Assembly (NCBI GenBank): GCA_030590165.1
Contig: JAUUZA010000001.1
Span: 1 to 59,552 of the forward strand
Direction: 5' to 3'
DNA from: Candidatus Altarchaeota archaeon
GTDB taxonomy: Archaea; SpSt-1190
Length of the DNA stretch: 59,552 nt
In this document: positions 1 through 59,552 of the stretch, in pieces
Position numbering within the stretch: the first letter of the stretch is position 1
How the letters are laid out: every line of letters starts with the position of its first letter
The notes under the pieces: model-generated
The model's database searches: none
The model's input: the letters and a program-made list of their open reading frames with translations, nothing else
Told to the model about the DNA's origin: nothing
Translations under genes and position numbers: made by a program

Positions 1-2
1 AA

Positions 3-953
3 CAAAAAGAAATTATTAATGATTTTAGAGAAAAAAAATATGATGTTCTCATTTCAACATCTGTTGGTGAAGAAGGTCTTGACATTCCCTCTGTTGAAAC
101 TATTATTTTTTATGAACCAGTTGCCAGTGCAATTCGCCATATTCAAAGGAGAGGAAGATTAAGAAAAAATGGTAAAGTTTTCATATTAATAACAAAAAAC
201 ACACGTGAAGAAATTTATTTTTATGTTGCAAGAGCAAAGGAAAGACGAATGATTAAACTCCTAAAATCTTTTTCACCTTCAAAAACGAAGACAAAAAAAC
301 GAAAGCAGCCAACACTTTATTCATATAGCGAAAAACAAAAAATTATTGTTGACGACAGGGAAATTCAAATTGCAACTCACCTCAATAATTTCATAATCAA
401 ACGGCTCGAAATTGCTGACTTCATTGTTAGTGATAGAGTTGCAATTGAACGAAAAACTACCGCTGATTTTATTAAAAGTATAATGGACGGTCGTTTATTC
501 ACTCAGGTTTCAAAATTAAAAGAAACCTATGAAAAGCCCGTAATTATTCTTGAAGGTAGTGGTCTCTTCAAAAAAAGTGGCCTTCACCCAAATGCAATTC
601 GTGGTGCAATGGTCAGTCTTGTAATTGATTGGGGTATCCCAATTTTATTCACAAAAAATGAAGAAGATACTGCTCGAATGATTGAAATATTAGCAAAACG
701 CGAGTGGAAAGAAGGGCGTTCCCCCTCAATAAAAGTCCCAAAAGCAAAAACAATAAAGGAATTTCAAGAATTTCTAATTTCAATGTTACCCTTAATTAAT
801 CTTACTTTAGCAAAAAGGTTATTAGTGTCCTTAGGTTCCCCCTCAGAAGTCTTTAATGCATCAATATTTGAATTGATGAGTATTGAAGGTATTGGACAAG
901 AAAAAGCAAAAAGAATACGTAAAGTATTGGAACAAAAATATAGTGAAAAATAA
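3..953 (+). CDS. hef: Hef-type helicase/nuclease, C-terminal part (cut by window start)
   Basis: The frame is open from base 3, so the gene begins before the window; the ATG at 249 is internal. The first 80 or so residues carry helicase motifs V and VI (STSVGEEGLDIP, then QRRGRLRKNG). An XPF/ERCC4 nuclease domain follows with VDDRE and the catalytic ERKTTADF, and the C-terminus has tandem helix-hairpin-helix motifs (IEGIGQEKAKRIR). This order, helicase then XPF nuclease then HhH, is that of archaeal Hef, which processes stalled or branched replication forks. PCNA, a known partner of XPF-family nucleases, lies 1 kb downstream on the same strand. The N-terminal helicase lobe cannot be judged. 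Confidence 0.9.
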   Translation, partial: QKEIINDFREKKYDVLISTSVGEEGLDIPSVETIIFYEPVASAIRHIQRRGRLRKNGKVFILITKNTREEIYFYVARAKERRMIKLLKSFSPSKTKTKKRKQPTLYSYSEKQKIIVDDREIQIATHLNNFIIKRLEIADFIVSDRVAIERKTTADFIKSIMDGRLFTQVSKLKETYEKPVIILEGSGLFKKSGLHPNAIRGAMVSLVIDWGIPILFTKNEEDTARMIEILAKREWKEGRSPSIKVPKAKTIKEFQEFLISMLPLINLTLAKRLLVSLGSPSEVFNASIFELMSIEGIGQEKAKRIRKVLEQKYSEK

Positions 954-1054
954 TGTTAACGGGGATTACAATCGCAATTGGCTCTGTGCTCTTTGGAACA
1001 CTCTTACTTCTTTCCGTCTCAAAAATGGAAGATTGGGTTTTCTTACCCAAGTAA
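953..1054 (+). CDS. Possible 33-aa single-membrane-span peptide
   Basis: An ATG overlaps the hef stop codon as TAATG, the same coupling seen at other operon joints in this window. The 33-residue product begins MLTGITIAIGSVLFG and would form one hydrophobic span of about 20 residues, then a short polar tail ending in KMEDWVFLPK. The last 12 bases overlap the 3' end of the convergent gene at 1043-1597. No family is recognised. It could be chance, because short hydrophobic frames are common in AT-rich DNA; the coupled start is the only positive sign. Confidence 0.3.
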   Translation: MLTGITIAIGSVLFGTLLLLSVSKMEDWVFLPK

Positions 1055-1597
1055 AATTTTTACTAGGACCCCTGCCACAATAACTAAAATTAGAAGCAGA
1101 ACTGGTTGGGAAAGTTTAAAATTTTCATTCTCTTTCTTTAAATTCAAAGCTTCTATTTCATTTACTTCAAATTCAGCCAATTGAATCTTACTCTCATTAT
1201 ACAATCTTTCAGCTTCATCCAACCTTACCAATATTTCAGGATTATCTGTTGCTTCCCTTAAATCTTGAATTCTTTGAAAAAGCTCAATTTTCTCAGAATC
1301 AAATACATCAATTGTTGTTTCAGCCACTTCACCATTGAAATTTACTGAAATACTAAACTCACCAGTATCAAGAGGACTAAACACAACATATTCAGTCTTT
1401 CCTCTCGGACCGACCCAAACTCGTTTTATCTGCCAACTTAGATATGGACCATAAATCTCCAAGTCATAAACTTGACCTTCACCAATTAAGTCAATTTCAA
1501 AAGTTTCATTATCACCAACTTCCATACGGACATGAGTTGGTGAAATTGACAGGGCCATAGCACCTATAAGTAAAAGAGGAAATAATAGACGTTTCAT
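1043..1597 (-). CDS. Secreted, C-terminally membrane-anchored protein of unknown function
   Basis: The 184-aa product has an N-terminal signal peptide (KRLLFPLLLIGAMALSIS), then a beta-rich Ig-like or CARDB-like stretch of about 80 residues (VGDNETFEIDLIGEG, then TGEFSISVNFNGEVAETTIDV). A charged helical segment (about 105-155) probably forms a coiled coil, and a final hydrophobic span (LLLILVIVAGVLVKILL) leaves almost no cytoplasmic tail. This suggests an envelope protein held in the membrane with its fold outside. The ATG at 1597 lies 23-24 bases from the TTTATAAA box at 1617-1624, shared with the divergent gene at 1645. Function is unknown. Confidence 0.7.
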   Translation of the reverse strand: MKRLLFPLLLIGAMALSISPTHVRMEVGDNETFEIDLIGEGQVYDLEIYGPYLSWQIKRVWVGPRGKTEYVVFSPLDTGEFSISVNFNGEVAETTIDVFDSEKIELFQRIQDLREATDNPEILVRLDEAERLYNESKIQLAEFEVNEIEALNLKKENENFKLSQPVLLLILVIVAGVLVKILLG

Positions 1598-1616
1598 AGG
1601 TATCTTTAACCTTTTC

Positions 1617-1624
1617 TTTATAAA
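1617..1624. promoter_or_regulatory. Shared palindromic TATA box for two divergent genes
   Basis: TTTATAAA is a perfect palindrome centred at 1620.5. It lies 23.5 bases from the ATG at 1597 on the reverse strand and 24.5 bases from the GTG at 1645 on the forward strand. Both distances fit an archaeal TATA box driving a leaderless transcript, and no second candidate box is seen in the 47-bp gap. Confidence 0.65.
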
Positions 1625-1644
1625 AGTCTGTTGATTGCCCTAAT

Positions 1645-1983
1645 GTGGACAGATTACCCTCAAAGAGTGTTTTTATTTCTGAAATTAAGTCAAAAGACGA
1701 TAGGGTTAAGCTTTGTGGGAAAATTGTATCAATAAACCAAGAAAATGGAAGCCTTTCAATTGATGATAGCACGTCTAAAGTGGAGGTATTCTTAAATAAT
1801 CTTGAGTTAAAGAAAAATATAAAAAAATATAAATCAGAGGATCAAATAATGGTCATTGGTTGGGCAAAACCCACCGGAGTTGATGTTGAAGTCCTCCGAA
1901 AAATTGAGGGATTTGACTCGGCCCGTTACAAACAAGTATTAGAGGTGTGGAAAAATGTTCGAAGCAAAAATGAAAAATCCTGA
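1645..1983 (+). CDS. Small OB-fold nucleic-acid-binding protein (RPA-like)
   Basis: The 112-aa protein has the strand pattern of an OB fold: KSVFISEIKSKDDRVKLCGKIVSI, then SLSIDDSTSKVEVFLN and EDQIMVIGWAKPTGVDVEVLRKI. That resembles archaeal RPA-associated or tRNA_anti-type OB proteins. It starts at GTG 1645, 24-25 bases after the TTTATAAA box. Its last 29 bases overlap the start of the PCNA gene, so the two are co-transcribed. The context (Hef fragment upstream, PCNA downstream) suggests a role in replication or repair. The exact family is inferred. Confidence 0.65.
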   Translation: MDRLPSKSVFISEIKSKDDRVKLCGKIVSINQENGSLSIDDSTSKVEVFLNNLELKKNIKKYKSEDQIMVIGWAKPTGVDVEVLRKIEGFDSARYKQVLEVWKNVRSKNEKS

Positions 1984-2695
1984 AATAATGGTAGAGGCAT
2001 TAAAAGCCGCCTACGAATTGGTTAAAGATGAAGTTACTTTCAAAATAAGTGAAAACGGAATTATATTACGTGCCATGGACCCTGCAAATGTTGCAATGGT
2101 CATAATGGAACTAAAGAAATCTGCATTCAGTGAATTTAAACTGGAAAAAGAAAGTTTTATTGGAGTCAATATGGAACGTTTCATGCAAGTTCTTAAGCGT
2201 TCTAATAAATCCGATGAAATGTTATTAAGAATTTCAGGTGGAAAGATGGAAATAAAATATACTGGAAAAACTTCACGTAGATTTTCATTACCCTTACTCG
2301 CACTCGAAAGTGGACCAAGACCAGAACCAAGTCTAACATTTACAATTACAACCATTATGCCTTCAGACTCTCTTAAAAATGCAGTTGAAGATGCTTCAGT
2401 AGTTAGTGATGCTATAACTTTAGTTGGTGCCAATGATGAATTACATATTTTAGCTCAAGGTGACCTTGGGGCTGTTGAAACTATTCTAAAGAAAAAAGAA
2501 GGACTTAAAGAAATTAAAATTAAGGATAAAGCTCGTTCTAAATATTCTGTAGATTATTTACGAAAAATAGCTAAGACAAAAATTGGAAAAGATGTTGAAA
2601 TCAAATTCAAAAGTGATTATCCTTTAATGATTACTTTCACAAAACCAGAAGTGAAGATGGCATTTATTTTAGCCCCACGAATGGATGTTGAATAA
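1955..2695 (+). CDS. pcn: DNA polymerase sliding clamp PCNA
   Basis: The 246-aa product matches PCNA over its whole length. It starts MFEAKMKNPEIMVEALKA, contains GIILRAMDPANVAMVIMEL and the interdomain connector region around SGPRPEPSLTFT, and ends FTKPEVKMAFILAPRMDVE, the tail lining the PIP-box pocket. PCNA forms a ring that tethers DNA polymerase, ligase and nucleases to DNA. Its start lies inside the upstream OB-fold gene (29-base overlap), so translation is probably coupled. Only one PCNA is seen here, consistent with a homotrimer. Confidence 0.97.
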   Translation: MFEAKMKNPEIMVEALKAAYELVKDEVTFKISENGIILRAMDPANVAMVIMELKKSAFSEFKLEKESFIGVNMERFMQVLKRSNKSDEMLLRISGGKMEIKYTGKTSRRFSLPLLALESGPRPEPSLTFTITTIMPSDSLKNAVEDASVVSDAITLVGANDELHILAQGDLGAVETILKKKEGLKEIKIKDKARSKYSVDYLRKIAKTKIGKDVEIKFKSDYPLMITFTKPEVKMAFILAPRMDVE

Positions 2696-2698
2696 ATA

Positions 2699-3883
2699 TC
2701 AACTTTCATTCACTGTTTTCCCAACAAAATATCCGGGGTTAACTGTGTAAATTGGTTGACACATATTGAAAAACTCTTCTTTTCTTGATTCACAATATTC
2801 ATCAGCACAAGGTATCCCCCACTCATTATAAACGCAATATTCAGCAGATTTATTAAAATCAGCCCCATAATAAAACCAAATATAAAAGTGAATATTTTTG
2901 TATGCATTGACTTCAGGGTCCATACCAACAACACTCGCACCCTCAGGAATCTGAGAAAAAGCTTCCTCAGGAATTGCATTGAATGAAAAAACAGACTGAA
3001 CTAAAAACAGATTCATTATTATAATTAAAATAAGTACAATCTCATGCAATCTTTCAGAAATTGCAAACCTGTTCCATTTTTCAGAAATTACAATTGCAAT
3101 ATAAGGAAGAACATCAATAAAAAATCTTTCTTCCTTATGAGGCAGAAGTGTAAAATAAATTAATGCAGCCAAAAAACCAAGAGTGAATCGCGATTTAGAA
3201 AATAAAGCCAGTAATAAAAGAGGGGTCGCAAATAAAACAGTTAAATAAAATGTTGGTTCTTTTTCCCAAAAATCAATATAACTATTATTAATCAATGTTG
3301 ACGCTGCTCTCATTTGAAAAAAGGGACTTCCAAACAAAATCCAGATAACGCTAAAATAAACTGTTAAAGTTAATAATGCACCAATCCATTTTTTCTTATC
3401 TTTCCAACAAATGAAAGGAATTTGTAAAAAATAAGTGAAACGAGTTAATCCAGAAAATGCTGAAAAAACACCTCCAAGAATTCCTGAAAGTGAATAAGCT
3501 AATACAAAAAACAACATTGCGAGTATGTGACTAAGTGGCATATGTGAATGAGCAAAAAAGATTGGATGTGTTGCAATAATTAATCCTAAATACTTTCGTG
3601 AATCTTTAAATTTAAAAAAAGGAACAAGAGGAATAGCAGCAAAAATTAAAAATGCTAAAGCTTTCATAGTGAATGGCATTGGAAGCCCAATTCTCCAAAG
3701 TGCACCAAGTATAATAGGCCAAATTGGTGGACGATAATTGGAAACATAACCATAATTTGAAAATATTGACTTTCCGTATGCTAAATATTCAGAAGGATCC
3801 CATCCAACTACTATTGGTTTCAAAAAAAAAGATATAATTAATAAGGCGTAAAGCAACCAAAAAATTAACAATTTTCTTTGCAA
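2699..3883 (-). CDS. Polytopic membrane protein, probable GT-C glycosyltransferase
   Basis: The 394-aa protein has about ten hydrophobic spans. After the first span comes an external loop with WDPSEYLAYGKSIF and YRPPIWPIILG, resembling the acidic first-loop motif of dolichyl-phosphate-sugar mannosyltransferase-like GT-C enzymes. A later HKEERFFIDVLPYIAI also recurs in that superfamily. The C-terminal 70 or so residues are extracellular with several cysteines. It is the last gene of a reverse operon with a thioredoxin-fold protein (19-base overlap) and a GT2 enzyme, so lipid-linked glycan assembly or protein glycosylation at the envelope is likely. Substrate is unknown. Confidence 0.65.
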   Translation of the reverse strand: MQRKLLIFWLLYALLIISFFLKPIVVGWDPSEYLAYGKSIFSNYGYVSNYRPPIWPIILGALWRIGLPMPFTMKALAFLIFAAIPLVPFFKFKDSRKYLGLIIATHPIFFAHSHMPLSHILAMLFFVLAYSLSGILGGVFSAFSGLTRFTYFLQIPFICWKDKKKWIGALLTLTVYFSVIWILFGSPFFQMRAASTLINNSYIDFWEKEPTFYLTVLFATPLLLLALFSKSRFTLGFLAALIYFTLLPHKEERFFIDVLPYIAIVISEKWNRFAISERLHEIVLILIIIMNLFLVQSVFSFNAIPEEAFSQIPEGASVVGMDPEVNAYKNIHFYIWFYYGADFNKSAEYCVYNEWGIPCADEYCESRKEEFFNMCQPIYTVNPGYFVGKTVNES

Positions 3884-4500
3884 GCTAACGCCTCCAAATT
3901 ATCCAAACCAAGATAAGCATGACGTTTACCATCAATAATAATTGAAGGATATGAAGTAACATTATAAATTTTAAGAAGGGTATTAGCAACAGGATCATTA
4001 CTAGCTAATTCCATATTCACTGGAAAAATCAATACGTCCTCTTCATATTTTTTCTTTAAGTAAGTAAGTCTTTCAGACATTACATCACACTCCGGACAAT
4101 CAGGACCAAAAAAGAAAAGGATTAAACTATTATTCCAATCGCATTTTTCTTTAAAGTTTTTAGCAAAAAGCCAATATCTAACATTTGAAAGAAAATATTG
4201 ACGATATAAAAGTTGTTGTTGATCAATATCAAAGCGAGCGGCAGAGGTATATTTTTCATATCGTTCAAGTGAATCAGATAAATCCTTAATGGAATCATCA
4301 ATCAGTGGCTTCATTGAAGAACACCCAACATCATCAATCAACTGACTTTGTAAAAATAGTGAAGATGAATAGATTACCAATTCATCAATGTCTGCATCAA
4401 GCTTTTGACGCCTAAGATTATCCCAAAAAAGACCAAAGGACAATCCTGAAAAGAATATTAAAAACGTCAACAAACCAGCCAATATTGCTCTCTTCACCAT
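3865..4500 (-). CDS. Membrane-anchored thioredoxin-fold protein with CPEC motif
   Basis: The 211-aa product has one N-terminal span (AILAGLLTFLIFFSGLSFGLF), about 100 residues of helical extracellular region, and a thioredoxin-like domain from about residue 125 (SLILFFFGPDCPECDVMSERL). The CPEC active-site pair and the later NVTSYPSIIIDGKRHAYLG, with the cis-Pro loop TSYP, fit a redox fold. It probably acts outside the cell in disulfide chemistry. It overlaps both neighbours by 7 and 19 bases, which ties it to two glycosyltransferases. Confidence 0.75.
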   Translation of the reverse strand: MVKRAILAGLLTFLIFFSGLSFGLFWDNLRRQKLDADIDELVIYSSSLFLQSQLIDDVGCSSMKPLIDDSIKDLSDSLERYEKYTSAARFDIDQQQLLYRQYFLSNVRYWLFAKNFKEKCDWNNSLILFFFGPDCPECDVMSERLTYLKKKYEEDVLIFPVNMELASNDPVANTLLKIYNVTSYPSIIIDGKRHAYLGLDNLEALACKENC

Positions 4501-5717
4501 TTATTCTCCCTTTTTATCCATGAAACTGTGGCAAGTATTGTTGCCATTGAAAGAGCAAACCCATATGTAATTAAGAAGATTATGGCGTCAAACAAGTTTC
4601 CTCCTTTCTCTTCTGAAAATCTAAATGCAAAATAAAGAAAAGTAGATGTAATCAATAGAGTTACGGCAAAATAAAAAATAGTTTGTGGGTCTAAAATCAA
4701 TAAGTCCGGATTGAACTCTAAATTTAATAAATAAGGCATCCAATCAAAACCAACAGCCCTGAAAAAATAATAAACAGGTTCCATCCACTTAAAAAATCCC
4801 CAAACAAAAATTATGAGAAAGGCAATTGAGACTAAAAAATATAAGGATTTTAGAATAGTTTGACGCCCAAATTCATGTGAAACATTCATAGATTTTGGAT
4901 ACTTCCCAACAACATCAAAAAAACCAAGATGCCACCTTTTTCTCTGAGCTATTAATGTTTTCAAATCCCTAGGAATATCTGTTTTAACTATTGCTCGCGG
5001 ACTCATAATTATTTTATATCCTTTTTTTCTCATTCGATACACTATTTCAAGGTCCTCCGTAACAGAAGTTTCATCAAATCCACCAACTGCGCGTAAAGAC
5101 TCAGTTTTAAATAAGGAAAAGGGCCCAGGTGCAACTAATTGAGCATCAAATCCACTTAAAATATTTGAAAGATAGTTTCCATAAACATATTCAATTGCTT
5201 GAAGTCTTTCTAAAATTCCCTTAGTATTCTTTGCAACAACTGCAGGTGTTACAATATCATTTTCATTAGAAAATTTCAGAAGTTGAGATAAAGCATCTGG
5301 CTCTGCAAAAGAATCAGCATCCATTGTTACAATAAACGGTGCTTTTGTAAGCTTTAAAGCCGTATTAAGTGCTGCTGCTTTTCCCCTATTTTTCTTATGT
5401 TTTATGAGAGTTATTTTCAAATCCTTATGGTCTTTTGCAAACCTCTTGGCTTCAATCAGAGTATTATCTTTTGACCCATCATCAACTAAAATTACCCCTA
5501 ATTTCTCCTTTGAATATTCTAAATTATAAATTGATTTTAATGATTCATAAATATGTTTTTCTTCATTATAAGCAGGTAAGACTAAATCTACACAAACTTC
5601 GTCATTTGGAGATTCTGGTCTAGACTTATCTTCTAAATACATTAAAAGGAAATAAATTGAGATGAAAGTTGACGCTATCATAATAATCCACGAAAATAAC
5701 ATGAAAGGCGTCATCAT
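4494..5717 (-). CDS. Membrane family-2 glycosyltransferase
   Basis: This processive-type GT2 enzyme has VCVDLVLPAYNEEKHI and ILVDDGSKDNTL in the nucleotide-binding region, the metal-binding TMDADS, an acidic VTEDLEIVYRM and the QRKRW motif of cellulose/hyaluronan-synthase-like enzymes. One hydrophobic span precedes the catalytic domain and about four follow. The open frame extends to 5819, but those extra residues would overlap kae1. The Met pair at 5717/5714 sits about 25 bases from TTAAAATA at 5738-5745, so that start is preferred. It is first in the operon with the thioredoxin-fold and GT-C genes. Confidence 0.82.
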   Translation of the reverse strand: MMTPFMLFSWIIMIASTFISIYFLLMYLEDKSRPESPNDEVCVDLVLPAYNEEKHIYESLKSIYNLEYSKEKLGVILVDDGSKDNTLIEAKRFAKDHKDLKITLIKHKKNRGKAAALNTALKLTKAPFIVTMDADSFAEPDALSQLLKFSNENDIVTPAVVAKNTKGILERLQAIEYVYGNYLSNILSGFDAQLVAPGPFSLFKTESLRAVGGFDETSVTEDLEIVYRMRKKGYKIIMSPRAIVKTDIPRDLKTLIAQRKRWHLGFFDVVGKYPKSMNVSHEFGRQTILKSLYFLVSIAFLIIFVWGFFKWMEPVYYFFRAVGFDWMPYLLNLEFNPDLLILDPQTIFYFAVTLLITSTFLYFAFRFSEEKGGNLFDAIIFLITYGFALSMATILATVSWIKRENKW

Positions 5718-5737
5718 TAAATTAATTAGTAAAAATC

Positions 5738-5745
5738 TTAAAATA
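5738..5745. promoter_or_regulatory. TATA-like box between GT2 gene and kae1, possibly shared
   Basis: TTAAAATA is the only strong TATA-like element in the 45-bp gap. It is centred about 24.5 bases from the reverse-strand Met at 5717 and 21.5 bases from the kae1 GTG at 5763. It is less symmetrical than the boxes at 1617, 41687 and 46818. Confidence 0.45.
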
Positions 5746-5762
5746 GCTTTACACTTATTATT

Positions 5763-6719
5763 GTGAAAATAATAGGTATTGAAAGCACGGCACACACTTT
5801 TGGTGCCGGAATGACTCATAATGACAAAGTAATTTCAAATGTTGTTGATATGCACATTCCAAAAGAGGGTGGAATACACCCAAGAAAGGCAGCGGAACAC
5901 CACGCAAAAATAGCTGGAAAAATTATAAAAGAAGCCTTAGTAAAAAAGCCGGATTATGTTGCTTATGCTTGTTGTCCCGGTCTCGGTCCTTGTCTAAAAA
6001 TTGGTGCAGTAATAGCAAAACATCTTGCAATCAAATTCAATATTCCAATAATTCCAGTAAATCATGCAGAAGCACACATTGATATAGGAATAAAAACAAC
6101 TGGGGCAAAAGACCCTTTAATAGTATATATCAGTGGGGGAAACACTCAAATTATTGCGAACCGCAGGGGATGGAAAATCTTTGGAGAAACCCTTGATATT
6201 GCAATAGGAAATGCAATTGATAAACTTGCTCGACACCTAAAGATGGCTCACCCAGGTGGACCAAAATTAGAAAATTTAGCAAGAAATGGAACTTTTATCA
6301 AAATGCCATATACCGTTAAAGGAATGGACCTAAGCTATTCTGGAATTTTAACTCATGCAAAAAATGTACTGAAGACGCATTCAAAAAAAGATGTCGCATA
6401 CAGTTTTCAAGAACATATTTTTTCAATGCTTGTTGAAGTTAGTGAACGCGCCGTCGCTCACACAGGTAAGAAAGAAATTTTACTTGTTGGTGGTGTTGCT
6501 CAAAATTTAAGACTATGTGAAATGTTCAAAATAATGTGTAATGAAAGGGGGATTAAATTAAAAGTTGTCCCACCTGAATTTGCAGGGGATAATGGTGCAA
6601 TGATAGCTTACTCAGGATACCTCAAAGCCAAACAAGGTTTTACAATCCCCATAAAAAAAGTGAATTATTTTCAAAGAATGAGAGTCGACCAAAATTTACA
6701 AGAAATGTTTAAAGTTTAA
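5763..6719 (+). CDS. kae1: Kae1, catalytic subunit of KEOPS tRNA t6A synthase
   Basis: The 318-aa protein starts MKIIGIESTAHTFGAGM, a signature of archaeal and eukaryotic Kae1, has the metal-binding HAEAH (His101, His105) and an ASKHA ATPase fold (ISGGNTQII, LDIAIGNAIDKLAR, GGVAQNLRLCEMF). It transfers threonylcarbamoyl to A37 of ANN-decoding tRNAs. Length is that of stand-alone Kae1; there is no fused Bud32 kinase, which is encoded at 43762-44337. Pcc1 lies at 17178-17417, so three KEOPS genes are dispersed over this window. It starts with GTG and probably gives a leaderless mRNA. Its 3' end overlaps the convergent gene by 11 bases. Confidence 0.96.
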   Translation: MKIIGIESTAHTFGAGMTHNDKVISNVVDMHIPKEGGIHPRKAAEHHAKIAGKIIKEALVKKPDYVAYACCPGLGPCLKIGAVIAKHLAIKFNIPIIPVNHAEAHIDIGIKTTGAKDPLIVYISGGNTQIIANRRGWKIFGETLDIAIGNAIDKLARHLKMAHPGGPKLENLARNGTFIKMPYTVKGMDLSYSGILTHAKNVLKTHSKKDVAYSFQEHIFSMLVEVSERAVAHTGKKEILLVGGVAQNLRLCEMFKIMCNERGIKLKVVPPEFAGDNGAMIAYSGYLKAKQGFTIPIKKVNYFQRMRVDQNLQEMFKV

Positions 6720-7104
6720 CATAAACATATTTTCTAGTAACTGCGTCCCGTTTTCGCATTACTTTTCCATTTTTTAAGAGTGAACGAAGTCTATTAGCAG
6801 TATAACCATAACTTCGTTTTATCTTTTTTGAAATTTCATGTATTGTTTTTGGTTTTGTTATTAGTTTAAAAATTTGGTCATCAACTTCCAAAGACTCGAG
6901 CTCTTGCATAATGCTTTCCCTTTCAGAAGGATTAAGTTTTGAAATTCCACTCGTAATTATTTCAAGTCTACTTATTCGTTCACCAGTTGGACCTAATGGT
7001 TTCAATTCATCTCGAATTTCTTGAACCATTTGAAAAATTGCCTCAGTCTTTTCACCATCAGATTGAGGCTCACTTCTCTTGAAAAGCTTCGCTAAACTAA
7101 ACAC
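6709..7104 (-). CDS. Winged-helix-like DNA-binding protein of unknown role
   Basis: The 131-aa protein has a helical N-terminal half that may mediate dimerisation (FQMVQEIRDELKPLG) and a C-terminal helix-turn-helix (IHEISKKIKRSYGYTANRLRS, then LLKNGKVMRKRD ending in a KYVYVKL wing). It resembles archaeal winged-helix regulators. It starts with GTG at 7104, about 25 bases from a TTTATTATT box near 7122-7130, implying a leaderless single-gene transcript. Target is unknown. Confidence 0.6.
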   Translation of the reverse strand: MFSLAKLFKRSEPQSDGEKTEAIFQMVQEIRDELKPLGPTGERISRLEIITSGISKLNPSERESIMQELESLEVDDQIFKLITKPKTIHEISKKIKRSYGYTANRLRSLLKNGKVMRKRDAVTRKYVYVKL

Positions 7105-7142
7105 AAATTAAGTAAATGTGAATAATAAATAAGCGTTGGGGG

Positions 7143-7685
7143 TTAAACATGCCCGACTTTTGGATTTATTTTAAAAGAGTAGTCTCCACTCAATTTATTT
7201 TTTGCCAAGCGATATGCTTCCTTTATGATTGGGACATGCTCATCAGAATCTACATAAACAGATAAAAGAACTTTTCCTGTTTTAACACGAGCAGCCACTC
7301 CAATTGGTTTCCCAAAAGCCATTTTCATTCCTTGTTGGAACCTGTCAGCCCCAGCACCTGTTGCCATTGGATTTTCACGCAAAACGTGATGAGGATATGC
7401 CCTTATACGAAAAAAGAAATTATCTCGCCCAATAGTCTTATTCAACTTCTTAAAAATTAACATCCTAATAGCTTCTAATTGATTGTGACGAATTTGGATA
7501 GTGTCTTTACAAATCATATCAACACCCATGACCCAATCTCTCTTAGTTCTATTTCCCATATCAAAAAGCCTTATTTTAGAACCAGGAATACCCCTAATAA
7601 ATGCTTTTTTCATGACACGATTGGCCTTACGCGTATATGCCCTGCCCCTAATGTGTCTATAACATTTTCCAGGTCTTAATCCCAT
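7143..7685 (-). CDS. rpl10e: Large ribosomal subunit protein L10e (uL16)
   Basis: The product starts MGLRPGKCYRHIRGRAYTRK and contains YPHHVLRENPMATGAGADR and FQQGMKMAFGKPIGVAAR, typical of archaeal L10e near the peptidyl transferase and tRNA-binding region. An upstream in-frame Met at 7697 would add four residues. The Met at 7685 is preferred because the TTTAAAAG box at 7707-7714 is centred 25-26 bases away, the leaderless spacing used throughout this window. Length is 180 aa, as expected. Confidence 0.96.
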   Translation of the reverse strand: MGLRPGKCYRHIRGRAYTRKANRVMKKAFIRGIPGSKIRLFDMGNRTKRDWVMGVDMICKDTIQIRHNQLEAIRMLIFKKLNKTIGRDNFFFRIRAYPHHVLRENPMATGAGADRFQQGMKMAFGKPIGVAARVKTGKVLLSVYVDSDEHVPIIKEAYRLAKNKLSGDYSFKINPKVGHV

Positions 7686-7763
7686 AATTATGAACAAAAT
7701 GCGGGATTTAAAAGAGTGGCGGTTTCACTAATGAAAAAAATAAAATAAAAAAAATAAAAAGAA

Positions 7764-7779
7764 ACCCAGCAAGCTGGGT
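7764..7779 (-). terminator. Hairpin terminator of the S-layer gene
   Basis: A perfect 7-bp stem (ACCCAGC / GCTGGGT) with a 2-base loop lies 8 bases after the S-layer stop codon. On the reverse strand it is followed by a long run of T with few interruptions (7731-7763). A similar CCAGC/GCTGG hairpin follows rps2 at 32987-33001. Confidence 0.7.
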
Positions 7780-7787
7780 CCCTATTT

Positions 7788-9971
7788 TTAATCGAGTTCT
7801 TCACTTGTTATGGTTGTTGCACCTGAAGCAGATACAGTAATCATTGACTTTCCTTCTAAGTTAGAAAGAGTCTTTGCACCACTGACATACTGACTCAAGA
7901 TGTAAGCTGCGGCTCTTGTGTCCTTGGCATCCCATCCAGCTACTATCATAGCTTGGACACTCCAAGGAGTTTCGCTAACATCGTATAGTTTAACTACACC
8001 TTTTCCTGTACTTCCATCATATCCGAAGAAAGTTTCAGCATCAGCTGTACTAACTAATTGAGCTGCAATTGCATTTGCGAAAGGTCCACCAACAACTACC
8101 ATTGGGGTAGAGGTCGAAGCTTCACTATCGAGTACTGCAACTTCTGCATTCAATCCACTTAGAATCATCGAAGTTGATCCATCTGAAACTGTGGTTCCAC
8201 CACTAACAGACCCAAGATAGACTTTTGCATAAACCTGTTCATCAGGCACTTCAAAAGCTACTTCGTCGTTCTCAGCTCCAGCGTCAGGATCTTTCACGAT
8301 TATACCGAAAGTAGATCTAACATCTGTTTCCTTTGCTCCAATTTCAATGGAGTCAAGAATTATATCTCCAGCTTCAGCGTCTTCTGTTCCAGAATCATCT
8401 GCAAAAGCACTCAAACCATCAGTGTCATCGGTTACATCAAAGAGCAAATCATCAGTACCAATGGTTAAGATTACTTGTAGATTAACTCCAAAAGTAGCTA
8501 ATGCATCTTTAACTGATATATCAATAGTTGTATCTCCAAATTCACCACTAATTCCTGTAGCCCAAGTAGTATTCCAATCTCCCGTATCTGTTTCGTTACT
8601 TACTGCAAGGTCCCATTTGTTTTCATCTGCATCATACTGAGCAACGTATACACCTGTTGCGTTTGCGTGAATTGCCAATCTCTCATATTCTGTTGAGAAA
8701 GTGTCGTCATCAGGCCCAGTTATAACCATTGAAACTGCGGTATCTGATCCATCAATGTATTTTTCGGAATCTGCAACATCATTGTAGACATCAATTTCAT
8801 CAAACTTAACATCAAATGCACCCATTGTAACATCAGTCAATCCAGTAATTTTCATGGCAGCATAGTCATTCCAGAAATTGAAAGCGTCTCCAACTTCAAA
8901 TGCACCGTCATCTACTGAGTCATAATCAATACTGAGATATGCTCCCAAGTAATTGAGTGTTCCATCAGCATCTACACTAATATTCCATTTCCATGCAACA
9001 TCAGAATCGTCTGCATCTTCGTATCCAATGAAAGCTCCATTGTTATTGTATGATTCACTAAGTTCTTCACCAATTTCAATATCAACACTGTTTTCGGCTT
9101 CACCTACATCGGCGTACCAAATTCCACCCTCTAATACTTTAATTTGAAGGTCACAATCAGTATCGAAGGTATCGCCTTCTTCTATTGCTTCAGAATCTAC
9201 TGCACAACTTGCACCTGAAACTTGTATTCTTGCTTTGTCAGAAGTAATACCTGTAATTTCTACAGTAACTCCATCAACAACAACTGTATCTCCGACATAC
9301 ATAGTGTATTCAGTTGCAGAAGTAAGTGTTATTCTATCTGCGGTTGTTATTTCTGAAATTGAAATACTTCTTCCCATGAACTCAAGTTCAAGTGGGTCAT
9401 CAATGAGAGATGCATTGAATGCATCGTCAAAAACGTAGCTGTATCTAATATCTCCTTCTTCCATAGCAAGGTAGATCTTTGATGCAACAGTACTTCCGTA
9501 TTCATCAACATCATACATTCCACTTCCACCAGTTACACCAGTAATAGCTTTGAGACTTGATGTCCCAATAATTATTTCTTCGTGTATATCGTAGTCATCA
9601 CCGTCATATGTGATTTGTTCATCTAATAAGTAAGGAATTTTATTATCCTTAAATAATGATAACCCTAAACCAGATGCGACAGTCCCTCCAAGAGTTACAT
9701 CATCCTGAAGTCCGCCCGAAACTACTGCATCACCAGCAGTCGAACTTGCAGTTACTACGTGTTGACCAAATGCAGCAGCTATTTGAGCAGCAGCAATAAC
9801 GTCAGGCACAGCAGCACTTGCACCAACAACTATCTGTCCTGCAAATTGTTCATTTGCAATAAATGGAGCAGGTAGTCCTCCAAGGTTTGCAGCCATGGCT
9901 CCAGCCATTGTAGCACCGAGCATTACGATACTACCAGCAGCGACCCCTATTTTTCTTTTTAAGTCTTGCAT
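7788..9971 (-). CDS. S-layer protein
   Basis: The 727-aa protein has a signal peptide (KIGVAAGSIVMLGATMAGAMAA) followed by NLGGLPAPFI and GQIVVGASAAVPDVIAA, the start typical of S-layer proteins in DPANN and some other archaea. The body is rich in Asp, Gly, Thr and Ser and predicted to be mostly beta, and the C-terminus returns to an Ala-rich IVAGWDAKDTRAAAYILSQYV segment like the N-terminal domain. It would form the outer lattice. Unlike most first genes here it has a ribosome binding site, GGTGA at 9978-9982, 6 bases before the ATG, and a long leader. It ends in a strong hairpin terminator, consistent with high expression. Confidence 0.88.
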   Translation of the reverse strand: MQDLKRKIGVAAGSIVMLGATMAGAMAANLGGLPAPFIANEQFAGQIVVGASAAVPDVIAAAQIAAAFGQHVVTASSTAGDAVVSGGLQDDVTLGGTVASGLGLSLFKDNKIPYLLDEQITYDGDDYDIHEEIIIGTSSLKAITGVTGGSGMYDVDEYGSTVASKIYLAMEEGDIRYSYVFDDAFNASLIDDPLELEFMGRSISISEITTADRITLTSATEYTMYVGDTVVVDGVTVEITGITSDKARIQVSGASCAVDSEAIEEGDTFDTDCDLQIKVLEGGIWYADVGEAENSVDIEIGEELSESYNNNGAFIGYEDADDSDVAWKWNISVDADGTLNYLGAYLSIDYDSVDDGAFEVGDAFNFWNDYAAMKITGLTDVTMGAFDVKFDEIDVYNDVADSEKYIDGSDTAVSMVITGPDDDTFSTEYERLAIHANATGVYVAQYDADENKWDLAVSNETDTGDWNTTWATGISGEFGDTTIDISVKDALATFGVNLQVILTIGTDDLLFDVTDDTDGLSAFADDSGTEDAEAGDIILDSIEIGAKETDVRSTFGIIVKDPDAGAENDEVAFEVPDEQVYAKVYLGSVSGGTTVSDGSTSMILSGLNAEVAVLDSEASTSTPMVVVGGPFANAIAAQLVSTADAETFFGYDGSTGKGVVKLYDVSETPWSVQAMIVAGWDAKDTRAAAYILSQYVSGAKTLSNLEGKSMITVSASGATTITSEELD

Positions 9972-10120
9972 ATTTTTTCACCTTTTTATATATTTATAGG
10001 CCTTTCCTCCCTCTCGTTCGGCATTTGCCTATGTTGTTTTCGTCAGAGTCCTCTCTCTAAGAACTCCTACTGTCCAAAGAACATTAGGAGTATAAATTGA
10101 TTCACCCTCTTCTTTATAAA
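9972..10120 (-). promoter_or_regulatory. S-layer promoter and structured 5' leader
   Basis: On the reverse strand a palindromic TTTATAAA at 10113-10120 would start transcription near 10092. The predicted RNA then begins almost at once with a stem-loop, 10090-10064: TAGGAG/CTCCTA and ACA/TGT are separated by one mismatch and enclose a 7-base loop. A smaller GGCA/TGCC hairpin lies near 10020-10029. The ribosome binding site GGTGA is at 9978-9982. A second T/A-rich box lies immediately upstream of the gene (9986-9996) but is too close to give a normal leaderless start. An alternative distal TATA box is at 10168-10178. Confidence 0.5.
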
Positions 10121-10180
10121 CAAAAAGCATTTTTCATTCACTCTCAAGGTACTTGTAAGTTAAAACACTATATAAAGGCG

Positions 10181-10195
10181 TAATACGCAGTATTA
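10181..10195. promoter_or_regulatory. Inverted repeat between S-layer and vapBC genes, possible operator
   Basis: TAATAC-GCA-GTATTA is a perfect 6-bp inverted repeat with a 3-base spacer. It directly adjoins a TATA-like CTATATAAAGG (10168-10178). Depending on the direction transcribed, it would cover the initiation region of a forward transcript towards vapBC or the upstream BRE side of a reverse promoter for the S-layer gene. VapBC pairs usually autoregulate through inverted repeats. The rest of the 317-bp gap holds only the S-layer leader and the vapB TATA box (AATATATAG near 10258). Confidence 0.45.
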
Positions 10196-10288
10196 TTACA
10201 CTATCTATACACTAAGTTCTTTTGTTAATAATAAAGGGTTTAAACAATCAACCACAAGTAATATATAGATGCTACAAATAATCTCTTT

Positions 10289-10510
10289 GTGAAGAATATA
10301 ATGATAAAAAAAGAAGTGTATGAAGAGCTTAAATCCATTAAGGGTGAAAGTAGTTTTTCAGATATGATTGATTCACTTTTCAAAAGTAATGTTGAGTTGC
10401 GTAGAAAAAGTCTTCGTTCATACTTTGGTTCAAAAACAGATAAAGAAATTCGTGAAATAGAAAAAATAATCTCGGAGGTGTTTAGAGTTGCAAAAGGCCG
10501 CTTATTTTGA
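10289..10510 (+). CDS. vapB: VapB-like antitoxin (DUF217-type)
   Basis: The 73-aa product, KEVYEELKSIKGESSFSDMI near its start, matches the short archaeal antitoxin family with a YEkLkxlKgexSFSdvI signature. The N-terminal half is a probable DNA-binding ribbon-helix-helix-like segment, and the C-terminal half (VAKGRLF end) would wrap the toxin. GTG at 10289 is about 26 bases from the AATATATAG box and is preferred; ATG at 10301 is an alternative. It overlaps vapC by 23 bases, the usual toxin-antitoxin order. Confidence 0.72.
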   Translation: MKNIMIKKEVYEELKSIKGESSFSDMIDSLFKSNVELRRKSLRSYFGSKTDKEIREIEKIISEVFRVAKGRLF

Positions 10511-10889
10511 TATCCACGCAATAACAAATTTATTACGTGGTAAGAAGGGCATTCTAAATATTATTGAAACTTACCGTGAATTTTATACTGGTTCACTAAT
10601 TGTGACACAATTAATAGGGGCGGAAGACTATCTTGTTGAGAAAAAAATCACAAAAGACAAAAACTTACGCGGTCTCATTGATTCATTTATAATTCTTGAC
10701 TTCACTCGTGAAGACGCAGAAAAAGCAGGTGAAATAATGGGGAAAGTAAAATCAGAAGGAAAGGATATAAGTATTAATGAAGCCATGGTCGCAGCACAAT
10801 GTTTTAGATATGGACTAACTTTAATAACAGGAAACAAAACATTCAATAATCTAAAAAATGCAGTCAAATTAGAAATTAAAATGGTTTAG
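10488..10889 (+). CDS. vapC: VapC-like PIN-domain ribonuclease toxin
   Basis: The 133-aa PIN-domain protein starts at TTG 10488, with an unusually clear ribosome binding site GGAGGTG at 10474-10480. Catalytic acids visible are Asp8 (AAYFDIHAI) and Glu46 (QLIGAEDYL). The third position, normally Asp in a DALIAA-like motif, is Glu98 in ISINEAMVAA, and the last Asp near TGNKTF is replaced by Thr. Asp93 lies close by and might compensate. PIN toxins cleave RNA in a metal-dependent way. Activity of this copy is therefore uncertain. Its stop overlaps the convergent signal peptidase gene by 4 bases. Confidence 0.75.
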   Translation: MQKAAYFDIHAITNLLRGKKGILNIIETYREFYTGSLIVTQLIGAEDYLVEKKITKDKNLRGLIDSFIILDFTREDAEKAGEIMGKVKSEGKDISINEAMVAAQCFRYGLTLITGNKTFNNLKNAVKLEIKMV

Positions 10890-11389
10890 TCTCTTCCAAT
10901 AACTGTATAAATTAAATCAGTAGGAAGAACTCGTATCCAACCAACAAGTGGCATAAGAAAAACTGCCTTTCCCTTTACCCATTCTTCTTTCACTAACCAA
11001 GGGTCTTGTGCTGGATTTCTGTCTCCTTTGGTCACATAACCGTTTTCAGTAACCTCAATAACCCTATGAATAATTGCATACCTAAGATTCGGGTTAACAT
11101 AAACAATTACATCCCCAACTTCTATTTCTTTTGCTGAACCAATAATTAGTGCATCACCCTTATTAAATCCAACTTCAAAAGGAAACTCCCCTAAACTCTC
11201 ACGAGAAAATCCCTCGTCTTGCATCCAAACATAATAATTTTGAACTGAATATGCATCATGAACCATGCTCTCACTCATAACCGCAACAAAGGGAAAACTA
11301 GTTCCTAAAACGAAACCAAAAACAATACGCAAAAACATTGCCACAGTAAAAGCCCAAGCAATATCATAAAGAGTCTTACTTATTTTCAT
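10886..11389 (-). CDS. Signal peptidase I (SEC11-like, family S26)
   Basis: The 167-aa membrane protease has an N-terminal span (AWAFTVAMFLRIVFGFVLG), the nucleophile Ser41 in VMSESM, the general base His108 in IIHRVIEV (His rather than Lys, as in archaea and the eukaryotic ER enzyme) and GDRN with Asp123. It removes signal peptides from exported proteins, several of which are encoded here. Its start overlaps the RNase Z stop by 4 bases, so it is third in an aspS-rnz-signal peptidase operon. The insertion between Ser41 and the first beta strands (about residues 46-72) looks a little long. Confidence 0.9.
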   Translation of the reverse strand: MKISKTLYDIAWAFTVAMFLRIVFGFVLGTSFPFVAVMSESMVHDAYSVQNYYVWMQDEGFSRESLGEFPFEVGFNKGDALIIGSAKEIEVGDVIVYVNPNLRYAIIHRVIEVTENGYVTKGDRNPAQDPWLVKEEWVKGKAVFLMPLVGWIRVLPTDLIYTVIGRD

Positions 11390-12303
11390 TTAGATTGCAC
11401 CAATTTATTTTTTTTAACAATCCACTTATCTAAATCTCGTGATATATATGTTTGAGGGAAAATTTTTATTGCCGCATCTTTCAAAACAGAAAGGTCCATA
11501 TATCTTGGAGAAATATGAATCAAAAATAAAGTATTCACTTTTGCTTTCTTTGCTAATTTAGCGGCATCTTCAACCGAACTATGTCCGCGGTCAAACTGTG
11601 AACCGTCTTTTTCTAAATAAGTTGATTCATGAACAAGAACTGTAACTCCTTTAACATACTCTGCAACTGATTCACTATACTTTGTATCGCCAGTGTAAGC
11701 AAAGGAATCTCCTTTAACTGGAATTAACCATTCACTCGGTTCAAGTTTTTTTCCATCTATTTCAATTGTCTTTCCTTCTTTCAAAAGTCTAAATTTTGGA
11801 CTTGATTTTATGCCTTCTTTTTTCATTCTATCTGAATCAATATTGAAACTATCTTCTTCCCTAAAGAGATATCCAATAGAAGGTGGTCCATGGTCAGTCC
11901 TAAATGCTTTCACTGTATAATTTTTTCCTTTAACAACATCATCATGATTTAATTCATTCACTTCAATTTCAAAAGGGACATGTCCATATCCCAAGGTCAT
12001 AATCTGATTGACGAATTCTTTTGCCCTTGGGGGCCCATATATCCTTAGTTTCTTTGTTCTACCACCCTTTGCCATTGTAAAAATCATACCAGGAAGACCA
12101 TAAAAATGGTCACCGTGAAAATGAGTAATAAAAATTTTATCAACCTTCATTGGTGAAAATCCACTTTGACCTACTCTAATTTGAATTCCTTCACCTACAT
12201 CAAACATTAAAACTTCACCATTATACCTCAACATAATTGAAGAAGTGAATCGTTTTGGCGTTGGTTTCATTGCACCTGTTCCTAAGAAAACAAAATCAAA
12301 CAC
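11386..12303 (-). CDS. rnz: Ribonuclease Z (tRNA 3' processing endonuclease)
   Basis: The metallo-beta-lactamase fold has the metal motif THFHGDH, DVGEGIQIRVGQ and the later HESTYLEKD, RGHSSVEDAAKLA and LFLIHISPRY. RNase Z cuts 3' trailers from pre-tRNAs; none of the four tRNAs here encodes CCA, so the enzyme is needed. Two GTG starts are possible, 12312 and 12303. The latter follows an AAAGGTGA ribosome binding site by about 5 bases and gives MFDFVFLGTGAMKP, closer to the family start, so it is chosen. It overlaps the aspS 3' end by 8 bases. Length is about 305 aa, the short RNase Z form. Confidence 0.94.
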   Translation of the reverse strand: MFDFVFLGTGAMKPTPKRFTSSIMLRYNGEVLMFDVGEGIQIRVGQSGFSPMKVDKIFITHFHGDHFYGLPGMIFTMAKGGRTKKLRIYGPPRAKEFVNQIMTLGYGHVPFEIEVNELNHDDVVKGKNYTVKAFRTDHGPPSIGYLFREEDSFNIDSDRMKKEGIKSSPKFRLLKEGKTIEIDGKKLEPSEWLIPVKGDSFAYTGDTKYSESVAEYVKGVTVLVHESTYLEKDGSQFDRGHSSVEDAAKLAKKAKVNTLFLIHISPRYMDLSVLKDAAIKIFPQTYISRDLDKWIVKKNKLVQSK

Positions 12304-14035
12304 CGCAGTCACCTTTTTGAGTGAACTCTAATTCACTTAATGTTTTTTTATCTGCATTATTTGGAGCATCTTCCATCAAAGCCCTCCCAGATTTACTCTT
12401 TGGAAAAGCAATCACATCTCTGATGCTATCTACATCTAACATAATTTGAAGCAACCTATCAAGCCCAAATGCAATCCCCCCATGTGGCGGAACACCATAT
12501 TCAAATGCATTAAGAAGCATACCAAATTTTTCATGTGCTTCATCTTTATTAATTCCAAGAATTTCAAACACTTTTTCTTGAAGTGTTTTTTCAGTTATTC
12601 TTATACTCCCACCCCCAATTTCAGAACCATTAAGAACAAGGTCATAAGCACGAGCCGGAATTTTTAATAATTCACCCTCACTTAAATCGGTGAATAACTT
12701 TTGGACGGTCTCTTTCGAAGGGGATGTAAATGGATGATGAACTGCAGTTATTTTTTTATCTTGTTCACTAATTTCAAACATTGGAAAATCAGTAATCCAA
12801 ACAAATTCCCTTCCTTTTCGTAAATCTAATTTTTCACCAAGTTTTAAACGGACTTCTCCCAATGCAATACAAACTTTATTCCATTCACCACAAAGCATTA
12901 AGTAAGTTCCTTTATTCTTAACAAATTTCTTTTTGAGTGAATCTGAAACTGCGGATAAAATAGAACCTGATAATTCCTCACTTGACTTAATCCAAGCCAA
13001 TCCAGGAAAACTTCTGCGTTTAACCACGGATTCCAATTCTCTTATCTCTGAACGCTTTAGAAGTTCTGGAATAAAAATTGTTTTTACAACTCCACCTTTT
13101 TTAATTTCATTTTCAAAAATCCGAAGTCCTGAATTTTCAAATGAATTAGTAAAATCAAGTAGAGGAATATTAAATCGAATATCTGGTTTATCAGAACCAT
13201 ATTTATTCATAGCTTCTTCCCAAGTCATTCTCTTAAAAGGTTTCTTTAATTTAATTCCAAGTAATTGTGAATAAAGAATTGAAATTAATCCTTCTGAAAT
13301 TTTAATGACATCAGACTCATCAACAAAACTCATCTCCATATCAATTTGAGTAAATTCATACTGTCTATCCTTTCTCAAATCCTCATCTCGATAACATCTT
13401 GTTATCTGAAAATATCTGTCAATCCCAGCAACCATCAATAATTGTTTGTATTGTTGAGGACTCTGAAGCAAAGCCCAAAATTTTCCCGGAAAAGTTCTAC
13501 TAGGAACAAGAAAATCTCTTGAACCTTCAGGTGTTGGTCGACCAATATATGGAGTTTCAACTTCTATAAAATTTTTCAAAGAAAGATAATTTCTAATTAT
13601 CATTTCAGCCTTAAATCTAAACTCCAACATGCGAAGCATCTTTGGTCTTCTTAAATCAAGATATCTATACTTCAATCTTGTTTCTTCCAAACTTTCAATT
13701 TCAGGACTAAACATTTCAAATGGTAAAGGTGATGCCTTTGATGAAATTACTAAAGTATCTACCATCACTTCAATTTCACCAGTTTCAATTTTATTATTCA
13801 CTTCCTTTCGATTTGTTACCTTTCCAGATGCAACAATAACAGATTCTTTTGGTAAATTTGTATAAATATCTTTGAATTTTTCATCCAAGACTAATTGAGT
13901 AATTCCATACCTATCCCTAATATCAATAAATGCTTTCCTCCCAAAAACTCGAATATGTCCAACCCAGCCAGTTAAAACCACTTTTTTACTAACATTCGTT
14001 TTTCTTAACTCGCCACAAGTATGAGTTCTAAGCAC
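12296..14035 (-). CDS. aspS: Aspartyl-tRNA synthetase, bacterial type
   Basis: This 579-aa class II synthetase has the bacterial architecture. An N-terminal OB fold starts RTHTCGELRKT, motif 2 is FQITRCYRDEDLRKDRQYEF, and a GAD-type insertion of about 120 residues follows RMTWEEAMNKYGSDKPDIRF. Motif 3 is GGIAFGLDRLLQIML, and the tail is KSGRALMEDAPNNADKKTL. Archaeal AspRS is about 430 aa and lacks the insertion, so the gene was probably acquired from bacteria. It charges tRNA with aspartate; whether it also misacylates tRNA-Asn cannot be told. It starts at GTG 14035, 24-25 bases from ATTAATAA at 14056-14063. Base composition looks like that of the neighbours, so acquisition is old. Confidence 0.95.
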   Translation of the reverse strand: MLRTHTCGELRKTNVSKKVVLTGWVGHIRVFGRKAFIDIRDRYGITQLVLDEKFKDIYTNLPKESVIVASGKVTNRKEVNNKIETGEIEVMVDTLVISSKASPLPFEMFSPEIESLEETRLKYRYLDLRRPKMLRMLEFRFKAEMIIRNYLSLKNFIEVETPYIGRPTPEGSRDFLVPSRTFPGKFWALLQSPQQYKQLLMVAGIDRYFQITRCYRDEDLRKDRQYEFTQIDMEMSFVDESDVIKISEGLISILYSQLLGIKLKKPFKRMTWEEAMNKYGSDKPDIRFNIPLLDFTNSFENSGLRIFENEIKKGGVVKTIFIPELLKRSEIRELESVVKRRSFPGLAWIKSSEELSGSILSAVSDSLKKKFVKNKGTYLMLCGEWNKVCIALGEVRLKLGEKLDLRKGREFVWITDFPMFEISEQDKKITAVHHPFTSPSKETVQKLFTDLSEGELLKIPARAYDLVLNGSEIGGGSIRITEKTLQEKVFEILGINKDEAHEKFGMLLNAFEYGVPPHGGIAFGLDRLLQIMLDVDSIRDVIAFPKSKSGRALMEDAPNNADKKTLSELEFTQKGDCGV

Positions 14036-14055
14036 AAAAATTATGAAAAAGGGGC

Positions 14056-14063
14056 ATTAATAA
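14056..14063. promoter_or_regulatory. TATA box shared by divergent aspS and trpS
   Basis: ATTAATAA is centred at 14059.5, 24.5 bases from the aspS GTG and 33.5 bases from the trpS ATG at 14093. The reverse mRNA would be leaderless and the forward mRNA would have a leader of about 8 bases. No other clear box lies in the gap. Confidence 0.5.
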
Positions 14064-14092
14064 GCATCTCGGAAAGGGGAAAGATAAATAAA

Positions 14093-15157
14093 ATGACTGT
14101 AAAACCAATAGTAATGGACGCATACAATGTGGATGAAGTTGTTGATTATAATAAATTAATTAAGGAATTTGGAGCTAGTTTTATTAGTAAGAAACTTGCT
14201 TCAAAGATTGGGCACCCACTTGTACCTGACTTATTCTTTGCGCATCGTGATTTCGATAAAATTATTGAAGACAAGTTCGCAATAGTTAGTGGACGAGGTC
14301 CAAGTAAAAATTTACATTTAGGTCATTTTCTTGTCTTTAATTTTGTTAAATTTCTCCAAGACAAATTTGGAGCACATGTTTTTATTCCATTTAGCGACGA
14401 CGAAAAATTATTGGCTCGAGGACTCAGTAAAGAACATTTAATTAAGATGGATTATGAAAATCTTCTTGATATAATCGCAATTGGATTTGACCCAAAAAAG
14501 ACTGAAATAATGATGGACTTAGTAAATATGAAACAAGAAGTTTACAATCTTGCAATCAAAATTTCATCTCATTTAACAGCAAACACAGTTCGTTCTGCCC
14601 TTGGGTTTTCTCCTGAATCTTCAATTGGTTTTCAATTTTATCCGGCAATGCAAGCGGCTCATATTCTTTATCCAACATATAAATTAGGAATACCAACCGT
14701 TGTTCCAATTGGGGTAGACCAAGATGTATTTGTTAAATTAACAAGGGATGTTGCACCTAAAATTGGACTTCAAAAACCTGGGGATATACTGAGTAAATTC
14801 TTACCCGGTCTCACTGGAACTAAGATGAGTTCATCAAAGGCAGAAACCGCAATTTACATGACAGACACACCAAATCAAGTAAAGAAAAAAATTGGAAGCG
14901 CTCTCACAGGAGGACGAGACACATTAAAGGAACATCGTGAATTAGGTGGACAAACAGAAAAGTGTGTAGTGTGCAAATACCAAAATATCTTCTTTAATAA
15001 TTCACATTTGGTAGAAAAATGTGGACGCGGTGAACTCATGTGCGGTGAAAATAAAAAACTATTAATTGAAGAATTAAATCAGATGCTAAAAACCCACCAA
15101 GAAAAAAGAGAAAAAGCAAAAAAACTCATTCACAAATTCGTCCCTGAATTGAAGTGA
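14093..15157 (+). CDS. trpS: Tryptophanyl-tRNA synthetase, archaeal type
   Basis: This class I synthetase has a HIGH-like signature within GPSKNLHLGHFLVF and KMSSSK in LTGTKMSSSKAETAIY. The long N-terminal extension before the Rossmann fold and PIGVDQDVFVKLTRD are features of archaeal and eukaryotic TrpRS. The open frame reaches back to 14021, but that start would lie inside aspS. ATG 14093 (MTVKPIVMDAYNVDEVVDY) is preferred because it lies downstream of the shared TATA box. A CxxC pair (KCVVCKYQ) and a later C..C near the end may bind zinc. Length is 354 aa. Confidence 0.95.
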   Translation: MTVKPIVMDAYNVDEVVDYNKLIKEFGASFISKKLASKIGHPLVPDLFFAHRDFDKIIEDKFAIVSGRGPSKNLHLGHFLVFNFVKFLQDKFGAHVFIPFSDDEKLLARGLSKEHLIKMDYENLLDIIAIGFDPKKTEIMMDLVNMKQEVYNLAIKISSHLTANTVRSALGFSPESSIGFQFYPAMQAAHILYPTYKLGIPTVVPIGVDQDVFVKLTRDVAPKIGLQKPGDILSKFLPGLTGTKMSSSKAETAIYMTDTPNQVKKKIGSALTGGRDTLKEHRELGGQTEKCVVCKYQNIFFNNSHLVEKCGRGELMCGENKKLLIEELNQMLKTHQEKREKAKKLIHKFVPELK

Positions 15158-15158
15158 A

Positions 15159-15713
15159 TTAAAAACTTGGTTTCTGGAAAGTTTCGGCTTCAACTTCAGC
15201 CGCCTCAATAGTATTTTCAAGCCACCCAATTGTACTCTCAATTTCTTCAATTGTTCTTAGACCGGGAATTATTGCCTTACCTGTTCTAAACACTAAAATT
15301 CTTGTTGAACCCTTCCTTAATTTCATTCCAGGGAATGCTTCAGGGTCATATTCAGAATCGGGAATAGCATAAGCCAATTCATGAAGGTGAAGACTCTTAT
15401 GGAGGTCAACACTTACCACAATATTTCTAACTTCTAAATTAGCATCCATAATTTTATACCCATTTTCTCTAAGAAGTGAAACTAAACTTTCAACATGTTC
15501 ATGAGCAAGCGCAATACTTCGTGAACCACTACATACAAAGTTACCTGAACTGTATATCAAAAACCCGACGCTAAATCTCTTGAGCCTAAAGGCCGGAAAT
15601 TTTCCCGGTTCATAAACCCCACCTGAGATTTTATTATACATATCAACAAGATCTAATTTGTCCGATAATCGTCCCGTAACTACGACATTTTGCACTTTAT
15701 ACTCAGGCTCCAC
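15159..15713 (-). CDS. tbp: TATA-box-binding protein
   Basis: The 184-aa protein shows the two imperfect direct repeats of the TBP saddle: VQNVVVTGRL with YEPGKFPAFRLKR, then VRNIVVSVDL with YDPEAFPGMKLRK. Each repeat ends with an SG(S/N)- or TG(K)-containing strand (FVCSGSRS; FRTGKAIIPGLR). TBP nucleates the archaeal preinitiation complex on the TATA boxes seen before most first genes here. It is the last gene of the 17921-15159 operon and ends two bases from the convergent trpS. Confidence 0.97.
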   Translation of the reverse strand: MEPEYKVQNVVVTGRLSDKLDLVDMYNKISGGVYEPGKFPAFRLKRFSVGFLIYSSGNFVCSGSRSIALAHEHVESLVSLLRENGYKIMDANLEVRNIVVSVDLHKSLHLHELAYAIPDSEYDPEAFPGMKLRKGSTRILVFRTGKAIIPGLRTIEEIESTIGWLENTIEAAEVEAETFQKPSF

Positions 15714-15727
15714 AGGAAATAAAGGTT

Positions 15728-16210
15728 CTACGCTTTAAAAGGATTTTTATCATTCACTGCAGATATTTTCACTCTTGGTGAATCAATTGCACTAGTCCCT
15801 TTAGGGTCGTGAATAATAAGCGTGAATTTCTTTTTTAAGAGCAAATCATTCACTTTAATTGTTCTTTTTCCAAAGACATCTTTTGCTCTTAAGAGTATTC
15901 CTTCCACAGTAGTTATAATTCCCTGTGATGCTGGACCAGGCTTAATTTCCAGTGGAAGTTCTGGAATAATAACGGTAGATGTTGAACTTCTGGCCACTAG
16001 GACATTCAAATCTTTATCACCATTCACTTTGAAAGTAAGTGTCCTTGGGCCATGCTGTTTTTCTGGAAATATATCAACCCCTTTAAATCCACATTCACAA
16101 GAAAACGCAAAAATAGATACTCCTTCCCCAACAAAATCAACATTGTCAATAATAGAATAAACAAGCGACTTTCTACAAACCGGGCAGATAAATTTACCGC
16201 ACAATTTCAA
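15728..16210 (-). CDS. ZPR1-family zinc-finger protein
   Basis: The 160-aa protein has a four-cysteine zinc ribbon (FICPVCRKS, then SCECGFKG) and a beta domain with PLEIKPGPASQGIITTVEG, the signature of the archaeal half-length ZPR1 family. Eukaryotic ZPR1 binds elongation factor EF-1A; the archaeal role is not established. The start is a TTG at 16210 inside the sepF 3' end (17-base overlap); a second TTG at 16204 is possible. Confidence 0.85.
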   Translation of the reverse strand: MKLCGKFICPVCRKSLVYSIIDNVDFVGEGVSIFAFSCECGFKGVDIFPEKQHGPRTLTFKVNGDKDLNVLVARSSTSTVIIPELPLEIKPGPASQGIITTVEGILLRAKDVFGKRTIKVNDLLLKKKFTLIIHDPKGTSAIDSPRVKISAVNDKNPFKA

Positions 16211-16523
16211 CCACAGGTGGAACTAGAACTATCCAACTATCATCGAGTGCTGCTAAATCTGAACCTGTTACTTCACAATGAGTCTTCAATCTATCAACAG
16301 CTTTTTTTAGTTCATTCATATCTTTATCTCTTAAATGTGAAACACGAATCAAAAGAACAGTATCTGCCTTTCTAAATCTTGAAAGAATTTTTTCGATATC
16401 TGCATAGCGCTCCATCATCATCAAACTAAGTTTGAGCCTTGATCGAACCTCTCCTTTTATTTGAGCTTCAACAATAGTAGCGGTTTCCGGTTTTTTATTA
16501 GACCTTAATAGATTTCCTAACAT
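16194..16523 (-). CDS. sepF: SepF-like cell-division protein
   Basis: The conserved domain VLLIRVSHLRDKDMNEL, then ELKKAVDRLKTHCEVTGSDLA and DDSWIVLVPP, matches archaeal SepF, the membrane anchor for FtsZ. The open frame extends to 16619, but the Met at 16523 (MLGNLLRSNKKP) follows AAAGGTG by 5-6 bases and gives a product starting with the short amphipathic membrane-binding helix expected for SepF. The 109-aa product then no longer overlaps the upstream UPF0147 gene. An FtsZ partner is expected elsewhere in the genome. Confidence 0.85.
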   Translation of the reverse strand: MLGNLLRSNKKPETATIVEAQIKGEVRSRLKLSLMMMERYADIEKILSRFRKADTVLLIRVSHLRDKDMNELKKAVDRLKTHCEVTGSDLAALDDSWIVLVPPVVEIVR

Positions 16524-16567
16524 TTTAACACCTTTAACAATTGATTGTGGGGGTATATTAATCTTAC

Positions 16568-16828
16568 TTAACACTTGTAATTCGTGCAACAGGTTTCTAA
16601 AAGACTGGCAATCTCCCAAATTTGAGTACGTGTATTGAAAGGTAAATTAGAGTCCTGACTAAGTTCATCAAGCATACCAATTGCAGCCCCCATTCGAATA
16701 TGTACCCTTTCTTCTTTATTGGTCAAACGAGTATGTGCCTTCTTACATATATCTCTAATATTCTTCGGAACATATGAGTCATCAATAACCTCACTAAGCA
16801 ATTCAATCGCTTTTTCTAATGACTCCAT
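16568..16828 (-). CDS. UPF0147 family small helical protein
   Basis: The 86-aa all-helical protein (AIELLSEVIDDSYVPKNIRD, GAAIGMLDELSQDSNLP) matches the archaeal UPF0147 family of unknown function. The family typically ends soon after a SPNLPxHxRTxIW-like segment, here DSNLPFNTRTQIWEIASLLE. It starts 4 bases after the prefoldin gene and belongs to the same operon, so a link to protein folding or translation is only contextual. The Cys-rich tail (CCTNYKC) is an oddity. Confidence 0.82.
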   Translation of the reverse strand: MESLEKAIELLSEVIDDSYVPKNIRDICKKAHTRLTNKEERVHIRMGAAIGMLDELSQDSNLPFNTRTQIWEIASLLETCCTNYKC

Positions 16829-16832
16829 ATTA

Positions 16833-17159
16833 TCACCTTAACTTAGAACTCAATTCTTTAATTTTATTACTAAGCCTTTTTTCTTGACTTTTTATAGTTT
16901 TAATTCTGAGTTCGACCTTATCTCTTGCTTCTTTAAGATCAATTAAAACATCTTCTTTTTTCTTTTTTACTAATGCTGGGCCAATAGCCTTATACACTTC
17001 AGTGGCGCTTTCCTTTTTCAACTCTTCATACGACAAATCTATTTCCTTCAATTGAAGCTCCATCTGTTGTCTTTGAGAAATTAATATCTGAATTTGTTGT
17101 TGATATCCGTTCACTTGCGTGAGTGCATGCTTCTGTTGTGGGCTCATTTCTTTATCCAT
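16833..17159 (-). CDS. pfdB: Prefoldin beta subunit
   Basis: The 108-aa coiled-coil protein has two long helices (YQQQIQILISQRQQMELQLK and DKVELRIKTIKSQEKRLSNK) joined by a beta hairpin region (TEVYKAIGPALVKKKKEDVL). YKxIGpaLVkk is the prefoldin beta signature. Prefoldin is the jellyfish-shaped hexameric holdase that passes unfolded proteins to the thermosome. The rpl37ae-rpoP-pcc1-pfdB order is widely conserved in archaea. Confidence 0.95.
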   Translation of the reverse strand: MDKEMSPQQKHALTQVNGYQQQIQILISQRQQMELQLKEIDLSYEELKKESATEVYKAIGPALVKKKKEDVLIDLKEARDKVELRIKTIKSQEKRLSNKIKELSSKLR

Positions 17160-17177
17160 TTTTTCCTCTCCTCTTCA

Positions 17178-17417
17178 CTATATGTCTTTAATAGCTTCAT
17201 AAATTCTAAGCAACGAATAAACTTCGGCTTTGAACTCTCTGAAACTTTTAGCGTTAATCTTCACTATTGCATTCGTTCCATCAAACGCAACATTTTTTCC
17301 CTCTGCCACAAGGGTTTTGAATATATTTTCAGTCGCCGGCAGTCTTATCGCGCCTTCATACGCTTGACCACTGGAGGTCTCATCTTTACTAATATTTTGT
17401 AACCGCAAGAGGGACAC
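17178..17417 (-). CDS. pcc1: Pcc1, KEOPS dimerisation subunit
   Basis: The short alpha/beta protein reads YEGAIRLPATENIFKTLVAE, then VAFDGTNAIVKINAKSFREF and EVYSLLRIYEAIKDI, matching Pcc1, the dimerising subunit that contacts Kae1 in the t6A complex. Position between rpoP and prefoldin beta is conserved in archaea. The start is unclear. The open frame begins at GTG 17417, with TTG 17408 as an alternative, and both lie deep inside rpoP (73- or 64-base overlap). The recognisable domain begins close to the rpoP stop, so an unusual start (ATA or ATT) nearer to it is possible. Confidence 0.8.
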   Translation of the reverse strand: MSLLRLQNISKDETSSGQAYEGAIRLPATENIFKTLVAEGKNVAFDGTNAIVKINAKSFREFKAEVYSLLRIYEAIKDI

Positions 17418-17485
17418 CTTATTTTTTCAAATCTTAAATCTATTGTAACCTGTTTTCCGCATTTCAAACATCGATATGTACTCAT
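17345..17485 (-). CDS. rpoP: RNA polymerase subunit P (Rpo12, zinc ribbon)
   Basis: This 46-aa protein begins MSTYRCLKCGKQV and has the CxxC...CxxC zinc ribbon (RCLKCG and RCPSCGYKIL), ending in VKMRPPVVKRMKAR, which matches archaeal RpoP/Rpb12 along its full length. It is a core subunit of the single archaeal RNA polymerase. The ATG at 17485 overlaps the L37Ae stop by 4 bases and the gene overlaps the start of the pcc1 frame. Confidence 0.95.
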   Translation of the reverse strand: MSTYRCLKCGKQVTIDLRFEKIRCPSCGYKILVKMRPPVVKRMKAR

Positions 17486-17700
17486 TTAACCACCCTATAT
17501 GCATGTGATGCAAACTTAAAATTACATTTGCCACATTGCCAAATTCCTGCGGCAACTCTCTTAACTTTCAATGCTCCACACTTAGAACATTTATACTTAC
17601 GGCCCATATAACCGCTTTCAATTTCATTTGTTCTTCTACGAGGTTTAGTACCATACCTTGGTCCAAATCTCTTAACTGTCTTCATTTTTTCTTTTGGCAT
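17482..17700 (-). CDS. rpl37ae: Ribosomal protein L37Ae (eL43)
   Basis: The zinc-ribbon ribosomal protein reads TVKRFGPRYGTKPRRRTNE, then KYKCSKCGALKVKRVAAG and IWQCGKCNFKFASHAY, with four zinc cysteines. The longest frame starts at 17706, but the ATG at 17700 has GGGTGG about 6 bases before it, so MPKEKMKTVKRF is the likelier start (72 aa). It is in the conserved operon with rpoP, pcc1 and pfdB. Confidence 0.95.
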   Translation of the reverse strand: MPKEKMKTVKRFGPRYGTKPRRRTNEIESGYMGRKYKCSKCGALKVKRVAAGIWQCGKCNFKFASHAYRVVK

Positions 17701-17702
17701 CT

Positions 17703-17921
17703 TCATCCACCCATTATTAACGCGATTGCAATTAACCCAATCACTGCTACTCCTACTAACAGTAAAGGTTCTTGACTAAGGAGCTCGTTTAGTATATTTA
17801 AAAGCTCTCCGGTGGTGTACGCATAATAAATACCACCAATAAGCCCAGCAAAAAGAAGGAAAGATAACATCCGCTTCCAAAACGGTTTTGGTCTCAGTTC
17901 AGGAGGTAAGTCTTCATTCAC
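17703..17921 (-). CDS. Small two-span membrane protein, first gene of the operon
   Basis: The 72-aa product has a charged N-terminus (NEDLPPELRPKPFWKRM) and two hydrophobic spans (LSFLLFAGLIGGIYYAYTTG and PLLLVGVAVIGLIAIALIMG). No family is recognised. The ATG is 24-25 bases from TTATAA at 17943-17948, so this gene probably starts the transcript that continues into rpl37ae, rpoP, pcc1, pfdB, UPF0147, sepF, zpr1 and tbp. Its stop codon overlaps the region just before the L37Ae start. Confidence 0.65.
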   Translation of the reverse strand: MNEDLPPELRPKPFWKRMLSFLLFAGLIGGIYYAYTTGELLNILNELLSQEPLLLVGVAVIGLIAIALIMGG

Positions 17922-17942
17922 CTTAAAATTTTGCTGATAGAA

Positions 17943-17948
17943 TTATAA
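17943..17948. promoter_or_regulatory. Palindromic TATA box shared by the L37Ae operon and a guide RNA
   Basis: TTATAA is centred at 17945.5, 24.5 bases from the ATG at 17921 on the reverse strand. On the forward strand it places a transcription start near 17970, two bases before the C box of the guide RNA at 17972. Confidence 0.55.
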
Positions 17949-17969
17949 GCTTGCTCGCTGGGTCATAAT

Positions 17970-18024
17970 GAGTGATGACAACAAATAGGCTGATGAAATA
18001 TGATGAAGCCGACCCAGTCTGACT
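17970..18024 (+). ncRNA. Box C/D guide RNA for 2'-O-methylation
   Basis: All four boxes are present in canonical order and spacing: C box GTGATGA (17972-17978), D' box CTGA (17990-17993), C' box ATGATGA (18000-18006) and D box CTGA (18019-18022). The two guides are 11 bases (CAACAAATAGG) and 12 bases (AGCCGACCCAGT), the archaeal length. The fifth-base rule predicts methylation of the U in CCUAU of a target CCUAUUUGUUG and of the fifth base, G, in a target ACUGGGUCGGCU. The targets themselves were not identified. A forward TATA box lies about 25 bases upstream and a T-rich run follows. It fills the gap between two reverse-strand genes. Confidence 0.85.
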
Positions 18025-19717
18025 ATTTTAATTCTTTTTTTATTTTGGCCATTATGATTTTTCCGGGAATCTTTCCGCGATATTTGGCCATTACAATTCC
18101 CATTATCCCTTTAATTGGGTCACGGGATTTTGATACGTAGTCAGATTTTTCCTTAATCACTTTTTTAATAAATTTTTCAATATCACTAATGTCCACTGTT
18201 TCAACTTCAATCTTCTTACCCTTTACCAAAGTCTCAAGTGCAATTACAATTCCGCCCTTGGTTAATTTTTTATTATTCACTAACTCCAAAACTGTTTTTA
18301 GGTGTTTTTCTGTAACTATCAATTTTTTTCTCCTCAAAGCAGGTAAGTGTTCAGTAATTATTATTCCCGCTAATTTTGTCCCCCCTAATTTTTCAAAGAG
18401 GAAATAATCAGGACTAAGATATAATTTACTCGCAATTTGAGAAGGTAAAATTTTGCTCAATCTCTCTAATCTTTGCTCTGGCTTCTCCAATGGTTTTGTT
18501 TTTGGGAGTAAAAAGGGCATTATATCTGTTTCAGGATACATTCTTGCTCCAGTTGGTAGTGGTCTCATATACTCGGTTGAGCCATCTTCTTTGGCCTTGC
18601 GTGTATCTTCTGAAACGCCTTTTGATAATTGAATTACTCTTTCTTTTACAAGGTCAAGAATGGTTTTGGTTCCGGCTGACATTATAATTAAATCATCTTT
18701 CTTTGCATTCAATAATTTCTTCACTTCTTTGAATTCATTTTCAATCTTATATTTTTTCATATTTTCATCTGAGTGAATAAATCCTTTATATCTAAATGAT
18801 TTGACATATTCTGCAATTTCCTTTCCAAAAGGTTTATTCTTATGAAGACTTTCAGCAAAAAGACCTGAAGAATCCTTCATAATGCACGCATATACTTCTT
18901 TGTCTTTGAAAATTTTATTTTTTGTTTTCTTGAAAGCGGATGAAACATCTTTAATCGATGTAAACTTTGCACACAGTCGTGATTTCAATTTAACTAAATT
19001 TTCTTGTCTTTCTACTTCAAAATCAACGAGTATAGGCATACTATCTAAGTCTTGAACTCCTTTAATTTCAACTCTTGCACCTTCAGGTATTGAGACATTC
19101 AAATCCTGTCTAATTGTTCCCAAACCCCTCCTTACATTTGCCATTCTAAATAAGGTTCCAATCTTTTTTGCAACCTTTTTTGCCTGTTCACCACTTGTTA
19201 TTACTGGCTCAGTTGCAACTTCAATTAATGGAACGCCAAGCCTATCAAGATTAAATCCTTTTTTTGTGGGACGCGCTGAATCTTCCTCTAAACAAATCAT
19301 AGAAATCGCAATACCATCAATGTCACCACCCGTTGCAATAAGTGAAGTTCTCTGAAAACCACCAACTGCAGAGCCATCAATTAAAATTTTTCTCATAAAA
19401 TATACTTCATCAACCAGTGTTGCATTTAATGCCAATGAAATCTGAGTAGCAATTCTTACTGCCTCTTCATCCGGTTTATGTGGAGGCTCTTCATCCCATT
19501 CAACAGCGCAAGATGTTTTTGTATTTGCATAATAGGTCATTTCCCTACCTCGCCTTGCTTCCAAGAGAGCGGCCCTATCAATTTGACCCATTTCACTTAG
19601 TACAGGACGCAAAGTTCTCTTAAATGTAAATTCAATCTCATCACTCAACTTCCCAGAACACCTACAAAATAATTTCCCTGTGTTCAACTGCTGATGCATT
19701 TCAAGACCAATTTTCAC
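18023..19717 (-). CDS. gatE: Glutamyl-tRNA(Gln) amidotransferase subunit E
   Basis: The 565-residue GatB/E fold begins KIGLEMHQQLNTGKLFCRC, whose LEMHQQL form marks GatE rather than GatB. It has the GatE-specific AspRS-like insertion (about residues 280-400) and a C-terminal helical and YqeY-like tail (YRGKIPGKIIMAKIKKEL). With GatD it converts Glu-tRNA(Gln) to Gln-tRNA(Gln), the archaea-specific route; gatD is not in the window. Two successive GTG codons (19720 and 19717) are 24 and 27 bases from TTTATATG at 19741-19748. Confidence 0.95.
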   Translation of the reverse strand: MKIGLEMHQQLNTGKLFCRCSGKLSDEIEFTFKRTLRPVLSEMGQIDRAALLEARRGREMTYYANTKTSCAVEWDEEPPHKPDEEAVRIATQISLALNATLVDEVYFMRKILIDGSAVGGFQRTSLIATGGDIDGIAISMICLEEDSARPTKKGFNLDRLGVPLIEVATEPVITSGEQAKKVAKKIGTLFRMANVRRGLGTIRQDLNVSIPEGARVEIKGVQDLDSMPILVDFEVERQENLVKLKSRLCAKFTSIKDVSSAFKKTKNKIFKDKEVYACIMKDSSGLFAESLHKNKPFGKEIAEYVKSFRYKGFIHSDENMKKYKIENEFKEVKKLLNAKKDDLIIMSAGTKTILDLVKERVIQLSKGVSEDTRKAKEDGSTEYMRPLPTGARMYPETDIMPFLLPKTKPLEKPEQRLERLSKILPSQIASKLYLSPDYFLFEKLGGTKLAGIIITEHLPALRRKKLIVTEKHLKTVLELVNNKKLTKGGIVIALETLVKGKKIEVETVDISDIEKFIKKVIKEKSDYVSKSRDPIKGIMGIVMAKYRGKIPGKIIMAKIKKELK

Positions 19718-19740
19718 CACACAAAGAATAGCCTAATTCT

Positions 19741-19748
19741 TTTATATG
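19741..19748. promoter_or_regulatory. TATA box shared by gatE and the SPFH gene
   Basis: TTTATATG is centred near 19743.5-19744.5. It lies about 24-27 bases from the two candidate gatE GTG codons on the reverse strand and about 24 bases from GTG 19768 on the forward strand. No other box is present in the gap. Confidence 0.55.
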
Positions 19749-19767
19749 TCTCTTGCCTCTTCCTAAT

Positions 19768-20712
19768 GTGTCTAGTCCTTCAACCGAAATCCAAAAATTA
19801 TTTCATAGTGAAATGGAAACTGTTTTGGTTTTGATTGTAATAACTACCTTATTATTCTTCTTTATTCCAGCGGCAAGAACCTACGCGGAAATACTACTCG
19901 CAATAGTAGGTTTTATTATTGTAATTCAAGGGCTAAAGGCATTAAATGTCATAAACGAAGTGAGAGAATATGAGAGACTCGCTATTTTCAGACTTGGCCA
20001 CTTTCATAAGGTTTCAGGTCCGGGTTGGATTCTTTTAATTCCCTTCTTTGAAAGAGCAGAAAAAATAGATTTGAGAGTACAGAAAATGGATTTACCACCT
20101 CAAGAAGTAATTACTGCTGATGAAATCCGCACCCACATTGACACCATTATTTATTACAAGGTGAAAGACCCAAAGAAGGCAGTATTAGCCGTGAAGGACT
20201 TCAAAGAAACCATTACAGGTTATATTTATGCATCACTTCGTGACATCGCAAGTAATCTTACTTTAAATGAATTATATTCTGAAATTGAAAAAGTGAATGA
20301 TATTGTTAAAGTCAAGATTGAGCCAATGACATCAGAATGGGGTGTTACTGTTGTTGATGTTGAAGTTCAAAATGTTCAAATTCCCGAATCCATTCAAAGT
20401 GCAATGCACTTTAGACGAAAGGCAAAGGAAGAATGGGCGGCCGCTCAATATCAAGCAAGGGCTCAACGAACTCTTATTGAAGCAGTTGCTGAGGCTGCAA
20501 GCAAATTAGATGAAAAAGGGCTTCAATATTTGTACATCAAAGAAACTTTACCAAAAATTGCGGCTGGAGAAAGTACTAAAATTGTATTCCCAATGAACTT
20601 CCCAAAGATGCCAGAAGGTGTTGAAAAGGCAGGAACAGAAACGGCAACTCTTAATCTCGGTGGTCTACTTGACTCGGTTGGAAAGAAGAAAAAGAAAAAA
20701 GTGAAAGAATAA
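19768..20712 (+). CDS. SPFH/stomatin-family membrane protein
   Basis: One N-terminal membrane hairpin or double span (VLVLIVITTLLFFFIPA and AEILLAIVGFIIVIQGL) is followed by the SPFH domain: EYERLAIFRLGHFHKVSGPG, IDLRVQKMDLPPQEVITAD, then DVEVQNVQIPESIQSAMHF and a charged helical RRKAKEEWAAAQYQARAQRT. Stomatin-like proteins scaffold membrane microdomains and often partner with NfeD, which is not seen here. The open frame runs back to TTG 19753. GTG 19768 is chosen because it is about 24 bases after the shared TATA box, giving 314 aa. The tail is extremely Lys-rich (KKKKKKVKE). Confidence 0.9.
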   Translation: MSSPSTEIQKLFHSEMETVLVLIVITTLLFFFIPAARTYAEILLAIVGFIIVIQGLKALNVINEVREYERLAIFRLGHFHKVSGPGWILLIPFFERAEKIDLRVQKMDLPPQEVITADEIRTHIDTIIYYKVKDPKKAVLAVKDFKETITGYIYASLRDIASNLTLNELYSEIEKVNDIVKVKIEPMTSEWGVTVVDVEVQNVQIPESIQSAMHFRRKAKEEWAAAQYQARAQRTLIEAVAEAASKLDEKGLQYLYIKETLPKIAAGESTKIVFPMNFPKMPEGVEKAGTETATLNLGGLLDSVGKKKKKKVKE

Positions 20713-20931
20713 TTATTTATTCATAAAGAAAGCCATACTCAAAGTTATTCCAACGCCGAGGTATGCCATTGATTCTGAAAGTCCTAATTTAAATGCACCA
20801 TACGCAATTAACACAGCTAAAATCAATTCAAACATCTTTGGTTTTGCGTCAGCCCCCGCAATAATAAAAAACGCAAATCCAATAAAGAAAACAAATGCAA
20901 ACAGGAAGACCCAAATTAATTCAACTACCAC
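20713..20931 (-). CDS. Small three-span membrane protein
   Basis: The product is almost wholly hydrophobic, with about three spans (ELIWVFLFAFVFFIGFAFFI, MFELILAVLIAYGAFKLG, MAYLGVGITLSMAFFM). No family is recognised. The longest frame begins at TTG 20943, but GTG 20931 lies 25-26 bases from TTATAT at 20954-20959 and fits the leaderless pattern, giving 72 aa. That box overlaps the 3' end of the upstream gene. It is convergent with the SPFH gene, with stop codons adjacent. Confidence 0.55.
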   Translation of the reverse strand: MVVELIWVFLFAFVFFIGFAFFIIAGADAKPKMFELILAVLIAYGAFKLGLSESMAYLGVGITLSMAFFMNK

Positions 20932-20953
20932 TAGCGTAATCAACAGAGGTCTC

Positions 20954-21316
20954 TTATATCTTTTTCAGTGTTGATTTTAATGCTCTTTTTTCAGGGGCAA
21001 TTTTTAGACCAGAAGCCATTAAAATTTCCTTAATAGCCCACATAAGAGCATATTTCTTGGCGTCTTTTGAAAGCTCTTGAGTTTTTACAACTCTCTTTGC
21101 AAGTTTATTAATTTCTTTTAATATTGGTTCAAATTCTTTTTCATCTAATTTTTCAACTGCTTTCTTCATTTCTGGAAAAAGCACACCAAGTTTAAATTGA
21201 CATGTTCCTTCAATAAGAGAAGTGAATGCAAAAAGTTTTTCTTTTTCACCTAAAAACTTTGTCCTGTAAAATGTTTTCCAACCTTCAATATCAACAGCAA
21301 ACTCAAGTCGTTCCAT
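20954..21316 (-). CDS. Conserved-looking helical protein of unknown function
   Basis: The 120-aa, mostly helical, Lys/Glu-rich protein reads EFAVDIEGWKTFYRTKFLGE near its start and ALMWAIKEILMASGLKIAPE near its end. It has no signal peptide or membrane span and I do not recognise it. The ATG at 21316 is about 25 bases from a TTTTTAATTG-type box, and composition and spacing support a real gene. Confidence 0.6.
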   Translation of the reverse strand: MERLEFAVDIEGWKTFYRTKFLGEKEKLFAFTSLIEGTCQFKLGVLFPEMKKAVEKLDEKEFEPILKEINKLAKRVVKTQELSKDAKKYALMWAIKEILMASGLKIAPEKRALKSTLKKI

Positions 21317-21337
21317 AATTCACTAAAAATTAATCAA

Positions 21338-22168
21338 TTAAAAAGATTTAGACTTTCTCAAAAAATGAACTTCCTTTTCATTAAAAAAATTGGAATACTC
21401 TTGAAATTCAAGATTATTAATTGAATATAGCTTCTCTTGATAAATCGACTTTTCCTTTTGTCTTTCAATATGTCTTTTGTACTGTTCTTTTGTTGGGTGC
21501 ATAGGTGTAATATGATTTATTACTCTAATTCTTTTCCCTTTCTTATTTTTCTTAGGAGTTATTGTATCTCCACTAAGTGAATTACCATACATTTCAATAT
21601 GGGTATATCCTTCATCAACCAATTTTTGAGCAAAGGCATTTTTTGCTGCACTTCCTCCTTGTTCTGAAAAAATTCGAGTATAAAAATCATTATAGTTTGG
21701 GCCAATTCCTCTATTTTGTTTATTAATATCTAAATCAAGGCCAATAACACCATCAAACTGAAGATTTGTAGAATCTAAATAGACCTTTGCAGAATATTTT
21801 GGACTTGAAGTCACAACATAAACACTTACGCCTTCTTTCTGTTTGAGTTTATTTACATAATCAATTAATTTTTGATTTGGACTTACGTCTTCGGTAGTAA
21901 ATTTTAATGACGGAGCATAAATTCCTGGAGCAACTTTTTCCATTGCTTTAACCTCAAGTGGTTTTGGATTTCCATCTGGAGACAATAAAAGTCTTGCAGC
22001 TATTGGGGGCAGTGTCAAATAGGCCAAAAATCTTGTCCATATTGGATTTCTGCAATCCTTTGCAACATTTTTAATTATATGAAGCGGGCCACTATTGAGT
22101 TCCCTAAAAGATTTACCTTCAACATAAGTAAGGCAATGGTCTAAATCAAGAAGAATTGCTTTTGTCAT
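21338..22168 (-). CDS. HAD-superfamily hydrolase-like protein
   Basis: The 276-aa protein shows HAD motifs: motif I ILLDLDHCLTY (nucleophile Asp8, with Asp10), motif II VYVVTSSPKYS, and a motif III/IV candidate EMYGNSLSGDTITPKK. The cap region between motifs I and II is about 100 residues, as in subclass I phosphatases. Substrate is unknown. The C-terminal 50 residues are charged and unlike HAD enzymes. Its promoter box (CTTTATTAATC near 22190) is separate from that of the divergent gene at 22236. Confidence 0.65.
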   Translation of the reverse strand: MTKAILLDLDHCLTYVEGKSFRELNSGPLHIIKNVAKDCRNPIWTRFLAYLTLPPIAARLLLSPDGNPKPLEVKAMEKVAPGIYAPSLKFTTEDVSPNQKLIDYVNKLKQKEGVSVYVVTSSPKYSAKVYLDSTNLQFDGVIGLDLDINKQNRGIGPNYNDFYTRIFSEQGGSAAKNAFAQKLVDEGYTHIEMYGNSLSGDTITPKKNKKGKRIRVINHITPMHPTKEQYKRHIERQKEKSIYQEKLYSINNLEFQEYSNFFNEKEVHFLRKSKSF

Positions 22169-22235
22169 AACTTTAGAGGAGAGTCTCTAGATTAATAAAG
22201 ATTAAGTTTTTATGTGTCTAAAATGACGTAATATC

Positions 22236-22874
22236 ATGGAAGAACAGGTAGGAAAAGTCGTTTCCGTAAATTGGCAATCTAAAAATACTTTTTATCTTTT
22301 AATCAAACTTGAAAATGAAATGAATTTCAGTCCGGGAAAATTCATTAATTTGACCTATAAGGGAACAACAAGGTCATATACTGTATGTAACCATAAAAAA
22401 AGTGATATTCTTGAACTTTTTATTAAATTAAAAGAAGGTGGAGAAATTAGTGAAAAATTCAAGACCATCAAAGTTGGAGAAACTACTTCAATCAAGGGTC
22501 TATTTGATGAAGAAAAATTTGAAGGGAAAAAAATTATAGGTATAGGTGGGGGCTCGGGTATGGCTGCCTTCATTGCCTTGGCGCGTTCAATTGAAAGTGG
22601 TCTTGACAAAGAATTAATTTTTTTTGGAAGCAGCAGAAAGGCAGACGAAATTGCCTTCCCAAATGAACTTACAAAAATGAAAAAAGTGAAAGTAATACTT
22701 ACATTAACAAAGGAAGAAAATCCTTTATTTGAAAGTGGGCGAATTTGTAAGGAAATGATTCAAAAATTTGTAAACCCAAGTGGATATGAAATTCATATAT
22801 GTGGGCCAGAAGGTTTTACCAAAGCCATGGGTGAAATACTAAAAGAATATAATCCACATTTAATGATGTGGTAA
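22236..22874 (+). CDS. FAD/NAD(P)H oxidoreductase of the ferredoxin reductase fold
   Basis: The 212-aa protein has an N-terminal FAD barrel with the flavin motif TTRSYTVCN and a C-terminal nucleotide-binding domain starting IIGIGGGSGMAAFIALA, then LIFFGSSRKADEIAF and IHICGPEGFTKAM. This is the core of ferredoxin/flavodoxin reductase-like proteins. No iron-sulfur cysteine cluster is present, so it differs from PyrK and from 2Fe-2S fused forms. The electron partner is unknown. Promoter box TTTTTATG is centred about 25 bases before the ATG. Confidence 0.82.
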   Translation: MEEQVGKVVSVNWQSKNTFYLLIKLENEMNFSPGKFINLTYKGTTRSYTVCNHKKSDILELFIKLKEGGEISEKFKTIKVGETTSIKGLFDEEKFEGKKIIGIGGGSGMAAFIALARSIESGLDKELIFFGSSRKADEIAFPNELTKMKKVKVILTLTKEENPLFESGRICKEMIQKFVNPSGYEIHICGPEGFTKAMGEILKEYNPHLMMW

Positions 22875-22903
22875 TTATTTAATTTAAGGGCTGTAAAGCC
22901 TTT

Positions 22904-23200
22904 ATGGAGTATAAATATACTTCCTACGAAAATTCAAAGGAAAAGATAATGGAAATTATTGGTCAAATTAAACGAATTGATTCTGATGTTGGTAAAAAAT
23001 TAGAAACAAATTCGGAAGAAGATTTTAAAAAATATTCCAGCCCCTCTTCTTACATTGGAGATTTGATAGAAAGACGTAATGTTCTCATAATACAAAATCA
23101 TATGACGTTATTGAATCAAAAAGACCCAAAACTTGCGGAAGAACTTGCAAAAGAACTTTCTGAAAACATTTACAGTAAAAATAACTTGGGATATTTCTAA
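22904..23200 (+). CDS. Small helical protein of unknown function
   Basis: The 98-aa product has two helical stretches (KEKIMEIIGQIKRIDSDVGK and ELAKELSENIYSKNNLG) joined by a polar region with GDLIERRNVLII. Helix lengths recall chorismate-mutase-like folds, but catalytic residues are not evident, so no function is given. A TTTAATTTAA box lies about 23 bases before the ATG, so it is probably a single leaderless transcript. Confidence 0.5.
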   Translation: MEYKYTSYENSKEKIMEIIGQIKRIDSDVGKKLETNSEEDFKKYSSPSSYIGDLIERRNVLIIQNHMTLLNQKDPKLAEELAKELSENIYSKNNLGYF

Positions 23201-23242
23201 GACTTAAATTTTGTTTCCAAAACAGAACAGAAAGAAAAAAAA

Positions 23243-23316
23243 TGCGCCAGCCGGGATTTGAACCCGGGTTTGCGCCGTGGCAGGGCACTGTCCTAGCCAG
23301 GCTAGACTACTAGCGC
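23243..23316 (-). tRNA. tRNA-Gly (anticodon GCC)
   Basis: The acceptor GCGCTAG/CTGGCGC, D arm GTCT/AGGAC, anticodon stem GTGCC/GGCGC with loop CTGCCAC, and T arm CCGGG-TTCAAAT-CCCGG give a complete cloverleaf. The anticodon is GCC. There is no intron and CCA is not encoded; the discriminator is A, followed by a run of eight T on the reverse strand that can act as a terminator. This tRNA, unlike the other three here, lacks an abutting hairpin repeat. Confidence 0.95.
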
Positions 23317-23393
23317 TTCAATAAATTGATTAAAAATTCATTATTTAAAAGATTTGAGCTTATTTTCATTCAATCCAGTTTTCAAATTATACT

Positions 23394-23534
23394 TTATTCT
23401 TTGTATCCCTTTCTTCTCCTGCCAAAAAAATATAAAATACCTGTTCGCTTACGATAAAAATCAGTCTTTAATCTATCAATACGCCTTGAAATTCTCTTCA
23501 TCCGTTTGCCAAAAGACTTTTGAGTCTTTTCCAC
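23394..23534 (-). CDS. Possible 46-aa very basic protein
   Basis: A GTG-started frame between two tRNAs encodes a short, strongly basic protein: EKTQKSFGKRMKRISRRIDR, then FYRKRT and FFGRRRKGYKE. About 40% of residues are Lys or Arg, as in small ribosome-associated proteins. A T/A-rich box TAATTTAA lies about 20 bases before the GTG. The rest of the 357-bp inter-tRNA gap (23317-23613) shows nothing else recognisable. It could be chance, and I recognise no family. Confidence 0.35.
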   Translation of the reverse strand: MEKTQKSFGKRMKRISRRIDRLKTDFYRKRTGILYFFGRRRKGYKE

Positions 23535-23613
23535 CTAAAATTATTTCCTATTAAATTATCCAATTTTCGTTAAATTTTCAAGTTACACCAATCAGTCTCT
23601 TAATATATTTGAT

Positions 23614-23675
23614 CAAACTTTTCGAGCGAAAGGACAAGCGACTAAAAGGAGCGAGTCCGAAGCGAGAAAAGTTTG
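23614..23675. repeat. tRNA-abutting hairpin repeat, copy A
   Basis: A 10-bp perfect outer stem (CAAACTTTTC / GAAAAGTTTG) encloses purine-rich internal-loop strands with repeated GCGA motifs (GAGCGAAA and GAAGCGA) and an inner GGAC/GTCC stem. It ends at base 23675, overlapping the last two positions of the tRNA-Arg gene, which is transcribed towards it. The same layout occurs beside tRNA-Leu and tRNA-Val. Confidence 0.8.
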
Positions 23676-23748
23676 GGCCTAGCGGGATTTGAACCCGCGA
23701 CTTACAGCTTAGAAGGCTGTCGCCCTATCCAGGCTAGGCTATAGGCCC
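23674..23748 (-). tRNA. tRNA-Arg (anticodon TCT)
   Basis: The acceptor GGGCCTA/TAGGCCC, D arm GCCT/AGGGC, anticodon stem ACAGC/GCTGT with loop CTTCTAA, and T arm GCGGG-TTCAAAT-CCCGC form a full cloverleaf. The anticodon is TCT, reading AGA and AGG. CCA is not encoded. The 3' end runs directly into hairpin repeat copy A. Confidence 0.95.
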
Positions 23749-23797
23749 TTATCTAAAATAGACAAACTACTTTTATAATAACTGTCCTAAGAATTTT

Positions 23798-25855
23798 GTG
23801 TCGACAACCACCATTCATCATGTTCCAATTCTCTTACAAACTTTGGTTGTCGGGTTGCTAACAGTTCTTGTCGGTTGGAAAATTGCTGCCTTAATTTCAA
23901 ATCCTGTTATTTATCTTGACCCTGCACTTGAAACTGCTGCAAATGAACTTGCAATTGTGTGTGAAGGAAAATTAACTTCAACGACATTGACTCCGCCACC
24001 ACCTGGAGCGAATTATATTATAACAACTTGTTTAGACAAAAGTGCAGCGACCTTGGGATCTACGGCATTCACTCTTTATCAAATGAAAGACCTCATAAAA
24101 AGTGGAAAAGATTTTATTTCTTTTTTCAAATCTCCAAAAAATAATTTAGGAACTCTGTGGAAAAAGTTAGGAAAAGGACTCAACAATCTTGAAGAGGTTG
24201 GTAATTTAAGAAAACCAACTAGTGACCTCTTGGATACTATTGGAGATGTAGGAAACTCTATTGATGATGTCCAAGACGCATTAAAAAGTTTAGAAAATCT
24301 CCCAATTGATAATGTTGACGAAGTAAAAAAGTTACTCACACAAACTGATGACATAAAAGCAAATTTAAAAATTCTTGAAAATTATAAAACCGCAGGGGCA
24401 CCACCTCTAGATCCTAACAGTGAAGAATATGAAAAAATTATAAAAGCAATTAATGACCTTAAATCCCAAACTGCTAGTTTAGAAAATGGTCTCACAAGCT
24501 TTGCTGGTGGTCTAAATAAATTTCTTAAAACAGCAAATAATGCAGGAACTCTTGCCGCTGTTCTTCCAAAAAAATCAAAGGGCCTTACTATTTTCTCTTC
24601 CAAAACTAATAAAGTAATAAGTTCTGCTAAAACAACCTTACTCGATTTAAGTGATTGGCAAGCATCTAAAAATGTTTTCAAAACAATTAATCATGTAATA
24701 ACCTCTATTTCAAGTGGTATTAAGAAGAATAGAAAATCCATTCTTTATGCCAAAAACGCAATGAAATTTGCTCAAGATGTCTCATCTGAAAAAAATAGGC
24801 AAATTATTGATTCATATTTAACAACAAATAGTGAAGTATTCGAAATCTTAGCGGGTTCATTTATTGGGATACCATATTCACCCCTCGTCATAAATATAAT
24901 TAATATGACTGAAGATGATCCAAGGAATGACCGACTAATTGAATTTTCACAATCTGCCTTATATGTGACAGGGGATATGTCTAGTTATACTCGACAATTT
25001 AGAAAAGACAGTTCAACTTTCTTAGCCAGTAGGGGTTATTATCTTACTTCTTCCTTCATAAACGATTTGAATGATTACGAAATTTTAACCTATGACAGTC
25101 AAACGAATATTAATCCTTCAATCTTTTTCAGGCTTGCTTCGGAATTCGCAATCAAGTCAAAACCAATTTGTGAAGAAAGTGAAAATTGCGACACTTACTT
25201 TTCTGACCTTTTTGAATATTCAGTTAATATGAATTTAGATACTACTACTCTCGATGAATTTGAAACAATTTCTAAGTCAAATAATCCTTCAATCATCAAT
25301 CATGAATATCTAAAATTTGCTGATGTATTAAATTTCTTCAAAGAAAAAGATATTGAAGCTGGTCCTGTTTTTGATGACGCCGTTGAAGTTCAAAAAGAGG
25401 TTGGAAGTTGGATGGGTGAAAATTGCGAAACTTCTATTTTAAATCTTGATGAAATTGGTCCTGTTGAAGTAACTTCTTGTGGATTAGTAATTGATTGTTC
25501 ACCTATTGAATTTTGTTATGTTGGTCTCCCAGTAGTGAATGCCGATCCTTGGATTCCTTATATTCCTGTAACTTACTTAGACGGAGATGAGGTTGAAGGA
25601 CTTGGAAATTTAATAGGGATGAACTATGACTCAACAGAAAGGGTAATAACCCCAAAATGGTGGGGAGGGGCCTGTCTAACCCCAAGACAACTTGAACACA
25701 TTTATATTTGTGTATCTTTACCTAGTTTCAGTCGGTGTAAGGTTGTTGACTGTGGGAAACAATTGGATATTGAACCAACAAGATTTACCCCAACAGTAAC
25801 TGCTGAAGATATTGGAGAAAAAATGGAAATAAGGGGGAACTTCGCAACATGGTAA
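23798..25855 (+). CDS. 685-aa membrane-anchored coiled-coil protein with Cys-rich C-terminal domain
   Basis: I do not recognise this protein. It has one N-terminal span (LLQTLVVGLLTVLVGWKIAAL), then about 250 residues of helical, probably coiled-coil sequence (SIDDVQDALKSLENLPID; LNDLKSQ-like heptads), a globular region, and a C-terminal domain of about 170 residues with paired cysteines (CETSIL, TSCGLVIDCSP, EFCYVGLP, GGACLTP, YICVSL, RCKVVDCG). The cysteines suggest an extracellular disulfide-bonded tip on a stalk. It starts at GTG 23798, 23 bases after TTTATAAT. Its last 7 bases overlap pth2, so a housekeeping gene depends on its transcript. Confidence 0.7.
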   Translation: MSTTTIHHVPILLQTLVVGLLTVLVGWKIAALISNPVIYLDPALETAANELAIVCEGKLTSTTLTPPPPGANYIITTCLDKSAATLGSTAFTLYQMKDLIKSGKDFISFFKSPKNNLGTLWKKLGKGLNNLEEVGNLRKPTSDLLDTIGDVGNSIDDVQDALKSLENLPIDNVDEVKKLLTQTDDIKANLKILENYKTAGAPPLDPNSEEYEKIIKAINDLKSQTASLENGLTSFAGGLNKFLKTANNAGTLAAVLPKKSKGLTIFSSKTNKVISSAKTTLLDLSDWQASKNVFKTINHVITSISSGIKKNRKSILYAKNAMKFAQDVSSEKNRQIIDSYLTTNSEVFEILAGSFIGIPYSPLVINIINMTEDDPRNDRLIEFSQSALYVTGDMSSYTRQFRKDSSTFLASRGYYLTSSFINDLNDYEILTYDSQTNINPSIFFRLASEFAIKSKPICEESENCDTYFSDLFEYSVNMNLDTTTLDEFETISKSNNPSIINHEYLKFADVLNFFKEKDIEAGPVFDDAVEVQKEVGSWMGENCETSILNLDEIGPVEVTSCGLVIDCSPIEFCYVGLPVVNADPWIPYIPVTYLDGDEVEGLGNLIGMNYDSTERVITPKWWGGACLTPRQLEHIYICVSLPSFSRCKVVDCGKQLDIEPTRFTPTVTAEDIGEKMEIRGNFATW

Positions 25856-26193
25856 AACAAATTATAATAGTTAGGAAAGACATCAAAATGGGAAAAGGAA
25901 AAACTGCAGCACAAGTGGCCCACGCAAGTCTCGGTGCATATAAAAAAGCAAAAAAACTTTCACCTAAACTAATTGCAGAATGGGAAAGTGAAGGTGAGAA
26001 AAAAGTTGTTCTCAAGGGAACGCTTGAAGACCTCATTAATTTTAAGCAATGGGCGGATGCAAAAAAAATCCCAAGTTACATGGTAAGTGACGCAGGAAGA
26101 ACCCAACTCGCACCTGGAACTGTAACTACACTTGGAATAGGTCCAGAAAAAGATGAAGAACTCAAAGAAACTAAAATTCTTAAATTACTTTAA
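25849..26193 (+). CDS. pth2: Peptidyl-tRNA hydrolase 2
   Basis: The 114-aa protein reads VKQIIIVRKDIKMGKGKTAA, AQVAHASLGAYKKA, and MVSDAGRTQLAPGTVTTLGI with GPEKDEEL, the full Pth2 signature. It releases tRNA from stalled peptidyl-tRNA. It overlaps the end of the 685-aa membrane-protein gene by 7 bases and ends next to the convergent gene at 26194. Confidence 0.97.
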   Translation: MVKQIIIVRKDIKMGKGKTAAQVAHASLGAYKKAKKLSPKLIAEWESEGEKKVVLKGTLEDLINFKQWADAKKIPSYMVSDAGRTQLAPGTVTTLGIGPEKDEELKETKILKLL

Positions 26194-26694
26194 TTACCAA
26201 TTATATGAAACTTCTTCAGTTTGAGTACCAGAATCCTTCCATCCTTCCTTTGAAAGTTCAAGAGCCTTCTTTACAGTTGGAAGAGTTCTCTCAAGCTCAT
26301 TTGTCACAAAAGTAATGGTTTCAACCATTATTTGTTCTGGGTTTTCACTTGTTGTGGCTTCAAAAGCACGAAGTGAAAAAGTCTTGTGCAAAACTACACA
26401 AGTCTTCAAAACATCCATCAATTCAGTTTTCATATGTTTTACAAATTTATTATCTTGAGATAAAATGAAATCAGTTGGCGAAATAAAACCTATCATTCCA
26501 TTTGCTAAGTGTATTGGGGCTTTTCTTGAAAACGCAAAAAGACTTAGAACACTATCAACATCATCTTCTTTTGGGAAACCAAAAACAGACATAAATGTTT
26601 TCAATTCAGGTAAATCCTTATGTTTCTTTTTTAATTTAGAATATTCAACTCTAATTTCTTTAATTCCCGTCATACACTTTACATAAATAGTCAT
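26194..26694 (-). CDS. Cytosolic protein of unknown function
   Basis: The 166-aa protein lacks signal peptide and spans. It has a charged N-terminal helix (EYSKLKKKHKDLPELKTFM), a central alpha/beta region (HLANGMIGFISPTDFILS) and a long C-terminal helix (ELERTLPTVKKALELSKEGW). No family is recognised. The 53-bp gap to the divergent gene at 26748 has TTTAAATA at 26721-26728, possibly shared, though the 30-base distance to this start is long. Confidence 0.55.
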   Translation of the reverse strand: MTIYVKCMTGIKEIRVEYSKLKKKHKDLPELKTFMSVFGFPKEDDVDSVLSLFAFSRKAPIHLANGMIGFISPTDFILSQDNKFVKHMKTELMDVLKTCVVLHKTFSLRAFEATTSENPEQIMVETITFVTNELERTLPTVKKALELSKEGWKDSGTQTEEVSYNW

Positions 26695-26747
26695 TTATAA
26701 GGCTTAAAGACGGTTAATCTTTTAAATAACTACTTTAAAATAAAAAC

Positions 26748-26957
26748 ATGAAATACAATCTAAAATTAAGGTATAAACCAATTCTTGATGAAACTCTCAG
26801 CTCTTTAGATGATGGGAGTATAAAATTTGAAACAACGAAAAATTTTGTAGAGGGTTTGTATAACGAAACAAAATTATCAAAAAATGAGATAGGTACTGCA
26901 ATAAAATGTGCAATATTAAACAGCCTTTGTGTTTATGTAAATCAAAATGAAAAATAA
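26748..26957 (+). CDS. 69-aa protein of unknown function
   Basis: The short product (LRYKPILDETLSSLDDGSIK; NEIGTAIKCAILNSLCVYV) appears to be a small helical protein. No motif is recognised. A TTTAAATA box is centred about 24 bases before the ATG, which supports expression as a leaderless mRNA. Confidence 0.45.
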   Translation: MKYNLKLRYKPILDETLSSLDDGSIKFETTKNFVEGLYNETKLSKNEIGTAIKCAILNSLCVYVNQNEK

Positions 26958-26981
26958 ATTTTAAATAAAATATATTTTACT

Positions 26982-27031
26982 CAATTTTTTTTGAGTGTAT
27001 CCCGCGAAGCGAGAGCAGTGAAAAAAAGTTG
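26982..27031. repeat. Hairpin repeat, degenerate copy 0
   Basis: An A/T-rich outer stem (CAATTTTTTTT / AAAAAAAGTTG) encloses GAGTGTA and GCAGTGA strands that correspond to the GAGCGGA/GTAGTGA internal loop of copies 1 and 2, with a short inner CGC-GAA-GCG hairpin. It lies in line with the two full copies before tRNA-Leu and looks like an older diverged unit. Confidence 0.55.
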
Positions 27032-27068
27032 CCAAGTATAAGCGGGATTTGTGGGAGGAAATTTTATT

Positions 27069-27127
27069 CAAACTTTTCGAGCGGACCCCTGCGAGGAAAG
27101 CGAGCAGGGGGTAGTGAGAAAAGCTTG
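27069..27127. repeat. Hairpin repeat, copy 1
   Basis: The outer stem is CAAACTTTTC / GAAAAGCTTG (one G-T wobble). The conserved internal loop is GAGCGGA / GTAGTGA, and the inner stem CCCCTGC / GCAGGGG carries a GAGGAAAGCGA loop. It is nearly identical to copy 2, 96 bp downstream. The linker between them (27128-27164) starts with a perfect TCCCGC-ATAG-GCGGGA hairpin and is itself a diverged copy of 27032-27068, so the whole 96-bp unit has been duplicated in tandem. Confidence 0.8.
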
Positions 27128-27164
27128 TCCCGCATAGGCGGGACTTGCAGAAGGAAATTTTACT

Positions 27165-27223
27165 CAAGCTTTTCGAGCGGACCCCTGCGAGGAAAGCGAG
27201 CAGGGGGTAGTGAGAAAAGCTTG
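27165..27223. repeat. Hairpin repeat, copy 2, abutting tRNA-Leu
   Basis: A perfect 10-bp outer stem (CAAGCTTTTC / GAAAAGCTTG), the GAGCGGA/GTAGTGA internal loop and a perfect inner stem CCCCTGC / GCAGGGG make a long cruciform. It ends at 27223, overlapping the last two positions of the tRNA-Leu gene, exactly as copy A overlaps tRNA-Arg. The inner stem sequence equals the acceptor stem of the adjacent tRNA-Leu. Confidence 0.85.
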
Positions 27224-27306
27224 CAGGGGATGAGATTTGAACTCACGAACCCACTAGGGACAGGAATCTGAATCCTGCGCGTTTGGCCAAGCTCCGCCAC
27301 CCCTGC
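27222..27306 (-). tRNA. tRNA-Leu (anticodon CAG)
   Basis: This type II tRNA has acceptor GCAGGGG/CCCCTGC, anticodon stem CAGGA/TCCTG with loop TTCAGAT, a long variable arm (TCCCTAGTGGGTTC) and T arm GTGAG-TTCAAAT-CTCAT. The anticodon is CAG. No intron; CCA is not encoded. Its 3' end runs into hairpin repeat copy 2. Confidence 0.95.
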
Positions 27307-27356
27307 AGCAATTATCCTTTCAAAGAGTAATTTAAATATGTAGTTTCATACTTATT

Positions 27357-27911
27357 GTGGACCCACGAATTAAAGTTGCACTCAAAGCCATAGAAATTAT
27401 GGAGAAATTACAACATTCAAAACTCCTTCGTTCTGATTTTCACGTCCTTACATCAAAAGTTAAACAACTTCAATGGATTGAAGATTTAAATTACTTGAAA
27501 AAAGAATGTGATTTTTTAGAAAAATTTTCATATGATTCTCTAAAATTTGATTCAAAAATAAATGCTGAAATGAAATGGTGCACAAACACTTTGAAAAAAC
27601 TCAAGTCTCGATTTGACAAGGGAAAAAGTGAATCAATTCTCGTAGGTCTTGATGTTGGTGTTGGTGAAATAATAACCACTTCAAAAGTTTCGGATAAACT
27701 TACTGTTTGTCGAATATCTTCAAAAATAGGGGATTTTACAGTTATCACAAATTTGAGTGTGAAAAAAGGAAATCGTTTGCCCTTTGTAATTTTACCGCCA
27801 ACTGTAATTGGCGGTGTAATGAGCGAAGCTATGTTTGTTTGGGGGCCAATTAAATCCCTTGATGAAATTGATTGGAAGAAGGTTGAGGGGACTGTTTCTG
27901 CTTTCTTCTAA
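27357..27911 (+). CDS. Protein with C-terminal EMAP/CsaA-like tRNA-binding domain
   Basis: The 184-aa product has about 85 residues of helical N-terminal sequence and a C-terminal OB fold. The OB fold includes VGLDVGVGEIITTSKVSDKL (matching the VGxIxxaxxhPxADKL start of the family), ITNLSVKKGNRLPFVILPP and GGVMSEAMFVWGPI (matching GvxSeGMll). This is the tRNA-binding fold of Arc1p/EMAP-II and MetRS tails. It may deliver tRNA to a synthetase or act in quality control. It starts at GTG 27357, about 22-25 bases after TTTAAATAT, and lies between tRNA-Leu and tRNA-Val on the opposite strand. Confidence 0.75.
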   Translation: MDPRIKVALKAIEIMEKLQHSKLLRSDFHVLTSKVKQLQWIEDLNYLKKECDFLEKFSYDSLKFDSKINAEMKWCTNTLKKLKSRFDKGKSESILVGLDVGVGEIITTSKVSDKLTVCRISSKIGDFTVITNLSVKKGNRLPFVILPPTVIGGVMSEAMFVWGPIKSLDEIDWKKVEGTVSAFF

Positions 27912-27918
27912 CTTTGAT

Positions 27919-27990
27919 GAAACTTTTCGAGCGGAGCCCGAATCCCGCGTAGAGGAAGAGCGGGATGAGGGCGTAGTGAAGAAAAGTTTC
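27919..27990. repeat. Hairpin repeat, copy D, next to tRNA-Val
   Basis: The outer stem is GAAACTTTTC / GAAAAGTTTC and the internal loop GAGCGGA / GTAGTGA is the same as in copies 1 and 2. The inner part differs: GCCC/GGGC, a GA/GA mismatch pair, then ATCCCGC/GCGGGAT with an 11-base loop. It ends one base before the tRNA-Val gene. The conserved outer stem and loop with replaced inner stems implies selection on structure or a modular origin. Confidence 0.82.
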
Positions 27991-27991
27991 T

Positions 27992-28065
27992 TGGGGCTGC
28001 CCGGATTCGAACCGGGGACCTCCGCCGTGTGAGGGCGGCGTCATAGCCAACTAAACCACAACCCC
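27992..28065 (-). tRNA. tRNA-Val (anticodon CAC)
   Basis: The acceptor GGGGTTG/CAGCCCC, anticodon stem CCGCC/GGCGG with loop CTCACAC and T arm CCCGG-TTCGAAT-CCGGG form a complete tRNA with anticodon CAC. CCA is not encoded. Hairpin repeat copy D lies one base past its 3' end. Confidence 0.95.
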
Positions 28066-28127
28066 TCAATCATAATTAGTTCGAAATGTTTTATAATGTT
28101 TATTTAGTAGTGGCGTTAGAATCTTAT

Positions 28128-28373
28128 ATGAAAATTAATTGGGATAAGCCCCAAGCAAACAAGGCCGTTCGAGTCATGGGCTCAGTCCTTATGCTTGAAA
28201 GTTTCATCATTATTTTCCTTTCAATTAGTCGTTTTTCAGACCTCGTCCTTGCAGCTGCATTATTCATTTTAGGAAGAGTAAGTATAATTCTAACTGAAAG
28301 TGATTTTTGGGACAACCTATTTGAACCACATAACAAACAAGTTTATAAAATCAGAAAAGTCAAACATAAATGA
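28128..28373 (+). CDS. Small two-span membrane protein upstream of ABC exporter
   Basis: The product (KINWDKPQANKAVRVMGSVL) has two hydrophobic spans (VLMLESFIIIFLSISRF and LVLAAALFILGRVSIILT) and a charged tail. The longest frame begins at 28086, but the TTTATAAT box at about 28094-28100 lies inside that extension, so the ATG at 28128 is preferred (81 aa). Its stop overlaps the ABC ATPase start as ATGA, so it is probably an accessory part of the exporter. The family is not recognised. Confidence 0.6.
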   Translation: MKINWDKPQANKAVRVMGSVLMLESFIIIFLSISRFSDLVLAAALFILGRVSIILTESDFWDNLFEPHNKQVYKIRKVKHK

Positions 28374-29332
28374 CTGAAGCTCCTATTGTTTTTGTAAAAA
28401 ATCTTAAGAAAAAATACAAAGATGGAACAATGGCAGTTAAAGGTATTTCATTCAAAATAAAAAAGGGTGAAATTTTTGGCTTTTTAGGGCCTAATGGAGC
28501 CGGAAAAACAACCACAATTAAGATACTCACAACCTTACTAAAACCAACTGAGGGAAAAGCAATAATTTCTGGCGTGGACGTTGAAGAACAATCACACAAA
28601 GTTAGACAAAAAATTGGAGTTGTCTTTCAAACACCTGCCTTAGATTCAAAATTAACAGCTTGGGAAAATCTTGATTTTCACGCAAGACTCTATGGAATAC
28701 CTTCCACAAGAAGAGATAAAAGAATAAAACAAGTCCTCAAACTTGTTGGTCTTAATAAAATCTCAAAAAAATTGGTTGAGAAATTTTCAGGTGGAATGAA
28801 ACGCCGTCTTGAACTTGCCAGAGGTTTAATGCATAATCCTGAAATATTATTCTTAGATGAACCTACTCTTGGATTAGATGTTCAAACCCGTAATAAAATC
28901 TGGGAATACATTATGAAAATTAAAAAAGATGAAAATATGACAATCTTTCTAACAACGCATTATATGGAAGAAGCAGAGAAGGTTTGCGAAAGAATTGCAA
29001 TAATTGATGAAGGAAAAATCTTGAAAATGGGAACGCCACAAGAATTAATTGACGCTTCCTGTCATGGGATTATTACTGTAAAAACTAAGAATAAAATTAA
29101 AAAAAGTTCGAATATTCTAAATGTCAAAAAAATGAATGGAAAAACTTTGATAAAAGTGAAGGATAATAAAAAAATAACAAAAGTGATAAGTGAAATAATG
29201 AAAAAATACGAAGTTGAAGAAATTAGTATTAGTAAGCCTTCACTTGAAGATGTATTTCTTAATCTAACTGGAAAAAGTATAAGGGATGATAAACCACAAA
29301 AAAGAAAATTAAGGATAGGTAGATTCAGATGA
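28370..29332 (+). CDS. ABC-2 type exporter, ATP-binding subunit (DrrA-like)
   Basis: The 320-aa ATPase has Walker A GPNGAGKTT (about 40-48), the signature FSGGMKRRLELARGL (about 139-153), Walker B ILFLDEPTLGLD and the H-loop LTTHYMEEAEKV. The C-terminal 100 residues match the DrrA/CcmA-type extension. It powers the permease encoded next, with which it overlaps by ATGA. The cargo is unknown; relatives export drugs, lipids or polysaccharides. Confidence 0.93.
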   Translation: MTEAPIVFVKNLKKKYKDGTMAVKGISFKIKKGEIFGFLGPNGAGKTTTIKILTTLLKPTEGKAIISGVDVEEQSHKVRQKIGVVFQTPALDSKLTAWENLDFHARLYGIPSTRRDKRIKQVLKLVGLNKISKKLVEKFSGGMKRRLELARGLMHNPEILFLDEPTLGLDVQTRNKIWEYIMKIKKDENMTIFLTTHYMEEAEKVCERIAIIDEGKILKMGTPQELIDASCHGIITVKTKNKIKKSSNILNVKKMNGKTLIKVKDNKKITKVISEIMKKYEVEEISISKPSLEDVFLNLTGKSIRDDKPQKRKLRIGRFR

Positions 29333-30072
29333 AAGATAATAGAGAACTCCAATCAATATATGTATCTTGGAAACGAGTGATGATTAGACTCAGTCGTTCA
29401 AAAGGTAGATTATTTGGAACTATGTTTCAACCAGTTTTATTCCTTATTACCTTCGGTCTTGGTTTCCGAAAGGTTGGTGGAAATCTTGAATTTGTTTTAC
29501 CTGGTATCCTTGCAATGAATGCCATAATGTCTTCAGCAATGGCAGGAATTAGTGTTATTTGGGACAGGGAATTTGGGTTCTTAAAAGAAATACTAATAGC
29601 TCCAGTTAGTAGGGCTTCTGCTGTTATTGGACGCAGTCTTGGGGCAATAACAACTGCACTAATCCAAGGTATTTGGATTGGTTTTCTTGGAATTTTATTT
29701 GGAGCTAAAATAAATTATTTAGGAATAATACCTGCCTTTGTATTTTTAAGTTTAATATCCGCCCTTTCAGTTGGAATAGGACTTGCCTTCTCAAGTAAAT
29801 TAAGTGATTTTGAAAGTTTTCAAATTATTCATAATTTAATTATTATGCCTTTAATATTTCTATCATCTGCATTCATAGATGTTTCAACTGCACCAAAATG
29901 GTTAGTTTTTATTACAAAAGTGAATCCATTTAGTTATGGAATTAATGGATTACGGTATTCACTAACAGGAACTGGAACAGTGAATGTATTTTTTGATTTT
30001 GGGGTTATTTCACTTTTTGTGATACTCGCTACAATAATTAGTATACGCCTATTTGAAAAAATTGAGGTTTAG
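29329..30072 (+). CDS. ABC-2 type exporter, permease subunit (DrrB-like)
   Basis: The 247-aa protein has six spans typical of ABC-2 permeases: GTMFQPVLFLITFGLGF, LPGILAMNAIMSSAMAGISV, SVGIGLAFSSKL, IIMPLIFLSSAF and the conserved KVNPFSYGINGLRYSLTG. It works with the ATPase encoded immediately upstream. It ends with TAG, which matters for interpreting the TAG inside the MEMO gene at 32445. Confidence 0.92.
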   Translation: MKDNRELQSIYVSWKRVMIRLSRSKGRLFGTMFQPVLFLITFGLGFRKVGGNLEFVLPGILAMNAIMSSAMAGISVIWDREFGFLKEILIAPVSRASAVIGRSLGAITTALIQGIWIGFLGILFGAKINYLGIIPAFVFLSLISALSVGIGLAFSSKLSDFESFQIIHNLIIMPLIFLSSAFIDVSTAPKWLVFITKVNPFSYGINGLRYSLTGTGTVNVFFDFGVISLFVILATIISIRLFEKIEV

Positions 30073-30097
30073 TTTTATTTGTTGACCACTTTTCTAA

Positions 30098-30673
30098 TTA
30101 AAGTTCTAAAAGAATTTTCTCAAATTTTCTATATACTAAATACGAAGTAGGTAAGGCTATGATTACTAAAATTGTTAAATATTTTCCGTAAGCATTAATT
30201 AAATGCCAGTTTTCTCCTAAGGTGTAACCACTGAAAGCAAAAACAAAATTCCAGATTATAGTTGCAATTGAATTTAGGAAAATAAATTTTCTTAATGGAA
30301 ATTTTGCTATTGCTGCAGGGAGAGGAATAAACATTCTAAGTGCTGGGATTAATCTTCCAAAAAATACGGCTTTGTCTCCAAATTTCTTGAAGAAATTTTT
30401 TGACATTGTAATTTGTTTTTCTATGAAACTTATTTTGTGAATAAATTTTATTTTTGAGCCCCATAAAAATATTATTAATGAGCCTATGAAATTTAGGATA
30501 CTTCCCCAGAAAGCAACAGTAAGCCAAGAGAAATATCCTCGTGAGGCTAAGAAACCTCCAAAAGGTACGACTATGAAACTTGGGATGGGAATCATCATTC
30601 CTTCAAGAAGAATTGATAAAAGGACGGCAAATAGACCATATTGCTCAAGAATTGGAATAATAAATTCAAACAC
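30098..30673 (-). CDS. DedA/VTT-domain membrane protein
   Basis: The 191-aa protein has EQYGLFAVLLSILLEGMMIP, the family motif FFGRLIPALRMFIPLPAAIA and four to five further hydrophobic segments. DedA-family proteins act in lipid transport or scrambling and membrane homeostasis. It starts at GTG 30673, 25 bases from TATAAAAG-type box 30695-30702. The 126-bp stretch to 30799 holds this promoter and nothing else recognisable. Confidence 0.9.
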   Translation of the reverse strand: MFEFIIPILEQYGLFAVLLSILLEGMMIPIPSFIVVPFGGFLASRGYFSWLTVAFWGSILNFIGSLIIFLWGSKIKFIHKISFIEKQITMSKNFFKKFGDKAVFFGRLIPALRMFIPLPAAIAKFPLRKFIFLNSIATIIWNFVFAFSGYTLGENWHLINAYGKYLTILVIIALPTSYLVYRKFEKILLEL

Positions 30674-30799
30674 TATAAACTTTACAAAATCAAGTATAAA
30701 AGAATTTATTAAAGAAACACTAAAAGTATAAACTTAAACCTAAGCTTCAATTAAATTAAAAAACAATTATTCTCCTTCCAAGACAGTCTTAATATATTA

Positions 30800-31357
30800 T
30801 CAAATATACATAGTTGATTTTTTCCTAGACGTATCTAATTTTCCTTCAACATCTTTCTTATCAACTTCATAAGCCATTATTGTTTTTGCAAGATTAATAT
30901 TATCTGACGGTACGACCCTAAAATGATTTTTATCTGAAAAAAAGTAAGCCAAATCCTCTTCAATAACTGAAGCCAAACAATCTGCATACCCACTTAAATT
31001 CTCAAAATACTCCTTTACTTTGTCAACATAAATTCCAAGTTCATTAATAGGTTCTTCAGCTTTCATAAATGCCTCAGTTGATCGTTTGAGCAAGATAAGT
31101 GTTGCTCGTAGGTCTTGATAAATATTATTTCCAAACAATAATTCACCTTCTTTAAATTCAAGGAATTTTGATACTTCACTTTCATATATTGAAGATTCCA
31201 TGCGCTTCAAATCTTCTGCTTGTTGATAAAGTCCTTTTTCAATTAACTCTAATTTTTCAAACAATTCTTCATCTGTAACCTCAAAAAAAGTCTCAAAAAT
31301 TTTTCCAGTTCCATCCCGAACCTCTATTTTTCTTCTCTCTTTTGGTATTTTAACCAT
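30800..31357 (-). CDS. Tandem paralogue 1, helical protein of unknown function
   Basis: The 185-aa coiled-coil-like protein is a close paralogue of the next gene upstream (31491-32048). The most conserved part is LYQQAEDLKRMESSIYESE followed by SKFLEF, nearly identical in both; both end KKSTMYI or EKSTMYI, and both have AEEPI-E-GIYV/I. No membrane span or known motif. The promoter region, with TTTTAAAA at 31387-31394 and a GGTGGG ribosome binding site, is duplicated too. Confidence 0.65.
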   Translation of the reverse strand: MVKIPKERRKIEVRDGTGKIFETFFEVTDEELFEKLELIEKGLYQQAEDLKRMESSIYESEVSKFLEFKEGELLFGNNIYQDLRATLILLKRSTEAFMKAEEPINELGIYVDKVKEYFENLSGYADCLASVIEEDLAYFFSDKNHFRVVPSDNINLAKTIMAYEVDKKDVEGKLDTSRKKSTMYI

Positions 31358-31490
31358 AAGTTCCCACCCATCTCATATGTATTTCTTTTAAAATATTTGT
31401 TTTACTTTCCAATTAAATCAGTTTAAACCAATCTAAAACAGGCATATATAATTAATAAAAATGTTGAAATTTAAATCTAAATTAATATTT

Positions 31491-32048
31491 TCAAATATAC
31501 ATAGTTGATTTTTCCTTAGTGAGCTTTTTTTTATCCTCAAGAATTCCCTTCTCCACTTCAAGCTCCATTACTATTTTTGCCATACTAATACTGTTTGAAG
31601 GTATGGCTCTTAACTGATTTTTATCTGAAATAAAATAAGACATTCCTTCTTCAACAGTTGCTCCCAAATTAAGTGTATACTCATTTAACTTCTTAAAATA
31701 CTTCATTACGTCCTCAATATAAATTCCAAATTCATCAATTGGTTCTTCAGCTTTTAGAAATGCTTCTGTTGCTCGTTTGAATAAATTAAGTGTTGCCTGT
31801 TGGTCTTGATAAACATCATTTCCAGACAATAAATCTTCTTCATTAAATTCAAGAAATTTTGATGCTTCACTTTCATATATTGACGATTCCATGCGTTTCA
31901 AATCTTCTGCTTGTTGATAAAGTTCTTTTTCAACTAACTTTAATCTTTCAGAAAACTCTTCACCTAAAACTTCTGAATAAACTTCAACAAGTTCTCCATC
32001 GTCGTTATGAATTTCAATTTTTTGTTTTTCTTTTAATTTTTTAACCAT
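31491..32048 (-). CDS. Tandem paralogue 2, helical protein of unknown function
   Basis: The 185-aa product is the upstream member of a tandem pair, of the same length as paralogue 1. It reads KIEIHNDDGELVEVYSEV near the start and EPIDEFGIYIEDVMKYF in the middle. The 130-bp spacer between the genes repeats the sequence upstream of this gene (TATTTCTTTTAAAATATTTG in both), so gene and promoter duplicated as a unit. Function is unknown. Confidence 0.65.
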   Translation of the reverse strand: MVKKLKEKQKIEIHNDDGELVEVYSEVLGEEFSERLKLVEKELYQQAEDLKRMESSIYESEASKFLEFNEEDLLSGNDVYQDQQATLNLFKRATEAFLKAEEPIDEFGIYIEDVMKYFKKLNEYTLNLGATVEEGMSYFISDKNQLRAIPSNSISMAKIVMELEVEKGILEDKKKLTKEKSTMYI

Positions 32049-32144
32049 AAGCTCTCACTCATACTATGTCTATTTCTTTTAAAATATTTGTTTTACTTTT
32101 TAATTAACAGCCTTAACTAAGATTTTTGTAATTTTTTTAAGTTC

Positions 32145-32924
32145 TTATCTGAAACCAAGAGACGCATATCCAACAACTGAGGAATTATCTCCAGTTATGT
32201 CTCCTGAAGTATAATAGGTCAAAAGGTCTGATTCCTTTCCTTTCATCGCATACATTAAAGTTGCAATAGTAAAAGCCCCACAGATTGAAGTTTGATTTTT
32301 TTTCACAGTATCTAAAAAATCTTTAGGAGAACTTTTCATTATTTTTTCTAGTAAGAGTGAATCATCTTTCACAGCTTTTTGTCTCGGGACAAAATGACTA
32401 AAATCACTTGTTGCAATTATTGGGACATTCAAGAATCTCAAAGCCTAGCCAACTTCTTTCAATCTCTTGTGTGAAACTTGTGGAATTGTAATCGGTAAAA
32501 AACTAAATTTTTTTTGAGTGAATTGTAAGAAGGGAAGTTGAACTTCAATGCTATGTTCTTTCGGACTATCTACAATTGGCAAACCAAGAAAATCTAATTG
32601 TTCACTAAGTTCTGTTTCAACTTCAACCATACCAAGAGGAGTTTCCCATTTAGAATAAGGATGAAGACTAATATCATTTGTATTCCCATAATGGTCATTA
32701 CCCAAAATTACAAGATGATTTGTTTTTTTGAGTGATTTAAAGAAAGAAGCAGCAGCAAGGCCAGAATATACCAAACCAGCATGGGGAACAATTCCTCCAA
32801 TATAATTACGCCCACCTTCAACTTTTGAAAATAATTCACCCAAGAGTGCGAGTAAATCCTTCTTATCTTGAGGATAAAAACCAGTGGCGTATGAAGGTCT
32901 AATCATAGAATGAGTAAAAGTCAA
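32145..32924 (-). pseudogene. MEMO-family gene interrupted by one in-frame TAG
   Basis: Reading through the TAG at 32445-32447 gives a 259-residue MEMO protein of normal length. The 5' part has RPSYATGFYPQDKKDLLAL, GGIVPHAGLVYSG, VILGNDHYG and SIEVQLPFLQ. The 3' part has IIATSDFSHF, SICGAFTIATLMYA and the C-terminal SSVVGYASLGF. The stop lies at a variable helix position (RLKEVG-stop-ALRFLN), where many relatives have Glu, so GAG to TAG is one substitution. No frameshift or other damage is seen. It may be a fresh nonsense mutation, an assembly error, readthrough, or two polypeptides. The second frame could restart at TTG 32441. Confidence 0.8.
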
Positions 32925-32986
32925 ACTAGAAATGAATATCTAAAAACTTACAAGACAACAAACTTATGTTAAAGAATAAAAAATAA

Positions 32987-33001
32987 TCCAGCAAAGCTGG
33001 A
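32987..33001 (-). terminator. Hairpin terminator after rps2
   Basis: TCCAGC-AAA-GCTGGA forms a perfect 6-bp stem with a 3-base loop, 28 bases after the rps2 stop. On the reverse strand it is followed by TTATTTTTTATTCTTT. It closely resembles the S-layer terminator at 7764-7779. Confidence 0.65.
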
Positions 33002-33028
33002 AAATAAATAAAAGAAAAAAGGAATAAA

Positions 33029-33634
33029 TTATTCCTGCTGTTCCTTTGGCATTTCCCCAATGAAATCTTCCAAAGGCGCTTCGAGGTCCTCATCTGCCTT
33101 CAAATCTCCCCTCTCAAAAAGGGTTTGATTTGTCAAAACATAATAAACCGCCGCAAGTGACCTTCGACCCTTATTATTACAAGGAATAACCAAATCAACA
33201 TTCTCAATAGTATTATTAGTTGAAGCTAAACAAATTACAGGAATACCTGAAGAAATTGCCTCACTAATTGGCTGTCTATCCCCATAAGGGTCACAAGCAA
33301 TCAAGAGTTTAGGTTCAATAAAGTATTCCAAATTTGGATTAGTCATAGTTCCAGGCATAAATCTTCCAAGGAATCTAGTAGCTCCAGTAATCTTCGAAAA
33401 CATTTCTGCTGGCTTTTGACCTTGTTCTTTCGAAGCCACAACCATAACATCTTCAATTGGATACTGATTAATGAATTTAGCAACCGTCTTAATTCTTTCA
33501 AGTGTTTCTTGAACATTTAAGACAGCCAATCCATCCTCACGAACCTTGAAAACAAATTTTTTCATAGATTCTACTTTTCTTTGAGTTCCAATATGAACCC
33601 CATTTTTAACCAATATTTGTCTTGCATTCTTCAT
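33029..33634 (-). CDS. rps2: Small ribosomal subunit protein S2 (uS2)
   Basis: The 201-aa protein reads ILVKNGVHIGTQRKVESMKK, GRFMPGTMTNPNLEYFIEPK, and IPCNNKGRRSLAAVYYVLT, matching archaeal S2 over its full length. It has an AAAGGTGG ribosome binding site about 4-6 bases before the ATG and lies 10 bases after rrp42, so it is co-transcribed with the exosome genes. Its common archaeal neighbours (enolase, RNA polymerase subunits) are absent here. Confidence 0.97.
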   Translation of the reverse strand: MKNARQILVKNGVHIGTQRKVESMKKFVFKVREDGLAVLNVQETLERIKTVAKFINQYPIEDVMVVASKEQGQKPAEMFSKITGATRFLGRFMPGTMTNPNLEYFIEPKLLIACDPYGDRQPISEAISSGIPVICLASTNNTIENVDLVIPCNNKGRRSLAAVYYVLTNQTLFERGDLKADEDLEAPLEDFIGEMPKEQQE

Positions 33635-33644
33635 TATTCCACCT

Positions 33645-34421
33645 TTACTTTTTCTTAAGATACTTCAATAGCTTCTTGCTATGCTTTATAGCCCTTTCTA
33701 GAATGTCATCAAGTTCTTTATCAGATATACCTAAGTCTCCACCCATCTGAAGAGCAACAATATTGCCATCTTTAATTCCAACAGCGAGTCTTGAAACACT
33801 AGCATCTTCTTCATCCTTAGTTGGGTCAACAATAATTTTGTCTCCAACTTTCAAAAAGGTAGAAGCAACTGCTAAACCATTCACTGGAAGAGATTCTTTC
33901 AAATCAGTTCTAATGACTTCGTCATTTTCAAGTCTTGGTAATTTGGCAGTCATAAGAGCAGCCATTGCACCTAAAGTTGCCGCATCAATTAAGTTTCCGT
34001 CGAAGTTCATAGTATAAACATCCACAAAAACCATCCAGACTTTTTCACCAGCTTCAATACAAAGTTTTGAAACCTCAATTATTTTTCCCTCTCTTATAGT
34101 TCTATCAATTACACGAGAGATTTCAATTGCTTTTTCACGTGGTGGTCCTGATTCAAATTCACTACAGCTCATAGGCGATAATTCTAATCCAGTCATCAAA
34201 ACTCCTTTGTCGGGACTATCTGGATATGGTTTACCCAAATTCACTTTTACACCAACAAGAACTTCTGTTTTTCCGAGTTTAACTCTTGCTGAACCTTCAG
34301 CTTTTGAAATTACATTAGTTTCAATTTCAATGTCCCGGAATTCATCAATTTTTCGGCCATCTAATCTCTTGCCGTCCTTTAATAATTCCAATATATTTTT
34401 CAAAGTAACATTGTTCATCAT
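33645..34421 (-). CDS. rrp42: Exosome complex subunit Rrp42
   Basis: The RNase PH-fold protein of 258 aa begins DGKRLDGRKIDEFRDIEIET and has FESGPPREKAIEISRVID and DAATLGAMAALMTAKLP. It lacks the catalytic Arg/Asp set of Rrp41 and forms the inactive half of the archaeal exosome hexamer ring. It overlaps rrp41 by 4 bases. Confidence 0.97.
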   Translation of the reverse strand: MMNNVTLKNILELLKDGKRLDGRKIDEFRDIEIETNVISKAEGSARVKLGKTEVLVGVKVNLGKPYPDSPDKGVLMTGLELSPMSCSEFESGPPREKAIEISRVIDRTIREGKIIEVSKLCIEAGEKVWMVFVDVYTMNFDGNLIDAATLGAMAALMTAKLPRLENDEVIRTDLKESLPVNGLAVASTFLKVGDKIIVDPTKDEEDASVSRLAVGIKDGNIVALQMGGDLGISDKELDDILERAIKHSKKLLKYLKKK

Positions 34422-35161
34422 TTTGACACCTCAAATTTATCTTTAAGAGCCTTGATTTGAGCCTTGTAAACAACATCAATTGCCTTGTCTGCCATCTTCT
34501 TACCCTTATCAAACTCTTCTTTCGTCATATCTCCATCCATTTGAAGAAGTACTACATCTCCAGTTGCTGGAGCTCTTGCATAAGCAACATCAGCCATACC
34601 CCACTGGTCTTCTGGTTTGTCTACATCAATTGCGACATGTCCAACTCCTTTTTCATCATAAATCTTACCAAAGGTAACACCTACAACTAAACTTCGCATT
34701 GGGATTCCAGCAGCAGCAAGTGCTAATGAAGCCGCATTTATTCCAGTAATACGTGTACTGGCATCAGCTTGAGTAACAGAAACAAACAAATCAATTACTG
34801 TCCTTGGGAATTTCTCCAAAAAGACAACACTCCTAAATGCTTCTGCTGTTACTTTACTAATTTCAATTTCACGTCGTCCAGGTCCTGGGCGTTTTCTATC
34901 CTCAACTGAGAAAGAAAACATGTCATACTTTGCACGCAGTAATGCCTTATCAGGAAGAGCAAGTCTTCTTGGGTGCATTACTCTAGGTCCGTGAACTGCT
35001 GCAGTTACCTTTGTTTTACCAAAGATTACTTCAGCTGAACCTTGTGCATTTGGTACTACGTCCATTTTAATTTTCATTTTTCTGTAATCGTCCAAATTTC
35101 TTCCATCAAGTCGTTTACTATTTTTATACAAATATTTTGGTTTAGTTTCCATCTTCTTCAC
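34418..35161 (-). CDS. rrp41: Exosome complex exonuclease Rrp41
   Basis: The 247-aa RNase PH-fold protein contains NSKRLDGRNLDDYRKMKIKM, RRLALPDKALLRAKYDMFSF, GPGRREIEISKVTAEAF and KPEDQWGMADVAYA. It supplies the phosphorolytic 3'-5' active sites of the exosome. It overlaps rrp4 by 20 bases and rrp42 by 4. Confidence 0.97.
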   Translation of the reverse strand: MKKMETKPKYLYKNSKRLDGRNLDDYRKMKIKMDVVPNAQGSAEVIFGKTKVTAAVHGPRVMHPRRLALPDKALLRAKYDMFSFSVEDRKRPGPGRREIEISKVTAEAFRSVVFLEKFPRTVIDLFVSVTQADASTRITGINAASLALAAAGIPMRSLVVGVTFGKIYDEKGVGHVAIDVDKPEDQWGMADVAYARAPATGDVVLLQMDGDMTKEEFDKGKKMADKAIDVVYKAQIKALKDKFEVSK

Positions 35162-35816
35162 CCTCCAAATATTCTTTTATTGAATCAGTTAGTCCTGAAA
35201 GATGTGCATTAGCTTCAATTTTTCTTATTACTTTTTCAGCTAATTCAACATTTCCTCCACTTATTGAAATTTTTCCATTTTGACCAACAAAAATTCTACT
35301 TCCAGTCTTTTCTTTTATCATTTTCACCATACTGGCATTTTTTCCAATAATTCTTGGAATTCTTGAAGGCTCAACATCTAAAAGTTTTCCTTCAGTAATT
35401 TTTCTAAGTCCAGGGCCACGAGCAGTGACAAGCACACTCATATTTTCCTCAACATTTTTTATTTTACAAATCACTACATCCCCAATTGCAAAAACTTTTC
35501 CAAGTTTATCTTTTCTGGGATCCAAAAATCTTTCAGAAGCATCACCAAGCATCATAGTCGCTTCATATGGCGAATTGATGTTGACACTCCAATTATTGTA
35601 TCTAACTTCTTTGATGACTCCAATTACGGGGTCATCCCTTTTTGGCATATATACACCAGATAGCGGAATTACTTTTACAAGTCTATCCCTAATATCTGAT
35701 AGTCCTAACACACTAGCTCTAATTTCTGAGCCACTTCTATGTGTTCCATCTCCTGGGAGATAATCCATGCCTTCGATTATACTTTCTCCTGGAGTTACTA
35801 TTTTTCTATTTTCCAT
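35142..35816 (-). CDS. rrp4: Exosome RNA-binding cap subunit Rrp4
   Basis: The 224-aa protein has an N-terminal domain (RKIVTPGESIIEGMDYLPGD), an S1 domain (IGVIKEVRYNNWSVNINSPY) and a KH domain (PRIIGKNASMVKMIKEKTGS followed by IFVGQNGKISISGG). It forms the RNA entry cap on the Rrp41/42 ring. It lies two bases after the SBDS gene. Confidence 0.96.
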   Translation of the reverse strand: MENRKIVTPGESIIEGMDYLPGDGTHRSGSEIRASVLGLSDIRDRLVKVIPLSGVYMPKRDDPVIGVIKEVRYNNWSVNINSPYEATMMLGDASERFLDPRKDKLGKVFAIGDVVICKIKNVEENMSVLVTARGPGLRKITEGKLLDVEPSRIPRIIGKNASMVKMIKEKTGSRIFVGQNGKISISGGNVELAEKVIRKIEANAHLSGLTDSIKEYLEGEEDGN

Positions 35817-35818
35817 TT

Positions 35819-36508
35819 TTATTCCTCCTTTATCATTACTTCGCCCTTAGTGGCGTCTCCAAGTTCAGTCATTATATCGACCTTTCTTCCACTTGGAATT
35901 TCTATTGTTGCTTGAAGTGAACCATTGGCAAGCCAACTTTCCTTCAAGACTTTTCCTAAACTTTTCACTTTCCCATATAGAGAAGGTGCAAATTTTGCAG
36001 GAACTACTATTCTTAATTTTGTAGTCCCAAACTTAAGTGGCAAAACCAACCTAAGTTCTTTTACTATTCCATTTAATTGTTCAGAAGCTGAGCTTAATTC
36101 AATTTTAACCTTTGCTTCATTAAAAGCCCAAAGAATTCGGTCACGTGTATGTGGTAAATTATTTCTTGGGTCTACTGAATTTTGAACTACGAGTTCAATC
36201 AATTGTAATTTCACTTTTTCTACCATTTTCTTTTTTTGTTCAGTAGTTGGATGAAATTTTCCTTTCTTCAATATTTCTTTAATAATTACTTCCAATTCAA
36301 GAGTTCCAAATGCCTTTTGTAAATCACTTTCACTGGCCGTGTCTGCTCGGTTTGCATTTTTAAAAATTTCAAAAACAGCAAGAGATTCTCGAAGCCTAAT
36401 TTCTTTACCTTCCCTAAATGCTAAAACTGCATCAGGGTCAGCTAAAATCTCAAAATGAATCCCATTCTTATCTATACTAACATTAGACGCATCTTCAATC
36501 TTTACCAT
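35819..36508 (-). CDS. Ribosome maturation protein SBDS (Sdo1)
   Basis: The 229-aa protein shows the three SBDS domains: HFEILADPDAVLAFREGKEI with LRESLAVFEIFKNANRAD, a helical middle QLIELVVQNSVDPRNNLPHT, and a C-terminal ferredoxin-like domain with LVLPLKFGTTKLRIVVPA. It promotes release of anti-association factor eIF6 from the large subunit. Location between proteasome alpha and Rrp4 is the classical archaeal order. Confidence 0.96.
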   Translation of the reverse strand: MVKIEDASNVSIDKNGIHFEILADPDAVLAFREGKEIRLRESLAVFEIFKNANRADTASESDLQKAFGTLELEVIIKEILKKGKFHPTTEQKKKMVEKVKLQLIELVVQNSVDPRNNLPHTRDRILWAFNEAKVKIELSSASEQLNGIVKELRLVLPLKFGTTKLRIVVPAKFAPSLYGKVKSLGKVLKESWLANGSLQATIEIPSGRKVDIMTELGDATKGEVMIKEE

Positions 36509-37211
36509 TTACCATCGCCGCCAATTCCTCACCAACAAGTTTATGGAAACCGTCTTTAGTAATTTGAGTAGCTTCAACGCGCTTCGTTGAGAATTTATCT
36601 TTGAGGACACCCTTCAAAGCTTTCATTCCCAAAGCAAAAGCTTTGTCTAAATTCATATTTGGTAAATATTCTTTATCTAAAATTCTCATTACTTCAACTC
36701 GACCCTCACCTACTGCAGTTGCAGCCCATTCGGTTGGTGTTCCACTTGGGTCAATTTCATAAATTCGTGGTTCAGTATCATAACCAGTTAAGAGTACAGT
36801 TACTCCAAAAGGTCTTATCCCTCCGTATTGGGTAAAAATTTGCATATAACTACTCAAATCGTAAACCATCTGTTTCATTGTTGCTGGTTCGTCAAATGAT
36901 AATCTATGACGTTGTGCTTGGAGTCTAGCTTGTTCAATTAATTTTCTTCCATCTGCAACCAATCCAATGGTGGCTGCTCCAATATGATCATCAATTTCAT
37001 ATAATTTTTCTATGCTTCGTGCCATAATTAAACTATGAAGAACTTTTTTATCTGCAATCATTGCAATTCCATTTTTTGCTTTGATTGCTATGACTGTTGC
37101 CCCTCTCTTTACTGCTTCCATAGCATATTGAACCTGAAATAACCTCCCATCAGGACTAAATACTGTAACTCCGCGGTCATACCCCATTCCATCTGGCGCC
37201 ATAATTTGCAT
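36495..37211 (-). CDS. psmA: Proteasome alpha subunit
   Basis: The 238-aa protein begins with YDRGVTVFSPDGRLFQVQYA, the alpha-subunit helix and YDRG loop that bind activator ATPases, then AMEAVKRGATVIAIKAKNG. It forms the outer rings of the 20S proteasome. The start has an AAGGTGA ribosome binding site at about 37218-37224. The TTTAAA box at 37246-37251 gives a leader of about 13 bases. It heads the psmA-sbds-rrp4-rrp41-rrp42-rps2 operon. Confidence 0.97.
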   Translation of the reverse strand: MQIMAPDGMGYDRGVTVFSPDGRLFQVQYAMEAVKRGATVIAIKAKNGIAMIADKKVLHSLIMARSIEKLYEIDDHIGAATIGLVADGRKLIEQARLQAQRHRLSFDEPATMKQMVYDLSSYMQIFTQYGGIRPFGVTVLLTGYDTEPRIYEIDPSGTPTEWAATAVGEGRVEVMRILDKEYLPNMNLDKAFALGMKALKGVLKDKFSTKRVEATQITKDGFHKLVGEELAAMVNGKD

Positions 37212-37245
37212 TCATTTTCACCTTGTCACTTCAAGAATGGGTGTT

Positions 37246-37251
37246 TTTAAA
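37246..37251. promoter_or_regulatory. TATA box shared by psmA and a methyltransferase gene
   Basis: TTTAAA, within TTTTTAAAC, is centred at 37248.5. It is 24.5 bases from GTG 37273 (forward) and predicts a reverse transcription start near 37224, ahead of the psmA ribosome binding site. No other box serves either gene. Confidence 0.5.
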
Positions 37252-37272
37252 CCTACCTCACTATCTGAATCT

Positions 37273-37791
37273 GTGAATTGGATTAATTATTTTCGTAAAT
37301 GGGCAACTAAATATGAAAAGGATGTTGAAGGATACGGATATGACCCAGAAAAGCTCATAAAACCTTTTTTGAAACTCATAGGTATGCGAAAAACGGCATT
37401 AGATGTTGGGTGTGGAACGGGAAAGGGTTTAGAAGTAATTAGTAAATTCTGTGAAAATTTAAGTGGAATTGAACCAGTTGAAAAAATGGCAATTCAATCC
37501 AAACAAAAAGGTTTTCAAATTCTACAAATGAAAGCAAGAAACATAGGAAAATTAAAAATGAAATTTGACTTCATTAGTTTTTTTGCGAGTATTGATTATG
37601 TCAGTATCAAGCAAGTTGTTAAGGGATGTAAACAAATATTGAATGAAGGCGGTTTAATATTTTTAACAATGGAACCAAAAAGTGAAAAACGTATTCTGGA
37701 TTCTTTCTTGAAAAATGATTTTTTTATAATAAAAAAAGAGATTATACACGCATATCGAGGTCAGGAATATGTGTGTGTCCTAATTAAGTAA
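37273..37791 (+). CDS. SAM-dependent methyltransferase (class I)
   Basis: The Rossmann-fold methyltransferase has motif I TALDVGCGTGKGLEVI, an acidic motif II (LSGIEPVEKM) and motif IV-like FDFISFFASIDYV, and ends EYVCVLIK. The longest frame starts at ATG 37237, but the TATA-like box 37246-37251 would then be inside the gene. GTG 37273 lies 24-25 bases from that box and is chosen, giving 172 aa beginning with NWINYFRKW. Substrate is unknown. Confidence 0.75.
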   Translation: MNWINYFRKWATKYEKDVEGYGYDPEKLIKPFLKLIGMRKTALDVGCGTGKGLEVISKFCENLSGIEPVEKMAIQSKQKGFQILQMKARNIGKLKMKFDFISFFASIDYVSIKQVVKGCKQILNEGGLIFLTMEPKSEKRILDSFLKNDFFIIKKEIIHAYRGQEYVCVLIK

Positions 37792-37823
37792 TGGTTATAT
37801 ATGTCCCAAACAAAGCTTAAAAG

Positions 37824-38111
37824 GTGTTTAAGATGGAAGAACGAAGTGTAAATCAAACTTATGGGAAGGCAGTGTACAATGATGAAGGGTTCCTTTTCGG
37901 AAGAGTTCATGATGTGGTTATGGGAAAATATTCAATTCAAGGATGGGTTGTTAGTATTCCACCAGAAAGCGTACTCAAAAAAGCAGTTCCAACAGTGAAA
38001 GCCGTAGTGGTTCCTCACAAAGCAGTGAAAGCAACAGGGGACATAATAATAATAAATTCGCGTTTGGAAGTTCCACGACCTGCTAAGGGTGAAGAGGCCG
38101 AAGCGAGATAA
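37824..38111 (+). CDS. PRC-barrel domain protein
   Basis: The 95-aa protein reads YGKAVYNDEGFLFGRVHDVV, GKYSIQGWVVSIPPES, and VVVPHKAVKATGDIIII, a PRC-barrel. Such small archaeal proteins are linked to RNA processing or cell division (CdpB-like), but no role can be fixed here. GTG 37824 is about 25 bases from TTATATATG (37795-37803), while ATG 37833 follows GGTG by 7 bases; both starts are plausible. A long imperfect hairpin (38110-38139) follows the gene and overlaps the alaS promoter box. Confidence 0.75.
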   Translation: MFKMEERSVNQTYGKAVYNDEGFLFGRVHDVVMGKYSIQGWVVSIPPESVLKKAVPTVKAVVVPHKAVKATGDIIIINSRLEVPRPAKGEEAEAR

Positions 38112-38147
38112 CCTCTTTCTTATTAAAGAATTAGAGGTTTATAGGTT

Positions 38148-40727
38148 ATGGAAAAATCCGCACTTAGGAAAATTTTTTCAGCGAAGCCAAATAAATTTTA
38201 TAATGTAGAAGTTTTGAAAGAGTTTGGATTCACTCGAAAAAAGTGTAAGAAGTGTGGAGATTATTTTTGGTCACTTGGAAAAGAAACTTGTGGAAATACT
38301 GCGTGTGAAGGTGGATACGACTTCATAGGAAAACGCGATATGGGTTGGGATTTTCTAACTGCAATTGAAAAATGGGAACGGTTCTTTGAAAAAAATCGAC
38401 ACAAAGTAATTGAACCCTATCCTGTCGTAGCAAGATGGAGAAAAGACCTTTTCTTTGTAATTGCAAGTATTGCTAATTTTCAACCTTGGGTCTTAAACGG
38501 AGTTGCTGAAGCTCCAGGAAATCCTCTTGTTGTCAGTCAACCTTGTATGAGATTTAATGACCTTGACAATGTTGGAAGAACTGGGCGCCACTTGAGTCTA
38601 TTCTTTATGGGCGGTCAACACGCCTTCAATATGCCTAATTATTGGATAAATGAAACTTTAACATATGGTTTCAGATTCTTAATCGATGTATTAAAAATAA
38701 ATCCAGAAGATATAACATATAGAGAAGATGTTTGGGCCGGTGGTGGTAATTTTGGTCCAAGTATGGAAGCTTTTGCTCACGGCGCTGAAATAGTAAATCA
38801 TGTTTTTATGCAATTTGAAGAAACTAACTTAGGATACAGGGAAATGTCAAGAAGAGTAATTGATACAGGATGGGGGCTCGAACGTCTTGCATGGTATGCA
38901 TCTGGAAAAGCCAATACATACGAAACTGTTTTTCCAAATGTTGCAAAATTAAGATTAGATCTTGGAATTGAAGTTGATTTTGAAGACCCTTTATGGACAA
39001 AATTAGGATTATACGATGTTAGTGATGGGGCTAAGGTTCCAAAAAATGTAAGAAATAAACTCAAGGAATGGAAACCTTTACACGACCTTTATAGAATTCT
39101 TGATCATACACGCGCACTCACTTTTGCACTTGCAGATGGAGCCATACCAAGTAATGTTGGAGGGGGTTATAATTTAAGAGTACTTCTAAGGAAAGCCCAA
39201 AGTTTAATTAATACAAATAAATTTGACCTTTCACTTAGTGAATTAATAAAAGAACACACAAGATATTTTTCTAGAAGATTTAAAAATATGAAAAATATGC
39301 CAGACATCAGTGATATCATTGGAGTTGAACAACTAAAATATACAGAGACTTTGAAAAAAGGAAGAGAACTCGTAAAAAAATATATTTCAGCCAATGTCAT
39401 TGAAAAAAAATTAGTCGAATTGTACGAATCAAATGGAGTTCCTCCTGAAACTGTTAAAAACATAGCTAAAAAGCTTGGAAAAGATATCTCAATCCCTGAC
39501 AATTTTTACTTAAAATTAAGCAATAAAAAGAAAAAAATAAAAAAAATTAAGGCAAAAAGAGACTTGCCTGAAACTGAAATTTTGTATTACTTGAAGCCTC
39601 CTGAAGAAATTTTTGATGCAAAAGTAATTTGGAGTGAAGGAAAAGAAGTAATCTTAGATTTTACACAATTTTATCCAACAAGCGGTGGACAAATTCATGA
39701 CACAGGAACTCTCCACTTAAATGATACTTCATTAAAAGTTATTGATGTTTACAACGAAGGCACTGCAATAATTCATGTACTCAATACACTCGCACCAAAA
39801 ATTGGAACAAAGGTAAAAGGTCAAGTTGATGCAGTAAGACGAAGAGACATAATGCGACATCACACCGCAGTTCACATAGTGAATGGCTCTGCACTAAAAA
39901 TTCTTGGAAAACATGTTTGGCAAGCAGGTGCCGAAAAAACTCCTGAAAAAGCGCGTCTAGATATTACTCACTATAAATCAGTCACTCGTGAACAAATCAA
40001 ACTCATGGAACGTGACGCAAATTCAATAGTGCTTCAAAATTTAAAAGTTAGAAAAAGAGACCTACCTCGAACTGAAGCAGAACAAAAATTCGGTTTTAGA
40101 CTTTATCAAGGAGGGGCAGTTCCAGGTGCAAAATTAAAAACAATTAATATCCAAGGTCATGACGCCGAGGCATGTGGTGGAACACATTGTAATTACACTG
40201 GTGAAGTGGGTTTAATTAAAATTATTGAAGCAAAACGTATCCAAGATGGGGTTGTTCGTTTAGAATTAATTGCAGGTATGCGAGTTTTAGAAAAAACTTG
40301 GGAGGATGAAGACCTAATACAAAGAACCTCAGAAGTGTTAGGAACCGACCCGAAAGACCTCGATAGAGGAGTTGAAAAACTTAAGAAACGACTTAAACAA
40401 AAAATAGCAAGTCAAGATTTAAAAATAAACTTAAGTGGTAAAAAAATAAAGTGGGGTTTTGTTGACCTTCCTTTCAAACAAATTCATGAACTTGGAAAAA
40501 CTTTAATTAAGAAACCAGAAAACGAAGTAGTTATACTCGTAAACAAAAAAGGCGACTTATCAGTTTCATCAAAGGGATTATTTAGTGCAGTAAAAATTGC
40601 AAAAGCTATTTCAACTGAATTAGGAAGTGGAGCTGGCGGAACTAAATTAATTGCCAGAGGTGGAGCAAGAGACACAACAAAACTAAAAGTAACAATCAAA
40701 AAAGTAATCAAAATATTCGAAAAATAA
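38148..40727 (+). CDS. alaS: Alanyl-tRNA synthetase, archaeal type
   Basis: The 859-aa protein is full length. An N-terminal zinc-like segment (KKCKKCGDYFWSLGKETC) is typical of archaeal AlaRS. The class II core includes VVARWRKDLFFVIASIANFQ and the anticipated GGQHAFNMPN and GLERLAWY segments. The editing domain has RHHTAVHIVNGS and CGGTHC, and a C-terminal C-Ala region ends with GSGAGGTKLIARGGARD. It charges tRNA-Ala and clears mischarged Ser/Gly. TATTAAAG (38121-38127) lies about 24 bases before the ATG, so the mRNA is leaderless. Confidence 0.97.
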   Translation: MEKSALRKIFSAKPNKFYNVEVLKEFGFTRKKCKKCGDYFWSLGKETCGNTACEGGYDFIGKRDMGWDFLTAIEKWERFFEKNRHKVIEPYPVVARWRKDLFFVIASIANFQPWVLNGVAEAPGNPLVVSQPCMRFNDLDNVGRTGRHLSLFFMGGQHAFNMPNYWINETLTYGFRFLIDVLKINPEDITYREDVWAGGGNFGPSMEAFAHGAEIVNHVFMQFEETNLGYREMSRRVIDTGWGLERLAWYASGKANTYETVFPNVAKLRLDLGIEVDFEDPLWTKLGLYDVSDGAKVPKNVRNKLKEWKPLHDLYRILDHTRALTFALADGAIPSNVGGGYNLRVLLRKAQSLINTNKFDLSLSELIKEHTRYFSRRFKNMKNMPDISDIIGVEQLKYTETLKKGRELVKKYISANVIEKKLVELYESNGVPPETVKNIAKKLGKDISIPDNFYLKLSNKKKKIKKIKAKRDLPETEILYYLKPPEEIFDAKVIWSEGKEVILDFTQFYPTSGGQIHDTGTLHLNDTSLKVIDVYNEGTAIIHVLNTLAPKIGTKVKGQVDAVRRRDIMRHHTAVHIVNGSALKILGKHVWQAGAEKTPEKARLDITHYKSVTREQIKLMERDANSIVLQNLKVRKRDLPRTEAEQKFGFRLYQGGAVPGAKLKTINIQGHDAEACGGTHCNYTGEVGLIKIIEAKRIQDGVVRLELIAGMRVLEKTWEDEDLIQRTSEVLGTDPKDLDRGVEKLKKRLKQKIASQDLKINLSGKKIKWGFVDLPFKQIHELGKTLIKKPENEVVILVNKKGDLSVSSKGLFSAVKIAKAISTELGSGAGGTKLIARGGARDTTKLKVTIKKVIKIFEK

Positions 40728-40742
40728 AATTTAAAAAACCAT

Positions 40743-41666
40743 TCACTTTATTTTATTAAACAATCTTTCAGTGAATGTTTCCCAATATTTTTTCTTAACA
40801 AATCCGCCACTTGCTTGAGGATGACCACCACCATCACCAATTCCCTTTGTAAGTTCCTTAATTAAATTATTTAAATCGTCCCCATGCCTAAAACTAAGTC
40901 TAACAGTATCCCTCTCTTCTTGAGCAATAATTATCATCCTATCTGGATATTTTGATTTTGCCCACGCGGCAACTAAACTTTTAATTTTATGATTTGACTT
41001 GAACTTCAAAAGAATTAACTTATCTGTAATAATTTCATTACCAAATATGGATTCCACTTCATTCAGAATTTCCTTCTTAATTTTTTTTAATTGAGCTGCC
41101 TTTCCCTTTCCATTAAGAATTTCTTTATATGTTTTAGAAGATTTCAACACTTCAAGTGCTAAAAGTGCTCCTTTCGCCCTATATTTCGAAATTGCACAAT
41201 CAATCATTAATGCCATTTCACCAAGTAAATGATTTGCTAAATAAATTTGATCAACTTTTGGAATAAGTTCAGGAACCTCATCTTTCACTATTTCCCAAAA
41301 TTGTTTTGGCACCCTGTCAACACACCAATCTGCAACAACCCCGATAGCTGAAACCCAAGCCAATTTCTTTTCACCAAAAAGCGCATAAGTTGTAAAACTA
41401 ACTGGCCACTCAAATCCAGATTGTCTTGGGTTTGAATAAAATAAATTTAACTTATCTGAAATATGATGGTCAATCACTAAATTTATTTTTTCACTGGACT
41501 TCACATTTGAAATGTCCAATGAAATATTATTTTTACCCGTAAATTCAACATAGGCACCAAGACTTGGGTGTAAAGAATATTCTAAATTTAAACGGTCAAG
41601 TTCCTTTGAAACAAAGAAAGCAGAAACCACCCCATCACTATCGGCATGAAAATGAAGCTTTATCAC
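40743..41666 (-). CDS. DHH/DHHA1 phosphoesterase (RecJ- or nanoRNase-like)
   Basis: The 307-aa protein has the DHH motifs LHFHADSDGVVSA and VIDHHISDKL, a VVADWCVD motif and the DHHA1 substrate motif GIGDGGGHPQASGGF. Archaeal relatives include RecJ-like GAN/HAN nucleases and nanoRNases, acting on short nucleic acids or ssDNA ends. It starts at GTG 41666, 23-24 bases from TATATA 41687-41692, shared with the divergent gene. Confidence 0.88.
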   Translation of the reverse strand: MIKLHFHADSDGVVSAFFVSKELDRLNLEYSLHPSLGAYVEFTGKNNISLDISNVKSSEKINLVIDHHISDKLNLFYSNPRQSGFEWPVSFTTYALFGEKKLAWVSAIGVVADWCVDRVPKQFWEIVKDEVPELIPKVDQIYLANHLLGEMALMIDCAISKYRAKGALLALEVLKSSKTYKEILNGKGKAAQLKKIKKEILNEVESIFGNEIITDKLILLKFKSNHKIKSLVAAWAKSKYPDRMIIIAQEERDTVRLSFRHGDDLNNLIKELTKGIGDGGGHPQASGGFVKKKYWETFTERLFNKIK

Positions 41667-41686
41667 TCTAAAAGGTGCGAGAAAAG

Positions 41687-41692
41687 TATATA
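41687..41692. promoter_or_regulatory. Palindromic TATA box shared by DHH gene and pilin operon
   Basis: TATATA within GTATATAAG is centred at 41689.5: 23.5 bases from GTG 41666 (reverse) and 25.5 bases from ATG 41715 (forward). The start codons are 49 bp apart and no other good box is placed for either. Confidence 0.65.
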
Positions 41693-41714
41693 AGTTTATA
41701 GGGCGATATCTTTA

Positions 41715-42236
41715 ATGATGGCCGGAAATCCCCCAGTAACGTCTCTAAAGAAAATAAAGACTGATATTGAGAACCTAAAACGTCAAGTAAATCCTGTAGA
41801 TACTCAACTCCTCCTAAGGCTCCTCGATTATATTGAGTCGAGAGAGAAAATGACAAAAGAACTTTTAATTCATATGAATGCCGTCGAAAATCATTTAGTT
41901 CGAACTACCGAAATGCTTCAAAAACTTCCTCAAGTGAATATTGGACTCCTAGCCGATTCACTTCAAGCTATGATACCTAAATTAGATGAAATTGCATATA
42001 ACACTAGAAAGATGGTGGATTATCTTGAAATTGCTGCTGATGTTGGGGATGACGATGATTCTGAAGAAAAAGAAAATCCAATTAAACTTGTTGAAGAAAA
42101 AAAAGAAAAACCTAATGAAAAACCTTCAACAATAGACCAATTAAGTAATATTGAAACTCAAAATAAATCATTAATAGGCGCATTAAGCAAGCTTTCAGAA
42201 AATCTAGACAAAATGGACAAAACGGGGAGCGAATGA
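41715..42236 (+). CDS. Cytosolic coiled-coil protein heading a pilin-like operon
   Basis: The 173-aa protein is helical throughout, with heptad-like stretches (SLKKIKTDIENLKRQVNPVD; LLRLLDYIESREKM; LADSLQAMIPKLDEIAYNTR) and an acidic linker before a short final helix. There is no signal peptide. It precedes three pilin-like genes, with ATGA overlap to the first. It might be a cytoplasmic assembly or regulatory factor for the filament, as some archaellum accessory proteins are coiled coils, but no homology to FlaCDE is visible. Confidence 0.6.
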   Translation: MMAGNPPVTSLKKIKTDIENLKRQVNPVDTQLLLRLLDYIESREKMTKELLIHMNAVENHLVRTTEMLQKLPQVNIGLLADSLQAMIPKLDEIAYNTRKMVDYLEIAADVGDDDDSEEKENPIKLVEEKKEKPNEKPSTIDQLSNIETQNKSLIGALSKLSENLDKMDKTGSE

Positions 42237-42691
42237 AGGGTGCAACTCCTATTATTGCAGTAATTTTATTACTTTTAATTACAATTGCGGCCGGAGGTTC
42301 AACTTATTTATGGTTGAGTCGTACTCAAAGCAAACTTTTTACTCAAACAACAACAGGAATTGATGAAAGCTCAAAAGATGTCTATGGAAAAATAACTGTG
42401 GTCAGTATTTGGAATATAACAACTGAACTTTGTCTTTTAATTAGAAATAGTTCAGACCAAGATATAACTTACAAGGTGGCAGACCTTGAAAGAATGGCAG
42501 TCTTGGTTGACAAAATTCCGTGTACTTTCAATACAACTGCGCTCAGCGATATTCGTCAAAGTGAAGTAGTTAGTTTTTGTATATACAATACAACTTCAGC
42601 ATGCAGATATGATGGAACTGAAACATCCATACTCATAAAAGTTGAGCCGCCTTTTGGTAATGGTGATGATTATGAATTTACGTACCCATAA
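42233..42691 (+). CDS. Pilin-like protein 1 (class III signal peptide)
   Basis: The 152-aa protein starts MKG-ATPIIAVILLLLITI, a typical archaeal prepilin signal with cleavage expected after Gly3 and a hydrophobic assembly helix carrying the ATPIIAV pattern. The remainder is a beta-rich, N-glycosylation-rich head (WNITTE, RNSS, FNTT, YNTT) with four cysteines. It overlaps the coiled-coil gene by ATGA. Confidence 0.82.
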   Translation: MKGATPIIAVILLLLITIAAGGSTYLWLSRTQSKLFTQTTTGIDESSKDVYGKITVVSIWNITTELCLLIRNSSDQDITYKVADLERMAVLVDKIPCTFNTTALSDIRQSEVVSFCIYNTTSACRYDGTETSILIKVEPPFGNGDDYEFTYP

Positions 42692-42704
42692 AAACTCAGG
42701 AAAA

Positions 42705-43358
42705 ATGAAGGGAGTCAGCGAATTAGTTGGAAATGTCCTTATGCTCTTAGTAGTTACCGGACTAATTTCAGAAGCCTTTCTTTTTGGAATGCCAATTTTA
42801 CAAAAACGAATGGACCAAGCATCAGTTAGTTATACTGAAAATTCATTAATTGAAGTTGCTGATGCATTTGAAGCCATTGCAAGAGAAGGCGGAGACACAA
42901 AAATCAGACTTGAATCTCAATCTCGGTTTGGTACGCCACCTGAAATTAAAATAACTCATGACGCAGTAGGTTACTATCTTGAATTGCGTGGGGCAACAAA
43001 AATTACTCATTACGCACCATACGATGTTCCTTTAAACGATTTTCTTGAATCCGTAAAAGACGGGGAAGAAATTGTAGGAACTCTTGGAATAAATAAAGCC
43101 ATAGTTGTTACTGGGCGTTCAACCAAATTATCAGGTGGAATAAGAAATGTAATGACTGTTCGACCAAGACCAATTAGAAGTCCTTCAAGCCCAGTGATTA
43201 CCTTAATTGAAATTACACCTGCTCGTGGAAAGAGTACGAAAACAACCTTACCCACAGTAGTTTATGTGAAGAAAGAAGGCGAGAGATTAGAATCACGTCT
43301 AGAAAATAATGAAACCCTTACCTACAAGATAATTTCTCTTGAGGTGGGATTTGAATGA
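42705..43358 (+). CDS. Pilin-like protein 2 (class III signal peptide)
   Basis: The open frame begins at 42642, but the Met at 42705 gives MKG-VSELVGNVLMLLVVTG, an archaeal prepilin signal, and lies 13 bases after the previous stop. The mature helix continues LISEAFLFGMPILQKRM. The 200-residue head is beta-rich with a basic segment (TVRPRPIRSPSS). It overlaps pilin 3 by 4 bases. Confidence 0.78.
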   Translation: MKGVSELVGNVLMLLVVTGLISEAFLFGMPILQKRMDQASVSYTENSLIEVADAFEAIAREGGDTKIRLESQSRFGTPPEIKITHDAVGYYLELRGATKITHYAPYDVPLNDFLESVKDGEEIVGTLGINKAIVVTGRSTKLSGGIRNVMTVRPRPIRSPSSPVITLIEITPARGKSTKTTLPTVVYVKKEGERLESRLENNETLTYKIISLEVGFE

Positions 43359-43762
43359 AGGGTGTAAGTTCAGTTATTGAAACAGTTCTAACCGCAGCGG
43401 CCACTATTTTATTTTTAGTTTATCTTGTTGAAGCCTTAAATGATTTTTCAGACAGAGTAGTGAATGAAAGAATGAGAGTTGCAATGTCAATTGATTCACA
43501 AAAAGTAATCAATGCAATACTCTTGGCAAGAAGAGAAGTAAGAGACGGTCAAGCTAAATTTTATGTATCTCTTTCAGATATAAATTATGAAATGTCCGTT
43601 CAAGATGGCGCTCTTATTACAAAAAATCGGAATCATTTAACTAATACTTCAATTTTCAATATGGACTCTTATCTAACATTTTCAGGAAAAATAATCAATT
43701 CAAAAAATCAAAAACCCTATGTTATAAGTTCGGGAAATCAAATAATTCTCGGTGTTGAATAA
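43355..43762 (+). CDS. Pilin-like protein 3 (class III signal peptide)
   Basis: The 135-aa product starts MKG-VSSVIETVLTAAATIL, again with Lys-Gly at the expected prepilin peptidase site, followed by FLVYLVEALNDFSDRVVNER. Its head is small. The three pilin-like proteins differ in head size (about 125, 190 and 100 residues), suggesting a filament of major and minor subunits. Its stop overlaps the bud32 start as TAATG. Confidence 0.75.
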   Translation: MKGVSSVIETVLTAAATILFLVYLVEALNDFSDRVVNERMRVAMSIDSQKVINAILLARREVRDGQAKFYVSLSDINYEMSVQDGALITKNRNHLTNTSIFNMDSYLTFSGKIINSKNQKPYVISSGNQIILGVE

Positions 43763-44337
43763 TGAAAGAAATCGGTGCAGAAGCAGAAATTACTCTTGAA
43801 AATGGTTTTATTTTAAAAAAAAGAATCGTAAAAAAATATAGAGAACCGCAATTAGACTTGCGAATTAGACGTGAACGAAATAAAAAGGAAGCTCGTCTAT
43901 TAGTTAAAGCGTCTCAAAAAGTGAATGTTCCAAAAATAATAGATACAAGTGAATTTTCAATTAAAATGGAATTCATTAAAGGTATAAAACTAAAAGACAA
44001 AGAAAATCTCAAGGGACTTGAAAAAAGGATGGGTGAACAAATTGGATTACTTCACAGTCTTAAAATATTTCATGGTGACTTAACAACTTCAAATATATTA
44101 TTAAAAAAAGATGAAATTTATTTAATTGATTTTGGTCTGGCAGATAGAGGAAAAATTGAAGACTTTGCAACAGACCTAAAAGTTCTATTTGAATGCGTAA
44201 AAGCGAGTCATACTGGATTTTCAGAAACCTCCTTTTTTGAAGGTTACTCCAAACAAATGTTAGAACACAATCAAGTATTTACTCGCCTAAAAAAGGTATA
44301 TGAACGCGGACGATACCGCATTAAATCGTCTCAATAA
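43762..44337 (+). CDS. bud32: Bud32 kinase/ATPase, KEOPS subunit
   Basis: The 191-aa protein is the minimal atypical kinase Bud32: GAEAEITLENGFILKKRIVK, YREPQLDLRIRRERNKKEAR, catalytic HGDLTTSNILL (Asp106, Asn111), DFGLADRGKIEDFATDL (Asp123) and the conserved CVKASH. It acts as a P-loop-like ATPase with Kae1 in t6A synthesis. It is separate from kae1 (5763) and coupled to the pilin operon by TAATG, an unexpected partner. The C-terminal end (GRYRIKSSQ) overlaps the AMP phosphorylase gene by 17 bases. Confidence 0.95.
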   Translation: MKEIGAEAEITLENGFILKKRIVKKYREPQLDLRIRRERNKKEARLLVKASQKVNVPKIIDTSEFSIKMEFIKGIKLKDKENLKGLEKRMGEQIGLLHSLKIFHGDLTTSNILLKKDEIYLIDFGLADRGKIEDFATDLKVLFECVKASHTGFSETSFFEGYSKQMLEHNQVFTRLKKVYERGRYRIKSSQ

Positions 44338-45811
44338 TAACATTCCTTGAAATTAATGGATCATTTTCCTTTAGGAATTTTTCAATTAATGTAATACGAT
44401 CTTTTACGGGTGTTATAATTCTTAATATTTTTTTACCTTTCTTCACTTTTGACCCCGAAAGAGCAAGAAGTTCAACACCTGCTCCTTTTATTGCAGGAGC
44501 TCCTGCAAGTCTTGCAAGTTGAGAAATTATGTTTGAATCATAATAAAGATAAGAAGTAGACACCTGCGAAAATACATCAACAGAATATTTACCAATTTCA
44601 ATGTCCTTTGCTTGAATATCAGGATTTCCACCCTGTGCTTTTATTATTTGTTTAAACTTTTGATAAGCCTTTCCTGAATCTAGAATTTTTTTTGCAAACG
44701 CATAACCATTACGCTTTCCAACCATATCAAATATTTCAGCAGCAAGTCTTAGAGATTTTTCACGCAGGTCTTTTGGACCCTTACCTTGAAGGACTGTTAT
44801 TACATCTCTTGCTTCAAGTGAAGGACCAACCCCCTTTCCAATTGGTTGAAAACCGTCAGTAATTACACTTCTAACTTCCATCCCAAGTCTCTTCCCTAAA
44901 TATTGAAAACGATGAGCTAAATTTTTTGCAGCCTTTGGATCTTTAACTTTTGCACCCATAGGAATATCTATTAACACTTTTTGTGAACCTGCTGATTTTT
45001 TCTTTGCTAAAATTGAAGCAAGTAAAAATGAAGTTGGATCAAGTCTCAACGGATACCTAAGTTTTAATAAAATATCATCAACTGGAGCAAGATTCACTGA
45101 ACCTCCCCAAATCATTGCAGCGCCAACTTTTTTAACAATTTTTTTCATATCTTTTGCAGAATATTCAATATTGCATAAAACTTCCATTACATCGGCAGTC
45201 CCTGCAGGGCTTGTTATTGCACGACTGCTTGTTTTTGGAAAAAGATATCCAGCGGCCGCAATAATAGGTATAACAATAGGAGTTGTTCTATTTCCAGGAA
45301 CCCCACCAATACAATGTTTATCAACAATGGGTCCTTTTGAAAAAGAAATAGTTTTACCAGCATCAACCATTGCACGCGTCATTGCTTCCTCTTCCTCAAA
45401 ACTGAGTCTTTGAACATAAGCACTAGCCACAAAATATGCAGCTTCAACTGAACTAAGTTTATTTTCCATTAAATCAAAAATAATTTCCCTAATTTCATTA
45501 CGTTTAAGAGGAGTACCCAAGAGTCTTTTTCTAATATATTTTACTGATTTTGGTTTTGTAAGAAGGGAAATCTTCACTTTTTCAGCTATACCGTCCTCCC
45601 ATACTTCTTTTGAAACGCCAATTTCATTCAGAGATACTGCACTTTTACATAAATTCACTACACCGACTAATTTCTTTTTATTAAAAGAAAGTTGAATACG
45701 GTCACCAACATTAATATTGAATTTTCTAGCATCTTCATATCTTAAATAAACTATACCGTGTCCATCTGTTTCCATTTCAACTTTTTTAACTTTAAACATC
45801 ATTTTTACCAT
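44321..45811 (-). CDS. deoA: AMP phosphorylase (archaeal thymidine-phosphorylase family)
   Basis: The 496-aa protein has KHCIGGVPGNRTTPIVIPII, SSRAITSPAGTADVMEVLCN and WGGSVNLAPVDDILL, matching archaeal AMP phosphorylase, and an extra N-terminal 80-residue domain characteristic of it. AMP phosphorylase converts AMP and phosphate to adenine and ribose-1,5-bisphosphate, the first step of the archaeal AMP pathway ending in type III RuBisCO. The isomerase and RuBisCO are not in the window. The start overlaps the pelA stop by 7 bases. Confidence 0.93.
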   Translation of the reverse strand: MVKMMFKVKKVEMETDGHGIVYLRYEDARKFNINVGDRIQLSFNKKKLVGVVNLCKSAVSLNEIGVSKEVWEDGIAEKVKISLLTKPKSVKYIRKRLLGTPLKRNEIREIIFDLMENKLSSVEAAYFVASAYVQRLSFEEEEAMTRAMVDAGKTISFSKGPIVDKHCIGGVPGNRTTPIVIPIIAAAGYLFPKTSSRAITSPAGTADVMEVLCNIEYSAKDMKKIVKKVGAAMIWGGSVNLAPVDDILLKLRYPLRLDPTSFLLASILAKKKSAGSQKVLIDIPMGAKVKDPKAAKNLAHRFQYLGKRLGMEVRSVITDGFQPIGKGVGPSLEARDVITVLQGKGPKDLREKSLRLAAEIFDMVGKRNGYAFAKKILDSGKAYQKFKQIIKAQGGNPDIQAKDIEIGKYSVDVFSQVSTSYLYYDSNIISQLARLAGAPAIKGAGVELLALSGSKVKKGKKILRIITPVKDRITLIEKFLKENDPLISRNVIIETI

Positions 45812-46797
45812 CTCTTCAAACCGGCAATTCCACCAAGACCATCAAGTCGCGATTGAGTATCTTTATTTCTACCAATAAGCATAATTTTTCCCCCTGTATA
45901 TTTTATCTTTTCGATAATACTCCGGAGTTTTGAATATTTCTTTGATTTTATTGACTCTGAAATAAATTTAGATGAAACTACTAATTCTAAAACATTTTTT
46001 TGTTCTACAAAATTAAGAACATCGTCCCACCCATAAAAAGCTTTATTATTATGAATATTATTAAAAACCCGATCGACTGCTTTTTGTTCTTCTGCTTCAC
46101 GAATTACTGCACCAATTTTTTCCAATGCTCCCCTTGAAATAACTTCACGCATTCCAGATTCACTCACTGAACTTGCTCCTTCAACAACATGTCGCATCTC
46201 CAAACTTGATGAAAATTTATCCTTAGTGAATCCAGGTCCGGCAACAACAACATATTCAGGTGAAATTTCTTTCAACCTCATTTTTATTTGCCCAAAGAAT
46301 GAACGATAATCTTCAACTTCGTCCGAACGTTTTGAAGGTAACCCACTCTTAATCCAGAATTTCTTACCCCCATGAACTATCAAAGCTTCATCCCTATCAA
46401 GAAGAACAAAAGCCACTTCAACCTGTTTCAACTTTGACTTCTTTAACATATCAATGTCTAGTGGACTCAAATCTTTCCAAATTTCCACTATTGATTTTTC
46501 ATCAATTGAAAAGCTATGACTCCCCTTAATATCCTCAGGACCTTCAACAATCTCCCCTTTAATCCTAAGATTTCCCGTATATTCCTGAAACTTCGTGGAA
46601 GCTACAGAAAGTTTAAGAAACATTGGTTTTTTTTCGGATTCAGACCTATCCCCTAATGAAAGTTTGATTTTACGAAGGGAGCGCATCCCAACAAGGTCGC
46701 CCTGTTTTAAAAGTTCAGAAATAAGCCAAAGGTCGTCTAAATTCTCGGGATTTAGCTTAACGTGGCCTTTTTTGATGTCGAGAGTAAGTATTCTCAC
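45805..46797 (-). CDS. pelA: Pelota (Dom34) mRNA surveillance factor
   Basis: The 330-aa protein starts MRILTLDIKKGHVKLNPENL and has the eRF1-like domains (FVLLDRDEALIVHGGKKFW; VVVAGPGFTKDKF; SGMREVISRG; KIMLIGRNKDTQSRLDGLGG). Pelota rescues stalled ribosomes with aEF1A and ABCE1. It starts at GTG 46797, 23-24 bases from TTTAAA 46818-46823, and is first in an operon with AMP phosphorylase. Length (330) is a little short of the family's usual 345-350. Confidence 0.95.
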   Translation of the reverse strand: MRILTLDIKKGHVKLNPENLDDLWLISELLKQGDLVGMRSLRKIKLSLGDRSESEKKPMFLKLSVASTKFQEYTGNLRIKGEIVEGPEDIKGSHSFSIDEKSIVEIWKDLSPLDIDMLKKSKLKQVEVAFVLLDRDEALIVHGGKKFWIKSGLPSKRSDEVEDYRSFFGQIKMRLKEISPEYVVVAGPGFTKDKFSSSLEMRHVVEGASSVSESGMREVISRGALEKIGAVIREAEEQKAVDRVFNNIHNNKAFYGWDDVLNFVEQKNVLELVVSSKFISESIKSKKYSKLRSIIEKIKYTGGKIMLIGRNKDTQSRLDGLGGIAGLKRW

Positions 46798-46817
46798 AAA
46801 AAATTTATCTCGCTACT

Positions 46818-46823
46818 TTTAAA
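46818..46823. promoter_or_regulatory. Palindromic TATA box shared by pelA and a surface-protein gene
   Basis: TTTAAA within CTTTTAAATACT is centred at 46820.5: 23.5 bases from pelA GTG 46797 and 26.5 bases from GTG 46847. The two start codons are exactly 50 bp apart. Confidence 0.65.
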
Positions 46824-46846
46824 TACTAAGCTTACTTCATCCTTAA

Positions 46847-47986
46847 GTGAAAGGCGTAGGAATTCCTGAAATTGTAATTGTATTGGGACTTTTAATTGTA
46901 TTAATCGCAGGTTTTCTACCCTCTGGAGCGCCTTCACAATCTAAAGAACTCCTTTTACTCAGCAAACAGGCAGGACCAATTGGTGCACAGGGATTCAATT
47001 ATGACCATATCCCGTTGGCCTCAAATTTAATTCTTTCAAAGGGTGTTGATGGTTCTCCTCTTTTTATTAAAAACAATCAAGTTGAAGTTGCAAAGGGGAT
47101 GATAACAACCCAAGAACAAGAAATTGAATTCTCAATCCCTTCAACTACTATTGATGAATTAAGTTCAGCAACACTTTCATTAACAATTGTTGAAACTAAT
47201 GAATATGGTCCTTTGAAAATTTTTCTTAATAATAAAGAAATTTGGTCTGACCTTGTTGAAGCCTCAGAATCTTTAAATATTCCACTGCCTTTAGAGGACT
47301 TATCTGAAAGCAATCTAATAAAAATTACAGCCGGATCATCTGGATGGAAAATTTGGTCCCCAACTTATTATATATTGGAAAAAATTCAAATAAAAGAAAA
47401 ATTAACTTCAGGTGAAGAAGCTAACTTTAATTTTGAACTCACCGATGAACAATTGGAAAAATTTGACAGAGGACGAATTTACATAGGTAATGTTAATCCT
47501 ATAATTCAAGGTGAACTTGCAATAATTCTAAATGACGAACGAATAATTTTTAGAGGTATCCCCGGAAAAGCAAGTTTTATAACTAGTTTCTCATCTGGTG
47601 CACAAAAAGAAAATACACTAACATTCAAACTTCTTGAAGATGGACATTATGACTTACGAAATCTCGAAGTCATTATTTTCACTGCAACAAATTCAACAGG
47701 CGGATTTTCAACAGAATTCACTATTCCAGTTGAAGAACTCTCAAAAATGAGAGCCGGAACAAAGGAAGGTTTAATTGAAATTGAAATTCTTGAAACCTCA
47801 GAAAATCTTTTAGAAATAATTTTGTCAGGAGAAACAGACACCGAATTATACAATAATATCCCTGAAAAGGGTAAAATTTCATTAAAATTCACAGGATTTG
47901 AAGCTACAAAAGATAACATTCTTACAATAAGAAGTAGCGGAGAATACAACCTAGGAACAATCAATATTAAATTGGTGGAGAAATGA
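46847..47986 (+). CDS. Large surface protein with prepilin-like N-terminus
   Basis: The 379-aa protein starts MKG-VGIPEIVIVLGLLIVLIAGF: Lys-Gly followed by a hydrophobic helix, like the three pilin-like proteins at 42233-43762. The rest is beta-rich, with two similar modules of about 110 residues (LTIVETNEYGPLKIFLNNKE; FRGIPGKASFITSFSSGAQ; ending DNILTIRSSGEYNLGTINIK), resembling carbohydrate-binding or jelly-roll domains. Substrate is unknown. It overlaps the lipoprotein gene by ATGA. Confidence 0.65.
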   Translation: MKGVGIPEIVIVLGLLIVLIAGFLPSGAPSQSKELLLLSKQAGPIGAQGFNYDHIPLASNLILSKGVDGSPLFIKNNQVEVAKGMITTQEQEIEFSIPSTTIDELSSATLSLTIVETNEYGPLKIFLNNKEIWSDLVEASESLNIPLPLEDLSESNLIKITAGSSGWKIWSPTYYILEKIQIKEKLTSGEEANFNFELTDEQLEKFDRGRIYIGNVNPIIQGELAIILNDERIIFRGIPGKASFITSFSSGAQKENTLTFKLLEDGHYDLRNLEVIIFTATNSTGGFSTEFTIPVEELSKMRAGTKEGLIEIEILETSENLLEIILSGETDTELYNNIPEKGKISLKFTGFEATKDNILTIRSSGEYNLGTINIKLVEK

Positions 47987-48831
47987 AAAAAAGTCATTTA
48001 GTTTTAGCACTTTTAGTGTTATTTGCAGGATGTACCTCTTCAGATTCTAAAACAAATACTGAAGAAGAACAGGATACTACAACACCAAAAATATATGGGA
48101 ACGAACTTTCCATTTCTTTTGAAGATTTTCCACAAACCATTTCAAGCGAAGCTTTGGAATATTTCAAAATAAAATTTGATGCAAACGAAAATATTGAAGG
48201 TGTAAAAATTTTAGTTTATAATCTTGGTTCTTTCATAAGTAGTTCTTGTGAAGGAAAAACAGCAGTAAGAGATATTTCAGAAGGAACTTCAAAACAAATT
48301 AGTTGCACTCTTAAAGTTGAAGATGCCCCTTATGATGAAGTTAATCAAAATTTAAAATTTGAAACCATTTATAAGATATCTCAAGATAAAGGTCAAATTG
48401 AATTTACTGTATATGATTCTTCTGATTTTGAAACTTCACATCCTTCTCTCAGTGAAACGGAAACTGAATTATCTATTGGTTCACTGAAACTTGACAGCGG
48501 AAATATAAAGGAAGGCGAACCTTTAAATGTTGAATTTGACATCACAAAAAGTTTAGGGAAGGGCGATATTTGTAATTGCAATATTGAAGAAATTATTTTC
48601 AAAATTCCAATCGGATTCTCAATTACAGGACTTTCTGGATGGAACCGTTATAGTTGTGGTAGCTTTTCCTGTTTTAAAAAAGAAAATGTTGATTCTTCAG
48701 ATATTTCATTTACACTTTCTATTGCAGGAGTAACAAATACTGAAACTTTCCATTTAGGGCTTGAATTATACGGTATCTGGAAACAAATTGAAAGTTCAAA
48801 ATCAATAACAATACTTCCCATGAATGAATAA
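47983..48831 (+). CDS. Lipoprotein of unknown function
   Basis: The 282-aa product has a lipoprotein-type signal (LVLALLVLFAGCTSSDSK, lipobox LFAGC), a Thr/Glu-rich linker, and beta-rich domains with Ig- or CARDB-like character (SISFEDFPQTISSEALEYF; LKLDSGNIKEGEPLNVEFDI). Several cysteines (SSSCEGK, QISCTLK, CNCN, SCGSFSC) may form disulfides. It is coupled to the prepilin-like protein upstream, so the two probably act together at the cell surface. The 60-bp gap after it holds nothing recognised. Confidence 0.7.
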   Translation: MKKSHLVLALLVLFAGCTSSDSKTNTEEEQDTTTPKIYGNELSISFEDFPQTISSEALEYFKIKFDANENIEGVKILVYNLGSFISSSCEGKTAVRDISEGTSKQISCTLKVEDAPYDEVNQNLKFETIYKISQDKGQIEFTVYDSSDFETSHPSLSETETELSIGSLKLDSGNIKEGEPLNVEFDITKSLGKGDICNCNIEEIIFKIPIGFSITGLSGWNRYSCGSFSCFKKENVDSSDISFTLSIAGVTNTETFHLGLELYGIWKQIESSKSITILPMNE

Positions 48832-48891
48832 ATTTTTTAATGTTTAATCTCTCTTTCGCTAAAAATCAATAAAGCTTTTCAAATTTTTTCA

Positions 48892-51543
48892 CTAAATTAC
48901 TTCTCGCATTATCTCATCTTCAGGAGTTCCTTTTATTTTTGGAAGTAAAAATTTCCAGAAAGCAAACCCAAATGCACCCAAAATAAGAGGTATAATTATT
49001 AAAGCAAAATTAAATCCCTCTTCATCTATTTCTTTAAAGAGAATATTTTCTGCATTATTAAACCTCAACTTTGCAGTAGAATAACGATTTTCAGAAATTG
49101 CTTGTTCAGCTTCATTAAGATAATCAACCACATCATAATATTCTCGTTCACTTAACAATTCACGTTTTTCTTCTAGAATCTTTTTATTACGCTCAAGTCG
49201 ATTAATCAACACATTGGCTTCTGCACTAACATATATTTCAATGTCTTCTGAAATGACAATATGAAATGTATTTGAAATAAGTTCAATTTCAATTTCTTCA
49301 GAACCAATATCTGACAAAGACGGTGACATCTCCAACTTAATCTTTGCTTCACCTTTTTCAGTTACAATCTTATTTGGAAGTGAAATCCAAGGAGGACCAG
49401 TGAAAGATAATGAAAAAGCATCATCAAGACCTCCCGTTCTTAAAGTTAAATTAACTATTTGAGAAGAACCTGGAGACACTCCATATTCTTCTTTAAAAAT
49501 TAATTCAGGTTCAAACTTCCCAATATGAACGGTTAACGGAAAATCAATTGAGTGCGTTCTTGTTTTTACATTTATATATACTTGAAGTTCTTCAACTTCA
49601 AAATATTCGGGAGGGCGTAAATCAATTTCTATATCCTTTGAGGAATACGCATCTAAATATATAAATGACCGCATATTAATGATGTCATCACTTGGTTCAA
49701 AATCAATTTCAAACCCTTCACCAGCATTATTCTTTAAAATATATTCATAAGAAACTGACTCTCCTGAAATTGCTTTTAGTTCATAGGGTCCAATTAATTC
49801 AATGACTTTCGGACCCTCAACAAAAACGGTTTTTGTAACCTCTCTGTCATCAAGAGTACTTAAATCAATTGAAAATAATATTAAATTTACTTCATCAACA
49901 CTTGAACAAGTCTCAGACATATCTGTCCCAACATCTTCTAATTCATTTTCAAAAGAAATTAAAAATAAATAAAGGTCTTCACGTTCATTTCTAAAATATT
50001 CAGAATCTTCTTCCTCTTGAATTCCTTCTACAAAATCTTCAATAATTCCTAAAAGCCTTTCAGTATCTGAAAATAAACTATTTGCTTCTTCTGATGTCAT
50101 TTTTAATTTTTCAGCATCAACTATATCTTTAAGAGTTAAAAGGGTTTCAATTTCAAGAGTATTTAAATTGGCTGTTAATTCATAAACTACTTTTCCCAAC
50201 ATCCAAACCTTTCTACCGGCATTAAATGCTCTTGTATTATCTTCAGTCATTGCACATGACCCCCCTACATCAAACTCAACTACATCTCTATTTATTTCAC
50301 CTACTTCAGCAATGAGTGAACTTACTCCTCTCCTAATATAAAGAGCTGGTTCAGTATAAACATAATAAAACATTAAGGGTGAAACAGTTCCAGAAGAATA
50401 AACTACAACTGAAAAATTATTTTCCTCATATGCATTCACTTCCGATATATCTCTTAAATTCACTTCTAAATTTGATTGTGTTTGAGGTCGTAAAACTAAA
50501 TCAAATGTTTTAATTCCAAGTTCCTCGGATGAAACATTAAATTGAAGTGTTTGTGAACCAATTTGAAGTTCAGGAACAGTATAAGATAATTTAATAACTT
50601 TTTCTCCCCCCTTATCAATAGTTCCAGGGTCAGTAACAGATAAAGACCAACCAGCCAATTCACCAAGACCAACACCCAAAACATCAACAAACACATCAAA
50701 TTCATCTAATAAAGAACCTGTATTTTTTAGTAATAAATCTAAAGAATAACTTTCCCCTGGTCTGAATTTTGGAATTTCAGGAACTTCAAGTTCAAAATCA
50801 TAAAATAAAAAAGTTTCATCAAATAATAAAAATGACTTTGTCTCAGTTTTTGCAACAACATAGGTAGTGTATATACCTCTTGAAACATTCAAACTTTCAT
50901 ATTCAAATCTACTTTCCTTAATTATTTCATCAGAACCAGAACCACTTGCATGAAGATCAACACGTGTAGATTCTTTCAATTCATTATCTAAAAAAACAGA
51001 AATAAAAACTTCTAAATCTTCAACCTCATTATTTTTTAAATCAAATTCAAATTTATGTGTTGATTGATTAAAATTTACTTCAGCATTTAAATTCAAAAGA
51101 GAATCATCCAAAAATAAATCATTCACTAATTCCCAATTAGCTTGACTACATTTTGGGTAACCTTCACTATCATTCACAACAAGTCTAAAAAATATTGGTC
51201 TATCGTCCGACCAAGTTGATGGGATAAAATAAGAATAATTTACGCCTGCATGAATTAGACTAACTAAAGGATAATTAAATCCGGGAAGAATTTGTGTTTC
51301 TGCCCCAGCAGAAGTCGCAAAAGAAAAATCAGGGATATATTTCACTTGGTCCTCTTCAGATACCACATCTAAAGTTATGAATCCTGAACTTTCCCTATAT
51401 TTTGAAGCATTAAAATAAATTACAAAATCTGAACAATCTTTCTCACTACATCTATCTTCAAAATCAGCCCATTCAAATTCATCAAAGGTACAAGAAGCAA
51501 AAATTACTGAAAAAAGTAGAAACATTATTAATATTTTTTTCAC
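48892..51543 (-). CDS. Very large envelope protein with C-terminal membrane anchor
   Basis: The 883-aa protein has a signal peptide with a lipobox-like end (FSVIFASC), repeated beta-sandwich domains of CARDB/Ig type (KFRPGESYSLDLLLKNTGSL; AISGESVSYEYILKNNAGEG; YGVSPGSSQIVNLTLRTGG), a central helical region of about 120 residues (LTLKDIVDAEKLKMTSEEAN), a C-terminal coiled coil and one membrane span (FALIIIPLILGAFGFAFWKF). It looks like an adhesin or envelope scaffold. It overlaps the RFC gene by GTGA, an odd pairing with a replication gene. Confidence 0.65.
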   Translation of the reverse strand: MKKILIMFLLFSVIFASCTFDEFEWADFEDRCSEKDCSDFVIYFNASKYRESSGFITLDVVSEEDQVKYIPDFSFATSAGAETQILPGFNYPLVSLIHAGVNYSYFIPSTWSDDRPIFFRLVVNDSEGYPKCSQANWELVNDLFLDDSLLNLNAEVNFNQSTHKFEFDLKNNEVEDLEVFISVFLDNELKESTRVDLHASGSGSDEIIKESRFEYESLNVSRGIYTTYVVAKTETKSFLLFDETFLFYDFELEVPEIPKFRPGESYSLDLLLKNTGSLLDEFDVFVDVLGVGLGELAGWSLSVTDPGTIDKGGEKVIKLSYTVPELQIGSQTLQFNVSSEELGIKTFDLVLRPQTQSNLEVNLRDISEVNAYEENNFSVVVYSSGTVSPLMFYYVYTEPALYIRRGVSSLIAEVGEINRDVVEFDVGGSCAMTEDNTRAFNAGRKVWMLGKVVYELTANLNTLEIETLLTLKDIVDAEKLKMTSEEANSLFSDTERLLGIIEDFVEGIQEEEDSEYFRNEREDLYLFLISFENELEDVGTDMSETCSSVDEVNLILFSIDLSTLDDREVTKTVFVEGPKVIELIGPYELKAISGESVSYEYILKNNAGEGFEIDFEPSDDIINMRSFIYLDAYSSKDIEIDLRPPEYFEVEELQVYINVKTRTHSIDFPLTVHIGKFEPELIFKEEYGVSPGSSQIVNLTLRTGGLDDAFSLSFTGPPWISLPNKIVTEKGEAKIKLEMSPSLSDIGSEEIEIELISNTFHIVISEDIEIYVSAEANVLINRLERNKKILEEKRELLSEREYYDVVDYLNEAEQAISENRYSTAKLRFNNAENILFKEIDEEGFNFALIIIPLILGAFGFAFWKFLLPKIKGTPEDEIMREVI

Positions 51544-52505
51544 ACATTTTCTCTCCTTAAAGATGCAATTCTAGCAAGTAAAGCATCCAATTGGATTACT
51601 TCAGTCGCTCCCTCAAGCATACGAAATTCAAACTCACCAATAATATTTATCAGCTCCGCCTTTTTCTTGTCAGCTAAGCTTCCATTTACAATTAAAGAAT
51701 GCATTTCCTTAATAATTAAATCTCCACTAACTCCCTTAGTTACAAGCAAACTAAGCATTACACTTCTAGCCTCTGAAAATTTGCCAGCTATGGCCAAATC
51801 CATCATTTTCTTTAAATCTTCTGGTTTCGCCCTAGCTGAAGCTTCATAGACATCTTCTCGTGTAACATGATTATTCAATGCCGCTGACGCCTGTAAAAGA
51901 TTAATGACATATCTAGCATCTCCTGCGGCAATCTCAGTTAAAGCATCGTATGCCTCTTTATCAACTGTCAATCCTTCTTTTTTAGCTACTTTCTCAATCA
52001 AGATTTTTATGTCGGCATCAACAAAACTTTTTAATCTAAAAACGACTGTACGACTCTGAATTGGCTCTATTATTTTACTAGGATAATTACAACTCAAGAC
52101 AAACCTACAAGTTTTACTAAATAACTCCATTGTTCTACGCAATGCTTGCTGGGCATCCTTAGTAAGTGCATCTGCCTCATCAAGGAAAATAATTTTAAAA
52201 TCTCCACCAAGTGGTCGCGTCCTTGCAAAATCCTTCACTTTAACTCTGACAACATCAATTCCTCGTTCATCACTAGCATTAAGTTCAAAATAATTATCGT
52301 GCCAATGTTCACCAAAAAGTTCTCTTGCTAAACATATTGTTGCTGTAGTTTTACCAACCCCAGGAGGACCAGCAAACATTAAGTGAGGAATAGACCCATC
52401 CTTGACAAAAGCTTCTAATCTACTTACAATATGTCTTTGATTTATCATTTCTGAAAGTTTAGACGGTCGATACTTTTCCGTCCAAATTTGAGTAAAATCT
52501 GCCAT
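51540..52505 (-). CDS. rfcS: Replication factor C small subunit
   Basis: The 321-aa AAA+ clamp loader subunit reads IWTEKYRPSKLSEMINQRHI, Walker A GPPGVGKTTATICLA, Walker B IIFLDEADALTKDAQQALRR, sensor 1 FVLSCNYPSKIIEPIQSR. It loads PCNA (1955-2695) with the large subunit, which is not in the window. TATAAAAG (52526-52533) lies 24-25 bases before the ATG. Confidence 0.97.
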   Translation of the reverse strand: MADFTQIWTEKYRPSKLSEMINQRHIVSRLEAFVKDGSIPHLMFAGPPGVGKTTATICLARELFGEHWHDNYFELNASDERGIDVVRVKVKDFARTRPLGGDFKIIFLDEADALTKDAQQALRRTMELFSKTCRFVLSCNYPSKIIEPIQSRTVVFRLKSFVDADIKILIEKVAKKEGLTVDKEAYDALTEIAAGDARYVINLLQASAALNNHVTREDVYEASARAKPEDLKKMMDLAIAGKFSEARSVMLSLLVTKGVSGDLIIKEMHSLIVNGSLADKKKAELINIIGEFEFRMLEGATEVIQLDALLARIASLRRENV

Positions 52506-52551
52506 ACTTTGTTTTTATTCAAAGATATAAAAGAATAACCACCTTAATATT

Positions 52552-53064
52552 TTATTCAAACGCTGGCTTTATTGAAGTTGATTCAAACACGCCGTCATAT
52601 TTTTTTTGAATTTCCCAAGGATAAACTATCCAATCAATTACATTATTGACTGCATACAAATCTGGTTGAAAAGATGTGTGTTTTTTTACATGGAGTGCAG
52701 CAGTAATTACTTTGTATCCTTGTATTTCAAATTCTTTTTTCATTGTAGCTAATGTATCCCCAGTATCAACAATGTCATCAATTAAAACTGCAATTTCGCC
52801 TGTTTCTAAGGCTTTTTCCTTTGGCACTTGATAAATGTCAAGTTCTCCCTTAGTTTTACCCTCATAAGAACGCACACCAACAGAAAATAATTTACGGTTT
52901 CCCAATTCGCGTGAAATAAAGACAGCAGGAATCCATCCTCCCTTTGCTAAACCAAAAATTTTGCTATCTCTCCCCTCAATTTCATTATAAATTTCTTTTG
53001 CTAAATTAGAACTCAAATCCATTACCTCGGCAAAGGACACATATTTTATTCCTCCCCAAACCAT
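52552..53064 (-). CDS. Phosphoribosyltransferase (Gpt-like)
   Basis: The product has the PRPP-binding motif AVLIDDIVDTGDTLATM and the N-terminal KIFGLAKGGWIPAVFISREL, as in xanthine-guanine phosphoribosyltransferases. It would salvage a purine base using PRPP, which fits the adenine-releasing AMP phosphorylase and AdkA nearby. Two Met codons (53067, 53064) precede VWGGIKYV; the second is 25 bases from TTTAAATTT. Base specificity cannot be read from sequence. Confidence 0.85.
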   Translation of the reverse strand: MVWGGIKYVSFAEVMDLSSNLAKEIYNEIEGRDSKIFGLAKGGWIPAVFISRELGNRKLFSVGVRSYEGKTKGELDIYQVPKEKALETGEIAVLIDDIVDTGDTLATMKKEFEIQGYKVITAALHVKKHTSFQPDLYAVNNVIDWIVYPWEIQKKYDGVFESTSIKPAFE

Positions 53065-53132
53065 CATTACCTTAGTTCAGTTAGTTTAAATTTATGCCCT
53101 CATTAATTTAAACCGACAGATTTTCTTCAGAT

Positions 53133-54821
53133 ATGCGTAAATTGATGCTTGTATTCTTATTGTTTTTTCATGTTTTTGCAGCATCCCTGAGTGTTCCAGC
53201 AGTAAACACTGAAGGCCTTGGAATTTCTGCTACCTTAATTTGTGAAGTAAATCCAGGAAATGGACGAATTTTAGTATCAACTAATCCATTAATTGGAATA
53301 GATACTCAAGAATCTGAAAAATTAGCAGTCAATTTTGTTTCAGAAACTCTTAATATTGATATGTCCACAAAGGATATAATTTTTATCTTCGAATCAAACA
53401 ACACTCAAAGTATTGACGGAGGAAGTGCAGGCGTCTCTATGGCACTTTGTTTAATTTCTGAATTAACAAACACCCCATTAACAAAGGGAGTAAGTATTAC
53501 AGGAACCTTAAACGAAGACGGAACTATTGGAGTCGTTGGAGGAATATTACCTAAACTTAATTCAATTTCACAAATATCTTCTGTTTTTTTAGTTCCACAA
53601 GGTCAAACACAAATTTCAACTTATACAAAAACCTATGTTTCTCCAAAACCGGGAATATATATTGAGGAATTCCAAGCACTAAAAATTAATGTAAGTGAAT
53701 ATGGAAAAGAAAAGTTAGGGGTAAATGTTATTGAAGTAAAAACAATTTCTGAAGCTGAACAATATTTCTTTTCGGAAACTTCTTACCTCAGACCAAGGCC
53801 AATCTTCACTCTTCCTGAATTTGAAAAACAAGAAAGAATGACTCAAATTGCAAAATACGAAATTGAAAAAGCTAAGAAAGCAGTAGCTGAAACAAATTCG
53901 TCTTCAGCTGATGAATTTTTACAAAAAGCAATAAATGTTCAAGAAGGATACCATTATACTCAATCAAACTTTGCCTTTCTTGCTTATGTCATAGCAAATC
54001 CTGAATTTAAGGACATATCCTCTGCTACAAATGAATTAAAAAAACAATTAATAAAGTTAGAAACAAGTGACCCTTATTGGCGTGCAGAAAGTGAAATGAG
54101 AATTAGTTGGGCCATGTTTAATGAAGATTTCAGCCCAGCAAAAAAAGAATGGCTCATGCTTAGTACAAAAATGTTATCCTTGGAAAACTTTACTGGTGAT
54201 GTAATAGATATTGAATGGGTAAAAAATTTAGCTGACATAAAAATCATTGAAGCCAAGAGTGAAATTGAAATAATAGGATGTTGTGGAATTGATATTAGTG
54301 AAGCAAAAAATAGTTTAAATTATGCAATAAAATCATTTGAAAATGAAATGTACTTTTCTGCATTATATAATTCACTTGACGCAATTGCTTGGGCAAGAGC
54401 TAGCGAAACATCAAATTTTGTTTTGTCTGACCTTTTGTCAAATGCTTCAATAATGAAAGATGAATTTTCAGAAAGCTATCGACGTCATGCCTTTTTCTTG
54501 GCAAATGAAGGTGACTATAAAGTTGCGGCATATTCTTTATTCAGGGCAGAACTTCGCCAAGGAATCTTTGATAAAAGCGACACAGGGATTTTTTCATTCA
54601 CTTTTCCAAGTTTTGACTGGAAACTTGCAATTATTTTCATTCTATTTTATTATGTATTCAAAAATAAAAAATCAAATAAAACTGCCGTATTAAATCAGGA
54701 GGAACTTATGTTATTAACAGAAGCAAGAGCTAATGCAATAAAAATCCTACAGAAAAAATTAAAAGTCAATGAAATTGATGAAAAAACATATTTCAAGCTC
54801 ATAAAAGAGTTGGGTGGTTAA
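53133..54821 (+). CDS. Secreted, membrane-anchored Lon-like (S16) protease without AAA domain
   Basis: The 562-aa protein has a signal peptide (LMLVFLLFFHVFAASLS), then directly a Lon proteolytic domain: IDGGSAGVSMALCLIS with nucleophile Ser98, and TIGVVGGILPKLNSI with Lys141, a 43-residue Ser-Lys spacing like that in E. coli Lon. There is no ATPase domain. A helical region of about 270 residues with TPR-like pairs follows (EIEKAKKAVAETNSSSADEF; YFSALYNSLDAIAWARA), then one span (WKLAIIFILFYYVF) and a short cytoplasmic tail. It should degrade proteins outside the cell without ATP. Start ATG is 23-24 bases from TTTAAA. Confidence 0.85.
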   Translation: MRKLMLVFLLFFHVFAASLSVPAVNTEGLGISATLICEVNPGNGRILVSTNPLIGIDTQESEKLAVNFVSETLNIDMSTKDIIFIFESNNTQSIDGGSAGVSMALCLISELTNTPLTKGVSITGTLNEDGTIGVVGGILPKLNSISQISSVFLVPQGQTQISTYTKTYVSPKPGIYIEEFQALKINVSEYGKEKLGVNVIEVKTISEAEQYFFSETSYLRPRPIFTLPEFEKQERMTQIAKYEIEKAKKAVAETNSSSADEFLQKAINVQEGYHYTQSNFAFLAYVIANPEFKDISSATNELKKQLIKLETSDPYWRAESEMRISWAMFNEDFSPAKKEWLMLSTKMLSLENFTGDVIDIEWVKNLADIKIIEAKSEIEIIGCCGIDISEAKNSLNYAIKSFENEMYFSALYNSLDAIAWARASETSNFVLSDLLSNASIMKDEFSESYRRHAFFLANEGDYKVAAYSLFRAELRQGIFDKSDTGIFSFTFPSFDWKLAIIFILFYYVFKNKKSNKTAVLNQEELMLLTEARANAIKILQKKLKVNEIDEKTYFKLIKELGG

Positions 54822-54822
54822 T

Positions 54823-55491
54823 TTGCATGTCGTAATAATTGAACCCGAATATGGGGACAATCTTGGTTTAATCGCAAGAGTTATAAAAAATTTTGGAGCT
54901 GAAGGTTTAGTTTTAGTTAATCCTAAGATTGAAATTGAAGACGCTCGACAACGTGCAATGCACGCACAAGATATTCTTGATAACACTTTAATAGTGAATG
55001 ATTGGTCAATAGTTCGTAAAAAATTTTCTTATCTAGTTGGCTCAACTGCAAAACCTGCGAATGAATATAATGTTAATCGTGCCTCACTTTTTCCATGGGA
55101 AATTCCAAATGTCAAAAATATGGCACTTGTTATTGGACGGGAAAGTAATGGGCTAACAAATAAAGAACTTGAAGAATGTGATGCCATTGTTAGAATTCCC
55201 ACTTCCCCTCTCTATAGAACAATGAATATTACGCATGCAGTTGCAGTTTTACTATATGAAATGACAAAGGAGAAAGAGAAAAAAACAATAGCAGCCCCCA
55301 TACTTCGAACCCAAATTTATTCCTTTTGGGAGGCTTTACTCAATAAATTAAAGTATCCAATAAACAAAAAAAGAATTCAAACCCTCCTATTCAAACGAAC
55401 TCTTGAACGAGCGGCCCTTACAAGTCGGGAAGCCCACGGAATTGCAGGTGTTTTATCAAAAACTTTGAAACAATTAACACCAAAAGATTAA
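54823..55491 (+). CDS. SPOUT RNA methyltransferase, TrmJ-like
   Basis: The SpoU-class methyltransferase reads HVVIIEPEYGDNLGLIARVI, SAM-pocket knot LVIGRESNGLTNKELEECDA and RIPTSPLYRTMNITHAVAVL, matching archaeal TrmJ, which 2'-O-methylates C32 of tRNA. The open frame starts at GTG 54814, but TTG 54823 follows GGGTGG by about 6 bases and leaves the protein starting at the fold, so it is preferred. The C-terminal 60 residues form a helical dimerisation tail. Confidence 0.88.
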   Translation: MHVVIIEPEYGDNLGLIARVIKNFGAEGLVLVNPKIEIEDARQRAMHAQDILDNTLIVNDWSIVRKKFSYLVGSTAKPANEYNVNRASLFPWEIPNVKNMALVIGRESNGLTNKELEECDAIVRIPTSPLYRTMNITHAVAVLLYEMTKEKEKKTIAAPILRTQIYSFWEALLNKLKYPINKKRIQTLLFKRTLERAALTSREAHGIAGVLSKTLKQLTPKD

Positions 55492-55515
55492 TATCCTACT
55501 CAAAAAAGAGCTAAT

Positions 55516-56073
55516 ATGAAAGTTATTGTAGTTGGCGTTCCAGGTGCTGGAAAGACAAGCGTTGCTAAGGGACTAGAAAATTATGGATGGACTGTTGTAA
55601 CCTTTGGTACTTTTATGTTTGAAATAGCAAAAAAGGATTACGGAATTACTCATCGAGACCACATGAGAATTAAAATTAAAGCAAATGAATACAAAAAACT
55701 CCAAGAAAAAGCAGCCAAGGAAATTGCTAAACTCAAAGGAAAAATTGTTATTGACACTCATTTATCAATAAAGAAACCTGAAGGTTATTATCCGGGATTA
55801 CCTGAGAATGTATTAAAAAAACTTCAACCGGACGCAATGGTATTAGTTGAAGCCGATGGAAAAGAAATTGACCTAAGGCGAGAAAAAGATGCAGGAGAAA
55901 GAATGAGAGATGGAGATTCAACTGAACATCAACAAGTGAATAGATATTTTGCAGCGGCTTGCTCAGTAATTTCACGTATCCCAATTTCATTTATTAATAA
56001 TAAACAAGGAAAATTGAATGAAACTGTTGAAAAAATTGCTGATTTTCTAAAAAAGGTAGGAGAAGATGGGTAA
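55516..56073 (+). CDS. adkA: Archaeal adenylate kinase
   Basis: The 185-aa protein reads VIVVGVPGAGKTSVAKGLEN (P-loop), VVTFGTFMFEIAKKDYGITH, IVIDTHLSIKKPEGYYPGLP, and RMRDGDSTEHQQVNRYFAAA, the archaeal AdkA signature (distinct from bacterial Adk). It interconverts AMP, ADP and ATP. GATTAATATC lies about 25 bases before the ATG. It overlaps the following GTPase gene by 8 bases. Confidence 0.96.
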   Translation: MKVIVVGVPGAGKTSVAKGLENYGWTVVTFGTFMFEIAKKDYGITHRDHMRIKIKANEYKKLQEKAAKEIAKLKGKIVIDTHLSIKKPEGYYPGLPENVLKKLQPDAMVLVEADGKEIDLRREKDAGERMRDGDSTEHQQVNRYFAAACSVISRIPISFINNKQGKLNETVEKIADFLKKVGEDG

Positions 56074-56794
56074 AGCCTTAAAACGTGTTTTTAAAATAAT
56101 GCGAGAGAGCGATGTCGTTCTTGAATTGGTTGATGCACGTTTTCCACGGTTCAGTAAGAGAATCGAAAAATCACTTAAGCGCAGGGGAGTAAAACTTATT
56201 ATTGTTTTTAATAAATCAGATTTAATCAAAGACGATAAAGATTTACAAATAATGGCAAATGACTATAATGGAATTATATTTTCTGCAAAAACACATAGAG
56301 GAAAACGGAAACTAATAGGACGCCTTGAATCTTATGCTAAAAAATTACAAAAAGAAATAAAAGTAGGAGTAGTAGGCGTACCCAATGTCGGTAAAAGTAA
56401 AATAATTAATACCTTAGTCGGAAGAAAAAGCGCAAGAACAAGTGCTAAAGCAGGATATACAAAGGGGTCACAATGGGTTAGGCTTTCACCTAATATTCTT
56501 TTAGTTGATTCACCCGGTGTTATAACTTGGAGTGAACCTGAAGAAGACCTTGTATTACGTAATTCACTAGATGTTGATAGGGCAAAGGACCCTGTATTCA
56601 TTGCACTTCAATTATTTAATGAACAACCTCACGTAGTAAAAGTTCTTGGGCTCACTTCAGATAACGAAGAAGCATTAGAAGAATTTGCAAAAAAAACAGG
56701 TAAACTCAAAAGGGGTGGTGAACCAAATATTAAAGAAGCAGCCCGTATGATTATTAGAAAATGGCAGAAAGGCGAACTGGAAGAAACTAATTAA
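56066..56794 (+). CDS. Circularly permuted GTPase (YlqF/RbgA-like)
   Basis: The order of G motifs is permuted: G4 FNKSDLI near residue 49, then G5-like IIFSAKT, G1 VGVPNVGKSKIINTL near 104, and G3 LLVDSPGVI near 147. This is the YlqF/YawG family, ribosome assembly GTPases. The 242-aa archaeal form lacks a long C-terminal RNA-binding domain. It belongs to a forward cluster with a tRNA methyltransferase and adkA. Confidence 0.88.
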   Translation: MGKALKRVFKIMRESDVVLELVDARFPRFSKRIEKSLKRRGVKLIIVFNKSDLIKDDKDLQIMANDYNGIIFSAKTHRGKRKLIGRLESYAKKLQKEIKVGVVGVPNVGKSKIINTLVGRKSARTSAKAGYTKGSQWVRLSPNILLVDSPGVITWSEPEEDLVLRNSLDVDRAKDPVFIALQLFNEQPHVVKVLGLTSDNEEALEEFAKKTGKLKRGGEPNIKEAARMIIRKWQKGELEETN

Positions 56795-56807
56795 ATTTAA
56801 AAAATAA

Positions 56808-57083
56808 TTATTTAGTTAATACAATATTAATGGATGAAACATTAATCTCTTCACCAGACTCTATTTTAATTTTCTCTGTACTAATGTTGATACTTTTTAC
56901 AGTCATATCTTCAATAAATCGATTCCTTACTATCTCAGCTACATCCACTGCTCGACTTATCGCCTTTCCTCTGGCTTTGATACTAACTTCCTTTGCACCT
57001 CCGTGAACTTGAGTAACCACTGCTAATACATAATTCATGGGAGGTTTAGTCCCAACAAACACAACATTATCTTTGTCTGACAT
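56808..57083 (-). CDS. alba: DNA/RNA-binding protein Alba
   Basis: The 91-aa protein reads [40 protein letters not shown] and [20 protein letters not shown], the Alba fold. It dimerises, compacts chromosomal DNA and binds RNA. The expected acetylatable Lys region near residue 16 is KPPMNY here, with fewer lysines than in Sulfolobus. The promoter box (TTTAAA near 57115) is distinct from that of the divergent gene. Confidence 0.94.
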
Positions 57084-57163
57084 ATTCTTACCTATTCTAA
57101 AGGGTTAAGATAATTTAAAAACCTTCTCTCAACTATTAAATACTTCAACACCCCTTTAATTCT

Positions 57164-57769
57164 GTGGGAGTCCTCCTTAAACGCTGTACTTATGGCGCAG
57201 CAGTAAAAGATGCAAAACAACAAATTATTACAAGTGTTGCACGATTCAATGAAATTCTACGAAAAAGTGCAAAACATTCAGTGAATTTAAACGCAAAAGG
57301 AAATATGAGAATTCTTATTATTACACAAAGCGGGTCAAGTAGGGATAAAGAAACTGAATTCCTTACTGATTCTTTATTTAATGAATTAATGAAAGCAAAA
57401 TCATTTGAGATTGAAATTGATGTAAAGTCAAAAGTTGGTATAGGAAAATTTAAAGTAATTTTTTGGTATGATGAAAAAGTTCATCTTGGTAATTCACTTG
57501 GAATAGATTTTGTTGCAAATTTTATGGAAGGATTAAATTTTTTATTTCTGTCTTTTGTCGCCGTATTAAATTCAATAAAAGCTGCTGCATTTAGGAGTCA
57601 AATTGAATCAGTAGTTACACGAATGCAATCATTATGGGAAGATGTTTTCAAAATGTATGTTGGGACAACAATGACAAAAACAGAACAACTCTTTAATTTA
57701 AGAAAATATGAAATGGATTCCATTATGATAAATGTATTCGGAAATATAATAAAATTAAGAAAAACTTAA
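57164..57769 (+). CDS. Protein of unknown function
   Basis: The 201-aa protein starts at GTG 57164, 26 bases from TATTAAATA. It has an N-terminal helical and Lys-rich region (KQQIITSVARFNEILRKSAK), a central alpha/beta part (IEIDVKSKVGIGKFKVIFWY), a hydrophobic helix (GLNFLFLSFVAVLNSIKAAA) that might be a span or buried helix, and a C-terminal helical segment. I do not recognise it. It ends 9 bases from the convergent aIF5A gene. Confidence 0.55.
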   Translation: MGVLLKRCTYGAAVKDAKQQIITSVARFNEILRKSAKHSVNLNAKGNMRILIITQSGSSRDKETEFLTDSLFNELMKAKSFEIEIDVKSKVGIGKFKVIFWYDEKVHLGNSLGIDFVANFMEGLNFLFLSFVAVLNSIKAAAFRSQIESVVTRMQSLWEDVFKMYVGTTMTKTEQLFNLRKYEMDSIMINVFGNIIKLRKT

Positions 57770-57778
57770 GGAAAAGCA

Positions 57779-58162
57779 TCAATCTGCTCTTTCCAAGAGT
57801 CTTCTACCCATTACAATCCACGAAAAGATTTTGTCTCCTGGTGTAAAAGTTTTTCCCTCTGGAATTTCTGATTCAAAAGTTTCATAAGATTGTAAATCCA
57901 TTAACTGAACTGTATTACCTGAAACTGATAAAACTTGAGCTTGTCTCTTTTCAACTATTGGAACTTCAATTCTTGCATCTCCGGGTTTAACAATACCTTT
58001 TCTACTCCCATCAAATAAACTAACGGCATCAATACGTGATTTTGCGTGACCGTGTTTTCCAGGTGCACTTTTTGTAATGTTTATTATTTTGCAGGGTTGT
58101 CCATCAAGAATAATATATCTACCTTTCTTCATATTGTGAATTTCATCCATAACTGTACTCAT
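57779..58162 (-). CDS. Translation factor aIF5A
   Basis: The 127-aa protein has YIILDGQPCKIINITKSAPG, with the hypusination loop APGKHGHAKSRID whose first Lys is the modified residue, and a C-terminal OB fold (VLSVSGNTVQLMDLQSYETF). It relieves ribosome stalling at poly-proline and similar sequences. The start at 58162 is 25 bases from TATAAAAA 58183-58190. The modification enzyme is not in the window. Confidence 0.96.
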   Translation of the reverse strand: MSTVMDEIHNMKKGRYIILDGQPCKIINITKSAPGKHGHAKSRIDAVSLFDGSRKGIVKPGDARIEVPIVEKRQAQVLSVSGNTVQLMDLQSYETFESEIPEGKTFTPGDKIFSWIVMGRRLLERAD

Positions 58163-58195
58163 AAAAAAGGATAAAATAAGGGTATAAAAAGGTTT

Positions 58196-58211
58196 ATCCC
58201 CCGAAGGGGAT
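58196..58211 (-). terminator. UUCG-tetraloop hairpin at the metK stop codon
   Basis: On the reverse strand ATCCCC-TTCG-GGGGAT makes a perfect 6-bp stem closed by a TTCG tetraloop. It begins on the metK stop codon and is followed by AAACC and a T-rich run. It lies between metK and the aIF5A promoter and probably ends the metK transcript or stabilises its 3' end. Confidence 0.7.
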
Positions 58212-59314
58212 TAGAATAATCTAAACTTACCTTCAACAAAACCTTGAGTTATTTCAGGAAGTTTTTCAAGTTCAGAAATAACAATTTCATCTAACTTAGT
58301 CGCATCACTTCGAATAAGTACTAAGGGTGGTTTTGTAATAGAATGCCCAATTCTACTTTGAATTATAACCTCTGCTGGTTTTGAAGTTTCTTCATAGATT
58401 CTTTCAGCAATACTTCTTGCCATTACATTGTAAATTTTTCCCACATGACTTACTGGGTTTTTTCCACAAGCCGCTTCTAAACTCATTGGTCTAGTTGGAG
58501 TAATTAATCCATTAATCCTATTGCCTCTTCCAGTAGCCCCATCATCACCTTGTTCTGCACTAGTTCCAATTACCGTCAAAAACAAATTATCTTTTGAAAT
58601 ATATTTATCAAGTGTATTAATTGAAATATTTTCAATCCCAAATTCATGTTTTAGAACTTCAGTTATTTCTTCCTTACTTTTTTTATAAGCATTAATTCCA
58701 CTAAGGTATTTATCAATAAAACCAAGAGCAACCGTTACATCAATTTCTTCCTTATACTTATGACCCATAACTTTAATATCTTTTCCAATTTCCGGAAACT
58801 CTTTCACCGCATCATTCACTAAATAATCTGAAATATCTAAAGTAAGTTGTTCAATTGGAGTAAAAGGGGAAAATCCAACCCCAACACTAGTATCATTTGC
58901 AACCACCCCATTCACAGTCCCTGCAAGTTCTGACGCCCCAACACCAATCATAGGTTCAATTATAAAATATTCATCACGAGACAGAGGTAGAATCTGTTTT
59001 ATATAGTCTCTAGCAGCTTTAATTGCAATAGTTTCAACAGGAATAGAATAATTTGCACGTCCAGCAATAATAATTCTTATTGGTTTTGTAATTTCTCCCC
59101 CTCCCCATTTTGTAATACTCTGGCCTGCAACAAGACCAACCTTATCAACATTATGGTGCTGAATACTTCCATGTTCTTTAATATACGCCTTGCTTAATGC
59201 GCGAGAAACTGCTTCTGAAATTCCATCACACAAACTATCTGGATGTCCTTCGGCTTTTCTTTCTACAACTTCACTAATCATCTCAACTGGATGATCTACT
59301 CTCACTATCTTCAT
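58211..59314 (-). CDS. metK: S-adenosylmethionine synthetase, archaeal type
   Basis: The 367-aa protein has the archaeal MAT sequence: ERKAEGHPDSLCDGISEAVS, GRANYSIPVETIAIKAARDY, GTSAEQGDDGATGRGNRING and NPVSHVGKIYNVMARSIAER. It differs from bacterial MetK in motif order and length. It supplies SAM for the methyltransferases here (TrmJ-like, the class I enzyme at 37273). A TTTTAAAT box near 59335 is about 25 bases before the ATG. Confidence 0.97.
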   Translation of the reverse strand: MKIVRVDHPVEMISEVVERKAEGHPDSLCDGISEAVSRALSKAYIKEHGSIQHHNVDKVGLVAGQSITKWGGGEITKPIRIIIAGRANYSIPVETIAIKAARDYIKQILPLSRDEYFIIEPMIGVGASELAGTVNGVVANDTSVGVGFSPFTPIEQLTLDISDYLVNDAVKEFPEIGKDIKVMGHKYKEEIDVTVALGFIDKYLSGINAYKKSKEEITEVLKHEFGIENISINTLDKYISKDNLFLTVIGTSAEQGDDGATGRGNRINGLITPTRPMSLEAACGKNPVSHVGKIYNVMARSIAERIYEETSKPAEVIIQSRIGHSITKPPLVLIRSDATKLDEIVISELEKLPEITQGFVEGKFRLF

Positions 59315-59359
59315 ATCTAAAAATCATTCACTCGTTTTAAATCATTGGCATTCCTAAAC

Positions 59360-59383
59360 TATATAAATTATTCCAATTGGAAT
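59360..59383 (+). promoter_or_regulatory. Promoter and palindromic operator of an XRE-family gene
   Basis: TATA box CTATATAAAT (59360-59369) is about 24 bases before ATG 59388. It is followed at once by the perfect 14-bp palindrome ATTCCAATTGGAAT (59370-59383), which ends 4 bases before the start codon. A protein bound there would block transcription initiation. Autoregulation by the gene's own helix-turn-helix product is the simple inference. Confidence 0.6.
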
Positions 59384-59387
59384 ATAT

Positions 59388-59552
59388 ATGATGCCTTCTC
59401 TTTTTGACATAAAGCTTCGCAGGACTCTTCTTGGAATCAACCAAAAAGAACTTGCCGGACTAGCTAATATTACTCAAGGAACTATTGCAAAAATTGAAAA
59501 AGGAAAAATGATTCCTAATTATAATCTTGCTAAAAAAATTTTTGAAGAACTT
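59388..59552 (+). CDS. XRE-family helix-turn-helix regulator, N-terminal part (cut by window end)
   Basis: The visible 55 residues contain an HTH_3/XRE domain: LFDIKLRRTLLGINQKELAG followed by LANITQGTIAKIEKGKMIPN. Archaeal proteins of this kind often continue into CBS domains, which cannot be seen here. Two ATG codons (59388 and 59391) are possible; the first is about 24 bases from the TATA box. The gene continues past the window. Confidence 0.88.
   Translation, partial: MMPSLFDIKLRRTLLGINQKELAGLANITQGTIAKIEKGKMIPNYNLAKKIFEEL

Follow-up and report, generated by a model that had tools for sequence, protein, structure and literature searches.

Divergent gene pairs predicted to share a single near-symmetrical TATA box in a Candidatus Altarchaeota genome

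The window, a stretch of 59,552 nt, belongs to a 724 kb draft genome (64 contigs, 87.6% complete, ~33% GC) and contains several back-to-back gene pairs with a single TATA-like box in the spacer (table 1). In three main pairs the start codons are separated by 47, 48 and 49 bases (coordinate differences of 48, 49 and 50), and the single boxes proposed for them in a sequence-only reading of the window were borne out. The spacer between the DHH family gene and the 173-aa gene has A- and T-tracts flanking the box on both sides, the A-tract lying on one side of TATATA in AAAAGTATATAAGTTT and the T-tract on the other. By alignment search with the pelota protein, the closest named relatives were the Candidatus Altiarchaeota MAGs DPANNHV_H2.bin.71 (60% identity) and DPANNHV_H2.bin.136 (46%), and archaeon SpSt-1190 (40%). 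The genome has genes for TFB and for two TBPs.

Table 1. Coordinates of genes and candidate shared boxes in the window, with promoter-model scores for the two directions.
Feature	Position	Strand	Flanking starts and remarks	Scores
184-aa protein	1043..1597	-	predicted leaderless start 1597; no Pfam match	
Shared TATA box TTTATAAA, 8-bp palindrome	1617..1624		between 1597 (-) and 1645 (+); centre 23.5 and 24.5 bases away	7.3 (-), 3.1 (+)
112-aa OB-fold protein	1645..1983	+	predicted leaderless GTG 1645; PF01336 match slightly under cut-off	
Shared box TTAAAAT, glycosyltransferase/TsaD	5738..5744		between 5717 (-) and 5763 (+)	6.0, 5.2
Box ATTAATAA, AspRS-type/TyrRS/TrpRS-type synthetases	14056..14063		AspRS-type 14035, leaderless; TyrRS/TrpRS-type 14093, ~10-nt leader	1.8 (forward)
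TBP gene	15159-15713			
Possible shared box ATTATAA	17942..17948		reading frame 17921 (-); putative C/D-guide-like RNA ~17968 (+)	3.7, 7.8
Shared box TTTTATAT, GatE/SPFH protein	19740..19747		between 19717 or 19720 (-) and 19768 (+)	8.8, 8.0
Single box TTTTAAAT	26720..26727		between 26694 (-, ~5-nt leader) and 26748 (+, leaderless)	5.7, 10.1
Single box TTTTTAAA, PsmA/methyltransferase	37244..37251		PsmA start 37211; methyltransferase leaderless GTG 37273	
DHH/DHHA1 family protein	40743..41666	-	GTG start	
Shared TATA box TATATA inside AAAAGTATATAAGTTT	41687..41692		between 41666 (-) and 41715 (+); centre 23.5 and 25.5 bases away	6.7, 7.1
173-aa conserved protein	41715..42236	+	ATG start	
Pelota (eRF1-related)	45805..46797	-	GTG start; PF03463, PF03465	
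Shared TATA box TTTTAAAT, core TTTAAA	46817..46824		between 46797 (-) and 46847 (+); centre 23.5 and 26.5 bases away	6.1, 6.4
379-aa protein	46847..47986	+	GTG start; no Pfam match; N-terminal hydrophobic segment	

Among the further pairs, glycosyltransferase/TsaD and GatE/SPFH had been listed as weaker examples and proved to be good ones by model score, the model centre of the latter being identical in the two directions. The start at 5717 and both starts of the GatE/SPFH pair depend on the promoter model; by coding score alone, 5642 would be chosen in the first case and 19648 and 19813 in the second. The description of the PsmA/methyltransferase pair as leaderless on the forward side only was also upheld, with a single box, a short PsmA leader carrying a GGTGA Shine-Dalgarno motif and a methyltransferase gene that is predicted to be leaderless; in the relative G005 (locus L112) GTTTTTAAACC and the same layout are kept with 59 bases between the starts. 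The two synthetase genes fit if a leader of ~10 nt is allowed on one side, but the forward score is weak. For the reading frame at 17921 and the putative guide RNA next to it the box is plausible, but the RNA was recognised by eye and no Rfam hit was found for it at ~17968. The box of the 26694/26748 pair, which was absent from the sequence-only reading, has the same model centre in both directions.

Sequence analysed for the whole genome comprised ~603 kb of readable DNA (~83% of the draft, sampled as stretches, with four small contigs given as N). Genes were called from coding potential, with promoter information left out, giving 707 genes, 110 divergent pairs and a coding density of 0.90. 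This genome is denoted G000, and genomes from other genera of the same family are denoted G001 to G006; those compared for spacing were G000, G005 and G001 (33, 36 and 52% GC, respectively). The promoter model was obtained by expectation maximisation from 137 co-directional genes, divergent pairs being left out, and consisted of a BRE, AAAA, three bases before a TATA element, TTTTAAA, the centre of which had a clear main position 23–24 bases from the start codon. A Shine-Dalgarno-like motif was present at 3% of genes with a box and at 7% of the starts of pairs 45–51 bases apart, compared with 61% of operon-internal genes. Given this fixed box distance and so few Shine-Dalgarno motifs, it appears that first genes are leaderless and that internal ones rely on Shine-Dalgarno sequences. 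From the same geometry, a shared box predicts ~46–51 bases between the starts, which matches the peak described below.

A sharp genome-wide peak in the distance between divergent starts, named beforehand as the result on which the idea would stand or fall, was present at 45–50 bases in G000. No gaps of 36–44 bases occurred among the 110 pairs, 15 fell at 45–50 (one each of 45 and 46, three of 47, six of 48 and two each of 49 and 50), and the next were 53, 54, 54 and 58. The 15 gaps of 45–51 bases compare with 6.0 expected from the gap density at 52–100 (p=0.0014). Because the pairs in the window had prompted the idea, the count was also made with these left out, and 12 were observed against 5.3 expected (p=0.008). 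Promoter-free gene calls placed 7 of 50 divergent pairs of G005 and 8 of 67 of G001 in the same range, and for the three genomes pooled 30 were observed against 10.4 expected (p=6e-7). Significance in the relatives derives from the 45–51 window and from pooling: the scan statistic alone was not significant in G005 (p=0.23) or G001 (p=0.17), nor was the 48–51 window alone in G005 (p=0.32). After refinement of the starts by coding score and promoter model together, the 45–51 class held 24 of 110 pairs in G000, 8 of 50 in G005 and 13 of 67 in G001, and in G000 the gaps between 51 and 57 were empty. The refined total was 45 of 227, against 30 with permuted decoy models. About one in five (~20%) of the back-to-back pairs thus appears to use a single near-symmetrical TATA box. 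An origin of the peak in the choice of start codons or in AT-rich spacers was judged exceedingly improbable: the starts are indeed predicted and ATG, GTG and TTG alternatives are common, but promoter signals played no part in the gene calls, wrongly placed starts would smear a peak out, decoy models do not create one, and it recurs in three genomes of 33, 36 and 52% GC, its presence in G001 arguing that AT-richness is not the cause.

Scores on the two sides of the spacers were examined for all pairs of the 45–51 class, and in most of them the model placed a box for each start. The stronger side scored above 3 in every pair of the three genomes, and the weaker side had median scores of 4.4, 4.6 and 4.1, compared with −4.4, −4.3 and −9.5 for the lower of two scores at operon-internal starts (p=5e-11 for 4.4 against −4.4, with the same outcome in G005 and G001). 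The box centres of the two genes, placed by their geometry to the start codons, coincided within 0–3 bases in most pairs; at gaps of 45–51 the limits of the search by themselves account for part of the agreement to within 7 bases. The idea that shared boxes are more palindromic than ordinary ones was not supported, the TATA part of single promoters scoring 5.1 forward and 3.4, nearly as good, in reverse. Since the TATA element is near-symmetrical everywhere, a good reverse score proves little, and the case is carried by spacing and conservation. In total score, the weaker side was better than single promoters read in reverse in two genomes, G000 (p=0.014) and G001 (p=0.0045), but not in G005 (p=0.25); its BRE part alone was not significantly better in any of the three genomes (p=0.10, 0.33 and 0.16), and an equal BRE on both sides was without statistical support. 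Because of this BRE result, the weaker direction could be poor.

These BRE values, close to background, and a difference of ~2.7 bits between the stronger and weaker sides in G000 would suit a box that works in one direction only, the other gene having a leader and a box within the neighbouring gene, or being barely transcribed. Such an arrangement was regarded as quite unlikely, since a one-sided box would give no spacing peak, far more pairs than expected have both starts at the distance for leaderless genes, both starts lack Shine-Dalgarno motifs, and the pelota spacing is conserved within 1–2 bases on both sides. An asymmetric bidirectional promoter, with one direction stronger, fits these observations.

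Conservation was followed in the family genomes. The pelota and 379-aa genes are divergent in seven of them with 49–51 bases between the starts, and the spacer retains CGCTACTTTTAAATACT or a close variant across the family, and in the seven genomes the core is CTACTTTTAAATACT or nearly so; the 379-aa gene is also divergent from pelota in the class members examined. Most family genomes have AAAAGTATATAAGTTT or a near variant between the DHH and 173-aa genes, with the box 28–29 bases from the 173-aa start; the spacer of G004 is a nearly perfect 25-bp palindrome and that of G002 is shorter. Among the three main boxes, two are conserved across the family, that of pelota/379-aa and, largely, that of DHH/173-aa. 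The TTTATAAA box is retained in G005 (locus L111), where GTG starts lie 47 bases apart. In relatives the short spacing is not always retained, certain orthologous pairs standing 63–110 bases apart, and from these losses and the shorter G002 spacer the shared-box class is seen to turn over. Long palindromes in certain spacers (e.g. CTGGAAAACTATATAAGTTTTCCAG at locus L069) and the sequence CGCTAC adjoining the pelota box, conserved beyond the TATA element, would also be expected if the palindromes were operator sites of a regulator and not TATA boxes. We consider this highly improbable, as the core matches the genome-wide TATA model and lies at TATA distance from both starts, and sequences outside the TATA element vary between pairs.

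Retention of neighbours was counted for pairs that had one ortholog or more, and 9 of 12 shared-box pairs remained divergent neighbours, compared with 19 of 73 other divergent pairs (p=0.002). According to their annotation, the partners appear functionally unrelated for the most part (PheRS with an HTH protein, DUF2797 with a wyosine radical-SAM enzyme, an APH kinase with DUF72, and CorA with a protein of no assigned function). The class is likely to be a by-product of genome compaction, 45–51 bases being the shortest spacer that gives two leaderless genes a promoter, with no selected coupling; this explanation opposes the linked expression suggested for such pairs, not the shared box itself. 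It agrees with the coding density of 0.90 and the genome size of 0.72 Mb, with the position of the peak among the shorter gaps, with partners that look mostly unrelated, and with the drift of certain orthologous pairs to 63–110 bases. The retention of divergent neighbours and the conserved pelota spacer sequence count against it, but both also follow under compaction because the box cannot be split without loss of a promoter. Compaction would be the simplest cause; coupled expression of the partners is possible, and their two mRNAs may compete, as the sequence-only reading proposed. A genome-wide device under selection, in which TFB, by its orientation at each box, would select one coding gene or the other and so couple and balance the pair, perhaps under the influence of the two TBP paralogs, was thought very unlikely.

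Taken with the spacing and conservation, the sites are read as bidirectional archaeal promoters in which one near-symmetrical TATA box would feed two mostly leaderless genes (probability about 0.9), and from the sequence we infer transcription in both directions and occupancy by TBP and TFB. TBP would bind the single box in either orientation, TFB would join on either side, with help from a BRE rich in A and in most cases stronger on one side than on the other, and RNA polymerase would start ~24 bases away in the direction chosen. In leaderless first genes the start site would coincide with the start codon, and one box would then leave 45–51 bases between start codons.

Bidirectional BRE-TATA-BRE promoters with start sites 49–50 bp apart are known from Pyrococcus furiosus (PMC6640164), where sense and antisense transcripts from one TATA box began 49 bp from each other with near-equal output in vitro, and the second BRE was less prominent (PMC6640164). 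The pairs described here resemble these, with one TATA-like box lying as far as usual from each of the opposite starts (start codons serving as proxies) and 45–51 bases between them, the start codon being taken as the start site, compared with ~49–50 bp; as in leaderless mRNAs, the box lies ~24 bases from a start codon without a Shine-Dalgarno motif. Both systems have a near-symmetrical TATA box, a TTTAAA core, ~49–50 bp spacing and a BRE that appears weaker on the second side, and a TBP that binds symmetrically, with the direction set by TFB, would account for both. In P. furiosus the second transcript analysed was mostly antisense RNA at head-to-tail genes and leaderless mRNAs are not predominant, and the promoters were shown by RNA-seq and in vitro transcription, whereas the present ones are predicted from sequence and their products would be leaderless coding mRNAs. 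Of the sequence-only reading, one TATA box for two leaderless genes recurring genome-wide was supported by the sequence geometry and the spacing peak, but a departure from archaeal promoter logic was overstated, near-symmetrical TATA boxes being general and BRE-TATA-BRE promoters a precedent (PMC6640164).

Symmetry-driven divergent transcription in bacteria and archaea is attributed to Warman et al. 2021 (doi 10.1038/s41564-021-00898-9), as cited in PMC12825309 and PMC10268837, and, as far as those citations describe it, sequence symmetry likewise lets one core element fire both ways. Most bacteria share the −10 box in this way and have 18 bp between start sites (PMC10268837), unlike the TATA box and ~49 bp found here. 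In Escherichia coli the two polymerase orientations at one bidirectional promoter are mutually exclusive; at none of the five promoters tested was basal transcription high enough for the directions to compete, but strong activation of one could repress the divergent RNA (PMC12825309).

The mechanism is thus already known, and what is added are leaderless coding pairs, their frequency, their conservation and the start-codon spacing peak; no published peak of this kind for archaeal divergent pairs was found in the literature searched, which is not proof of absence. The results suggest that bidirectional TATA promoters, which in P. furiosus were described mainly as giving rise to antisense RNA, can routinely serve to drive two coding genes. 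Shared boxes offer a natural setting for the question of how TFB chooses direction, the spacing rule aids gene calling by correcting start codons, and the peak provides a cheap sequence-only test for archaea with leaderless genes, uncultivated ones included. In other archaea, 12 of 234 divergent pairs (~5%) fell in the 45–51 class after refinement, compared with the 45 of 227 (~20%) in the family (p=2e-6); the ratio is rough, as the sample (named loci and five genomes) is small and biased to pelota neighbourhoods and its gene starts are less certain. Examples with 45–51 bases outside the family were present in records of Archaeoglobi, Hadarchaeum, Diapherotrites and Micrarchaeota.

GTG accounted for 55% of the starts in shared-box pairs (divergent genes with 45–51 bases between start codons and one predicted TATA box for both), against 28% among the starts of the remaining divergent genes (p=8e-5; gene sets of the draft genome G000 and of G005 and G001, genomes from other genera of its family). 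In G000 and G005, GTG was generally commoner in leaderless genes than in operon-internal genes.

A single predicted box serves the leadered proteasome alpha gene and the leaderless methyltransferase gene, in the window and in L112, a locus in G005, and is read as mixed leaderless/leadered sharing. The spacer upstream of the DHH gene in L069, a locus in a relative, contained an almost perfect palindrome of 25 bp (CTGGAAAACTATATAAGTTTTCCAG) that is a candidate natural symmetric BRE-TATA-BRE element suited to in vitro work.

The C/D-box-guide-like RNA of the window had no match in Rfam. The partner of pelota was divergent to it across the whole family and in G007, G008 and G009 of the class. Two TBP genes were found in the 0.72-Mb genome.

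Features and their coordinates (window unless stated).
Feature	Position	Strand	Basis
TBP gene 1	15159-15713	-	Pfam, both repeats above cut-off
TBP gene 2	G000:C32:7651-8154		Pfam, both repeats above cut-off
C/D-box-guide-like RNA	about 17968-18022		GGGTC/GACCC closing stem, TGATGA/CTGA motifs; recognised by eye
Proteasome alpha gene	36495-37211		short leader, GGTGA Shine-Dalgarno; likewise in L112
Partner of pelota	46847-47986		379-aa product, no Pfam match

Follow-up and report, generated by a model that had tools for sequence, protein, structure and literature searches.

Hairpins at tRNA gene ends in a Candidatus Altarchaeota archaeon and its family as probable miniature insertion elements

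The hairpins that follow many tRNA genes in the archaeal genome studied here, and in six other genomes of its family, probably belong to a class of miniature insertion elements found throughout the family, which would enter tRNA genes at either end; this reading is given a probability of roughly 0.58. The elements are linked to tRNA genes, and their palindrome varies in a compensatory manner. Moreover, relatives carry duplicated tRNA ends, and hairpin presence differs between two genomes of the same genus. The window, meaning the whole stretch of 59,552 nucleotides that was analysed, is contig C35 of the source genome (G000), a 724-kb MAG of 87.6% completeness with 44 tRNAs; all genomes of the family set are fragmented MAGs, 72-90% complete.

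Four tRNA genes are present in the window, all on the minus strand, and three carry a copy directly at their 3' end, as the preliminary description had it: tRNA-Arg(tct) (23674..23748, tRNA call and Rfam), tRNA-Leu(cag) (27221..27307, tRNA call) and tRNA-Val(cac) (27992..28065, tRNA call and Rfam). The fourth, tRNA-Gly(gcc) (23243..23316, tRNA call and trailer listing), lacks the element and has a plain T-run as trailer. The hairpin of Arg(tct) occupies 23614..23675 on the minus strand, like the other copies and their tails, and its outer stem, CAAACTTTTC/GAAAAGTTTG, includes C72-A73 of the tRNA (covariance model 23606-23675, 68.2 bits). It is followed at 23608..23613 by a conserved tail, ATCAAA in the tRNA sense, which is also present in relatives. 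The Leu(cag) hairpin (27165..27223, 72.5 bits) has at 27159..27164 a tail that reads AGTAAA, diverged from AYCAAA, and it is followed by a second tandem copy 96 nt further on (27069..27127, 70.1 bits) and by a third, degenerate one (26974..27031, 32.8 bits, E 3.5e-4), assigned to repeat family D1. By direct reading, a 7-bp hairpin of no assigned strand, GTCCCGC-ATAG-GCGGGAC (27127..27144), lies between two of the tandem copies. The Val(cac) element (27919..27990, 63.0 bits, z -5.98) encloses a nested inner hairpin within its outer stem, GAAACTTTTC/GAAAAGTTTC, and its conserved tail, ATCAAA, can be read at 27913..27918.

These are the four full copies originally placed at 23614, 27069, 27165 and 27919, and the covariance model also recovers the degenerate copy, for which 26982 had been given. 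The claim that the outer stem ends beside the tRNA 3' end holds as regards position but not as regards abutment, because the first one or two stem pairs often use tRNA C72 and A73, so that stem and tRNA overlap. Within the window the element is confined to the copies just listed, as previously stated, and GAGCGGA is found in it nowhere else. No duplicated tRNA end is visible at the window copies. The Rfam search of the window returned tRNA only, leaving the hairpin with no match to an Rfam family, and at the relatives' loci it returned nothing beyond tRNA and one archaeal RNase P; the earlier option of an independent small RNA gained no support. Between these tRNA genes, a reading frame at 25852-26190 shares 54% identity with Candidatus Nanohalarchaeota loci, and its product looks, as judged by eye, like peptidyl-tRNA hydrolase 2.

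The four full window hairpins fold better than shuffled sequence (z -2.8 to -6.0). When ten copies from the source genome were aligned by sequence with MAFFT, 89% of cells were paired against 74% after shuffling, with two-sided change in 7 of the 14 stem pairs, these counts resting on a structure chosen from the same copies that were scored. Pairing fell sharply if the structure was slid by a single column. The outer stems of the source genome vary from copy to copy (AGCTTTTC, AACTTTTC, ACCTTTTTC, ACCGATTTC, ACCATTCC and others) while pairing is kept. The compensatory changes sought in the stems are present.

A covariance model search of the source genome retrieved 15 copies (E<1e-3), all at or beside tRNA genes, each fetched locus containing a tRNA. 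Eleven begin no more than 4 nt from the 3' end of a tRNA, and the remainder comprise three tandem copies and one on the opposite strand near tRNA-Val(gac). In a survey of the 3' trailers of all 44 tRNAs, hairpins starting at nt 72-75 were seen at Arg(tct), Leu(cag), Val(cac), Arg(tcg), Gly(ccc), Phe, Leu(gag), Glu(ttc), Pro(tgg) and Pro(cgg), that of Arg(cct) starting a few nt further downstream. One copy matching the strict motif (C9:6679) has no tRNA nearby. The two observations named beforehand as refuting the preliminary description, a majority of copies away from tRNAs or stems without compensatory change, were looked for and did not refute it.

Next to tRNA 3' ends the hairpins keep to one strand and one register, and this, together with the compensatory stem changes, is what would be expected of a structured RNA trailer kept under selection in the pre-tRNA, where it would position RNase Z cleavage, shield the 3' end or assist termination. 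The 5' arm of the hairpin also carries a run of T4-5, as the ordinary trailers of this genome do. A function of this kind is nevertheless considered unlikely, in part owing to where the elements occur in the relatives. The covariance model finds matches in all seven family genomes, the relatives' elements being mostly shorter than those of the source genome (for example CCCA|AACTTTTTAGAAAAAAGTTTGATCAAAAA) and commonly of the form NNARCTTTT-loop-AAAAGYTNN followed by AYCAAAA. A strict version of this pattern was matched on both strands in 8 of the 10 genomes examined from the phylum, and a reversed control gave no match. In the relatives' strict-pattern matches, the two pyrimidines of AAAAGYTNNAYCAAAA (GYTNNAYC) are identical in 77 of 80 cases; the existence of two subfamilies, and not a constraint on structure, may account for this.

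Among the 74 unique elements of the family, a count from which G009, a genome of another family of the class with matches away from tRNAs, was excluded, 55 are tRNA-linked. Of these, 29 directly adjoin the 3' end of a tRNA, 3 adjoin a 5' end and are antisense to it, 3 sit inside tRNA introns, 14 are next to a fragment of a tRNA and 6 are found within 250 nt. The other 19 have no tRNA link. In G001, perfect hairpins are approximately ten times as dense up to 400 nt from a tRNA (2.27 per kb) as elsewhere (0.21 per kb). Some copies follow tRNA 5' fragments truncated at the D-loop; these, like the intronic, antisense and unlinked copies, are poorly accommodated by a selected trailer. The intronic copies lie at the anticodon loop (L124 12017, L148 1501, L180 1526) and may point to one way in which introns arise.

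The element is also far from universal among tRNAs, being called by the detector at 11 of 40, 11 of 28, 12 of 33 and 9 of 30 tRNAs in four genomes, so that between roughly one quarter and two fifths of them carry it, which again speaks against a trailer function. Its presence per tRNA agrees slightly more often across the four genomes than by chance (97 versus 85.2 pairs, p=0.03), as function or inheritance would give, and this concordance is a point in favour of the trailer. In G005 and G006, which belong to one genus, a hairpin is present in one and absent from the other at Leu(caa), Lys(ttt), Ala(cgc) and other tRNAs, and where both genomes carry a hairpin its sequence differs. No clean empty site could be aligned between these two genomes, because their flanks are too diverged.

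At copies that do not abut a tRNA, fragments of the adjacent tRNA lie next to the hairpin. In a systematic scan for repeated tRNA ends, the repeated segments correspond to tRNA nt ~55-73 when downstream, or to nt 1-15/20 when upstream, with a short insert between repeat and tRNA. The scan yielded 31 duplication events in 159 tRNAs, of which 22 involve the 3' side and 9 the 5' side, with variable duplication lengths of 15-24 nt (16-24 nt for the 3' events) and inserts of 33-160 nt, apart from one of 236. When full flanks were required, 24 events remained in 100 tRNAs of relatives (19 at the 3' side, 5 at the 5' side), against 1 in 42 tRNAs of the source genome, 1 in 25 tRNAs from other families and none in three sets of 100 random segments. 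The only clear duplicated end of the source genome is at tRNA-Thr(cgt) (L054, on contig C7), arranged as GCCCCAATGGCTCAGTG-insert-GCCCCAATGGCTCAGTG, where nt 1-17 are duplicated on the 5' side around a 59-nt insert with two hairpins. Most 3' inserts open with a hairpin at, or a few nt from, the tRNA end, and some inserts are devoid of the consensus palindrome. At several loci, among them those of Val(gac) and Pro(tgg) in genome G001, two or three units follow one another.

A staggered cut that is subsequently filled would leave exact copies of the tRNA end around a short insert, and the duplicated ends look like target-site duplications from a miniature insertion element with a specificity for the ends of tRNA genes. 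A trailer under selection leaves them unexplained. They could also be produced by template switching and slippage during replication at tRNA genes, which would create or refresh inverted repeats and duplicate the ends without any mobile element. Such an origin would agree with the stem often taking in tRNA C72-A73, with some inserts that rebuild the T-stem complement beside the copied tRNA end, with exact tandem units such as those of tRNA-Ser in L127, and with the finding of no known recombinase family-wide among the four enzyme families searched for. It is judged rather improbable, even so, as the consensus and its AYCAAAA tail recur at unrelated tRNAs and across genera, and on both sides a tRNA terminus marks where the duplicated segment stops.

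The motif is not restricted to this family. The palindrome and AYCAAA tail occur in G014, a distant archaeon of 55% GC, both at some tRNAs and elsewhere (L246-L265), in IMG/VR viral contigs with no adjoining tRNA, and in Komagataeibacter plasmids (L215-L225, L266 and L267 being viral contigs and Acetobacteraceae plasmids). Taken together, most of these occurrences are away from tRNAs. By BLAST, a bacterial-style version of the motif matched plasmids of Komagataeibacter and Novacetimonas, and phages gave no match. These copies may be related to those of the family or convergent. Palindromes found away from tRNAs would be expected if the motif were a bidirectional terminator reused near tRNAs, the T-runs on both strands stopping transcription from either side. 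This is thought very improbable, as the duplicated ends and the D-loop and intron positions are left unexplained by it, and convergent neighbours are not preferred. Hairpins showed no preference for tRNAs that face a convergent gene (17/28 versus 33/43, p=0.57), and the missing link with convergent neighbours likewise counts against a selected trailer. The same motif away from tRNAs in other lineages is also a point against insertion at tRNA ends, as are the 19 unlinked elements out of 74, the source-genome copy at C9:6679, the variable duplication lengths, the inserts devoid of the consensus palindrome, the window copies without a duplicated tRNA end, the lack of a clean empty site, the slight concordance of presence across genomes and the absence of a candidate enzyme from the four-family searches.

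The enzyme searches covered four Pfam families in MAGs that are incomplete. Cas1 (PF01867, with positive controls), the Y1 transposase (PF01797) and the reverse transcriptase RVT_1 (PF00078), which a retrotransposed, SINE-like element would call for, were each detected in none of the seven genomes, and the tyrosine integrase (PF00589) in the source genome only, being absent from the relatives that show duplications. The responsible enzyme would accordingly be unrecognised or encoded outside these bins, or else the process would be one of repair. A tyrosine-recombinase reading frame of 300 aa lies on a separate contig of the source genome (L194, G000:C34, 3,080 bases), which is possibly a mobile element.

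In the model proposed for insertion at tRNA gene ends, the tRNA gene would be cut with a stagger of ~16-20 bp, so that one break falls at its terminus (following nt 73 or preceding nt 1) and its counterpart in the region of the T-loop or D-loop. Between the two breaks a small insert of 33-160 nt would be placed, leaving the tRNA intact and a second copy of its end flanking the insert, which would usually open with the palindrome NNARCTTTT-loop-AAAAGYTNN-AYCAAAA or with another hairpin. As the 5' arm would place a run of T4-5 immediately behind the tRNA, much as ordinary trailers do, 3' insertions may be tolerated because tRNA expression can be spared. The window copies would have arisen by the same process, as suggested by the relatives. 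Of the three options first considered, a mobile palindromic element at tRNA 3' ends fits best, owing to the tRNA linkage and the relatives' duplicated termini; its limitation to 3' ends does not stand, given the 5'-end and intron cases. By analogy, the process could tentatively be compared with CRISPR adaptation at the first repeat: an integration system acting at tRNA gene termini would add hairpin inserts successively beside the tRNA, each copying 15-24 nt of its end, and would generate array-like loci of the kind that G001 has at Val(gac) and Pro(tgg).

Mobile DNA lands by preference at the ends of tRNA genes, but the elements known to do so are large and carry their own enzymes. In tiny genomes from which the usual enzymes went undetected, inserts as short as 33-160 nt that are flanked by precise duplications of the tRNA end would point to a novel integrase or to a tRNA-specific mode of replication error, and the duplicated ends and intron copies bear on the origin of disrupted and intron-bearing archaeal tRNA genes. 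Integrative elements of the tyrosine-recombinase type span kilobases, and the att copy that they carry belongs to a single tRNA. As with these, the tRNA 3' end stays whole here and a 3' fragment is repeated on the far side; in contrast to them, many different tRNAs are involved, the inserts are short and an integrase was found in one genome of seven. MITEs and REP/BIME sequences are short, non-coding, palindromic and present in many copies without an enzyme of their own, features shared by the tRNA-end hairpins. The latter differ in being tied to tRNA gene ends, in their 15-24 nt duplications and variable palindrome, and in that no Y1 (RAYT-type) transposase was detected in the seven genomes.

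Literature on palindromes linked to tRNAs, on duplicated targets in DPANN archaea and on the letters of the motif offered no match beyond Methanopyrus kandleri and casposons, neither of which matches the hairpin elements. M. kandleri, also an archaeon with a palindrome downstream of tRNA genes, has CGTTA(N)9TAACG ~10 bp downstream of about half of them, for which the authors suggest a role in 3' maturation (PMC5217627). That palindrome is short, fixed in sequence and offset from the tRNA, with no mention of duplicated tRNA ends in the portions of the source consulted (PMC5217627). Casposons are Cas1-solo transposons that insert at tRNA 3' ends with a 14-15 bp target-site duplication, as does that of A. 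boonei at tRNA-Pro, and their casposase recognises TCAAATC (PMC6614799), which in our reading resembles the tRNA T-loop. Duplication at tRNA 3' ends is common to both cases, with 22 3'-side events of 16-24 nt here. Casposons, however, encode Cas1 and other genes, whereas the present inserts measure 33-160 nt and Cas1 was undetected in the seven genomes; furthermore, the duplication here covers the tRNA end itself, 5' ends are targeted as well, and the boundaries are unlike those of the published casposon site.
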